Part shown: in pieces, positions 1 to 64,000 of the stretch
How positions within the stretch are numbered: position 1 is the first letter of the stretch
How the letters are laid out: the number at the start of each line of letters is the position of its first letter
From: Chamaelirium japonicum
Lineage: Eukaryota; Streptophyta; Magnoliopsida; Liliales; Melanthiaceae
Assembly: GCA_947650365.1 (NCBI GenBank)
Contig: OX393549.1
Coordinates: 28,673,209 to 28,737,208, forward strand
Reading direction: 5' to 3'
DNA length: 64,000 bases
The notes under the pieces: generated by a model
Database searches by the model: none
What the model saw: the letters and a program-made list of their open reading frames with translations, nothing else
What the model was told of the DNA's origin: nothing
Made by a program: the position numbers and the translations under genes

Positions 1-518
1 TGCGAATGAATTAGAATGGATCGTGCGAATGAATTAGAATGGATCGTACGAATGAATTAGAATGGATATATATGAACGAATAAATTAGAATGGATCATAC
101 GAATGAATTAGAATGGATCGTATGAATGAATTAGAGTGGATAGTGCGAATGAATTAGAATCGATTGTACGAATGAATTAGAATGGATCGTACGAATGAAT
201 TAGAATGGATCATACGAATGAGTAAGAATGGATCGTACGAATGAATTAGAATGGATCGTACGAATGAATTAGAATGGATTGTACGAATAAATTAGAATGG
301 ATACATTCGTCCGAATGAATTAGAATGGATCATACGAATGAGTAAGAATGGATCGTACAAATGAAATAGAATAGATTGTACGAATGAATTAGAATGGATC
401 CTACGAATGAATTAGAATGGATCGTGTGAAAGAATTAGAATGGATTGTATGAATGAATTAGAATGGATCGTATGAATGAATTAGAATGGATCGTACGAAT
501 GAATTCGAATGGATCGTA
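1..518 (+). repeat. F block 1
   Basis: Plus-polarity monomers. Includes a marked unit with TATATATGAACG near 66, also present near 7149 (offset 7083). Ends in class A1 dyad at 497-529. Confidence 0.9.
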
Positions 519-529
519 CGAATTCATTC
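497..529. repeat. Class A1 dyad junction (F to R)
   Basis: GAATGAATTCG at 497-507 and CGAATTCATTC at 519-529 are perfect 11-bp inverted arms around an 11-bp spacer AATGGATCGTA. Array polarity flips here. The same 33 bp recurs at 7557-7589, 15274-15306, 40838-40870, 53274-53306, and with one inner change at 48117-48149 and 61436-61468. Confidence 0.93.
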
Positions 530-3144
530 TAATTCATTCATACAATCCATTCTAATTCTTTCACACGATCCATTCTAATTCATTCGTACGTTCCAATCTA
601 ATTCATTAGCACGATCCATGCTAATTCATTCGTTCGATCAATTCTAATTCATTAGCACGATCCTTTCTAATTCATTCGTACGATCCATTCTAATTTATTC
701 GCACGATCCATTCTAATTCATTCATAGGATCCATTCTAATTCATTCATACGATCTATTCTAATTCTTTCGCACGAATGTATCCATTCTAATTCATTCGCA
801 CAAATGTATCCATTCTAATTCATTCCTACGTTCATTCTAATTCATTCGTACGATCCATTCTAATTCATTCGTACGATCCATTCTAATTCATTCATATGAT
901 CTATTCTAATTCATTCATACAATCCATTCTAATTCTTTCACACGATCCATTCTAATTCATTCGTACGATCCATTCTAATTCATTCGCACAATCCATTCTA
1001 TTTCATTCGTACGATCCATTCTTACTCATTCGTATGATCCATTCTAATTCATTCGCACGAATGTATCCATAATGGATCATACGAATGAGTAAGAATGGAT
1101 CGTCATTCTAATTCATTCGTATGATCCATTCTAATTCATTTGTATCCATTCTATTTCATTCGCACGATCCATTCTAATTCATTCACGCAATCTATTCTAA
1201 TTCATTCGTATGATCCATTCTAATTCATTCGTACGATCCATTCTAATTCATTCATACAATCCATTCTAATTTATTCGCACGAATGTATCCATTCTAATTC
1301 ATTCGTACGATTCATTCTAATTCATTCGTACGATCCATTCTAATTCACTCATACGATCCATTCTAATTCATTCGTACGATGCATTCTAATTCATTCGCTC
1401 GAATGTATCCATTCTAATCCATTCGTACGATCCATTCTAATTCATTCGCATGAATGTAACCATTCTAATTCATTCATTTGATCCATTCTAATTCATTCGT
1501 ACGATCCATTATAATTCATTCGTCTGATCCATTCTAATTCATTCGCACGAATGTATCCATTCTAATTAATTCGTACGATCCATTCTAATTCATTCGTATG
1601 ATCCATTCTAATTCATTCGCACAATCCATTCTATTTCATTCGTACGATCCATTCTTACTCATTGGTACGATCCATTCTAATTCATTCGCACGAATGTATC
1701 CATTCTAATTCATTCGTACGAATCCATTCTTATTCATTCATACAATCTATTCTATTTCATTCGTACGATCCATTCTTACTCATTCGTATGATCCATTCTA
1801 ATTCATTCGGACGAATGTATCCATTCTAATTTATTCGTACGATCCATTCTAATTCATTCGTACGATCCATTCTAATTCATTCGTACGATCCATTCTAATT
1901 CATTCGTCCGATCCATTCTAATTCATTCGCACGAATGTATCCATTCTAATTCATTCGTACGATCCATTCTAATTTATTTATACGATCCATTCTAATTCAT
2001 TCGTAAGATCCATTCTAATTCATTCGTATGATCCATTCTAATTCATTCGTACGATCCATTCTAATTCATTCGCACGAATGTATCCATTCTAGTTAATTCG
2101 TACGATCTATTCTAATTCATTCGCATGGATCGTGTATTCGTACGATCCATTCTAATTCATTCGTAAGATCCATTCTAATTCATTCGTACGATCCATTCCA
2201 ATTCATTCGTACGATCCATTCTAATTCATTCGCACGAATGTATCCATTCTAGTTCATTCATACGATTTATTCTAATTCATTCGCATGGATCGTGCATTCG
2301 TACGATCCATTCTAATTCATTCGTAAGATTCATTCTAATTCATTCGTACGATCCATTCTAATTCATTCGTACGATCCATTCTAATTCATTCGCACGAATG
2401 TATCCATTCTAGTTCATTCGTACGATCCATTCTAATTCATTCGTACGATCCATTCTAATTCATTCATACGATCTATTCTAATTCATTCATACAATCCATT
2501 CTAATTCTTTCACACGATCCATTCTAATTCATTCGTACGATCCATTCTAATTCATTCGTACGATCCATTCTAAATCATTCGTACAATCTATTCTAATTCT
2601 TTCACACGATCCATTCAAATTCATTCGTACGATCCATTCTAATTCATTCGCACGATCTGTTCTTATTCATTCGCACAATCCATTCTAATTCATTCGCACG
2701 AATGTATCCATTCTAATTCATTCGTACGATCCATTCTAATTCATTCGTACGATCCATTCTAATTCATTCGTATGATCCATTCTAATTAATTCGTATGATC
2801 CATTTTAATTCATTCGTACGATCCATTCTAATTCATTCATACAATCCATTCTAATTCATTCGTACGATCCATTCTAATTCACTCATATGATCCATTCTAA
2901 TACATTCATACGATCCATTTTAATTCATTTGCATGAATATATCCATTCTAATTCATTCGTACGATCCATTCTAATTCCTTCGTACGATCCATTCTAATTC
3001 ATTCGTACGATCTATTCTAATTCGTTCGTACGATCCATTCTAATTCATTCGTACGATCCATTATAATTCCTTCGTACGATCCATTCTAATTCATTCATAC
3101 GATCCATTCTAATTCATTCGTACGATCTATTCTAATTCATTCGT
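519..3144 (-). repeat. R block 2
   Basis: Minus-polarity monomers, 2.6 kb. Near-identical in variant order to 7579-10185. Contains a 33-bp F island at 1071-1103 and two tiny flips GCATGGATCGTG near 2124 and 2285 (class C motif). 2650-3144 is also matched by about 17023-17472. Right end is class K2. Confidence 0.9.
1071..1103 (+). repeat. 33-bp F island inside R block
   Basis: Entered through TATCCATAATGGATC (class M2) and left through GATCGTCATTC (reverse of class D). Both edges and about 150-200 bp on each side match the reverse complement of 39360-39920, where the opposite-polarity insert is 169 bp. I infer that the island is an internally deleted inverted copy of that insert. Same island at 8131-8163. 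Confidence 0.85.
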
Positions 3145-5021
3145 ATGAATGGATACATTCATGTGAATGAATTAAAATGTATCGTACGAATGAGTAAGAA
3201 TGGATCGTACGAATGAAATAGAATGGATTGCACGAATGAATTAGAATGGATCGTACGAATGAATTAGAATGGATCGTGTGAAAGAATTAGAATGGATTGT
3301 ATGAATGAATTAGAATGGATCGTACGAATGAATTAGAATGGATCGTACGAAGGAATTAGAATGGATCGTACGAATGAATTAGAATGGATCGTACGAATGA
3401 ATTAGAATGGATCATACGAATTAATTAGAATGGATCGTACGAATGAATTAGAATGGATCGTATGAATGAATTAGAATAGATTGTGCGAATGAATTAGAAT
3501 GGATCGTACGAATGAAATAGAATGGATCGTACGAATGAATTAGAATAGATCGTGCGAATGAATTAGAATGGATCGGACGAATGAATTAGAATAGATCTTA
3601 CGAATGAATTAGAATGGATCGTACGAAGGAACTAGAATGGATCGTACGAATGAATTAGAATGGATATATTCGTGCAAATAAATTAGAATGGATCGTATGA
3701 ATGTATTAGAATGGATACATTCGTGCGAATGAATTAGAATGGATCGGAAGAATGAATTAGAATAGATCGTACGAATGAATTAGAATGGACCGTACGAAGG
3801 AATTAGAATGGATCGTACGAATGAACTAGAATGGATTAGAATGGATCGTACGAATGAATTAGAATGGATCGTATGAATGAATTAGAATGGATCGTACGAA
3901 TGAATTAGAATGGATCGTATGAAGGAATTAGAATGGATCGTACGAATGAATTAGAATGGATATATTCGTGCAAATGAATTAGAATGGATCGTATGAATGT
4001 ATTAGAATGGATACATTCGTGCGAATGAATTAGAATGGATCGGAAGAATGAATTAGAATAGATCGTACGAATGAATTAGAATGGATCGTACGAAGGAATT
4101 AGAATGGATCGTACGAATGAACTAGAATGGATTAGAATGGATCGTACGAATGAATTAGAATGGATCGTATGAATGAATTAGAATGGATCGTACGAATGAA
4201 TTAGAATGGATCATACGAATGAATTAGAATGGATCGTACGAATGAATTAGAATGGATCTTACGAATGAATTAGATTGGATCGTACGAATGAATTAGAATG
4301 GATCGTACGAATAAATTAGAATGGATACATTCGTCCGAATGAATTAGAATGGATCATACGAATGAGTTAGAATGGATCGTGCGAATGAATTAGAATGGAT
4401 CGTACGAATGAATTAGAATGGATACATTTGTGCGAATGAATTAGAATGGATCGTAGGAATGAATTAGAATGGATCGTATGAATGAATTAGAATGGATCGT
4501 ACGAATGAATTAGAATGGATCGTGTGAATGAATTAGAATGGATCGTACGAATGAATTAGAATGGATCGTACGAATGAACTAGAATGGATATATTCGTGCG
4601 AATGAATTAGAATGGATTGTACGAATGAATTAGAATGGATCGTACGAATGAATTAGAATGGATCTTACGAATGAATTAGAATGGATCTTACGAATGAATT
4701 AGAATGGATCGTACGAATGAATTAGAATGGATACATTCGTGCGAATGAATTAGAATGGATCGGACGAATGAATTAGAATGGATCGTACGAATGAATTAGA
4801 ATGGATCGTACGAATGAATTAGAATGGATCGTGCGAATGAATTAGAATGAATCGTGTGAAAGAATTAGAATGTATTGTATGAATGATTTAGAATGGATCG
4901 TACGAATGAATTAGAATGGATCTTACGAATGAATTAGAATGGATCGTACGAATGAATTAGAATGGATCATACGAATGAATTAGAATCGATACATTCGTGC
5001 GAATGAATTAGAATGGATCGT
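3145..5021 (+). repeat. F block 3
   Basis: Plus-polarity monomers, several of 28 bp. Left edge has GAATGGATACATTCATGTG (K2), shared with 17473. Recurs as 17473-19091 with about 260 bp less. Contains a 296-bp internal duplication (see next entry). Right edge is GTGCAC (class B1). Confidence 0.9.
3625..4215 (+). repeat. 296-bp tandem duplication within F block 3
   Basis: Marker units repeat at a fixed offset of 296 bp: TGGATATATTCGTGC at 3661 and 3957, and ACTAGAATGGATTAGAATGG at 3825 and 4121. The second marker contains a 10-bp partial-unit scar (GATTAGAATG). The related segment at 17.9-18.3 kb keeps only one copy of that scar (18042). Confidence 0.85.
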
Positions 5022-6678
5022 GCACGAATGTATCCATTCTAATTCATTCGTACGATCCATTCAAATTCATTAATATGATCCATTCTAATTCATTCGTACG
5101 ATCCATTCTAATTCATATGCACAAAGGTATCCATTCTAATCCATTCGTAGGATCCATTCTAATCCATTCGTACGATCCATTCTAATTCATTCGTACGATC
5201 CATTCTAATTCATTCGTACAATCCATTCTAATTCATTCGTATGATCCATTCTAACTCATTCGGTGGATCCATTCTAATTCATTCGTACGATCCATTCTAA
5301 TTCATTCCCACGATCCAATCTAATTTATTCATACGATCCATTCTAATTCATTCGTACGATCTATTCTAATTCATTCGCACGAATGTAACCATTCTAATTC
5401 ATTCATACGATTCATTCTAATTCATTCGTATGTGCTATTCTAATTCATTCGTACGATCCATTCTAATTCATTCACACGAATATATCCATTCTAATTCATT
5501 CATACGATCCATTCTAATTCATTCGTACGATCCATTCTAATTCACTCATACGATCCATTCTAATACATTCATACGATCCATTCTAATTCATTTGCACGAA
5601 TATATCCATTCTAATTCATTCGTACGATCCATTCTAATTCCTTCGTACGATCCATTCTAATTCATTCGTACAATCTATTCTATTTCATTCGTACGATCCA
5701 TTCTTACTCATTCGTACGATCCATTCTAATTCATTCGTCCGATCCATTCTAATTCATTCGCACGAATGTATCCATTCTAATTCAGTCGTTCGATCAATTC
5801 TAATTCATTAGCACGATCCATTCTAATTCATTCGTACGATCCATTCTAATTCATTCGCATGATCCATTCTAATTCATTCATAGGATCCATTCTAATTCAT
5901 TCATACGATCTATTCTAATTCTTTCGCACGAATATATCCATTCTAATTCATTCGCACGAATGTATCCATTCTAATTCATTCGTACGATCCATTCTAATTC
6001 ATTCGTACGATCCATTCTAATTCATTAATATGATCCATTCTAATTCATTCATACGATCCGTTCTAATTCATATGGACAAAGGTATCCATTCTAATCAATT
6101 CATAGGATCCATTCTAATCCATTCGTACGATCCATTCATCATTCGTACGATCTCATTCGCTCGAATGTATCCATTCTAATCCATTCATACGATCCATTCT
6201 AATCCATTCGTATGATCCATTCTAATTCATTCGCATGAATGTAACCATTCTAATTCATTTATTTGATCCATTCTAATTCATTCGTACGATCCATTCTAAT
6301 TCATTCGTCCGATCCATTCTAATTCATTCGCACGAATGTATCCATTCTAATTCATTCGTACGATCCATTCTAATTCATTCGTACGATCCATTCTAATTCA
6401 TTCGTAAGATCCATTCTAATTCAATCGTACGATCCATTCTAATTCATTCGTACGATCCATTCTAATTTATTCGCACGAATGTATCCATTCTAGTTCATTC
6501 GTACGATCCATTCTAATTCATTCGTACGATCCATTCTAATTCATTCGCACGATCCATTCTAATTCATTCGTACGATCAATTCTAATTCATTCGTGCAATC
6601 CTGCTATTTTATTCGTATGATCCATTCTTACTCATTTGTACGATCCATTCTAATTCATTCACACGAATGTATCCATTC
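5022..6678 (-). repeat. R block 4
   Basis: Minus polarity. Its first 240 bp match 19092-19300, including the rare unit with CATATGCACAAAGG (near 5104; again near 6070). The right end is GTATCCATTCGTAC, a class K1 flip. Confidence 0.88.
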
Positions 6679-6887
6679 GTACTAATGAATTAGAATAGAT
6701 TATACGAATGAATTAGAATGGATCGTACGAAGGAATTAGAATGGATCGTACGAATGAATTAGAATGGATCGTACGAAGGAATTAGAATGGATCGTATGAA
6801 TGAATTAGAATGGATCGTACGATTGAATTAGAATGGATCATACGAATGAGTAAGAATGAATCGTATGAATGAATTAGATTGGATCGT
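6679..6887 (+). repeat. F block 5
   Basis: Plus polarity. With blocks 6 and 7 it matches about 55.2-55.6 kb (offset about 48.5 kb). Right edge is a 16-bp perfect palindrome TGGATCGTACGATCCA at 6880-6895. Confidence 0.88.
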
Positions 6888-6909
6888 ACGATCCATTCTA
6901 ATTCGTTAG
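6888..6909 (-). repeat. R block 6, about one monomer
   Basis: A single reversed unit between two F blocks, ending ATTCGTTAGCATGG. The same single-unit flip is at 55403-55425, so it was copied with its flanks. Confidence 0.85.
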
Positions 6910-7578
6910 CATGGATCGTGCTAATGAATTAGAATGGAATATACGAATGAATTAGAATGGATCGTAGAATGGATCGTACGAATGAATTAGAATGAATTAG
7001 AATGGATCGTACAAATGAATTAGAATAGATCATAGGAATGAATTAGAATGGATCGTGCAAATGAATTAGAATGGATACATTCGTGCGAATGAATTAGAAT
7101 GGATCGTGTGAATGAATTAGAATGGATCGTACGAATGAATTAGAATGGATATATATGAACGAATAAATTAGAATGGATCATACGAATGAATTAGAATGGA
7201 TCGTATGAATGAATTAGAGTGGATAGTGCGAATGAATTAGAATCGATTGTACGAATGAATTAGAATGGATCGTACGAATGAATTAGAATGGATCATACGA
7301 ATGAGTAAGAATGGATCGTACGAATGAATTAGAATGGATCGTACGAATAAATTAGAATGGATACATTCGTCCGAATGAATTAGAATGGATCATACGAATG
7401 AGTAAGAATGGATCGTACGAATGAAATAGAATAGATTGTACGAATAAATTAGAATGGATCCTACGAATGAATTAGAATGGATCGTGTGAAAGAATTAGAA
7501 TGGATTGTATGAATGAATTAGAATGGATCGTATGAATGAATTAGAATGGATCGTACGAATGAATTCGAATGGATCGTA
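6910..7578 (+). repeat. F block 7
   Basis: Plus polarity. From about 7083 it repeats block 1 unit for unit. Contains GGATCGTAGAATGG, a truncated unit also seen near 55480. Ends in the A1 dyad 7557-7589. Confidence 0.9.
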
Positions 7579-10190
7579 CGAATTCATTCTAATTCATTCA
7601 TACAATCCATTCTAATTCTTTCACACGATCCATTCTAATTCATTCGTACGCTCCATTCTAATTCATTAGCACGATCCATGCTAATTCATTCGTTCGATCA
7701 ATTCTAATTCATTAGCACGATCCATTCTAATTCATTCGTACGATCCATTCTAATTTATTCGCACGATCCATTCTAATTCATTCATAGGATCCATTCTAAT
7801 TCATTCATACGATCTATTCTAATTCTTTCGCACGAATGTATCCATTCTAATTCATTCGCACGAATGTATCCATTCTAATTCATTTGTACGATCCATTCTA
7901 ATTCATTCGTACGATCCATTCTAATTCATTCGTACGATCCATTCTAATTCATTCATATGATCTATTCTAATTCATTCATACAATCCATTCTAATTCTTTC
8001 ACACGATCCATTCTAATTCATTCGTACGATCCATTCTAATTCATTCGCACAATCCATTCTATTTCATTCGTACGATCCATTCTTACTCATTCATATGATC
8101 CATTCTAATTCATTCGCACGAATGTATCCATAATGGATCATACGAATGAGTAAGAATGGATCGTCATTCTAATTCATTCGTATGATCCATTCTAATTCAT
8201 TTGTATCCATTCTATTTCATTCGCACGATCCATTCTAATTCATTCACGCAATCTATTCTAATTCATTCGTATGATCCATTCTAATTCATTCGTACGATCC
8301 ATTCTAATTCATTCATACAATCCATTCTAATTTATTCGCACGATTCATTCTAATTCATTCGTACGATTCATTCTAATTCATTCGTATGATCCATTCTAAT
8401 TCACTCATACGATCCATTCTAATTCATTCGTACGATCCATTCTAATTCATTCGCTCGAATGTATCCATTCTAATCCATTCGTACGATCCATTCTAATTCA
8501 TTCGCATGAATGTAACCATTCTAATTCATTTATTTGATCCATTCTAATTCATTCATACGATCCATTATAATTCATTCGTCCGATCCATTCTAATTCATTC
8601 GCACGAATGTATCCATTCTAATTAATTCGTACGATCCATTCTAATTCATTCGTATGATCCATTCTAATTCATTCGCACAATCCATTCTATTTCATTCGTA
8701 CGATCCATTCTTACTCATTGGTACGATCCATTCTAATTCATTCGCACGAATGTATCCATTCTAATTCATTCGTACAAATCCATTCTTATTCATTCATACA
8801 ATCTATTCTATTTCATTCGTACGATCCATTCTTACTCATTCGTATGATCCATTCTAATTCATTCGGACGAATGTATCCATTCTAATTTATTCGTACGATC
8901 CATTCTAATTCATTCGTACGATCCATTCTAATTCATTCGTACGATCCATTCTAATTCATTCGTCCGATCCATTCTAATTCATTCGCACGAATGTATCCAT
9001 TCTAATTCATTCGTACGATCTATTCTAATTTATTCATACGATCCATTCTAATTCATTCGTAAGATCCATTCTAATTCATTCGTACGATCCATTCTAATTC
9101 ATTCGTACGATCCATTCTAATTCATTCGCACGAATGTATCCATTCTAGTTCATTCGTACGATCTATTCTAATTCATTCGCATGGATCGTGTATTCGTACG
9201 ATCCATTCTAATTCATTCGTAAGATTCATTCTAATTCATTCGTAGGATCCATTCTAATTCATTCGTACGATCCATTCTAATTCATTCGCACGAATGTATC
9301 CATTCTAGTTCATTCGTACGATCCATTCTAATTCATTCGTACGATCCATTCTAATTCATTCATACGATCTATTCTAATTCATTCATATAATCCATTCTAA
9401 TTCTTTCACACGATCCATTCTAATTCATTCGTACGATCCATTCTAATTCATTCGTACGATCCATTCTAAATCATTCGTATAATCTATTCTAATTCTTTCA
9501 CATGATCCATTCTAATTCATTCGTATGATCCATTCTAATTCATTCACACGATCCATTTTAATTCATATGCACAAAGGTATCCATTCTAATCCATTCGTAG
9601 GATCCATTCTAATTCATTCGCACGATCCATTCTAATTCATTCGTACGATCCATTCTAATTCATTCGTACGATCCATTCTAATTCATTCGTAAGATCATTT
9701 CTAATTCATTCGTACGATCCATTCTAATTCATTCGTACGATCCATTCTAATTCATTCGCACGAATGTATCCATTCTAGTTCATTCATACGATCCATTCTA
9801 ATTCATTCGTACGATCCATTCTTATTCATTCGTATGATCCATTCTAATTAATTCGTATGATCCATTCTAATTCATTCGTACGATCCATTATAATTCATTC
9901 ATACAATCCATTCTAATTCATTCGTACGATCCATTCTAATTCACTCATACGATCCATTCTAATACATTCATACGATCCATTCTAATTCATTTGCACGAAT
10001 ATATCCATTCTAATTCATTCGTACGATCCATTCTAATTCATTCGTACGATCTATTCTAATTCATTCGTACGATCCATTCTAATTCATTCGTACGATCCAT
10101 TCTAATTCCTTCGTACGATCCATTCTAATTCATTCGTACGATCCATTCTAATTCATTCGTACAATCTATTCTAATTCATTCATACGAATG
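7083..10190. repeat. Higher-order repeat A, copy 2
   Basis: Second copy of 1-3150. The spacing of shared markers changes by single monomers, consistent with small unequal exchanges after duplication. The block order diverges after the K2 junction. Confidence 0.9.
7579..10185 (-). repeat. R block 8
   Basis: Direct copy of R block 2: same order of variants, same 33-bp F island (8131-8163) and same class C micro-flip near 9180. The offset drifts from 7083 to about 7039, i.e. net loss of about two monomers. Confidence 0.9.
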
Positions 10191-10437
10191 GATACATTCG
10201 TGTGAATGAATTAGAATGGATCGTACGAATGAGTAAGAATGGATCGTACGAATGAAATAGAATGGATTGCACGAATGAATTAGAATGGATCGTGCGAATG
10301 AATTAGAATGGATCGTACGAATGAATTAGAATGGATACATTTGTGCGAATGAATTAGAATGGATCATACGAATGAATTAGAATGGATCGTATGAATGAAT
10401 TAGAATGGATCGTGCGAACGAATTTGAATGGATCGTA
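10186..10437 (+). repeat. F block 9
   Basis: Plus polarity. Entered through CATACGAATGGATACATTCG (K2). The right edge resembles dyad A1, but the left arm is GAATTTG, so the symmetry is degraded. Confidence 0.87.
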
Positions 10438-11603
10438 CGAATTCATTCTAATTCATTCATACAATCCATTCTAATTCTTTCACACGATCCATTCTAATTT
10501 ATTCGTACGTTCCATTCTAATTCATTAGCACGATCCATGCTAATTAATTCGTTCGATCAATTCTAATTCATTAGCACGATCCATTCTAATTCATTCGTAC
10601 GATCCATTCTAATTCATTTGCACGATCCATTCTAATTCATTCATAGGATCCATTCTAATTCATTCATACGATCTATTCTAATTCTTTTGCACGAATGTAT
10701 CCATTCTAATTCATTCGCACGAATGTATCCATTCTAATTCATTCGTACGATCCATTCTAATTCATTCGTACGATCCATTCTAATTCATTCATACGATCCA
10801 TTCTAATTCCTTCATACGATCCATTCTAATTCATTCGTACGATCTATTCTAATTCATTCGTACGATCCATTCTAATTCATTCATACGATCCATTCTAATT
10901 CATTCGTACGATCTATTCTAATTCATTCGTACGATCCATTCTAATTTCATTCGTACGATCCATTCTAATTCATTCGCTCGAATGTATCCATTCTAATCCA
11001 TTCGTACGATCCATTATAATCCATTCGTACGATCCATTCTAATTCATTCGCATGAATGTAACCATTCTAATTCATTCATTTGATCCATTCTAATTCATTC
11101 GTACGATCCATTCTAATTCATTCGTCCGATCCATTCTAATTCATTCGCACGAATGTATCCATTCTAATCCATTCGTAAGATCCATTCTAATTCATTCGTA
11201 CGATCCATTCTAATTCATTCGTCCGATCCATTCTAATTCATTAATATGATCCATTCTAATTCATTCGTACGATCCATTCTAATTCATTCATTTGATCCAT
11301 TATAATTCATTCGTACGATCCATTCTAATTCATGCGTACAATCCATTCTATTTCATTCGTACGATCCATTCTTACTCATTCGTATGATCCATTCTAATTC
11401 ATTCGTACGATCCATTCTAATTCATTCGTACGATCCATTCTAATTCATTCGCACGAATGTATCCATTCTAGTTCATTCGTACGATCCATTCTAATTCATT
11501 CGTATGATCCATTCTAATTCATTCGCACGATCCATTCTAATTCATTCGTACGATCCATTCTAATTCATTCATACGATCGATTCTAATTCTAATTCATTCT
11601 GTT
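10438..11603 (-). repeat. R block 10
   Basis: Minus polarity. The first 300 bp follow block 2/8 variants. Ends in an otherwise unseen stretch TTCTGTTTTAATGGATC near 11598, a one-off switch. Confidence 0.87.
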
Positions 11604-12039
11604 TTAATGGATCATACGAATGAGTAAGAATGGATCGTACGAATGAAATAGAATGGATTGTGCGAATGAATTAGAATGGATCGTACGAATGAATTAGAAT
11701 GGATCGTACGAATGAATTAGAATGGATCGTACGAATGAATTAGAATGGATAGATTCGTGCGAATGAATTAGAATGGATACATTCGTGCGAAAGAATTAGA
11801 ATAGATCGTATGAATGAATTAGAATGGATCCTATGAATGAATTAGAATGGATCGTGCGAATGAATTAGAATGGATCCTACGAATGAATTAGAATGGATCG
11901 TGCTAATGAATTAGAATTGATCGAACAAATGAATTAGCATGGATCGTGCTAATGAATTAGAATGGAACGTACTAATGAATTAGAATGGATCGTGTGAAAG
12001 AATTAGAATGGATTGTATGAATGAATTAGAATGAATTCG
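11604..12039 (+). repeat. F block 11
   Basis: Plus polarity. Contains the triplet of variants GTGCTAATG, ATTGATCGAAC, AGCATGGATCGTGC also found in blocks 27, 36 and 68. Ends in class A2 dyad. Confidence 0.88.
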
Positions 12040-12061
12040 TACGATCCATTCGAATTCATTC
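12029..12061. repeat. Class A2 dyad junction
   Basis: Arms GAATGAATTCG and CGAATTCATTC around spacer TACGATCCATT. This is the exact reverse complement of the A1 dyad, and at least 25 bp on each side also match the reverse complement of the A1 flanks. Further A2 copies: 21112-21144, 23447-23479, 31935-31967 (one spacer change), 58362-58394. Confidence 0.93.
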
Positions 12062-12726
12062 GCACGATCCATTCTAATTCATTCATACGATCCATTCTAA
12101 TTCATTCATACAATCCATTCTAATTCTTTCACACGATCCATTCTAATTCATTCGTAGGATCCATTCTAATTCATTCGTACAATCTATTCTATTTCATTCG
12201 TACGATCCATTCTTACTCATTCGTATGATCCATTCTAATTCATTCGGACGAATGTATCCATTCTAATTTATTCGTACGATCCATTCTAATTCATTCGTAG
12301 GATCCATTCTAATTCATTCGTACGATCCATTCTAATTCATTCGCACGAATGTATCCATTCTAATTCATTCGTACGATCTATTCTAATTCATTCGTACGAT
12401 CCATTCTAATTCATTCGTAAGATCCATTCTAATTCATTCGTACGATCCATTGTAATTCATTCGTACGATCCATTCTAATTCATTCGCACGAATGTATCCA
12501 TTCTAGTTCATTCGTACGATCCATTCTAATTCATTCGTACGATCTATTCTAATTCATTCGCACGATCTATTCTAATTCATTCATACAATCCATTCTAATT
12601 CATTCGCACGAATGTATCCATTCTAATTCATTCGTATACGATCCATTCTAATTCATTCGCACGAATGTATCCATTCTAATTCATTCATACGATCCATTCT
12701 AATTCACTCATACGATCCATTCTAAT
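12040..12726 (-). repeat. R block 12
   Basis: Minus polarity. First part matches 21119 and 58370 onward (TACAATCTATTCTATTTC marker). Ends TCTAATACGAATG. Confidence 0.87.
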
Positions 12727-14036
12727 ACGAATGAATTAGAATGGATCGTGCGAATGAATTAGAATGGATCGTACGAATGAATTAGAATAGATCGTGTGAA
12801 AGAATTAGAATGGATCGTACGAATGAATTAGAATGGATCGTACGAATGAATTAGAATGGATCGTGCGAATGAATTAGAATTGATCGTACGAATAAATTAG
12901 AATGGATACATTTGTGCGAATGAATTAGAATGGATCGTACGAATGAATTAGAATGGATCGTATGAATGAATTAAAATGGATCGTACGAATGAATTAGAAT
13001 GGATCGTGTGAATGAATTAGAATGGATCGTACGAATGAATTAGAATGGATCATACGAATGAACTAGAATGGATACATTCGTGCGAATGAATTAGAATGGA
13101 TCGTACGAATGAATTAGAATGGATCGTACGAATGAAGTAGAATGGATCTTACGAATGAATTAGAATGGATCGTACGACTGAATTAGAATGGATCGTACGA
13201 ATGAATTAGAATGGATCTTACGAATGAATTAGAATGGATCGTACGAATGAACTAGAATGGATACATTTGTGCGAATGAATTAGAATGGATCGTACGAATG
13301 AATTAGAATGGATCGTGTGAAAGAATTAGAATAGATTGTATGAATGAATTAGAATGGATCGTATGAATGAATTAGAATGGATCGTACGAATGAATTAGAA
13401 TGGATACATTCGTGCGAATGAATTAGAATGGATACATTCGTTCGAATGAATTAGAATAGATCGTATGAATGAATTAGAATGGATCCTATGAATGAATTAG
13501 AATGGATCGTGCGAATGAATTAGAATGGATCGTACGAATGAATTAGAATGGATCGTACGAAGGAATTAGAATGGATCATACGAATGAATTAGAATGGATA
13601 TATTCGTGCAAATGAATTAGAATGGATCATATGAATGTATTAGAATGGATCGTATGAGTGAATTAGAATGGATCGTACGAATGAATTAGAATGGATTGTA
13701 TGAATGAATTAGAATGGATCGTATGAATGAATTAGAATGGATCGTATGAATGAATTAGAATGGATACATTCGTGCGAATGAATTAGAATGGATCAGACGA
13801 ATGAATTAGAATGGATCGTACGAATGAATTAGAATGGATCGTACGAATAAATTAGAATGGATACATTCGTCCGAATGAATTAGAATGGATCGTGCAAATG
13901 AATTAGAATAGATCGTGCGAATGAATTAGAATGGATCGTACGAATAAATTAGAATGGATCGTACGAATGAACTAGAATGGATACATTCGTGCGAATGAAT
14001 TAGAATGGATCGTACGAATGAATTAGAATGGATCGT
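12727..14036 (+). repeat. F block 13
   Basis: Plus polarity, with several 28-mers. Switches at CGTACGATTCATTC, centre about 14036. Confidence 0.88.
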
Positions 14037-14872
14037 ACGATTCATTCTAATTCATTCGTACGATCCATTCTAATACATTCGTATGATTCATGCTAATTCA
14101 TTCGCACAATCCATTCTAATTCATTCGTACAATCCATTCTAATTCATTCGTATGATCCATTCTAACTCATTTCGTGGATCCATTCTAATTCATTCGTACG
14201 ATCCATTCTAATTCATTCCCACGATCCATTCTAATTTATTCGCACGATCCATTCTAATTCATTCGTATGATCTATTCTAAATCATTCGCACGAATGTAAC
14301 CATTCTAATTCATTCATACGATTCATTCTAATTCATTCGTATGAGCTATTCTAATTCATTCGTACGATCCATTCTAATTCATTCGTACGATCCATTGTAA
14401 TTCATTCATACAATCCATTTAGATTCATTCGCACAAATGTATCCATTCAAATTCATTCGTACGATCCAGTCTAATTCATTCGTACGATCCATTATAATTC
14501 ATTCGCACGAATATATCCATTCTAATTCTTTAGTACGATGCATTCTAATTCATTCGTACGATCCATTCTAATTCATTCATTTGATCCATTCTAATTCATT
14601 CGTACGATCCATTCTAATTCATTCGTCTGATCCATTCTAATTCATTCGCACGAATATATCCATTCTAATTCATTCGTACGATCCATTTTAATTCATTCAT
14701 AAGATCCATTCTAATTCATTCGTACGATCCATTCTAATTCATTCGTACGATCCATTCTAATTCATTCGCACGAATGTATCCATTCTAGTTCATTCATACG
14801 ATCCATTCTAATTCATTCATACAATCCATTCTAATTCATTCTGTACGATCCATTCTAATTCATTCGTACGAT
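14037..14872 (-). repeat. R block 14
   Basis: Minus polarity. Carries the marker CATTTAGATTCATTCGCAC near 14417, shared with 43101, 56653 and 57151. Ends CGTACGATCGTACG. Confidence 0.87.
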
Positions 14873-15295
14873 CGTACGAATGAATTAGATTGGATCGTAC
14901 GAATGAATTAGAATAGATTGTGCGAATGAATTAGAATGGATCGTACGAATGAATTAGAATGGATCGTACGAATGAATTAGAATAGATCATACGAATGAGT
15001 AAGAATGGATCGTACGAATGAATTAGAATGGATCGTACGAATGAATTAGAATGGATCGTACGAATAAATTAGAATGGATACATTCGTCCGAATGAATTAG
15101 AATGGATCATACGAATAAGTAAGAATGGATCGTACGAATGAAATAGAATAGATTGTACGAATGAATTAGAATGGATCCTACGAATGAATTAGAATGGATC
15201 GTGTGAAAGAATTAGAATGGATTGTATGAATGAATTAGAATGGATCGTATGAATGAATTAGAATGGATCGTGCGAATGAATTCGAATGGATCGTA
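14873..15295 (+). repeat. F block 15
   Basis: Plus polarity. Variant order in the last 300 bp follows that before dyads A1 at 497 and 53274. Ends in A1 dyad 15274-15306. Confidence 0.88.
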
Positions 15296-15355
15296 CGAAT
15301 TCATTCTAATTCATTCATACAATCCATTCTAATTCTTTCACACGATCCATTCTAA
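15296..15355 (-). repeat. R block 16, short
   Basis: About 60 bp of reversed units between dyad A1 and TCTAATGGATCG, a sharp switch within the core rather than in the linker. Confidence 0.85.
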
Positions 15356-15432
15356 TGGATCGTGCAAATGAATTAGCATGAATCGTACGAATGTATTAGA
15401 ATGGATCGTACAAATGAATTAGAATGGATCGT
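15356..15432 (+). repeat. F block 17, short
   Basis: About three plus units, ending at the centre of the 40-bp palindrome 15413-15452. Confidence 0.86.
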
Positions 15433-15452
15433 ACGATCCATTCTAATTCATT
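15413..15452. repeat. 40-bp perfect palindrome at F-to-R switch
   Basis: Twenty bases from AATGAATTAG to GGATCGT are followed without spacer by their exact reverse complement, centred between 15432 and 15433. It is a head-to-head monomer pair meeting at the palindromic linker CGTACG. Confidence 0.93.
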
Positions 15453-16580
15453 CGTACGATCCATTCTAATTCATTCGCACGAATGTATCCATTCTAGTTC
15501 ATTCGTACGATCCATTCTAGTTCATTCGTACGATCCATTCTAATTCATTCTAGTACGATCCATTCTAATTCATTCTTATGATCAATTCTAATTAATTCGT
15601 ATGATCCATTCTAATTCATTCATGCGATCCATTCTAATTCATTCATACAATCCATTCTAATTCATTCGCACGAATGTATCCATTCTAATTAATTCGTACG
15701 ATCCATTCTAATTCATTCGTATGATCCATTCTTATTCATTCGCACGATCCACTCTAATGGATTCGCATGATCCATTCTAATTCATTCGCACGAATGTATC
15801 CATTCTAATTCATTCATACGATCCATTCTAATTCATTCGTACGATCCATTCTAATTCATTCGCACAAATGTATCCATTCTAATTCATTCGTACGATCCAT
15901 TCTAATTCATTCGTACGATCAGTTCTAATTCATTCACAAAATCTATTCTAATTCATTCATACGATCCATTCTAATTCATTCGCACGATCCATTCTAATTC
16001 ATTCGTACGATCCATTCTAATTCTTTCACACAATCCATTCTAATTCATTCGTACGATCCATTCTAATTCATTCGCACGATCCATTCTAATTTATTCGTAC
16101 GATCCATTCTAATTCATTCAAACGATCCATTCTAATTCATTCGTATGATCCATTCTAATTCATTCGCACAAATGTATCCATTCTAATTCATTCATACGAT
16201 CCATTCTAATTCATTCGCACGATCCATTCTAATTCATTCGTACGATCCATTCTAATTCATTCATATGATCCATTCTAATTCATTCGTACGATCCATTCTA
16301 ATTCATTCATACAATCCATTCTAATTCATTCGCACGAATGTATCCATTCTAATTAATTCGTACGATCCATTCTAATTCATTCGTATGATCTATTCTTATT
16401 CATTCGCACGATCCAGTCTAATTGATTCGCACGATCCATTCTAATTCATTCGCATGAATGTATCCATTCTAATTCATTCGTACGATCCATTCTAATTCAT
16501 TAATATGATCCATTCTAATTCATTCGTACGATCAATTCTGATTCATATGCACAAAGGTATCCATTCTAATTCATTCGCAC
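15433..16580 (-). repeat. R block 18
   Basis: Minus polarity. Contains the CATATGCACAAAGG unit near 16545. Switch to F at TTCGCACGAAAGAATTAG. Confidence 0.87.
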
Positions 16581-16926
16581 GAAAGAATTAGAATGGATTG
16601 TATGAAAGAATTAGAATGGATCGTGCGAATGAATTAGAATGGATCGTACGAAGGAATTAGAATGGATCGTACGAAGGAATTAGAATGGATCGTACGAATG
16701 AGTAAGAATGGATCGTACGAATGAATTAGAATGGATCGTACGAATAAATTAGAATGAATACATTCGTCCGAATGAATTAGAATGGATCATACGAATGAGT
16801 AAGAATGGATCGTACGAATGAAATAGAATAGATTGTACGAATGAATTAGAATGGATCCTACGAATGAATTAGAATAGATCGTGTGAAAGAATTAGAATGG
16901 ATTGTATGAATGAATTAGCATGGATC
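16581..16926 (+). repeat. F block 19
   Basis: Plus polarity, including AGTAAGAATGG and AAATAGAATAG variants in the order seen before A1 dyads. It stops at GCATGGATCCACAAATG before any dyad. Confidence 0.87.
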
Positions 16927-17472
16927 CACAAATGTATCCATACTAATTCATTCGTACGATCCATTCTAATTCATTCACACGATCCATTCTAATTCATTCG
17001 TACGATCCATTCTAATTCATTCGCACGATCTGTTCTTATTCATTCGCACAATCCATTCTAATTCATTCGCACGAATGTATCCATTCTAATTCATTCGTAC
17101 GATCCATTCTAATTCATTCGTATGATCCATTCTAATTAATTCGTATGATCCATTTTAATTCATTCGTACGATCCATTCTAATTCATTCATACAATCCATT
17201 CTAATTCAATCGTACGATCCATTCTAATTCACTCATATGATCCATTCTAATACATTCATACGATCCATTTTAATTCATTTGCACGAATATATCCATTCTA
17301 ATTCATTCGTACGATCCATTCTAATTCCTTCGTACGATCCATTCTAATTCATTCGTACGATCTATTCTAATTCATTCGTACGATCCATTCTAATTCATTC
17401 GTACGATCCATTCTAATTCATTCATACGATCCATTCTAATTCATTCGTACGATCTATTCTAATTCATTCGTA
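16927..17472 (-). repeat. R block 20
   Basis: Minus polarity. Matches 2650-3144, sharing CACGATCTGTTCTTATTC (2651/17024), and leads into the same K2 exit. Confidence 0.88.
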
Positions 17473-19091
17473 TGAATGGATACATTCATGTGAATGAATT
17501 AAAATGTATCGTACGAATGAGTAAGAATGGATCGTACGAATGAAATAGAATGGATTGCACGAATGAATTAGAATGGATCGTACGAATGAATTAGAATGGA
17601 TCGTGTGAAAGAATTAGAATGGATTGTATGAATGAATTAGAATGGATCGTACGAATGAATTAGAATGGATCGTACGAATGAATTAGAATGGATCGTACGA
17701 ATGAATTAGAATGGATCATACGAATTAATTAGAATGGATCGTACGAATGAATTAGAATGGATCGTACGAATGAATTAGAATGGATACATTCGTGCGAATG
17801 AATTAGAATGGATCGGACGAATGAATTAGAATAGATCGTACGAATGAATTAGAATGGATCGTACGAATGAATTAGAATGGATATATTCGTGCAAATGAAT
17901 TAGAATGGATCGTATGAATGTATTAGAATGGATACATTCGTGCGAATGAATTAGAATGGATCGGAAGAATGAATTAGAATAGATCGTACGAATGAATTAG
18001 AATGGATCGTACGAAGGAATTAGAATGGATCGTACGAATGAACTAGAATGGATTAGAATGGATCGTACGAATGAATTAGAATGGATCGTATGAATGAATT
18101 AGAATGGATCGTACGAATGAATTAGAATGGATCGTACGAAGGAATTAGAATGGATCGTACGAATGAATTAGAATGGATATATTCGTGCAAATGAATTAGA
18201 ATGGATCGTATGAATGTATTAGAATGGATACATTCGTGCGAATGAATTAGAATGGATCGGAAGAATGAATTAGAATAGATCGTACGAATGAATTAGAATG
18301 GATCGTACGAATGAATTAGAATGGATCTTACGAATGAATTAGATTGGATCGTACGAATGAATTAGAATGGATCGTACGAATAAATTAGAATGGATACATT
18401 CGTCCGAATGAATTAGAATGGATCATACGAATGAGTAAGAATGGATCGTGCGAATGAATTAGAATGGATCGTACGAATGAATTAGAATGGATACATTTGT
18501 GCGAATGAATTAGAATGGATCGTAGGAATGAATTAGAATGGATCGTATGAATGAATTAGAATGGATCGTACGAATGAATTAGAATGGATCGTGCGAATGA
18601 ATTAGAATGGATCGTACGAATGAATTAGAATGGATCGTACGAATGAACTAGAATGGATACATTTGTGCGAATGAATTAGAATGGATCGTACGAATGAATT
18701 AGAATGGATCGTACGAATGAATTAGAATTGATCTTACGAATGAATTAGAATGGATCTTACGAATGAATTAGAATGGATCGTACGAATGAATTAGAATGGA
18801 TACATTCGTGCGAATGAATTAGAATGGATCGGACGAATGAATTAGAATGGATCGTACGAATGAATTAGAATGGATCGTACGAATGAATTAGAATGGATCG
18901 TGCGAATGAATTAGAATGAATCGTGTGAAAGAATTAGAATGTATTGTATGAATGAATTAGAATGGATCGTACGAATGAATTAGAATGGATCTTACGAATG
19001 AATTAGAATGGATCGTACGAATGAATTAGAATGGATCGTACGAATGAATTAGAATCGATACATTCGTGCGAATGAATTAGAATGGATCGTG
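17473..19091 (+). repeat. F block 21
   Basis: Direct copy of F block 3: starts GGATACATTCATGTG at 17478 (3151 in block 3) and ends GTGCAC at 19090 (5021). Offset falls from 14327 to 14069, a net 258 bp shorter. Confidence 0.9.
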
Positions 19092-20947
19092 CACGAATGT
19101 ATCCATTCTAATTCATTCGTACGATCCATTCAAATTCATTAATATGATCCATTCTAATTCATTCGTACGATCCATTCTAATTCATATGCACAAAGGTATC
19201 CATTCTAATCCATTCGTAGGATCCATTCTAATCCATTCGTACGATCCATTCTAATTCATTCGTACGATCCATTCTAATTCATTCGCTCGAATGTATCAAT
19301 TCTAATCCATTCGTACGATCCATTCTAATTCATTCGCATGAATGTAACCATTCTAATTCATTCATTTGATCCATTCTAATTCATTCGTACGATCCATTCT
19401 AATTCATTCGTCCGATCCATTCTAATTCATTCGCACGAATGTATCCATTCTAATTCATTCATACGATCCATTCTAATTCATTCGTACGATCCATTCTAAT
19501 TCATTCGCACAAATGTATCCATTCTAATTCATTCGTACTATCCATTCTAATTTATTCGCATGATCTATTCTAATTCATTCGTACGATCCATTCTAATTCT
19601 TTCACACGATCCATTCTAATTCATTCATACGATCCATTCTAATACATTCATACGATCCATTCTAATTCATTTGCACGAATATATCCATTCTAATTCCTTC
19701 CGATCCATTCTAATTCCTTCGTACGATCCATACTAATTCATTCGTATGATCTATTCTAATTCATTCGTACGATCCATTCTAATTCATTCGTACGATCCAT
19801 TCTAATTCATTCGTACGATCCATTCTAATTCATTCATACAATCCATTCTAATTCTTTCACACGATCTATTCTAATTCATTCGTAGGATCCATTCTAATTC
19901 ATTCGTACAATCTATTCTATTTCATTCGTACGATCCATTCTTACTCATTCGTATGATCCATTCTAATTCATTCGGACGAATGTATCCATTCTAATTTATT
20001 TGTACGATCCATTCTAATTCATTCGTACGATCCATTCTAATTCATTCGTACGATCCATTCTTACTCATTCGTATGATCCATTCTAATTCATTCGTACGAT
20101 CCATTCTAATTCATTCGTATGATCAATTCTAATTCATTCGCACAATCTATTCTAATTCATTCGTACGATCCATTCTAATTCATTCGTATGATCCATTCTA
20201 ATTTATTCGTTCAAATATATCCATTTACGATCCATTCTAATTCATTCGCACAATCTATTCTATTTCATTCGTACGATCCATTCTTACTCATTGGTACGAT
20301 CCATTCTAATTCATTCGCACGAATGTATCCATTCTAATTCATTCGTACGAATCCATTCTAATTCATTCGTACGATCCATTCTAATTCATTCGCACGATCC
20401 ATTCTAATTCATTCGTACGATCCATTCTAATTCATTCGCACGAATGTATCCATTCTAATTCATTCGTACGATCTATTCTAATTCATTCGTACGATCCATT
20501 CTAATTCATTCGTACAATCCATTCTAATTCATTCGTACGATCCATTCTAATTCATTCGCACGAATGTATCCATTCTAGTTCATTCATAGGATCCATTCTA
20601 ATTCATTCTTCCGATCCATTCTAATTCATTTGCACGATCCATTCTAATTCATTAGCACGATCCATGCTAATTCATTCGTTCGATCAATTCTAATTCATTC
20701 GCACGATCCATTCTAATTCATTCATACAATCCATTCTAATTCTTTCACACGATCTATTCTAATTCATTCGTACGTTCCATTCTAATTCATTAGCACGATC
20801 CATGCTAATTCATTCGTCCGATCCATTCTAATTCATTCGCACGAATGTATCCATTCTAATTCATTCATACGGTCCATTCTAATTCATTCGCACAATCCAT
20901 TCTATTTCATTCGTACGATCCATTCTTACTCATTCGTATGATCCATT
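19092..20947 (-). repeat. R block 22
   Basis: Minus polarity. Starts with the block 4 order, then diverges. Contains ATTCCTTCCGATCC (truncated linker) near 19697. Right edge is CCATTATGGATAC, class M1. Confidence 0.87.
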
Positions 20948-21118
20948 ATGGATACATTCGTGCGAATGAATTAGAATGGATCATACGAATGAGTAAGAAT
21001 TGATCGTACGAATGAAATAGAATAGATTGTACGAATGAATTAGAATGGATCCTACGAATGAATTAGAATAGATCGTGTGAAAGTATTAGAATGGATTGTA
21101 TGAATGAATTAGAATGAA
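20948..21118 (+). repeat. F block 23
   Basis: Short plus block between M1 and dyad A2 (21112-21144). Confidence 0.87.
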
Positions 21119-21722
21119 TTCGTACGATCCATTCGAATTCATTCGCACGATCAATTCTAATTCATTCATACGATCCATTCTAATTCATTCATACAATCCA
21201 TTCTAATTCTTTGACACGATCCATTCTAATTCATTCGTAGGATCCATTCTAATTCATTCGTACAATCTATTCTATTTCATTCGTACGATCCATTCTTACT
21301 CATTCGTATGATCCATTCTAATTCATTCGGATGAATATATCCATTCTAGTTTATTCGTACGATCCATTCTAATTCATTCGTATGATCCATTCTAATTCAT
21401 TCGTCCGATCCATTCTAATTCATTTGCACGAATGTATCCATTCTAATTCATTCGTACGATCCATTCTAATTCATTCGTACGATCCATTCTAATTCATTCG
21501 TAAGATCCATTCTAATTCATTCGTACGATCCATTCTAATTCATTCGTACGATCCATTCTAATTCATTCGCACGAATGTATCCATTCTAGTTCATTCGTAC
21601 GATCCATTCTAATTCATTCGTACGATCCATTCTAATTCATTCATACGATCCATTCTAATTCATTCGTACGATCCATTCTAATTCATTCGCACAATCCATT
21701 CTATTTCATTCGTTCAATCAAT
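21119..21722 (-). repeat. R block 24
   Basis: Minus polarity. The marker TACAATCTATTCTATTTC at 21261 recurs at 29177 and 37101, fixing a 7916/7924-bp period. Ends in class Q. Confidence 0.9.
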
Positions 21723-22034
21723 TCGTGCGAATGAATTAGAATGGATCATACGAATGAGTAAGAATGGATCGTACGAATGAAATAGAATGGATTGTACGAA
21801 TGAATTAGAATGGATTCGTACGAATGAATTAGAATGGATACAATCATGCGAATGAATTAGAATGGATCGTACCAATGAGTAAGAATGGATCGTACGAATG
21901 AAATAGAATGGATTGTGCGAATGAATTAGAATGGATCTTACGAATGAATTAGAATGGATCGTGTGAAAGAATTAGAATGGATTGTATGAATGAATTGGAA
22001 TAGATCATATGAATGAATTAGAATGGATCGTACG
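21723..22034 (+). repeat. F block 25
   Basis: Plus polarity between class Q (CAATTCGTGCGAATG) and CGTACGACCATTC, a switch shared only with 30283. Carries GATTCGTACG and GTACCAATGAGTAAG variants. Confidence 0.9.
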
Positions 22035-22808
22035 ACCATTCTAATTCATTCATACGATCCATTCTAATTCATTCGTACGATCCATTCTAATTCATTCGCA
22101 CAAATGTATCCATTCTAATTCATTCGTACGATCCATTCTAATTCATTCGCACGATCCATTCTAATTCATTCGTATGATCCATTCTAATTCTTTCACACGA
22201 TCCATTCTAATTCGTTTGTACGATCCATTCTAATTCATTCGCACGATCCATTCTAATTCATTCGTACGATCCATTCTAATTCATTCATACGATCCATTCT
22301 AATTTCTTCGTACGATCCATTCTAATTCATTCGCACAAATGTATCCATTCTAATTCATTCGCACGATCCATTCTAATTCATTCGCACGATCCATTCTAAT
22401 TCATTGGTACGATCCATTCTAATTCATTCGTACGATCCATTCTAATTCATTCATATGATCCATTCTAATTAATTCATATGATCCATTCTAATTCATTCGT
22501 ACGATCCATTTTAATTCATTCATACAATCCATTCTAATTCATTCGCACGAATGTATCCATTCTAATTAATTCGTACGATCCATTCTAATTCATTCGTATG
22601 ATCTATTCTTATTCATTCGCACGATCCAGTCTAATTGATTTGCACGATCCATTCTAATTCATTCGCACGAATGTATCCATTCTAATTCATTCGTACGATC
22701 CATTCTAATTCATTAATATGATCCATTCTAATTCATTCGTACGATCCATTCTAATTCATATGCACAAAGGTATCCATTCTAATTCATTCGTACGATCCAT
22801 TCTAATTC
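22035..22808 (-). repeat. R block 26
   Basis: Minus polarity. Contains CATATGCACAAAGG near 22749. Ends in class N (TTCAGGATCGTATG). Counterpart 30284-31056. Confidence 0.9.
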
Positions 22809-23456
22809 AGGATCGTATGAAAGAATTAGAATGGATACATTCGTGCGAATAAATTAGAATTGATCGTACGAATGAATTAGAATGGATCGTGCGAATGAAT
22901 TAGAATGGATCGTACGAATGAATTAGAATGGATCGTACGAATGAACTAGAATGGATATATTCGTGCGAATGAATTAGAATGGATCGTACGAATGAATTAT
23001 AATGGATCGTACGAATGAATTAGAATGGATACATTCGTGCGAATGAATTAGAATGGATCGGACGAATGAATTAGAATGGACCGTACGAATGAATTAGAAT
23101 GGATCAAATGAATAAATTAGAATGGATCGTACGAATGAATTAGAATGGATCGTACGAATGAATTAGAATGGATACATTCATGCGAATGAATTAGAATGGA
23201 TCGGACGAATGAATTAGAATGGATCGTACGAATGAATTAGAATGGATCCTATGAATGAATTAGATTGGATCGTGCGAATGAATTAGAATGGATCGTACGA
23301 ATGAATTAGAATGGATCGTGCTAATGAATTAGAATTGATCGAACGAATGAATTAGCATGGATCGTGCTAATGAATTAGAATGGAATGTACGAATGAATTA
23401 GAATGGATCGTGTGAAAGAATTAGAATGGATTGTATGAATGAATTAGAATGAATTC
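22809..23456 (+). repeat. F block 27
   Basis: Plus polarity, ending in dyad A2 (23447-23479). Counterpart block 36 is about 240 bp longer. Confidence 0.9.
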
Positions 23457-23740
23457 GTACGATCCATTCGAATTCATTCGCACGATCCATTCTAATTCAT
23501 TCATACGATCCATTCTAATTCATTCATACAATCCATTCTAATTCTTTCACACGATCCGTTCTAATTTATTCGTAGTATCCATTCTAATTCATTCGTACAA
23601 TCTATTCTATTTTATTCGTACGATCCATTCTTACTCATTCGTATGATCTATTCTAATTCATTCGGACGAATGTATCCATTCTAATTTATTCGTATGATCC
23701 TTTCTAATTCATTCGTACGATCCATTGTAATTCATTCACA
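23457..23740 (-). repeat. R block 28, left of island
   Basis: Minus polarity up to the GC-rich island. The last satellite bases read ATTCATTCACACG, a normal linker, then the sequence becomes unrelated. Confidence 0.9.
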
Positions 23741-23795
23741 CGCGGCCAGGGTCTGCTTCGGGCGAGCTTGGGCGCCTGCCGTGGGCGGTCTGCGC

Positions 23796-23821
23796 CGAGA
23801 GTTTTGACTCCCAGTATTTCA
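23796..23821 (+). repeat. 26-bp direct repeat in island, copy 1
   Basis: Begins CGAGAGTTTTGACTCC and ends CAGTATTTCA. Identical to 23840-23865, 44 bp away. Confidence 0.95.
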
Positions 23822-23839
23822 CAAACGATGGGCGGGCCA

Positions 23840-23865
23840 CGAGAGTTTTGACTCCCAGTATTTCA
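23840..23865 (+). repeat. 26-bp direct repeat in island, copy 2
   Basis: Exact copy of 23796-23821. The 44-bp spacing suggests about 1.6 units of a different minisatellite, or a short duplication at insertion. Confidence 0.95.
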
Positions 23866-25118
23866 TATGATCCATTCTAATTCATTCGCATGAATGTATC
23901 CATTCTAGTTCATTCGTACGATCCATTCTAATTCATTCGTACGATCCATTCTAATTCATTCACACGATCCATTCTAATTCATTCGTACGATCCATTATAA
24001 TTCATTCATACGATCCATTCTAATTCATTCGTACGATCCATTCTAATTCATTCGCACAAATGTATACATTCTAATTCATTCGTACGATCCATTCTAATTC
24101 ATTCGCACGATCCATTCTAATTCATTCGTACGATCCATTCTAATTCTTTCACACGATCCATTCTAATTCATTCGTGCGATCCATTCTAATTCATTCACAC
24201 GATCCATTCTAATTCATTCGTATGATCCATTCTAATTCATTTGCACGAATGTATCCATTCTAGTTCATTCGTACGATCCATTCTAATTCATTCGTATGAT
24301 CCATTCTAATTCATTCGCACAATCCATTCTAATTCATTCGTACGATCCATTCTAATTCATTCGTACGATCCATTCTAATTCATTCGTACGATCCATTCTA
24401 ATTCATTCGCACAAATGTATCCATTCTAATTCATTCGTACGATCCATTCTAATTCATTCGCACGATCCATTCTAATTCATTCGTACGATCTATTCTAATT
24501 CTTTCACACGATCCATTCTAATTCATTCGTACGATCCATTCTAATTCATTCGCACGATCCATTCTAATTTATTCATACGATCCATTCTACTTCATTCATA
24601 CGATCCATTCTAGATCATTCGTACGATCCATTCTAATTCATTCGCACAAATGTATCCATTCTAATTCATTCGTACGATCCATTCTAATTCATTCACACGA
24701 TCCATTCTAATTCATTCGTACGATCCATTCTAATTCATTCGTACGATCCATTCTAATTCATTCGTATGATCCATTCTAATTAATTCGTATGATCCATTCT
24801 AATTCATTCGTACGATACATTCTAATTCATTCATACAATCCATTCTAATTCATTCGCACGAATGAATCCATTCTAATTAATTCGTACGATCCATTCTAAT
24901 TCATTCGTATGATCTATTCTTATTCATTCGCACGATCCAGTCTAATTGATTTGCACGATCCATTCTAATTCATTCGCACGAATGTATCCATTCTAATTCA
25001 TTCGTACGATCCATTCTAATTCATTTATATGATCCATTCTAATTCATTCGTACGATCCATTCTAATTCATATGCACAAAGGTATCCATTCTAATTCATTC
25101 GTACGATCCATTCTAATT
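23866..25118 (-). repeat. R block 29, right of island
   Basis: Minus polarity resumes in register. The first about 430 bp have no counterpart in copy 2; from about 24296 it aligns with about 32206. Ends in class N (TTCAGGATCGTACG). Confidence 0.9.
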
Positions 25119-27078
25119 CAGGATCGTACGAATGAATTAGAATGGATCGTGCGAATGAATTAGAATGGATCGTACGAATGAATTAGAATGGATCGTACGA
25201 ATGAACTAGAATGGATACATTCGTGCGAATGAATTAGAATGGATCGTACGAATAAATTAGAATGGATCGTACGAATGAATTAGAATGGATCTTACGAATG
25301 AATTAGAATGGATCGTACGAATGAATTAGAATGGATCGTACGAATGAATTAGAATGGATACATTCGTGCGAATGAATTAGAATGGATCGGACGAATGAAT
25401 TAGAATGGATCATACGAATGAATTAGAATGGATCAAATGAATGAATTAGAATGGATCGTACGAATGAATTAGAATGGATCGTACGAATGAATTAGAATGG
25501 ATACATTCGTGCGAATGAATTAGAATGGATCGGACGAATGAATTAGAATAGATCGTACGAATGAATTAGAATGGATCGTACGAAGGAATTAGAATGGATC
25601 GTATGAATGAATTAGAATGGATATATTCGTGCAAATGAATTAGAATGGATCGTATGAATGCATTAGAATGGATCGTATGAGTGAATTAGAATGAATCGTA
25701 CGAATGAATTAGAATGGATCGTATGAATGAATTAGAATGGATACATTCGTGTGAATGAATTAGAATGGATCGTATGAATGAATTAGACTGGATCGTATGA
25801 GTGAAATAGAATGGATACGAAGGAATTAGAATGGATCGTACGAAGGAATTAGAATGGATCATACGAATGAAATAGAATGGATCGTACGAAGGAATTAGAA
25901 TGGATCGTACGAAGGAATTAGAATAGATCGTACGAAGGAATTAGAATGGATCGTACGAATGAATTAGAATGGATATATTCGAGCAAATGAATTAGAATGG
26001 ATTGTATGAATGAATTAGAATGGATCGTATGAGTGAATTAGAACAGATAGTACGAATGAAGTAGAATGGATCGTATGTATGAATTAGAATCGATACATTC
26101 GTGCGAATGAATTAGAATAGATCGAACGAATGAATTAGAATGGATCGTACGAATGAATTAGAATGGATCTTACGAATGAATTAGAATGGATCGTACGAAT
26201 GAATTAGAATGGATCGTACGAATGAATTAGAATGGATACATTCGTGCGAATGAATTAGAATGGATCGGACGAATGAATTAGAATGGATCGTACGAATGAA
26301 TTAGAATGGATCGTACGAATGGATTAGAATGGATCGTACGAATGGATTAGAATGGATACATTCGAGCGAATGAATTAGAATGGATCGTACGAATGAATTA
26401 GAGTGGATCGTACGAATGGATTAGAATGGATCCTACGAATGGATTAGAATGGATACCTTTGTGCATATGAATTAGAATGGATCGTACGAATAAAATAGAA
26501 TGGATCATACGAATGAATTAGAATGGATCGTGCTAATGAATTAGAATTGATCGAACGAATGAATTAGCATGGATCGTGCTAATGAATTAGAATGGAACGT
26601 ACGAATGAATTAGAATGGATCATGTGAAAGAATAATAATGGATAGTACGGAATGAATTAGAATGGATTGTATGAATGAATTAGAATGGATACACTCGTGC
26701 GAATGAATTAGAATGGATCATACGAATGAGTAAGAATGGATCGTACGAATGAAATAGAATGGATTGTACAAATGAATTAGAATAGATCGTACAAATGAAT
26801 TAGAATGGATCGTACGAATGAATTAGAACGGATTATACGAATGAATTAGAATGGATCGTGTGAAAGAATTAGAATGGATTGTATGAATGAATTAGAATAG
26901 ATCGTATGAATGAATTAGAATGGATCGTACGAATGAATTAGAATGGATCGTACGAATGAACTAGAATGGATACATTTGTGCGAATGAATTAGAATAGATC
27001 GTACGAATGAATTAGAATGGATCGCACGAATAAATTAGAATGGATCTTATGAATGAATTAGAATGGATCGTACGAATG
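25119..27078 (+). repeat. F block 30
   Basis: Plus polarity. Contains the GAAGGAATTAG-rich stretch at 25.8-25.95 kb and the GGATACCTTTGTGCATATG unit near 26450, the reverse complement of the CATATGCACAAAGG marker of R blocks. Ends in class C. Confidence 0.9.
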
Positions 27079-28602
27079 CACGATCCATGCTAATTCATTC
27101 GTTCGATCAATTCTAATTCATTAGCACGATCCATTCTAATTCATTCCTACGATCCATTCTAATTCATTCACACGATCCATTCTAATTCATTCGTACGATC
27201 CATTCTAATTCTTTCACACGATCCATTCTAATTCATTCGTACGATCCATTCTAATTCATTCGTACGATCTATTCTAATTCATTCGTACGATCCATTCTAA
27301 TTCATTCGTACGATCCATTCTAATTCCTTTGTACGATCCATTCTAATTCATTCATACAATCTATTCTAATTCATTCATATAATCCATTCTAATTCTTTCA
27401 CACGATCCATTCTAATTCATTCGTACGATCCATTCTAATTCATTCATACAATCCATTCTAATTCTTTCACATGATCCATTCTAATTCATTCGTACGTTCC
27501 ATTCTAATTCATTAGCACGATCCATGCTAATTCATTCGTTCGATCAATTCTAATTCATTAGAACGATCCATTCTAATTCATTCGTACGATCCATTCTAAT
27601 TCATTCGCACGATCCATTCTAATTCATTCATAGGATCTATTCTAATTCATTCATACGATCTATTCTAATTCATTCATACAATCCATTCTAATTCATTCGC
27701 ACGAATGTATCCATTCTAATTCATTCGTACGAATCCATTCTAATTCATTCGTACAATCTATTCTATTTCATTCGTACGATCCATTCTTACTCATTCGTAT
27801 GATCAATTCTAATTCATTCGCACGAATGTATCCGTTCTAAATCATTCGTACGATCCATTCTAATTCATTCGTACGATCCATTCTAAATCATTCGTACAAT
27901 CCATTCTATTTCATTCGTACGATCAATTCTAATTCATTAGCACGATCAATTCTAATTCATTCGTACGATCCATTCAAATTCATTCGCACGATCCATTCTA
28001 ATTCATTCGTACAATCCATTCTATTTCATTCGTACGATCCATTCTTGCTCATTCGTATGATCCATTCTAATTCATTCGTATGATCCATTCTTGCTCATTC
28101 GTACGATCCATTCTAATTCATTCGTATGATCCATTCTAATTCATTCGCACGATCCATTCTAATTCATTCATATGATCCTTTCTAATTCATTCGCACGATC
28201 CATTCTAATTCATTCGTACGATCCATTCTTGCTCATTCGTACAATCCATTCTATTTCATTCGTACGATCCATTCTTGCTCATTCGTACGATCCATTCTAA
28301 TTCATTCGTATGATCCATTCTAATTCATTCGCACGATCCATTCCAATTCATTCGTACGATCCATTCTAATTCATTCATACGATTCATTCTAATTCATTCG
28401 TACGATCCATTCTAATTCATTCGCACAAATGTATCCATTCTAATTCATTCGTACGATCCATTCTAATTCATTCGCACGATCCATTCTAATTCATTCGTAT
28501 GATCCATTCTAATTCATTCGTACGATCCATTCTAATTCATTCGTATGATCCATTCTAATTAATTAGCACGATCCATTCTAATACATTCATACGATCCATT
28601 CT
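27079..28602 (-). repeat. R block 31
   Basis: Minus polarity, including a run of TTCTTGCTCATTCG variants at 28.0-28.3 kb confined to this block and its copy 35004-36526. Ends in class P. Confidence 0.9.
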
Positions 28603-28611
28603 AGAATGGAT
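28594..28611. repeat. 18-bp palindrome at class P switch
   Basis: ATCCATTCTAGAATGGAT is perfectly self-complementary. Polarity changes within the core sequence (R to F). In the copy at 36522-36531 only the inner ten bases remain symmetrical. Confidence 0.92.
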
Positions 28612-28887
28612 ACATTCGTGCGAATGAATTAGAATGGATACATTCGTGCGAAAGAATTAGAATAGATCGTATGAATGAATTAGAATGGATCCTATGAATG
28701 AATTAGAATGGATCGTGCTAATGAATTAGAATTGATCGAACGAATGAATTAGCATGGATCGTGCTAATGAATTAGAATGGATCGTACGAATGAATTAGAA
28801 TGGATCGTGTGAAAGAATTAGAATGGATTGTATGAATGAATGAGAATGGATCGTACGAATGAATTAGAATGGATCATACGAAGGAAA
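28603..28887 (+). repeat. F block 32
   Basis: Plus polarity, opening with two 28-mers. Ends CGAAGGAAACAATCC, a switch seen only here and at 36811. Confidence 0.9.
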
Positions 28888-29971
28888 CAATCCATTCTAA
28901 TTCATTCGCACGAATGTATCCATTCTAATCCATTCGTACGATCCATTCTAATCCATTCGTACGATCCATTCTAATTCATTCGGATGAATGTAACCATTCT
29001 AATTCATTCAGTTGATCCATTCTAATTCATTCGTACGATCCATTCTAATTCATTCGTCCGATCCATTCTAATTCATTCGCACGAATGTATCCATTCTAAT
29101 TCATTCGTACGATCCATTCTAATTCTTTCACACGATCCATTCTAATTCATTCGTAGGATCCATTCTAATTCATTCGTACAATCTATTCTATTTCATTCGT
29201 ACGATCCATTCTTACTCATTCGTATGATCCATTCTAATTCATTCGGACGAATGTATCCATTCTAATTTATTCGTACGATCCATTCAAATTCATTCGTAAG
29301 ATCCATTCTAATTCATTCGTACGATCCATTCTAATTCATTCGTACGATCCATTCTAATTCATTCGCACGAATGTATCAATTCTAGTTCATTCGTACGATC
29401 CATTCTAATTCATTCGTACGATCCATTCTAATTCATTCGCACAATCCATTCTAATTCATTCGTACGATCCATTCTAATTCATTCATACGATCCATTCTAA
29501 TTCATTCGTACGATCCATTCTAATTCATTCGCACAAATGTATCCATTTTAATTCATTCGTACGATCCATTCTAATTCATTCGCACGATCCATTCTAATTC
29601 ATTCATACGATCCATTCTAATTCTTTCACACGATCCATTCTAATTCATTCGTACGATCCATTCTAATTCATTCGCACGAATGTATCCATTCTAATTCATT
29701 CGTACGATCCATTCTAATTCATTCGTACGATCCATTCTAATTTATTCGTAAGATCCATTCTAATTCATTCGTACGATCCATTCTAATTCATTCGTACGAT
29801 CCATTCTAATTCATTCGCACGAATGTATCCATTCTAGTTCATTCGTACGATCCAATCTAATTCATTCGTACGATCCATTCTAATTCATTCATACGATCCA
29901 TTCTAATTCATTCGTACGATCCATTCTAATTTATTCGCACAATCCATTCTATTTCATTCGTTCGATCAATT
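28888..29971 (-). repeat. R block 33
   Basis: Minus polarity, spanning the boundary between the two 7.9-kb copies. Its left part matches 36812 onward; its right part matches block 24. Confidence 0.9.
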
Positions 29972-30283
29972 CGTGCGAATGAATTAGAATGGATCATACG
30001 AATGAGTAAGAATGGATCGTACGAATGAAATAGAATGGATTGTACGAATGAATTAGAATGGATTCGTACGAATGAATTAGAATGGATACAATCATGCGAA
30101 TGAATTAGAATGGATCGTACCAATGAGTAAGAATGGATCGTACGAATGAAATAGAATGGATTGTGCGAATGAATTAGAATGGATCTTACGAATGAATTAG
30201 AATGGATCGTGTGAAAGAATTAGTATGGATTGTATGAATGAATTAGAATAGATCGTATGAATGAATTAGAATGGATCGTACGA
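29972..30283 (+). repeat. F block 34
   Basis: Copy of block 25 with the same class Q entry and CGTACGACC exit. Confidence 0.9.
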
Positions 30284-31056
30284 CCATTCTAATTCATTCA
30301 TACGATCCATTCTAATTCATTCGTACGATCCATTCTAATTCATTCGCACAAATGTATCCATTCTAATTCATTCGTACGATCCATTCTAATTCATTCACAC
30401 GATTCATTCAAATTCATTCGTATGATCCATTCTAATTCTTTCACACGATCCATTCTAATTCGTTCGTACGATCCATTCTAATTCATTCGCACGATCCATT
30501 CTAATTCATTCGTACGATCCATTCTAATTCATTCATACGATCCATTCTAATTTATTCGTACGATCCATTCTAATTCATTCGCACAAATGTATCCATTCTA
30601 ATTCATTCGCACGATCCATTCTAATTCATTCGCACGATCCATTCGAATTCATTGGTACGATCCATTCTAATTCATTCGTACGATCCATTCTAATTCATTC
30701 GTATGATCCATTCTAATTAATTCATATGATCCATTCTAATTCATTCGTACGATCCATTTTAATTCATTCATACAATCCATTCTAATTTATTCGCACGAAT
30801 GTATTCATTCTAATTAATTCGTACGATCCATTCTAATTAATTCGTATTATCTATTCTTATTCATTCGCACGATCCAGTCTAATTGATTTGCACGATCCAT
30901 TCTAATTCATTCGCACGAATGTATCCATTCTAATTCATTCGTACGATCCATTCTAATTCATTAATATGATCCATTCTAATTCATTCGTAGGATCCATTCT
31001 AATTCATATGCACAAAGGTATCCATTCTAATTCATTCGTACGATCCATTCTAATTC
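30284..31056 (-). repeat. R block 35
   Basis: Copy of block 26 with the CATATGCACAAAGG unit near 31006 and class N exit. Confidence 0.9.
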
Positions 31057-31943
31057 AGGATCGTACGAAAGAATTAGAATGGATACATTCGTGCGAATGA
31101 ATTAGAATTGATCGTACGAATGAATTAGAATGGATCGTGCGAATGAATTAGAATGGATCGTACGAATGAATTAGAATGGATCGTACGAATGAACTAGAAT
31201 GGATATATTCGTGCGAATGAATTAGAATGGATCGTACGAATGAATTAGAATGGATCGTACGAATGAATTAGAATGGATCGTACGAATGAATTAGAATGGA
31301 TACATTCGTGCGAATGAATTAGAATGGATCGGACGAATGAATTAGATTGGATCGTGCGAATGAATTAGAATGGATCGTACGAATGAATTAGAATGGATCG
31401 TACGAATGAACTAGAATGGATATATTCGTGCGAATGAATTAGAATGGATCGTACGAATGAATTAGAATGGATCGTACGAATGAATTAGAATGGATCGTAC
31501 GAATGAATTAGAATGGATACATTCGTGCGAATGAATTAGAATGGATCGGACGAATGAATTAGAATGGATCGTACGAATGAATTAGAATGGATCAAATGAA
31601 TGAATTAGAATGGATCGTACGAATGAATTAGAATGGATCGTACGAATGAATTAGAATGGATACATTCATGCGAATGAATTAGAATGGATCGGACGAATGA
31701 ATTAGAATGGATCGTACGAATGAATTAGAATGGATCCTATGAATGAATTAAAATGGATCGTGTGAATGAATTAGAATGGATCGTACGAATGAATTAGAAT
31801 GGATCGTGCTAATGAATTAGAATTGATCGAACGAATGAATTAGCATGGATCGTGCTAATGAATTAGAATGGAACGTACGAATGAATTAGAATGGATCGTG
31901 TGAAAGAATTAGAATAGATTGTATGAATGAATTAGAATGAATT
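31057..31943 (+). repeat. F block 36
   Basis: Copy of block 27, enlarged by a local duplication: the run with GGATATATTCGTGCG and GGATCGGACG units appears twice (about 31.2-31.35 and 31.43-31.56 kb). Ends in dyad A2 (31935-31967). Confidence 0.9.
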
Positions 31944-33005
31944 CGTACGATCTATTCGAATTCATTCGCACGATCCATTCTAATTCTTTCATACGATCCA
32001 TTCTAATTCATTCATACAATCCATTCTAATTCTTTCACACGATCCATTCTAATTCATTCGTAGGATCCATTCTAATTCATTCGTACAATCTATTCTATTC
32101 TATTCGTACGATCCATTCTTACTCATTCGTATGATCCATTCTAATTCATTCGGACGAATGTATCCATTCTAATTCATTCGTACGATCCATTCTAATTCAT
32201 TCGTATGATCCATTCTAATTCATTCGCACAATCCATTCTAATTCATTCGTACGATCCATTCTAATTCATTCGTACGATCCATTCTAATTCATTCGCACAA
32301 ATGTATCCATTCTAATTCATTCGTACGATCCATTCTAATTCATTCGCACGATCCTTTCTAATTCATTCGTACGATCCATTCTAATTCTTTCACACGATCC
32401 ATTCTAATTCATTCGTACGATCCATTCTAATTCATTCGCACGATCCATTCTAGTTTATTCATACGATCCATTCTAATTCATTCATACGATCCATTCCAAT
32501 TCATTCGTACGATCCATTCTAATTCATTCGCACAAATGTATCCATTCTAATTCATTCGTACGATCCATTCTAATTCATTCGCACGATCCATTCTAATTCA
32601 TTCGTACGATCCATTCTAATTCATTCGTACGATCCATTCTAATTCATTCGTATGATCCATTCTAATTAATTCGTATGATCCATTCTAATTCATTCGTACG
32701 ATCCATTCTAATTCATTCATACAATCCATTCTAATTCATTCGCACGAATGAATCCATTATAATTAATTCGTACGATCCATTCTAATTCATTCGTATGATC
32801 TATTCTTATTCATTCGCACGATCCAGTCTAATTGATTCGCACGATCCATTCTAATTCATTCGCACGAATGTATCCATTCTAATTCATTCGTACGATCCAT
32901 TCTAATTCATTTATATGATCCATTCTAATTCATTCGAACGATCCATTCTAATTCATATGCACAAAGGTATCCATTCTAATTCATTCGTACGATCCATTCT
33001 AATTC
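31944..33005 (-). repeat. R block 37
   Basis: Copy of blocks 28 and 29 without the island and about 475 bp of adjoining satellite. Ends in class N. Confidence 0.9.
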
Positions 33006-35003
33006 AGGATCATACGAATGAATTAGAATGGATCGTGCGAATGAATTAGAATGGATCGTACGAATGAATTAGAATGGATCGTACGAATGAACTAGAATGG
33101 ATACATTCGTGCGAATGAATTAGAATGGATCGTACGAATAAATTAGAATGGATCGTACGAATGAATTAGAATGGATCGTACGAATGAATTAGAATGGATC
33201 GTACGAATGAATTAGAATGGATACATTCGTGCGAATGAATTAGAATGGATCGGACGAATGAATTAGAATGGATCGTACGAATGAATTAGAATGGATCGTA
33301 CGAATGAATTAGAATGGATACATTCGTGCGAATGAATTAGAATGGATCGGACGAATGAATTAGAATAGATCGTACGAATGAATTAGAATGGATCGTACGA
33401 AGGAATTAGAATGGATCGTATGAATGAATTAGAATGGATATATTCGTGCAAATGAATTAGAATGGATCGTATGAATGTATTAGAATGGATCGTATGAGTG
33501 AATTAGAATGAATCGTACGAATGAATTAGAATGGATCGTATGAATGAATTAGAATGGATACATTCGTGTGAATGAATTAGAATGGATCGTATGAATGAAT
33601 TAGAATAGATTTTCTGAATGAATTAGAACTGATCGTACGAATGAATTAGAATGGATTCATTCGTGCGAATGAATTAGAATGGATTATATGAATGAATTAG
33701 AATGGATCGTACGAATGAATTAGAATGGATCGTATGAGTGAAATAAAATGGATACGAAGGAATTAGAATGGATCGTACGAAGGAATTAGAATTGATCATA
33801 CGAATGAAATAGAATGGATCGTACGAAGGAATTAGAATGGATCGTACGAAGGAATTAGAATAGATCATACGAAGGAATTAGAATGGATCGTACGAATGAA
33901 TTAGAATGGATATATTCGAGCAAATGAATTAGAATGGATCGTATGAATGAATTAGAATGGATCGTATGAGTGAATTAGAACAGATAGTACGAATGAAGTA
34001 GAATGGATCGTATGTATGAATTAGAATCGATACATTCGTGCGAATGAATTAGAATGGATCGAACGAATGAATTAGAATGGATTGTACGAATGAATTAGAA
34101 TGGATCTTACGAATGAATTAGAATGGATCGTACGAATGAATTAGAATGGATCGTACGAATGGATTAGAATGGATACATTCGTGCGAATGAATTAGAATGG
34201 ATCGGACGAATGAATTAGAATGGATCGTACGAATGAATTAGAATGGATCAAATGAATGAATTAGAATGGAATAGAATGGATACATTCGAGCGAATGAATT
34301 AGAATGGATCGTACGAATGAATTAGAATGGATCGTACGAATGGATTAGAATGGATCCTACGAATGGATAAGAATGGATACCTTTGTGCATATGAATTAGA
34401 ATGGATCGTACGAATGAATTAGAATGGATCGTACGAATGAATTAGAATGGATCGTGCTAATGAATTAGAATTGATCGAATGAATGAATTAGCATGGATCG
34501 TGCTAATGAATTAGAATGAAACGTACGAATGAATTAGAATGGATCGTGTGAAAGAATTAGAATGGATAGTACGGAATGAATTAGAATGGATTGTATGAAT
34601 GAATTAGAATGGATACATTCGTGCGAATGAATTAGAATGGATCATACGAATGAGTAAGAATGGATCGTACGAATGAAATAGAATGGATTGTACGAATTAA
34701 TTAGAATGGATCGTACAAATGAATTAGAATGGATCGTACGAATGAATTAGAATGGTTCATACGAATGACTTAGAATGGATCGTGTGAAAGAATTAGAATG
34801 GATTGTATGAATGAATTAGAATAGATCGTATGAATGAATTAGAATGGATCGTACGAATGAATTAGAATGGATCGTACGAATGAACTAGAATGGATACATT
34901 CGTGCGAATGAATTAGAATAGATCGTACGAATGAATTAGAATGGATCGTACGAATGAATTAGAATGGATCTTACGAATGAATTAGAATGGATCGTACGAA
35001 TGC
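33006..35003 (+). repeat. F block 38
   Basis: Copy of block 30, including the GAAGG-rich stretch (33.76-33.88 kb) and the CTTTGTGCATATG unit near 34381. Ends in class C. Confidence 0.9.
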
Positions 35004-36526
35004 ACGATCCATGCTAATTCATTCGTTCGATCAATTCTAATTCATTAGCACGATCCATTCTAATTCATTCGTACGATCCATTCTAATTCATTCGCACGAT
35101 CCATTCTAATTCTTTCACACGATCCATTCTAATTCATTCGTACGATCCATTCTAATTCATTCGTACGATCTATTCTAATTCATTCGTACGATCCATTCTA
35201 ATTCATTCGTACGATCCATTCTAATTCCATTGTACGATCCATTCTAATTCATTCATACAATCTATTCTAACTCATTCATACAATCCATTCTAATTCTTTC
35301 ACACGATCTATTCTAATTCATTCGTACGATCCATTCTAATTCATTCATATAATCCATTCTAATTCTTTCACATGATCCATTCTAATTCATTCGTACGTTC
35401 CATTCTAATTCATTAGCACGATCCATGCTAATTCATTCGTTCGATCAATTCTAATTCATTAGAACGATCCATTCTAATTCATTCGTACGATCCATTCTAA
35501 TTCATTCGCAAGATCCATTCTAATTCATTCATAGGATCTATTCTAATTCATTCATACGATCTATTCTAATTCATTCATACAATCCATTCTAATTCATTCG
35601 CACGAATGTATCCATTCTAATTCGTTCGTACGAATCCATTCTAATTCATTCGTACAATCTATTCTATTTCATTCGTACGATCCATTCTTACTCATTCGTA
35701 TGATCAATTCTAATTCATTCGCACGAATGTATCCGTTCTAAATCATTCGTACGATCCATTCTAATTCATTCGTACGATCCATTCTAAATCATTCGTACAA
35801 TCCATTCTATTTCATTCGTACGATCAATTCTAATTCATTAGCACGATCAATTCTAATTCATTCGTACGATCCATTCAAATTCATTCGCACGATCCATTCT
35901 AATTCATTCGTACAATCCATTCTATTTCAATCGTACGATCCATTCTTGCTCATTCGTATGATCTATTCTAATTCATTCATATGATCCATTCTTGCTCATT
36001 CGTATGATCCATTCTAATTCATTCGTATGATCCATTCTAATTCATTCGCACGATCCATTCTAATTCATTCGTACGATCCATTCTAATTCATTCGTATGAT
36101 CCATTCTAATTCATTCGCACGATCCATTCTAATTCATTCGTACGATCCATTCTTGCTCATTCGTACAATCCATTCTATTTCATTCGTACGATCCATTCTT
36201 GCTCATTCGTACGATCCATTCTAATTCATTCGTATGATCCATTCTAATTCATTCGCACGATCCATTCTAATTCATTCGTACGATCCATTCTAATTCATTC
36301 ATACGATTCTTTCTAATTCATTCGTACGATCCATTCTAATTCATTCGCACAAATGTATCCATTCTAATTCATTCGTACAATCCATTCTAATTCATTCGCA
36401 CGATCCATTCTAATTCATTCGTACGATCCATTCTAATTCATTCGTACGATCCATTCTAATTCATTCGTATGATCCATTCTAATTAATTAGCACGATCCAT
36501 TCTAATACATTCATACGATCGATTCT
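35004..36526 (-). repeat. R block 39
   Basis: Copy of block 31 at offset 7924, including the TTCTTGCTC run. Ends in a degraded class P palindrome. Confidence 0.9.
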
Positions 36527-36811
36527 AGAATGGATACATTCGTGCGAATGAATTAGAATGGATACATTCGTGCGAAAGAATTAGAATAGATCGTATGAAT
36601 GAATTAGAATGGATCCTATGAATGAATTAGAATGGATCGTGCTAATGAATTAGAATTGATCGAACGAATGAATTAGCATGGATCGTGCTAATGAATTAGA
36701 ATGGATCGTACGAATGAATTAGAATGGATCGTGTGAAAGAATTAGAATGGATTGTATGAATGAATTAGAATGGATCTTACGAATGAATTAGAATGGATCG
36801 TACGAAGGAAA
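36527..36811 (+). repeat. F block 40
   Basis: Copy of block 32, ending CGAAGGAAACAATCC. Confidence 0.9.
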
Positions 36812-37682
36812 CAATCCATTCTAATTCATTCGCACGAATGTATCCATTCTAATCCATTCGTACGATCCATTCTAATCCATTCGTACGATCCATTCTAATT
36901 CATTCGGATGAATGTAACCATTCTAATTCATTCAGTTGATCCATTCTAATTCATTCGTACGATCCATTCTAATTCATTCGTCCGATCCATTCTAATTCAT
37001 TCGCACGAATGTATCCATTCTAATTCATTCGTACGATCCATTCTAATTCTTTCACACGATCCATTCTAATTCATTCGTAGGATCCATTCTAATTCATTCG
37101 TACAATCTATTCTATTTCATTCGTACGATCCATTCTTACTCATTCGTATGATCCATTCTAATTCATTCGGACGAATGTATCCATTCTAATTTATTCGTAC
37201 GATCCATTCTAATTCATTCGTAAGATCCATTATAATTCATTCGTACGATCCATTCTAATTCATTCGTACGATCCATTCTAATTCATTCGCACGAATGTGT
37301 CCATTCTAGTTCATTCGTACGATCCATTTTAATTCATTCGTACGATCCATACTAATTCATTCGCACGATCCATTCTAATTCATTCGTACGATCCATTCTA
37401 ATTCATTCATACGATCCATTCTAATTCATTCGTACGATCCATTCTAATTCATTCGCATAAATGTATCCATTCTAATTCATTCGTACGATCCATTCTAATT
37501 CATTCGCACGATCCATTCTAATTCATTCATACGATCCATTCTAATTCTTTCACACGATCCATTCTAATTCATTCGTACGATCCAATCTAATTCATTCGTG
37601 CAATCCATTCTATTTCATTCGTACGATCCATTCTTACTCATTCGTAAGATCCATTCTAATTCATTCACACGAATGTATCCAT
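36812..37682 (-). repeat. R block 41
   Basis: Minus polarity. Matches block 33 to about 37.56 kb, then departs and ends in class K1. Confidence 0.88.
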
Positions 37683-38199
37683 TCGTACGAATGAATTAGA
37701 ATAGATTGTACGAATGAATTAGAATGGATCGTACGAATGAATTAGAATGGATCGTACGAAGGAATTAGAATGGATCGTACGAATGAATTAGAATGGATCG
37801 TACGAATGAATTAGAATAGATCGTACGAATGAATTAGAATGGATCGTACGAAGGAATTAGAATGGATCGTACGAATGAATTAGAATGGATATATTCGTGC
37901 AAATGAATTAGAATGGATCGTATGAATGTATTAGAATGGATCGTATGAGTGAACTATAATGGATTGTACGAATGAATTAGAATGGATCGTACGAATGAAT
38001 TAGAATGGATCATATAAATGAATTAGAATGGATCATACGAATGAGTAAGAATGGATCGTACGAATGAATTAGAATGGATCGTACGAATGAATTAGAATAG
38101 ATTGTGCGAATGAATTAGAATGGATCGTACGAATGAATTAGAATGGATCATATTAATGAATTAGAATGGATCGTACGAATGAATTAGAATACATTCGTG
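37683..38199 (+). repeat. F block 42
   Basis: Plus polarity. Its entry and first 250 bp recur 740 bp downstream. Ends ACATTCGTGCACGATCC (class B2, reverse complement of B1). Confidence 0.88.
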
Positions 38200-38422
38200 C
38201 ACGATCCATTCTAATTCATTCGCACGATCCATTCTAATTCCTTCGTACGATCCATTCTAATTCCTTCGTACGAATCCATTCTAATTCTTTCACACGATCC
38301 ATTCTAATTCATTCGTACGATCCATTCTAATTCATTCGTGCAATCCATTCTATTTCATTCGTATGATCCATTCTTACTCATTCGTACGATCCATTCTAAT
38401 TCATTCACACGAATGTATCCAT
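38200..38422 (-). repeat. R block 43
   Basis: Short minus block repeating the end of block 41 (740-bp offset), with the same CACACGAATGTATCC lead into K1. Confidence 0.88.
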
Positions 38423-39564
38423 TCGTACGAATGAATTAGAATCGATTGTACGAATGAATTAGAATGGGTCGTACGAATGAATTAGAATGGATCGTATGAA
38501 GGAATTAGAATGGATCGTACGAATGAATTAGAATGGATCGTACGAATGAATTAGAATAGATCGTACGAATGAATTAGAATGGATCGTACGAAGGAATTAG
38601 AATGGATCGTACGAATGAATTAGAATGGATATATTCGTGCAAATGAATTAGAATGGATCGTACGAATGAATTAGAATGGATCCTATGAATGAATTAGAAT
38701 GGATCGTGTGAAAGAATTAGAATGGATTAGAATGGATCGTACGAATGAATTAGAATGGATACATTCGTGCGAATGAATTAGAATGGATCGGACGAATGAA
38801 TTAGAATGGATCGTACGAATGAATTAGAATGGATCAAATGAATGAATTAGAATGGTTACATTCATGCGAATGAATTAGAATGGATCGTACGAATGGATTA
38901 GAATGGATACATTCGGGAGAATGAATTAGAATGTATTGTATGAATGAATTAGAATGGATCGTGCGAATGAATTAGAATGGATCGTATGAGTGAATTAGAA
39001 TGGATACGAAGGAATTAGAATGGATCGTACGAAGGAATTAGAATGGATCATACGAATGAAATAGAATGGATCGTACGAAGGAATTAGAATGGATCATACG
39101 ATGGAATTAGAATGGATCGTACGAAGGAATTAGAATGGATCGTACGAATGAATTAGAATGGATATATTCGTGCAAATGAATTAGAATGCATCGTATGAAT
39201 GAATTAGAATGGATCGTATGAGTGAATTAGAACGGATAGTACGAATGTAGTAGAATGGATCATATGAATGAATTTGAATGGATACATTCGTGCGAATGAA
39301 TTAGAATGGATCGTATGAATGAATTAGAATAGATTGTGCGAATGAATTAGAATGGATCGTACGAATGAATTAGAATGGATACATTCGTGCGAATAAATTA
39401 GAATGGATTGTATGAATGAATTAGAATGGATCGTACGAATGAATTAGAATGGATCGTACAAATGAATTAGAATAGATTGCGCGAATGAATTAGAATGGAT
39501 CGTGCGAATGAAACAGAATGGATACAAATGAATTAGAATGGATCATATGAATGAATTAGAATGA
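38423..39564 (+). repeat. F block 44
   Basis: Plus polarity. 38.9-39.48 kb resembles 54.64-55.17 kb; the last 240 bp match 57325-57649. Ends GAATGACGATCC (class D). Confidence 0.88.
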
Positions 39565-39733
39565 CGATCCATTCTTACTCATTCGTATGATCCATTCTAA
39601 TTTATTCGCATGAATGTATCCATTCTAATTCATTCGTACGTCTAATTCATTCGTACGGTCCATTCTAATTCATTCGCACAATCCATTCCATTTCATTCAT
39701 ACGATCCGTTCTTACTCATTCGTATGATCCATT
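39565..39733 (-). repeat. R block 45, 169 bp
   Basis: Minus insert between classes D and M1. It contains a shortened unit CGTACGTCTAATTC. The same insert is at 57650-57818. Its inverted, internally deleted relatives are the F islands at 1071 and 8131. Confidence 0.88.
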
Positions 39734-40859
39734 ATGAATACATTCGTGCGAATGAATTAGAATGGATCATACGAATGAGTAAGAATGGATCGTACGAATG
39801 AAATAGAATGGATTGTGCGAATGAATTAGAATGGATCGTACGAATGAATTAGAATGGATCGTGTGAAAGAATTAGAATGGATTGTATGAATGAATTAGAA
39901 TGGATCGTACGAATGAATTAGAATGGATCATACGAATGAATTAGAATGGATACATTCGTGCGAATGAATTAGAATGGATCGTACAAATGAATTAGAATGG
40001 ATCGTACGAATGAATTAGAATGGATCGTACGAATGGATTAGAATGGATCCTACGAATGAATTAGAATGGATACATTCGTGCGAATGAATTAGAATGGATT
40101 GTGCGAATGAATAAGAACAGATCGTGCGAATGAATTAGAATGGATCATACGAATGAATTAGAATGGATCGTGCGAATGAATTAGAATAGATCGTACGAAT
40201 GAATTAGAATGGATACATTTGTGCGAATGAATTAGAATGGATCGTACGAATGAATTAGAATGGATCGTATGAATGAATTAGAATGGATCGTACGAATGAA
40301 TTAGAATGGATCGTGCGAATGAATTAGAATGGATCGTACGAATGAATTAGAATGGATCGTACGAATGACCTAGAATGGATACATTCGTGCGAATGAATTA
40401 GAATGGATCGTACGAATGAATTAGAATGGATCGTACGAATGAATTAGAATGGATCGTACGAATGAATTAGAATGGATACATTCGTGCGAATGAATTAGAA
40501 TGGATCGGACGAATGAATTAGAATGGATCGTATGAATGAATTAGAATGGATCGTACGATTGAATTAGAATGGATCTTACGAATGAATTAGAATGGATCGT
40601 ACGAATGAATTAGAATGGATCGTACGAATAAATTAGAATGGATACATTCGTCCGAATGAATTAGAATGGATTTTACGAATGAGTAAGAATGGATCGTACG
40701 AATGAAATAAAATAGATTGTATGAATGAATTAGAGTGGATCCTACGAATGAATTAGAATGAATCGTGTGAAAGAATTAGAATGGATTGTATGAATGAATT
40801 AGAATGGATCATATGAATGAATTAGAATGGATCGTGCGAATGAATTCGAATGGATCGTA
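39734..40859 (+). repeat. F block 46
   Basis: Plus polarity. Its first 160 bp are the reverse complement of about 917-1070 with one difference seen. Ends in dyad A1 (40838-40870). Confidence 0.88.
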
Positions 40860-41246
40860 CGAATTCATTCAAATTCATTCATTCAATCCATTCTAATTCT
40901 TTCACACGATCTATTCTAATTCATTCGTAGGATCCATTCTAATTCATTCGTACAATCTATTCTATTTCATTCGTACGATCCATTCTTACTCATTCGTATG
41001 ATCCATTCTAATTCATTCGGACGAATGTATCCACTCTAATTTATTCGTACGATCCATTCTTATTCATTCGTACGATCCATTCTAATTCATTCGTACGATC
41101 CATTCTAATTCATTCGTCCGATCCATTCTAATTCATTCGCACGAATGTATCCATTCTAATTCATTCGTACGGTCCATTCTAATCATTCGCACAATCCATT
41201 CTATTTCATTTATACGATCCATTCTTACTCATTCGTATGATCCATT
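40860..41246 (-). repeat. R block 47
   Basis: Minus polarity, including a unit shortened to CTAATCATTCG near 41180. Ends in class M1. Confidence 0.88.
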
Positions 41247-41572
41247 ATGGATACATTCGTGCGAATGAATTAGAATGGATGATACGAATGAGTAAGAATG
41301 GATCGTACGAATGAAATAGAATGGATTGTGCGAATGAATTAGAATGGATCGTACGAATAACATAGAATGGATCGTGTGAAAGAATTAGAATGGATTGTAT
41401 GAAAGAATTAGAATAGATCGTTTGAATGAATTAGAATGGATCGTACGAATGAATTAGAATGGATACATTCGTGCGAATGAATTAGAATGGATCGTACGAA
41501 TGAATTAGAATGGATCGTACGAATGAATTAGAATGGATCTTACGAATGAATTAGAATGGATCGTACGAATGC
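41247..41572 (+). repeat. F block 48
   Basis: Plus polarity between classes M1 and C. Confidence 0.88.
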
Positions 41573-42000
41573 ACGATCCATGCTAATTCATTCGTTCGAT
41601 CAATTCTAATTCATTAGCACGATCCATACTAATTCATTCATACGATCCATTCTAATTCATTCGCACGATCCATTCTAATTCATTCGTACGATCCATTCTA
41701 ATTCTTTCACACGATCCATTCTAATTCATTCGTACGATCCATTCTAATTCATTCGTACGATCTATTCTAATTCATTCGTACGATCCATTCTAATTCATTC
41801 GTACGTTCCATTCTAATTCCTTCGTACGATCCATTCTAATTCATTCATACAATCCATTCTAATTCTTTCACACGATCCATTCTAATTCATTCGTACGATC
41901 CATTCTAATTCATTCGTACAATCCATTCTATTTCATTCGTACGATCCATTCTTACTCATTCGTACGATCCATTCTAATTTATTCACACGAATGTATCCAT
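41573..42000 (-). repeat. R block 49
   Basis: Minus polarity, opening like blocks 31 and 39 after the class C switch and ending in K1. Confidence 0.88.
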
Positions 42001-42662
42001 TCGTACGAATGAATTAGAATAGATTGTACGAATGAATTAGAATGGATCGTACGAATGAATTAGAATGGATCGTACGAAGGAATTAGAATGGATCGCACGA
42101 ATGAATTAGAATGGATCGTACGAATGAATTAGAATAGATCGTACAAATGAATTAGAATGGATCGTACGAAGGAATTAGAATGGATCGTATGAATTAATTA
42201 GAATGGATATATTCGTGCAAATGAATTAGAATGGATCGTATGAATGTATTAGAATGGATCGTATGAGTGAATTAGAATGGATCATACGAATGAATTAGAA
42301 TGGATTGTATGAATGAATTAGAATGGATCGTACGAATGAATTAGAATGGATCGTGCGAATGAATTAGAATGGATCGTACGAATGAATTAGAATGAATGGA
42401 TCGTGCGAATGAATTAGAATGGATCGTACGAATAAATTAGAATAGATACATTCGTCCGAATGAATTAGAATGGATCATACGAATGAGTAAGAATGGATCG
42501 TACAAATAAAATAGAATAGATTGTACGAATGAATTAGAATGGATCCTACGAATGAATTAGAATGGATCGTGTGAAAGAATTAGAATGGATTGTATGAATG
42601 AATTAGAATAGATCGTATGAATGAATTAGAATGGATCGTGCGAATGAATTCGAATGGATCGT
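42001..42662 (+). repeat. F block 50
   Basis: Plus polarity. The variant order before the end is that of A1 dyads, but the right arm is replaced: GAATGGATCGT meets ACGATCCATTC in a 22-bp palindrome (42652-42673). Confidence 0.88.
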
Positions 42663-43724
42663 ACGATCCATTCTAATTCATTCATACAATCCATTCTAAT
42701 TCATTCGCACGAATGTATCCATTCTAATCCATTCGTACGATCCATTATAATTCATTCGCATGAATGTAACCATTCTAATTCATTCATTTGATCCATTCTA
42801 ATTCATTCGTATGATCCATTCTAATTCATTCGTCCGATCCATTCTAATTCATTCGCACGAATGTATCCATTCTAATTCATTCGTACGATCCATTCTAATT
42901 CATTCGTATGATCCATTCTAATTTATTCGTACGATCCATTCTAATTCATTCGTACGATATATTCTAATTCATTCGCACGAATGTAACCATTCTAATTCAT
43001 TCATACGATTCATTCTAATTCATTCATATGAGCTATTCTAATTCATTCGTACGATCCATTCTAATTCATTCGTATGATCCATTGTAATTCATTCATACAA
43101 TCTATTTAGATTCATTCGCACAAATGTATCCATTCAAATTCATTCGTACGATCCAGTCTAATTCATTCGTACGATCCATTCTAATTCTTTCGTATGATGC
43201 ATTCTAATTCATTCGTACGATCCATTCTAATTCATTCTCACAAATGTATCCACTCTAATTCATTCGTACGATCCATTCTAATTCATTCCTACGATCTATT
43301 CTAATTCATTCGTTCGAATGTATCCATTTTAATTCATTCGTACGATCCATTCTAATTCATTCGTACGATCTAATTCATTCGTACGATCCATTCAAATTCA
43401 TTCGTACGATCGATTCTAATTCATTCCCACTATCCATTTTAATTCATTCGTACAATCCATTTTAATTCATTCGTATGATCCATTCTAATTTATTCGTTCA
43501 AATATATCCATTCTAATTCATTCGCACGATCCATTCTAATTCATTCGCACGAATGTATCCATTCTAATTTATTTGCACGATCCATTCTAATTCATTCCTA
43601 TGATCTATTCTAATTCATTCGTACGATCCATTCTAATTCATTGAAATTCATTCGTACGATCCATTCAACGATCCATTCTAATTCATTCGTATATTCCATT
43701 CTAATTCATTAGCACAATCCATGC
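42663..43724 (-). repeat. R block 51
   Basis: Minus polarity. Carries the TTTAGATTCATTCGC marker near 43103 and broken units around 43370 and 43640-43670. Confidence 0.86.
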
Positions 43725-43744
43725 TAATGAATTAGAATGGATCG
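43725..43744 (+). repeat. F block 52, under one monomer
   Basis: ATGAATTAGAATGG between CCATGCTA and CGTACGATCC; a single flipped unit. Confidence 0.82.
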
Positions 43745-44621
43745 TACGATCCAATCTAATTCATTCATACGATCCATTCTTACTTATTCGTATGATCCAT
43801 TCTAATTCAATCGTACGATCCATTCTAATTCATTCGTACGATCCATTCTAATTCCTTCGTACGATCCATTCTAATTCATTCGTATGATCCATTCTAATTC
43901 ATTCGTACGATCCATTCTAATTCCTTCGTACGATCCCTTCTAATTCATTCGTACGATCCATTCTAATTCATTCGCGCAATCTATTCTAATTCATTCGTAC
44001 GATCCATTCTAATTCATTCGTACGATCCATTCTAATTCATTCGCACGAATGTATCCATTCTAATTCATTCGTACGATCCATTCTAATTCATTCGCACAAT
44101 CTATTCTAATTCATTCATACGATCCATTCTAATTCATTTGCACGAATGTATCCATTCTAATTCATTCATACGATCCATTCTACTTCATTCTACTATCCGT
44201 TCTAATTCACTCATACGATCCATTCTAATTCATTCATACGATCCATTCTAATTCTTTTGCACGAATATATCCATTCTAATTCATTCGTACGATCCATTCT
44301 AATTCCTTCGTACGATCCATTCTAATTCCTTCGTACGATCCATTCTATTTCATTCGTATGATCCATTCTAATTCCTTCGTACGATCCATTCTAATTCCTT
44401 CGTATCCATTCTAATTCACTCATACGATCCATTCTAATTCATTCGTACGATCCATTCTAATTCATTCATACAATCCATTCTAATTCTTTCACACGATCCA
44501 TTCTAATTCATTCGTACGATCCATTCTAATTCATTCGCACAATCCATTCTATTTCATTCGTAATATCCATTCTTACTCATTCGTATGATCCATTCTAATT
44601 CATTCGCACGAATGTATCCAT
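43745..44621 (-). repeat. R block 53
   Basis: Minus polarity, with many ATTCCTTCG variants. Ends CCATAATTGATC, a class M2 form with one change. Confidence 0.87.
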
Positions 44622-46314
44622 AATTGATCATACGAATGAGTAAGAATGGATCGTACGAATGAAATAGAATGGATTGTGCGAATGAATTAGAATGGACCGT
44701 ACGAATGAATTAGAATGGATACATTCGTGCGAATGAATTAGAATGGATCGGACGAATGAATTAGAATGGATCGTACGAATGAATTAGAATGGATCGTACG
44801 AATGAATTAGAATGGATCGTACGAATAAATTAGAATGGATACATTCGTCCGAATGAATTAGAATAGATTGTACGAATGAATTAGAATGGATCGTACGAAT
44901 GAAATAGAATAGATTGTACGAATGAATTAGAATGGATTCGTACGAATGAATTAGACTGGATACATTCGTGCGAATGAATTAGAATGGATCGTACCAATGA
45001 GTAAGAATGGATCGTACGAATGAAATAGAATGGATTGTGCGAATGAATTAGAATGGATCGTACGAATGAATTAGAATGGATCGTGTGAAAGAATTAGAAT
45101 GGATTGTATGAATGAATTAGAATAGATCGTATGAATGAATTAGAATGGATCGTACGAATGAATTAGAATGGATCGTACGAATGAATTAGAATTGATACAT
45201 TCGTGCGAATGAATTAGAATGGATACATTCGTGCGAAAGAATTAGAATAGATCGTATGAATGAATTAGAATGGATCCTATGAATGAATTAGAATGGATCG
45301 TGCGAATGAATTAGAATGGATCGTACGAATGAATTAGAATGGATCGTGCTAATGAATTAGAATTGATCGAACGAATGAATTAGAATAGATCGTACGAATG
45401 AATTAGAATGGATCGTGCGAATAAATTAGAATGGATTGTACGAATGAATTAGAATGGATCGTACGAATGAACTAGAATGGATACATTCGTGCGAATGAAT
45501 TAGAATAGATCGTACGAATGAATTAGAATGGATCGTACGAATGAATTAGAATGGATACATTCGTGCGAATGAATTAGAATGAATCGGACGAATAAATTAG
45601 AATGGATCGTACGAATGAATTAGAATGGATCGTACAAATGAATTAGAATGGATCGTATGAATGAATTAGAATGGATACATTCGTGCGAATGAATTAGAAT
45701 TGATCGTACGAATGAATTAGAATGGATCGTGCGAATGAATTAGAATGGATCGTACGAATGAATTAGAATGGATCGTACGAATGAACTATAATGGATACAT
45801 TCGTGCGAATGAATTAGAATGGATCGTACGAATGAATTAGAATGGATCGTACGAATGAATTAGAATGGATCTTACGAATGAATTACAATGGATCGTACGA
45901 ATGAATTAGAATGGATCGTAGGAATGAATTAGAATAGATACATTCGTGCGAATGAATTAGAATGGATCGGACGAATGAATTAGAATGGATCGTACGAATG
46001 AATTAGAATGGACCAAATGAATGAATTATAATGGTTACATTCATGCGAATGAATTAGAATGGATCGTACGAATCGATTAGAATGGATCGTACGAATGGAT
46101 TAGAATGGATACATTCGAGCGAATGAATTAGAATGGATCGTCCGAATGAATTAGAATGGATCGTACGAATGGATTAGAATGGATCCTACGAATGGATTAG
46201 AATGGATACCTTTGTGCATATGAATTAGAATGGATCGTACGAATGAATTAGAATGGATCATATTAAGGAATTAGAATAGATCGTACGAATGAATTCGAAT
46301 GGATACATCCGTGC
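44622..46314 (+). repeat. F block 54
   Basis: Plus polarity, mosaic of stretches like blocks 25, 27 and 30, including CTTTGTGCATATG near 46208. Ends CCGTGCACGATCC (class B2). Confidence 0.88.
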
Positions 46315-46478
46315 ACGATCCATTCTAATTCATTCGCACGAATGTATCCATTCTAATTCATTCGTACAATCCAATTTAATTCATTAATATGATCCATTCT
46401 AATTCATTCATACGATCCATTCTAATTCATATGCACAAAGGTATCCATTCTAATTCATTCGTACGATCCATTCTAATT
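46315..46478 (-). repeat. R block 55, short
   Basis: Minus block with CATATGCACAAAGG near 46430, ending in class N. Confidence 0.88.
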
Positions 46479-48138
46479 CAGGATCGTACGAATGAATTAG
46501 AATGGATACATTCGTGCGAATGAATTAGAATTGATCGTACGAATGAATTAGAATGGATCGTGCGAATGAATTAGAATGGATCGTACGAATGAATTAGAAT
46601 GGATCGTACGAATGAACTAGAATGGATACATTCGTGCGAATGAATTAGAATGGATCATACGAATGAATTAGAATGGATCGTACGAATGAATTAGAATGGA
46701 TCTAACGAATGAATTAGAATGGATCATACGAATGAATTAGAATATCGTACGAATGAATTAGAATGGACATATTCGTGCGAATGAATTAGAATGGATCGGA
46801 CGAATGAATTAGAATGGATCGTACGAATGAATTAGAATGGATCAAATGAATGAATTAGAATGGTTACATTCATGCGAATGAATTAGAATGAATATTACGA
46901 ATGGATTAGAATGGATCGTACGAATGGATTAAAATGGATACATTCGAACGAATGAATTAGAATGGATCGTACGAATGAATTAGAATGGATCGTACGAATG
47001 GATTAGAATGGATCCTACGAATGGATTAGAATGGATACCTTTGTGCATATGAATTAGAATGGATCGTACGAATGAATTAGAATGGATCATATTAATGAAT
47101 TAGAATGGATCGTACGAATGAATTAGAATGGATACATTCGTGCGAATGAATTAGAATAGATCGTGCGAATCAATTAGACTGGATCGTGTGAATGAATAAG
47201 AATGGATCGTGCGAATGAATTAGAATGGATCGTACGAATTAATTTGAATGGATACATTCGTGCGAATGAATTAGAATGGATTGTATGAATGAATTAGAAT
47301 GGATCGTACGAATGAATTTGAATGGATCATACGAATTAATTATAATGGATCATACGAATGAATTAGAATGGATCGTACGAATGAATTAGAATGGATCGTA
47401 CGAATGAATTAGAATGGATACATTCGTGGGAATGAATTAGAATGGATTGTGCGAATGAATAATAATAGATCGTGCGAATGAATTAGAATGGATCGTACGA
47501 ATGAATTAGAATGGATCGTGCGAATAAATTAGAATGGATCGTACGAATGAATTAGAATGGATACATTTGTGCGAGTGAATTAGAATGGATCGTACAAATG
47601 AATTAGAATGGATCGTATGAATGAATTAGAATGGATCGTAGGAATGAATTAGAATGGATCATGCGAATGAATTAAAATGGATTGTACGAATGAATTAGAA
47701 TGGATCGTACGAATGAACTAGAATGGATACATTCGTGCGAATGAATTAGAATGGATCGTACGAATGAATTAGAATGGATCGTACGAATGAATTAGAATGG
47801 ATACATTCGTGCGAATGAATTAGAATGGATCGGACGAATGAATTAGACTGGATCGTACGAATGAATTAGAATGGATCGTACGAATGAATTAGAATGGATC
47901 GTACGAATAAATTAGAATGGATACATTCGTCCGAATGAATTAGAATGGATCATACGAATGAGTAAGAATGGATCGTACGAATGAAATAGAATAGATTATA
48001 CGAATGAATTAGAATGGATCCTAAGAATGAATTAGAATGGATCGTGTGAAAGAATTAAAATGGATTGTATGAATGAATTAGAATGGATCGTATGAATGAA
48101 TTAGAATGGATCGTGCGAATGAATTCGAATGGATCGTA
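46479..48138 (+). repeat. F block 56
   Basis: Plus polarity. From about 47.2 kb it recurs at 60.5 kb. Ends in an A1 dyad variant (48117-48149) whose right arm begins TG instead of CG. Confidence 0.9.
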
Positions 48139-50890
48139 TGAATTCATTCTAATTCATTCATACAATCCATTCTAATTCTTTCACACGATCCATTCTAATT
48201 CATTCGTACGTTCCATTCTAATTCATTAGCACGATCCATGCTAATTCATTCGTTCGATCAATTCTAATTCATTAGCACGATTAATTCTAATTCATTCGTA
48301 CGATCCATTCTAATTCATGCGCACGATCCATTCTAATTCATTCATAGGATCCATTTTAATTCATTCATACGATCTATTCTAATTCTTTCGCACGAATGTA
48401 TCCATTCTAATTCATTCGCACGAATGCATCCATTCTAATTCATTCGTACGATCCATTCTAATTCATTCGTACGATCCATTCAAATTCATTCATATGATCT
48501 ATTCTAATTCATTCATACAATCCATTCTAATTCTTTCACACGATCCATTCTAATTCATTCGTACGATCCATTCTAATTCATTCGCACAATCCATTCTATT
48601 TCATTCGTACGATCCATTCTTACTCATTGGAACGATCCATTCTAATTCATTCGCACGAATGTATCCATTCTAATTCATTCATACGAATCCATTCTAATTC
48701 ATTCGTACAATCCATTCTATTTCATTCGTACGATCCATTCTTACTCATTCGTATGATCCATTCTAATTCATTCGCACGAATGTATCCATTCTAATCCATT
48801 CGTACGATCCATTCTAATCCATTCGTACGATCCATTCTAATTCATTCGCATGAATGTAACCATTCTAATTCATTCATTTGATCCATTCTAATTCATTTGA
48901 TCCATTCTAATACATTTGCACGAATGTATCCATTCTAAACCATTCATACGATCCATTCTAATTTATTCGTACGATTCATTCTAATTCTTTCGTAAGATCC
49001 ATTCTAATTCATTCGTATGACCCATTCTAATTCATTCGTACGATCCATTCTAATTCATTCGCACGAATGTATCCATTCTAGTTCATTCGTACGATCCATT
49101 CTAATTCATTCGTACGATCCATTCTAATTCATTCGCACGATCCATTCTAATTCATTCGTACGATCCATTCTAATTCATTCGCGCGAATGTATCCATTCTA
49201 ATTCATTCGTACGATCCATTCTAATTCATTCGTACGATCCATTCTAATTCATTCGCACGATTCATTCTAATTCATTCGTACGATCCATTCTAGTTCATTC
49301 ATACGATCCATTCTAATTCATTCGTACGATCCATTCTAATTCATTCGCACAAATGTATCCATTCTAATTTATTCGTACGACCCATTCTAATTCATTCGCA
49401 CGATCCATTCTAATTCATTCTAATTCATTCGTACGATCTATTCTAATTCATTCGTACGATCCATTCTTACTCATTCGTATGATCCATTCTAATTCATTCG
49501 TACGATCCATTCTAATTCATTCGCACGAATGTAACCATTCTAATTCATTCGTACGATCCATTCTAATTCATTCGCACAAATGTATCTATTCTAATTCATT
49601 CATACGATCCATTCTAATTCATTCGCACGATCCATTCTAATTCATTCGTACGATCCATTCTAATTCTTTCACACGATCCATTCTAATTCATTCGTTCGAT
49701 CCATTCTAATTCATTCGCACGATCCATTCTAATTCATTCATAGGATCCATTCTAATTCATTCATACGATCTATTCTAATTCTTTCGCACGAATGTATCCA
49801 TTCTAATTCATTCGCACGAATGTATCCATTCTAATTCATTCGTACGATCCATTCTAATTCATTCGTACGATTCATTCTAATTCATTCGTACGATCTATTC
49901 TAATTAATTCGTATGATCCATTCTAATTTATTCGTACGATCCATTCTAATTCATTCATACAATCCATTCTAACTCATTCGCACGAATGTATCCATTCTAA
50001 TTAATTCGTACGATCCAGTCTAATTCATTCGTATGATCCATTCTTATTCATTCGCACGATCCAGTCTAATGGATTCGCACGATCCATTCTAATTCATTCG
50101 CACGAATGTATTCATTCTAATTCATTCGTACGATCCATTCTAATTCATTAATATGAGCCATTCTAATTCATTCGTACGATCCATTCTAATTCATATGCAC
50201 AAAGGTATCCATTCTAATCCATTCGTAGGATCCATTCTAATCCATTCGTATGATCCATTCTAATTCATTCGTAAGATCCATTCTAATTCATTCGTACGAT
50301 CCATTCTAATTCATTCGTACGATCCATTCTAATTCATTCGCACGAATGTATCCATTCTAGTTCATTCGTACGATCCATTCTAATTCATTCGTACGATCCA
50401 TTCTAATTCATTCGCACGAATGTATCCATTCTAGTTCATTCGTACGATCCATTCTAGTTCATTCGTACGATCCAGTCTAATTCATTCATATGATCCATTC
50501 TAATTAATTCGTATGATCCATTCTAATTCATTCGTACGATCCATTCTAATTCATTCATACAATCCATTCTAATTCATTCGCACGAATGTATCCATTCTAA
50601 TTAATTCGTACGATCCATTCTAATTCATTCATATGATCCATTCTAATTCATTCGAACGAATCCATTCTAATTCATTCATACAATCTATTCTATTTCATTC
50701 GTAAGATCCATTCTAATTCATTCGTAAGATCCATTCTAATTCATTCGCACGAATGTATCCATTCTAGTTCATTCGTACGATCCATTCTAATTCATTCGTA
50801 CGATCCATTCTAATTCATTCATACGATCTATTCTAATTTATTATTACAATCCATTCTAATACATTTGTACGAATGAATTAGAATGGATCG
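47200..50890. repeat. Higher-order repeat C, copy 1
   Basis: Matches 60540-64000. Offsets: 13342 at GCGAGTGAATTAG (47571/60913), 13319 up to about 48661, 13054 after 48926, 13077 at TTATTACAAT (50841/63918). The 23-bp steps are single monomers. Confidence 0.92.
48139..50866 (-). repeat. R block 57
   Basis: Longest minus block (2.7 kb). Contains the CATATGCACAAAGG unit near 50194. Ends ATACATTTGTACGAATG after the unusual TTTATTATTAC. Confidence 0.9.
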
Positions 50891-53295
50891 TACGAATGAA
50901 TTAGAATAGATCGTACGAATGAATTAGAATGGATCGTACGTAGGAATTAGAATGGATCGTACGAATGAATTAGAATGGATATATTCGTGCAAATGAATTA
51001 GAATGGATCGTATGAATGAATTAGAATGCATTGTATGAATGAATTAGAATGGATCGTATGAATGAATTAGAATGGATCGTACGAATGAATTAGAATGGAT
51101 ACATTCGTGCGAATGAATTAGAATGGATACATTCGTGCGAAAGAATTAGAATAGATCGTATGAATGAATTAGAATGGATCCTATGAATGAATTAGAATGG
51201 ATCGTGCGAATGAATTAGAATGGATCGTACGAATGAATTAGAATGGATCGTGTGAAAGAATTAGAATGGATCGTACGAATGAATTAGAATGGATCGTGCG
51301 AATGAATTAGAATGGATCGTACGAATGAATTAGAATGGATCGTGTGAAAGAATTAGAATGGATCGTACGAATGAATTAGAATGGATCGTGCGAATGAATT
51401 AGAATGGATTGTACGAATGAATTAGAATGGATACATTTGTGCGAATGAATTAGAATGGTTACATTCGTGCGAATGAATTAGAACGGATCGTACGAATGAA
51501 TTAGAATGGATATATTCGTGCAAATGAATTAGAATGGATCGTATGAATGTATTAGAATGGATCGTATGAGTGAATTAGAATGGATCGTGCGAATGAATTA
51601 GAATGGATTGTGCGAATGAATTAGAATGGATCGTACGAATGAATTAAAATGGATCGTGTGAAAGAATTAGAATGGATTGTATGAATGAATTAGAATAGAT
51701 CGTATGAATGAATTAGAATGGATCGTACGAATGAATTAGAATGGATCGTACGAATGAACTAGAATGGATACATTCGTGCGAATGAATTAGAATGGATCGT
51801 ACTAATGAATTAGAATGGATCGTACGAGTGAATTAGAACGGATCTTACGAATGAATTAGAATGGATCGTATAAATGCACGATCCATGCGAATGAATTAGA
51901 ATAGATCGTACGAATGAACTAGAATGGATACATTCGTGCGAATGAATTAGAATGGATCATACGAATGAATTAGAATGGATCGTACGAATGAATTAGAATA
52001 GATCCTACGAATGAATTAGAATGGATCGTATGAATGAATTAGAATGGATCGTACGAATGAATTAGAATGGATACATTCGTGTGAATGAATTAGAATGGAT
52101 CGGACGAATGAATTAGAATGGATCGTACGAATGAATTAGAATGGATCGTATGAATGAATTAGAATGGATCGTACGAATAAATTAGAATGGATACATTCGT
52201 CCGAATGAATTAGAATGGATCATACGAATGAGTAAGAATGGATCGTACGAATGAAATAGAATAGATTGTTCGAATGAATTAGAATGGATTCGTACGAATG
52301 AATTAGAATGGATACATTTGTGCGAATGAATTAGAATGGATCGTACCAATGAGTAAGAATGGATCGTATGAATGAAATAGAATGGATTGTGCGAATGAAT
52401 TAGAATGGATCATACGAATGAATTAGAATGGATCATACGAATTAATTAGAATGGATACATTCGTGCGAATGAATTAGAATGGATTGTATGAATGAATTAG
52501 AATGGATCGTACGAATGAATTAGAATGGATCAAACGAATGAATTATAATGGATACATTCGTGCGAATAAATTAGAATGGATTGTGCGAATGAATAAGAAC
52601 ATATCGTGCGAATGAATTAGAATGGATCGTACGAATGAATTAGAATGGATACATTTGTGCGAATGAATTAGAATGGATCGTACGAATGAATTAGAATGGA
52701 TCGTATGAATGAATTAGAATGGATCGTACGAATGAATTAGAATGGATTGTACTAATGAATTAGAATGGATCGTACGAATGAATTAGAATGGATCATACGA
52801 ATGAACTAGAATGGATATATTCGTGTGAATGAATTAGAATGGATCGTATGAATGAATTAGAATGGATCGTACGAATGAATTAGAATGGATCTTACGAATG
52901 AATAAGAATGTATCATACGAATGAATTAGAATGGATCGTACGAATGAATTAGAATGGATACATTCGTGCGAATGAATTAGAATGGATCGGACGAATGAAT
53001 TAGAATGGATCATACGAATGAATTAGAATGGATCGTACGAATGAATTAGAATGGATCGTACGAATAAATTAGAATGGATACATTCGTCCGAATGAATTAG
53101 AATGGATCATACGAAGGAGTAAGAATGGATCGTATGAATGAAATAGAATAGATTGTACGAATGAATTAGAATGGATCCTACGAATGAATTAGAATGGATC
53201 GTGTGAAAGAATTAGAATGGATTGTATGAATGAATTAGAATGGATCGTATGAATGAATTAGAATGGATCGTGCGAATGAATTCGAATGGATCGTA
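50867..53295 (+). repeat. F block 58
   Basis: Plus polarity, 2.4 kb, with a class C micro-flip GCACGATCCATGC near 51877. Ends in dyad A1 (53274-53306). Confidence 0.89.
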
Positions 53296-53577
53296 CGAAT
53301 TCATTCTAATTCATTCATACAATCCATTCTAATTCTTTCACACGATCAATTCTAATTCATTCGTAGGATCCATTCTAATTCATTCGTACAATATATTCTA
53401 TTTCATTCGTACGATCCATTCTTACTCATTCGTATGATCCATTCTAATTCATTCAGACGAATGTATCCATTCTAATTTATTCGTACGATCCATTCTAATT
53501 CATTCGTACGATCCATTCTAATTCATTCGTACGATCCATTCTAATTCATTCGTCCGATCCATTCTAATTCATTCGCA
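53296..53577 (-). repeat. R block 59
   Basis: Minus polarity, variant order like the start of block 47. Switch at CATTCGCACGAATG, which is itself the 28-mer dyad. Confidence 0.88.
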
Positions 53578-55402
53578 CGAATGAATTAGAATGGATCGTA
53601 CGAATGAACTAGAATGAAATAGAATGGATTGTGCGAATGAATTAGAATGGATCGTACGAATGAATTAGAATGGTTCGTGTGAAAGAATTAGAATGGATTG
53701 TATGAATGAATTAGAATAGATCGTATGAATGAATTAGAATGGATCGTACGAATGAATTAGAATGGATCGTACGAATGAACTAGAATGGATACATTCGTGC
53801 GAATAATTTAGAATGTATCGTACGAATGAATTAGAATGGATCGTACGAATGAATTAGAATGGATCTTACGAATGAATTAGAATGGATCGTACGAATGCAC
53901 GATCCTTGCGAATGAATTAGAATAGATCGTACGAATGAACTAGAATGGATACATTCGTGCGAATGAATTAGAATGGATCGTACGAATGAATTAGAATGGA
54001 TCGTATGAATGAATTAGAATGGATCGTACGAATGAATTTGAATGGATCGTACGAATGAATTAGAATGGATCGTACGAATGAATTAGAATGGATACATTCG
54101 TGCGAATGAATTAGAATGGATATATTCGTGCGAAAGAATTAGAATAGATCGTATGAATGAATTAGAATGGATCCTATGAATGAATTAGAATGGATCGTAC
54201 GAATGAATTAGAATGGATCGTGCTAATGAATTAGAATTGATCGAACGAATGAATTAGAATGGATACATTTGTGCGAATGAATTAGAATGGATCGTACGAA
54301 TGAGAAAGAATGGATCGTACGAATGAAATAGAATAGATCGTACGAATGAATTAGAATGGATCGTACGAATGAATTAGAATGGATATATTCGTGCAAATGA
54401 ATTAGAATGGATCGTATGAATGTATTAGAATGGATCGTATAAGTGAATTAGAATGGATCGTATGAATGAATTAGAATGGATCGTATGAATGAATTAGAAT
54501 GGATACATTCGTGTGAATGAATTAGAATGGATCGTATGAATGAATTAGAATAGATTTTGTGAATGAGTTAGAACTGATCGTACGAATGAATTAGAATGGA
54601 TACATTCGTACGAATGAATTAGAATGGATTGTATGAATGAATTAGAATGGATCGTACGAATGAATTAGAATGGATCGTATGAGCGAATTAGAATGGATAC
54701 GAAGGAATTAGAATGGATCGTACGAAGGAATTAGAATGGATTATACGAATGAAATAGAATGGATCGTACGAAGGAATTAGAATGGATCGTACGAAGGAAT
54801 TAGAATGGATCGTACGAAGGAATTTGAATGAATCGTACGAATGAATTAGAATGGATATATTCGTGCAAATGAATTAGAATGGATCATATGAATGAATTAG
54901 AATGGATCGTATGAGTGAATTAGAACGGATAGTACGAATGAAGTAGAATGGATCGTATGAATGAATTAGAATGGATACATTCGTGCGAATGAATTAGAAT
55001 GGATCGTATGAATGAATTAGAATAGATTATGCGAATGAATTAGAATGGATCGTACGAATGAATTAGAATGGATACATTCGTGCGAATAAATTAGAATGGA
55101 TTGTATGAATGAATTAGAATGGATCGTACAAATGAATTAGAATAGATCGTACGAATGAATTAGAATAGATTGCGCGAATGAATTAGAATGGATCATACAA
55201 ATGAATTAGAATGGATCGTACGAAGGAATTAGAATGAATCGTACGAATGAATTAGAATGGATCATACGAATGAATTAGAATGGATCGTACGAAGGAATTA
55301 GAATGGATCGTACGAATTAATTAGAATGGATCGTACGATTGAATTAGAATGGATCATACGAATGAGTAAGAATGGATCGTATGAATGAATTAGATTGGAT
55401 CG
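53578..55402 (+). repeat. F block 60
   Basis: Plus polarity with a micro-flip GCACGATCCTTGC near 53898 and the GAAGGAATTAG stretch at 54.69-54.83 kb. From about 55.2 kb it matches 6.7 kb. Confidence 0.88.
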
Positions 55403-55425
55403 TATGATCCATTCTAAATCATTAG
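55403..55425 (-). repeat. R block 61, one monomer
   Basis: Counterpart of 6888-6909, with CTAAATCATTAG in place of CTAATTCGTTAG. Confidence 0.85.
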
Positions 55426-55669
55426 CATGGATCGTGCTAATGAATTAGAATGGAATATACGAATGAATTAGAATTGATCGTAGAAAGGATCGTACGAATG
55501 AATTAGAATGAATTAGAATGGATCGTACGAATGAATTAGAATAGATCATAGGAATGAATTAGAATGGATCGTGCAAATGAATTAGAATGGATACATTCGT
55601 ACGAATGAATTAGAATGGATCGTACGAATGAATTAGATTGGATCGTACGAATGAATTAGAATGGATCGT
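55426..55669 (+). repeat. F block 62
   Basis: Counterpart of the start of block 7, ending at the 42-bp palindrome 55649-55690. Confidence 0.88.
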
Positions 55670-55690
55670 ACGATCCATTCTAATTCATTC
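55649..55690. repeat. 42-bp perfect palindrome at F-to-R switch
   Basis: Twenty-one bases starting GAATGAATTAG and ending GGATCGT are followed directly by their reverse complement, centred between 55669 and 55670. Longest uninterrupted palindrome noticed in the window. Confidence 0.93.
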
Positions 55691-55822
55691 ATACAATCCA
55701 TTCTAATTCATTTGCACGAATGTATCCATTCTAATCCATTCGTACGATCCATTCTAATCCATTCGTACGATCCATTCTAATTCATTCGCATGAATGTAAC
55801 CATTCTAATTCATTCACACGAT
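55670..55822 (-). repeat. R block 63, short
   Basis: Minus polarity, resembling the start of block 51. Ends CACACGATCGTATG. Confidence 0.87.
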
Positions 55823-56204
55823 CGTATGAATTAGAATGGATACATTCGTGCGAATGAATTAGAATGGATCGTGCGAATCCATTAGACTGGATCATGCGAA
55901 TGAATAAAAATGGATCATACGAATGAATTAGAATGGATCGTACGAATTAATTAGAATGGATACATTCGTGCGAATGAATTAGAATGGATTGTATGAATGA
56001 ATTAGAATGGATCGAATGAATGAATTAGAATGGATCATATGAATTAATTAGAATGGATCATACGAATGAATTAGAATGGATCGTACGAATGAATTAGAAT
56101 GGATCGTATGAATGAACTAGAATGAATCGTACGAATGAACTAGAATAGATATATTCGTGCGAATGAATTAGAATGGATCGTACGAATGAATTAGAATGGA
56201 TCGT
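55823..56204 (+). repeat. F block 64
   Basis: Plus polarity, with ATTAATTAGAATGG variants like block 56. Ends CGTACGATTCATTC, as at 14036. Confidence 0.87.
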
Positions 56205-57324
56205 ACGATTCATTCTAATTCATTCGTACGATCCATTCTAATACATTCGTACGATTCATGCTAATTCATTCGCATGATCCATTCTAATTCATTCATACGA
56301 TCCATTCTTATTCATTCATACGATCCATTCTAATTTATTCACACAATCCATTCTAATTCATTCGTACAATCCATTCTAATTCATTCGTATGATCCATTCT
56401 AACTCATTCGGTGGATCCATTCTAATTCATTCGTACGATCCATTCTAATTCATTCCCACGATCTATTCTAATTTATTCGTACGATCCATTCTAATTCATT
56501 CGTACGATCTATTCTAATTTATTCGCACGAATGTAACCATTCTAATTCATTCATACAATTCATTCTAATTCATTCGTATGAGCTATTCTAATTCATTCGC
56601 ACGATCCATTCTAATTCATTCGTACGATACATTGTAATTCATTCATACAATCCATTTAGATTCATTCGCACAAATGTATCCATTCAAATTCATTCGTACG
56701 ATCCAGTCTAATTCATTCGTACGATCCATTCTAATTCATTCGCATGAATATATCCATTCTAATTCTTTCGTACGATGCATTCTAATTCATTTGTACGATC
56801 CATTCTAATTCATTCATTTGATCCATTCTAATTCATTCGTACGATCCATTCTAATTCATTCGTCTGATCCATTCTAATTCATTCGCACGAATGTATCCAT
56901 CCTAATTCATTCGTACGATCCATTCTAATTCATTCATACGATCCATTCTATTTCATTCATACAATGCATTCTAATTCTTTCACACGATCCATTCTAATTC
57001 ATTCGTACGATCCATTCTAATTCATTCGTACAATCCATTCTATTTCATTTGTGCGATCCATTCTTACTCATTCGTATGATCCATTCTAATTCATTCGTAC
57101 GATCCATTCTAATTCATTTGTACGATCCATTCTAATTCATTCGTACAATCCATTTAGATTCATTCGCACAAATGTATCCATTCAAATTCATTCGTACGAT
57201 CCAGTCTAATTCATTCGTACGATCCATTCTAATTCATTCGCACGAATATATCCATTCTAATTCTTTCGTACGATGCATTCTAATTCATTCGTACGATCCA
57301 TTCTAATTCATTCGTACGATCCAT
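56205..57324 (-). repeat. R block 65
   Basis: Minus polarity. Matches block 14. The TTTAGATTCATTCGC marker occurs twice (56653 and 57151, 498 bp apart), a local duplication. Ends CCATTTACGAATG. Confidence 0.88.
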
Positions 57325-57649
57325 TTACGAATGAAGTAGAATGGATCGTATGAATGAATTAGAATGGATACATTTGTGCGAATGAATTAGAATGGATCGT
57401 TTGAATGAATTAGAATAGATTGTGCAAATGAATTAGAATGGATCGTACGAATGAATTAGAATGGATACATTCATGCGAATAAATTAGAATGGATTGTATG
57501 AATGAATTAGAATGGATCGTACGAATGAATTAGAATGGATCGTACGAATGAATTAGAATAGATTGCGCGAATGAATTAGAATGGATCGTGCGAATGAAAT
57601 AGAATGGATACAAATAAATTAGAATGGATCATACGAATGAATTAGAATG
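57325..57649 (+). repeat. F block 66
   Basis: Copy of about 39240-39564 (offset 18086), ending in class D. Confidence 0.88.
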
Positions 57650-57818
57650 ACGATCCATTCCTACTCATTCGTATGATCTATTCTAATTTATTCGCATGAA
57701 TGTATCCATTCTAATTCATTCGTACGTCTAATTCATTCGTACGGTCCATTCTAATTCATTCGCACAATCCATTCTATTTCATTCGTACGATCCATTCTTA
57801 CTTATTCGTATGATCCAT
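57650..57818 (-). repeat. R block 67, 169 bp
   Basis: Copy of R block 45 with its CGTACGTCTAATTC scar; classes D and M1 at the ends. Confidence 0.88.
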
Positions 57819-58369
57819 TATGGATACATTCGTGCGAATGAATTAGAATGGATCATACGAATGAGTAAGAATGGATCGTACGAATGAAATAGAATAGATT
57901 GTGCGAATGAATTAGAATGGATCGTACGAATGAATTAGAATGGATCGTGTGAATGAATTAGAATGGATTGTATGAATGAATTAGAATAGATCGTATGAAA
58001 GAATTAGAATGGATCGTACGAATGAATTAGAATGGATCGTACAAATGAATTAGAATGGATCGTACGAATGAATTATAATGGATACATTCGTGCGAATGAA
58101 TTAGAATGGATAGATTCGTGCGAAAGAATTAGAATAGATCGTATGAATGAATTAGAATGGATCCTATGAATGAATTAGAATGGATCGTGCGAATGAATTA
58201 GAATGGATCGTACGAATGAATTAGAATGGATTGTGCTAATGAATTAGAATTGATCGAACGAATGAATTAGCATGGATCGTGCTAATGAATTAGAATGGAA
58301 CGTACGAATGAATTAGAATGGATCGTGTGAAAGAATTAGAATGGATTGTATGAATGAATTAGAATGAAT
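57819..58369 (+). repeat. F block 68
   Basis: Plus polarity from class M1 to dyad A2 (58362-58394). Confidence 0.89.
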
Positions 58370-59853
58370 TCGTACGATCCATTCGAATTCATTCGCACGA
58401 TCCATTCTAATTCATTCATACGATCCATTCTAATTCATTCATACAATCCATTCTAATTCTTTCACACGATCCATTCTAATTCATTCGTAGGATCCATTCT
58501 AATTCATTCGTACAATCTATTCTATTTCATTCGTACGATCCATTCTTACTCATTCATATGATCCATTCTAATTCATTCGGACGAATGTATCCATTCTGAT
58601 TTATTCGTACGATCCATTCTAATTCATTCGTACGATCCATTCTAATTCATTCATACGATCCATTCTAATTCGTTCGTCCGATCCATTCTAATTCATTTGC
58701 ACGAATGTATCCATTCTAATTCATTCGTACGATCCATTCTAATTCATTCGTACGATCCATTCTAATTCATTCGTAAGATCCATTCTAATTCATTCGTAAG
58801 ATCCATTCTAATTTATTCGTACGATCCATTCTAATTCATTCGCACAAATGTATCCATTCTAGTTCATTCGTACGATCCATTCTAATTCATTCGTACGATC
58901 CATTCTAATTCATTCGCACGATCCATTCTAATTCATTCGTACGATCCATTCTAATTCATTCATACGATCCATTCTAATTCATTCGTACGATCCATTCTAA
59001 TTCATTCGCACGATATATTCTAATTCATTCGTACGATCCATTCTAATTATTTCACACGATCCATTCTAATTCATTTGCACGATCCATTCTAATTCATTCG
59101 TACGATCCATTATAATTATTTCACACGATCCATTCTAATTCATTCATACGATCCATTCTAATTCATTCCCACGATCCATTCTAATTCATTCGTACGATCC
59201 ATTCTAATTCATTCATACGATCCATTCTAATTCATTCGCACGATCCATTCTAATTCATTCGGACAAATGTATCCATTCTAATTCATTCTTACGATCCATT
59301 CTAATTCATTCGCACGATCCATTCTAATTCATTCATACGATCCATTCTAATTCTTTCGCACGATCTGTTCTTATTCATTCGCACAATCCATTCTAATTCA
59401 TTCGCATGAATGTATCCATGCTAATTCATTCGTACGATCCATTCTAATTCATTCGTACGATCCATTCTAATTCATTCGTATGATCCATTCTAATTAATTC
59501 GTATGATCCATTCTAATTCATTCGTACGATCCATTCTAATTCATTCATACAATCCATTCTAATTCATTCGTACGATCCATTCTAATTCACTCATACGATC
59601 CATTCTAATACATTCATACGATCCATTCTAATTCATTTGCACGAATATATCCATTATAATTCATTCATACGATCCTTTCTAATTCCTTCGTACGATCCAT
59701 TCTAATTCATTCGTACGATCTATTCTAATTCATTCGTACGATCCATTCTAATTCATTCGTATGATCCATTCTAATTCCTTCGTACGATCCATTCTAATTC
59801 ATTCGTACGATCCATTCTAATTCATTCGTACAATCTATTCTAATTCATTCGTA
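58370..59853 (-). repeat. R block 69
   Basis: Minus polarity. The last 500 bp follow blocks 2 and 20 and lead into K2. Confidence 0.89.
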
Positions 59854-61458
59854 CGAATGGATACATTCGTGTGAATGAATTAGAATGGATCGTACGAATG
59901 AGTAAGAATGGATCGTACGAATGAAATAGAATGGATTGCACGAATGAATTAGAATGGATCGTACGAATGAATTAGAATGGATCGTGTGAAAGAATTAGAA
60001 TGGATCGTACGAATGAATTAGAATGGATCGTACGAATGAATTAGAATGGATCGTACGATGGAATTAGAATGGATCGTACTAATGAATTAGAATGGATACA
60101 TTCGTGCGAATGAATTAGAATGGATTGTATGAATGAATTAGAATGGATCGTACGAATGAATTTGAATGGATCATACGAATTAATTATAATGGATCATACG
60201 AATGAATTAGAACGGATCGTACGAATGAATTAGAATGGATCGTACGAATGAATTAGAATGGATACATTCGTGGGAATAAATTAGAATGGATTGTGCGAAT
60301 GAATAAGAATAGATCGTGTGAATGAATTAGAATGGATCGTACGAATGAATTAGAATGGATCGTGCGAATGAATTAGAATGGATCGTACGAATGAATTAGA
60401 ATGGATACATTTGTGCGAGTGAATTAGAATGGATCGTACAAATGAATTAGAATGGATCGTATGAATGAATTAGAATGGATCGTACGAATGAATTAGAATG
60501 GATCGTACGAATGAATTAGAATGGATCGTACGAATGAATTAGAATGGATCGTGCGAATGAATTAGAATGGATCGTACGAATTAATTTGAATGGATACATT
60601 CGTGCGAATGAATTAGAATGGATTGTATGAATGAATTAGAATGGATCGTACGAATGAATTTGAATGGATCATACCAATTAATTATAATGGATCATACGAA
60701 TGAATTAGAATGGATCGTACGAATGAATTAGAATGGATCGTACGAATGAATTAGAATGGATACATTCGTGGGAATGAATTAGAATGGATTGTGCGAATGA
60801 ATAAGAATAGATCGTGCGAATGAATTAGAATGGATCGTACGAATGAATTAGAATGGATCGTGCGAATGAATTAGAATGGATCGTACGAATGAATTAGAAT
60901 GGATACATTTGTGCGAGTGAATTAGAATGGATCGTACAAATGAATTAGAATGGATCGTATGAATGAATTAGAATGGATCGTACGAATGAATTAGAATGGA
61001 TCATGCGAATGAATTAAAATGGATTGTACGAATGAATTAGAATGGATCGTACGAATGAACTAGAATGGATACATTCGTGCGAATGAATTAGAATGGATCG
61101 TACGAATGAATTAGAATGGATCGTACGAATGAATTAGAATGGATACATTCGTGCGAATGAATTAGAATGGATCGGACGAATGAATTAGAATGGATCGTAC
61201 GAATGAATTAGAATGGATCGTACGAATGAATTAGAATGGATACATTCATCCGAATAAATTAGAATGGATCATACGAATGAGTAAGAATGGATCGTACGAA
61301 TGAAATAGAATAGATTATACGAATGAATTAGAATGGATCCTAAGAATGAATTAGAATGGATCGTGTGAAAGAATTAAAATGGATTGTATGAATGAATTAG
61401 AATGGATCGTATGAATGAATTAGAATGGATCGTGCGAATGAATTCGAATGGATCGTAT
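59854..61458 (+). repeat. F block 70
   Basis: Plus polarity. Contains a 498-bp tandem duplication and ends in the variant A1 dyad 61436-61468. Confidence 0.9.
60100..60998 (+). repeat. 498-bp tandem duplication within F block 70
   Basis: TTTGAATGGATCATAC at 60161 and 60659, and ATTCGTGGGAAT in each half. 498 equals 18 x 23 + 3 x 28, so an integral number of monomers was duplicated. Higher-order repeat C copy 1 has this stretch once (about 47.3-47.6 kb). Confidence 0.88.
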
Positions 61459-63945
61459 GAATTCATTCTAATTCATTCATACAATCCATTCTAATTCTTT
61501 CACACGATCCATTCTAATTCATTCGTACGTTCCATTCTAATTCATTAGCACGATCCATGCTAATTCATTCGTTCGATCAATTCTAATTCATTAGCACGAT
61601 TAATTCTAATTCATTCGTACGATCCATTCTAATTCATGCGCACGATCCATTCTAATTCATTCATAGGATCCATTTTAATTCATTCATACGATCTATTCTA
61701 ATTCTTTCGCACGAATGTATCCATTCTAATTCATTCGCACGAATGCATCCATTCTAATTCATTCGTACGATCCATTCTAATTCATTCGTACGATCCATTC
61801 TAATTCATTCATATGATCTATTCTAATTCATTCATACAATCCATTCTAATTCTTTCACACGATCCATTCTAATTCATTCGTACGATCCATTCTAATTCAT
61901 TCGCACAATCCATTCTATTTCATTCGTACGATCCATTCTTACTCATTGGAACGATCCATTCTAATTCATTCGCACGAATGTATCCATTCTAAACCATTCA
62001 TACGATCCATTCTAATTTATTCGTACGATTCATTCTAATTCTTTCGTAAGATCCATTATAATTCATTCGTATGACCCATTCTAATTCATTCGTACGATCC
62101 ATTCTAATTCATTCGCACGAATGTATCCATTCTAGTTCATTCGTACGATCCATTCTAATTCATTCGTACGATCCATTCTAATTCATTCGCACGATCCATT
62201 CTAATTCATTCGTACGATCCATTCTAATTCATTCGCGCGAATGTATCCATTCTAATTCATTCGTACGATCCATTCTAATTCATTCGTACGATCCATTCTA
62301 ATTCATTCGCACGATTCATTCTAATTCATTCGTACGATCCATTCTAGTTCATTCATACGATCCATTCTAATTCATTCGTACGATCCATTCTAATTCATTC
62401 GCACAAATGTATCCATTCTAATTTATTCGTACGACCCATTCTAATTCATTCGCACGATCCATTCTAATTCATTCTAATTCATTCGTACGATCTATTCTAA
62501 TTCATTCGTACGATCCATTCTTACTCATTCGTATGATCCATTCTAATTCATTCATACGATCCATTCTAATTCATTCGCACGAATGTAACCATTCTAATTC
62601 ATTCGTACGATCCATTCTAATTCATTCGCACAAATGTATCTATTCTAATTCATTCATACGATCCATTCTAATTCATTCGCACGATCCATTCTAATTCATT
62701 CGTACGATCCATTCTAATTCTTTCACACGATCCATTCTAATTCATTCGTTCGATCCATTCTAATTCATTCGCACGATCCATTCTAATTCATTCATAGGAT
62801 CCATTCTAATTCATTCATACGATCTATTCTAATTCTTTCGCACGAATGTATCCATTCTAATTCATTCGCACGAATGTATCCATTCTAATTCATTCGTACG
62901 ATCCATTCTAATTCATTCGTACGATCCATTCTAATTCATTCGTACGATCTATTCTAATTAATTCGTATGATCCATTCTAATTCATTCGTACGATCCATTC
63001 TAATTCATTCATACAATCCATTCTAACTCATTCGCACGAATGTATCCATTCTAATTAATTCGTACGATCCAGTCTAATTCATTCGTATGATCCATTCTTA
63101 TTCATTCGCACGATCCAGTCTAATGGATTCGCACGATCCATTCTAATTCATTCGCACGAATGTATTCATTCTAATTCATTCGTACGATCCATTCTAATTC
63201 ATTAATATGATCCATTCTAATTCATTCGTACGATCCATTCTAATTCATATGCACAAAGGTATCCATTCTAATCCATTCGTAGGATCCATTCTAATCCATT
63301 CGTATGATCCATTCTAATTCATTCGTAAGATCCATTCTAATTCATTCGTACGATCCATTCTAATTCATTCGTACGATCCATTCTAATTCATTCGCACGAA
63401 TGTATCCATTCTAGTTCATTCGTACGATCCATTCTAATTCATTCGTACGATCCATTCTAATTCATTCGCACGAATGTATCCATTCTAGTTCATTCGTACG
63501 ATCCATTCTAGTTCATTCGTATGATCCAGTCTAATTCATTCGTACGATCCATTCTAATTCATTCATATGATCCATTCTAATTAATTCGTATGATCCATTC
63601 TAATTCATTCGTACGATCCATTCTAATTCATTCATACAATCCATTCTAATTCATTCGCACGAATGTATCCATTCTAATTAATTCGTACGATCCATTCTAA
63701 TTCATTCATATGATCCATTCTAATTCATTCGAACGAATCCATTCTAATTCATTCATACAATCTATTCTATTTCATTCGTAAGATCCATTCTAATTCATTC
63801 GTAAGATCCATTCTAATTCATTCGCACGAATGTATCCATTCTAGTTCATTCGTACGATCCATTCTAATTCATTCGTACGATCCATTCTAATTCATTCATA
63901 CGATCTATTCTAATTTATTATTACAATCCATTCTAATACATTTGT
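61459..63945 (-). repeat. R block 71
   Basis: Copy of R block 57 without its 265-bp segment; ends TTATTATTAC...TTTGTACGAATG as there. Confidence 0.9.
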
Positions 63946-64000
63946 ACGAATGAATTAGAATGGATCGTACGAATGAATTAGAATAGATCGTACGAATGAA
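63946..64000 (+). repeat. F block 72, cut by window edge
   Basis: Start of a plus block that matches 50867 onward; continues beyond the window. Confidence 0.88.

What the first reader, a model, noticed from the sequence alone, without database searches (positions are those of the whole stretch)
497..58394. One F-to-R junction found in both orientations (A1 and A2)
Seen: the 33-bp dyad GAATGAATTCG-11-CGAATTCATTC occurs 7 times with spacer AATGGATCGTA and 5 times with spacer TACGATCCATT. The flanks of A2 copies (12029, 21112, 23447, 31935, 58362) are the reverse complement of the A1 flanks (497, 7557, 15274, 40838, 53274). Inference: one founding switch was then copied directly and inverted.
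Basis: seen in the sequence. Interest (0 to 1): 0.78.

Follow-up and report, generated by a model that had tools for sequence, protein, structure and literature searches.

The report
One inherited satellite flip, copied genome-wide
In the centromere repeats of what is probably a plant with many centromere blocks per chromosome, one spot where the repeat turns round on itself has been copied thousands of times in both directions, so it can serve as a tracer of how such centromeres spread.

Summary
The 33-bp dyad occurs 10 times with perfect arms (5 A1, 5 A2) and twice with one arm mismatch. The window is almost pure 23/28-bp satellite matching Chio1/Chio2, the centromeric satellite of holocentric Chionographis japonica. 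After reverse-complementing A2, the left (F) arms of all ten agree at 95-100% over 100 bp and 87-98% over 300 bp; the 300-bp background is 84.6 +/- 2.7%. Right arms form two lineages plus one early turn-back.

The exact dyad occurs 13,507 times genome-wide, 6,777 and 6,730 in the two orientations. Of 60 sampled copies with both flanks measured, 43 share both. The tree is star-like with orientation unclustered. So: one origin, spread in both orientations.

The right arm copies the left arm reversed, over 250 bp in lineage II and about 60-66 bp in lineage I, pointing to a fold-back founder. F-to-R families break at CGTACGA more than expected (18 of 20, p 0.001); R-to-F families do not.

Mixed orientation is published; the sections I read trace no single junction. 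The inverting step is unresolved.

The parts
1..64000 (.). 23-bp / 28-bp satellite array (Chio1/Chio2 type), about 75-77 alternating strand blocks
   Evidence: 559 exact 23-mers in the window
497..529 (+). A1 dyad, R-arm lineage I
7557..7589 (+). A1 dyad, lineage I
10416..10448 (+). diverged A1 copy, lineage I R arm, F arm exchanged
12029..12061 (-). A2 dyad, lineage I
15274..15306 (+). A1 dyad; array turns back to F 55 bp after the switch
21112..21144 (-). A2 dyad; R arm like lineage II for about 196 bp (self-palindrome 92%), then different
   Evidence: rated 'other' by the 250-bp rule
23447..23479 (-). A2 dyad, lineage I
31935..31967 (-). A2 dyad with C-to-T in the spacer, lineage I
40838..40870 (+). 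A1 dyad, lineage II: R arm = reverse complement of own F arm (94.5% over 272 bp)
48117..48149 (+). A1 copy with CGTATG, lineage I
53274..53306 (+). A1 dyad, lineage II: self-palindrome 95.5% over 292 bp
58362..58394 (-). A2 dyad, lineage I
61436..61468 (+). A1 copy with CGTATG, lineage I
42642..42673 (+). related junction: same F arm (98%) with the diagnostic C, but a CGTACG pivot palindrome as core
1071..1103 (+). 33-bp F block between an R-to-F and an F-to-R switch, also at 8132-8164; its R-to-F core is the family with 7,533 exact copies genome-wide

Best explanation
The A1/A2 dyad is one inherited strand-switch junction in the centromeric Chio1/Chio2 satellite of (most likely) Chionographis japonica. 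A growing strand or broken end in an F-oriented array folded back on itself at or just after the self-complementary CGTACG, with a loop of about two monomers (roughly 46-57 nt), and continued on its own complement. This joined an F arm to its own reverse complement, with the 33-bp dyad at the turn. The junction and its flanks were then amplified with the satellite into more than 13,500 exact copies in many satellite blocks, now present about equally in both orientations. Later exchanges replaced parts of the right arm (the main lineage I breaks away after about 66 bp) or of the left arm. Shown: the site, the shared flanks, the genome-wide copies and their even orientation, the palindromic arms of lineage II. 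Inferred: the fold-back step, that lineage II is the older form, the species, and the route of inversion (inverted duplication, or recombination between the F and R arms, which would flip the junction without leaving a new switch).
For: F arms of A1 and reverse-complemented A2 well above background. 13,507 exact copies, 6777/6730, reversed-pattern control 0. A 2-kb query across the junction at 497 matches stretches of about 1-1.3 kb that span it at 92-97% on C1, C3, C4 (968 bp, 95%), C7, C8 and several short contigs (only 40 of 4873 candidates scored). Sampled copies with lineage I or II arms also lie on C2 and C5. 43 of 60 sampled copies share both flanks at 0.95 or more with the copy at 58362. 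Orientation unclustered on a star-like tree. R arm equals the own F arm reversed: 5 of 5 lineage II copies 0.944-0.980 over 250 bp, while lineage I copies under the same offset search give about 0.78-0.88; median 0.950 for R-arm positions 67-266 in lineage II, 0.824 in lineage I; positions 1-60 agree in both, 0.983 and 0.967 (alignment). F-to-R families break in CGTACGA: 18 of 20, max-statistic p 0.001; 10 of 11 families absent from the window, p 0.006.
Against: The five lineage II copies descend from one event (two of them, 53274 and L018, are identical over the tree region), so the fold-back rests on one palindrome; the lowest value, 0.944, is only just above the background maximum of 0.940, and the own-palindrome value was the best of 40 offsets. 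The first 60 bp alone is weak (4% of random in-phase pairs match as well). 13 of 61 copies have other or unmeasured R arms and 12 of 61 an F arm under 0.95. No pair showed an in-place flip with collinear flanks on both sides (0 of 127; one side in 3), but that test had little power. A general palindrome test over all switches gave no excess, though its background held homologous arms and is not usable. By the rule used the A family itself is one of the two F-to-R families counted as NOT breaking in CGTACGA, because its commonest placement (32 of 58) is on the mirror side of the dyad; 22 of 58 are placed at CGTACGA. The clustering was noticed in the window before it was tested.
Confidence: 0.8

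Rival explanations
1. Recurrent switching: the same dyad arises again and again because CGTACG and the GAATGAATT/AATTCATTC hairpin make it a hotspot; shared flanks reflect later homogenisation.
For: F-to-R families cluster on CGTACGA. L035 holds a similar core (CGTACG-AATTCATTC) in another context, a separate small inversion. The pivot palindrome has 2,241 exact sites.
Against: 43 of 60 copies share both flanks, including sequence variants visible; A is one dominant family, 58 of 155 sampled F-to-R switches.
Confidence: 0.08
2. In-place flipping (compatible with the single origin above): copies were amplified in one orientation and then inverted by recombination between the F array on one side and the R array on the other.
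For: Such a flip leaves no new strand switch and leads to the even ratios seen for A, the main R-to-F family and B. Orientation is unclustered on the tree.
Against: 0 of 127 opposite pairs had collinear flanks on both sides (weak test). Random orientation of whole blocks would also give even ratios over the genome.
Confidence: 0.45
3. The dyad is kept by selection, as a hairpin or cruciform used by the centromere, rather than passively amplified.
For: As single-stranded DNA the 33-nt dyads fold at -8.9 and -8.8 kcal/mol (z -4.3, -3.9) and 101 nt round 53274 at -30.1 (z -8.5), against -4.2 (z -0.1) for one ordinary 101-nt stretch. The published work notes dyad symmetries in Chio.
Against: Many other switch families exist without this dyad. 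Conservation of the dyad against its flanks was not tested; no CENH3 data could be used.
Confidence: 0.1
4. Assembly artefact: inverted contigs or collapsed repeats create the switches.
For: Satellite arrays are hard to assemble (general knowledge).
Against: Thousands of copies, in many contigs, with graded divergence and shared variants; the published assembly of this species is from HiFi reads.
Confidence: 0.02

Closest known systems
Chio1/Chio2 centromeric satellite of Chionographis japonica (Kuo et al. 2023, PMC10264360; abstract, passages, sections 8 and 14 seen)
   Same: 23-bp and 28-bp monomers differing by a 5-bp indel and one substitution; megabase blocks, several per chromosome; mixture of forward and reverse arrays; dyad symmetries; a higher-order cluster (CL73)
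   Different: In the parts I saw, orientation is described as a mixture; no individual junction is traced, counted or explained.
Chama satellite of Chamaelirium luteum (Kuo et al. 2025, PMC12722358; abstract, sections 7 and 8 seen)
   Same: Shares the 9-mer TTCGTACGA with Chio
   Different: 60-bp monomer; arrays consistently oriented according to that paper, which contrasts them with the frequently alternating Chio arrays.
Fold-back inverted duplications with a spacer (Hermetz et al. 2014, PMC3907307; abstract seen)
   Same: Inverted arms separated by a spacer that corresponds to the fold-back loop, short inverted sequence at the turn
   Different: There: large, non-recurrent human rearrangements with dicentric intermediates. 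Here: a loop of tens of bases inside a satellite, then amplified.

Membership tests
Chio1/Chio2 satellite | 23-bp and 28-bp monomers differing by 5 bp and one substitution | tested here: met
   AATGGATCGTACGAATGAATTAG and 28-bp units of the form AATGGATACATTCGTGCGAATGAATTAG; definition (the published monomer letters are in a figure and were not seen)
Chio1/Chio2 satellite | contains TTCGTACGA | tested here: met
   reverse monomer ...CATTCGTACGATCC...; shared 9-mer stated
Chio1/Chio2 satellite | several megabase-scale blocks per chromosome of a plant genome near 1.5 Gb, about 16% satellite | tested here: met
   1,518,659,071 bases; listed pattern places on C1 fall near 1.4-3.3, 10.3-10.8, 17-18, 27-31, 40-41, 49-52, 65-67, 75-76 and 134-136 Mb (lists capped at 100); RuBisCO large chain; 2,169,535 exact monomers scaled by 559 per 64 kb gives about 248 Mb
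Chio1/Chio2 satellite | binds CENH3 | not testable with these tools
   no ChIP data held
Chio1/Chio2 satellite | the record is named Chionographis japonica | not testable with these tools
Fold-back inverted duplication | one arm is the reverse complement of the other beyond chance | tested here: met
   lineage II 0.944-0.980 over 250 bp against background 0.846 +/- 0.027, maximum 0.940 of 1500 pairs over 300 bp; not seen beyond about 66 bp in lineage I
Fold-back inverted duplication | spacer and short inverted sequence at the turn | tested here: met
   R arm copies the F arm from about 32 bp upstream of the dyad; the self-complementary CGTACG lies at the turn (sequence)
Fold-back inverted duplication | initiating double-strand break | not testable with these tools
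   sequence alone

The most novel reading that the evidence does not exclude
The whole strand mosaic of these holocentromere units was built from a small set of founder switches. F-to-R switches are made by fold-back at CGTACG, the core of the 9-mer that Chio shares with Chama, while R-to-F switches are secondary joins. The founder junctions are heritable tracers that record how about 100 centromere units were seeded from one another.
Probability: 0.4. Interest if true: 0.72.

Novelty: new variant of a known kind. Interest (0 to 1): 0.52.

Why it matters
How satellite DNA spread to about 100 new centromere units in a holocentric plant is an open question; the published paper weighs gene conversion between units, inversions and circular-DNA reintegration. 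A single-origin junction that carries an orientation and has over 13,500 exact copies is a marker on which a copy-by-copy genealogy between units and chromosomes can be built. The contrast between F-to-R and R-to-F breakpoints would separate the event that creates inversions from events that merely join pieces.

Tried and rejected
Quasi-palindrome correction of A to C in the left arm (GAATTAG to GAATTCG): attractive at first because 13 of 14 C-bearing monomers in the window sit at F-to-R switches. Weakened because unswitched F arrays with a close F arm and the same C exist in the sample (4 with C, 1 with T; most also share a neighbouring GTGCG variant, whose print was cut), and the unswitched 34-mer with the C occurs 14,678 times genome-wide (its arms were not checked). 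The C more simply predates the fold-back, though recombinants are not excluded. A second switch type, B, carries the same C and a related F arm (94-97%) and has 4,008 exact copies.

The A-version of the core (480 copies) as the uncorrected ancestor: of 7 sampled, 3 have lineage I right arms (two of these with F150 of 0.98 or more, the third, in L032, 0.88), 1 (L033) has other flanks, and 3 (L035) lie in an independent small inversion. Not an ancestor group. G or T at this base occurs 510 times.

An orientation domain on C1 1.69-3.0 Mb, suggested by the list: rejected, because an exact minus copy at L012 4322 (C1:2,490,322) is missing from that list; the list is not complete for that strand.

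General palindrome test over all switches: no excess seen, but void, since its background held homologous arms; not used. First junction clustering at 90% single linkage merged unlike types; replaced. Flip search by BLAST timed out; replaced by rare 25-mers, low power. Literature: the listings (20 of 125 papers shown) showed no title or abstract start about this junction; supplements were not readable.

Rows dropped: L001-L004 and L007 (overlap the window or other loci), L009 (N), L029-L031 (chloroplast) in sampled counts from then on; five non-satellite loci; 13 of 61 copies (short flanks or F arm below 0.93); switches with a block under 40 bp. L005 and L019 overlap by 738 bp. L018 resembles the window, and L005, L006, L008 and L019 resemble each other, so copies are not independent events. 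Lineage was decided by a 0.92 cut on 250 bp.
Full report
What the window is. The 64-kb window is almost entirely a 23-bp tandem repeat, AATGGATCGTACGAATGAATTAG, with a minority of 28-bp units. It splits into about 75-77 strand blocks. It lies at C1:28,673,209-28,737,208 of a 1.52-Gb genome that holds RuBisCO large-chain genes on many short contigs. The species name is inferred; the genome record bears none.

The observation. All ten coordinates are correct. Ten dyads have perfect arms (5 A1, 5 A2, one of these with a changed spacer base) and two more have one arm mismatch; none is expected by shuffling. A thirteenth, diverged copy is at 10416.

One origin. Outside the dyad, F arms of A1 and reverse-complemented A2 copies are 0.95-1.00 identical over 100 bp and mostly 0.92-0.98 over 300 bp (23447: 0.87-0.90), against an in-phase 300-bp satellite background of 0.846 with standard deviation 0.027 and a maximum of 0.940 in 1500 pairs. 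The diverged copy 10416 keeps only its right arm (0.97 to lineage I over 100 bp). Right arms agree within lineage I (0.94-0.98 over 300 bp) but not between lineages; 15274 turns back after 55 bp. Blocks across the junction align over up to 3.4 kb in direct and 1.1 kb in inverted orientation. Genome-wide the exact dyad occurs 6,777 times forward and 6,730 times reverse, the reversed-pattern control 0 times. In the window plus 19 loci I classified 61 copies with up to 3 mismatches in the dyad: 43 have the lineage I right arm, 5 lineage II, 13 other or unmeasured. Compared with the copy at 58362, 49 of 61 have an F arm of 0.95 or more over 150 bp, 49 of 60 a right arm of 0.95 or more over 60 bp, 43 of 60 both. 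A tree of 48 of these is star-like (38 of 43 inner branches unsupported, median end branch 0.012) and orientation needs 15 changes against 16.2 in shuffles. Among 155 F-to-R switches of the sample, this family is the largest: 58, in the window and 18 loci, split 25/33 by relative orientation.

The founding event. Aligned with the reversed F arm, the right arm begins in both lineages as a copy of the F arm starting about 32 bp upstream of the dyad. In lineage II this continues: 0.944-0.980 over 250 bp in 5 of 5 copies, median 0.950 over positions 67-266. In lineage I it holds for about 60-66 bp (median 0.967 over positions 1-60, 36 copies) and then drops to 0.824, the level of unrelated satellite. 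The simplest reading is a fold-back with a loop of about two monomers, then loss of the palindrome in lineage I by exchange. Since all copies descend from one event, this is one observation; the 60-bp part alone would be weak (4% of random pairs are as good), and the 250-bp values are the best of 40 offsets.

Where switches happen. I grouped F-to-R switches of the sample into 20 families and R-to-F switches into 29 (blocks of at least 40 bp). 18 of 20 F-to-R families have a breakpoint in the seven bases CGTACGA, against about half for simulated random joints; with any 7-bp window allowed, p is 0.001, and for families absent from the window 10 of 11, p 0.006. Among multi-copy families it is 7 of 8, p 0.04. 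The A family itself falls outside by this rule, because most of its copies (32 of 58) are placed on the mirror side of the dyad; 22 of 58 are placed at CGTACGA. R-to-F families show nothing of the kind (11 of 29; multi-copy 4 of 18). I read F-to-R switches as the primary fold-backs at a self-complementary hexamer and R-to-F switches as secondary joins; this is inference from small numbers, and the pattern was noticed in the window before it was tested.

The diagnostic C. The left arm of the dyad differs from the ordinary monomer by A to C, which makes the dyad perfect. A templated correction was considered, but F arrays with the same C and no switch exist in the sample, the unswitched C-bearing 34-mer occurs 14,678 times in the genome, and a second switch type (B, 4,008 copies) starts from a related C-bearing arm. 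The C probably came first.

How copies came to lie both ways. Because the junction is flanked by F on one side and R on the other, recombination between the two sides would turn it round without leaving a new switch. This would give the even ratio seen for A, for B (1983/2025) and for the main R-to-F family (3725/3808). Random orientation of whole blocks could also do so. A search for in-place flips found 0 of 127 pairs with both flanks collinear and 3 with one, with little power.

Scale. 2.17 million exact monomers and 559 per 64 kb in the window suggest about 248 Mb of satellite, in line with the published 16-17%. At that scale the window, with 9 exact dyads, is about 2.6 times richer in them than average.

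Known and new. That Chio arrays mix orientations, and that a higher-order cluster exists, is published, as is the contrast with the uniformly oriented Chama arrays. The sections I read do not trace any junction, and the listings of six literature searches showed no paper that does; supplements were not readable.

Noticed in passing
window 23739-23865: 127-bp GC-rich non-satellite insert inside the array, holding two copies of GAGAGTTTTGACTCCCAGTATTTCA; no exact match in the 26 other loci searched.
   Followed up: partly
L018 (C1:28,737,209-28,747,208): The 10 kb after the window carries A copies identical in the tree region to those at 53274 and 58362, 4.7 kb apart against 5.1 kb: suggests a recent large direct duplication.
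   Followed up: partly
L017 (C1:28,663,209-28,673,208): Satellite begins about 3 kb before the window; the 7 kb before that has none, the 10 kb as a whole is 53% GC: the window starts near an array edge or a large insertion.
   Followed up: partly
L017, L019, L021, L025, L032: B type: a small inverted insertion GAATTCGAATGGATCG-CATGATCCATTCGAAT-AGAATGG, 4,008 exact copies genome-wide in both orientations.
   Followed up: partly
C1 1.69-2.67 Mb (list): The main R-to-F family occurs as inverted pairs exactly 378 bp apart (6 pairs among the 100 listed places), suggesting a fixed palindromic unit.
   Followed up: no
C1 2.09-2.96 Mb (list): The unswitched C monomer recurs at repeated spacings (996 bp several times), nearly all listed on one strand: perhaps a locally homogenised higher-order array. 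Lists may be incomplete for one strand.
   Followed up: no
window 6884-6905, 55400-55421 and, inverted, 43726-43742: Pieces of 16-21 bp of opposite strand inside longer blocks; the family is found in 13 sources of the sample: a small inversion of its own.
   Followed up: partly
L035 (C4:92,635,001-92,645,000): An independent small inversion gives nearly the same core (CGTACG-AATTCATTC) in another context, three copies in 10 kb.
   Followed up: partly
short contigs of G000, e.g. L029-L031: 131 matches to the RuBisCO large chain on short contigs: the assembly keeps many chloroplast contigs.
   Followed up: no
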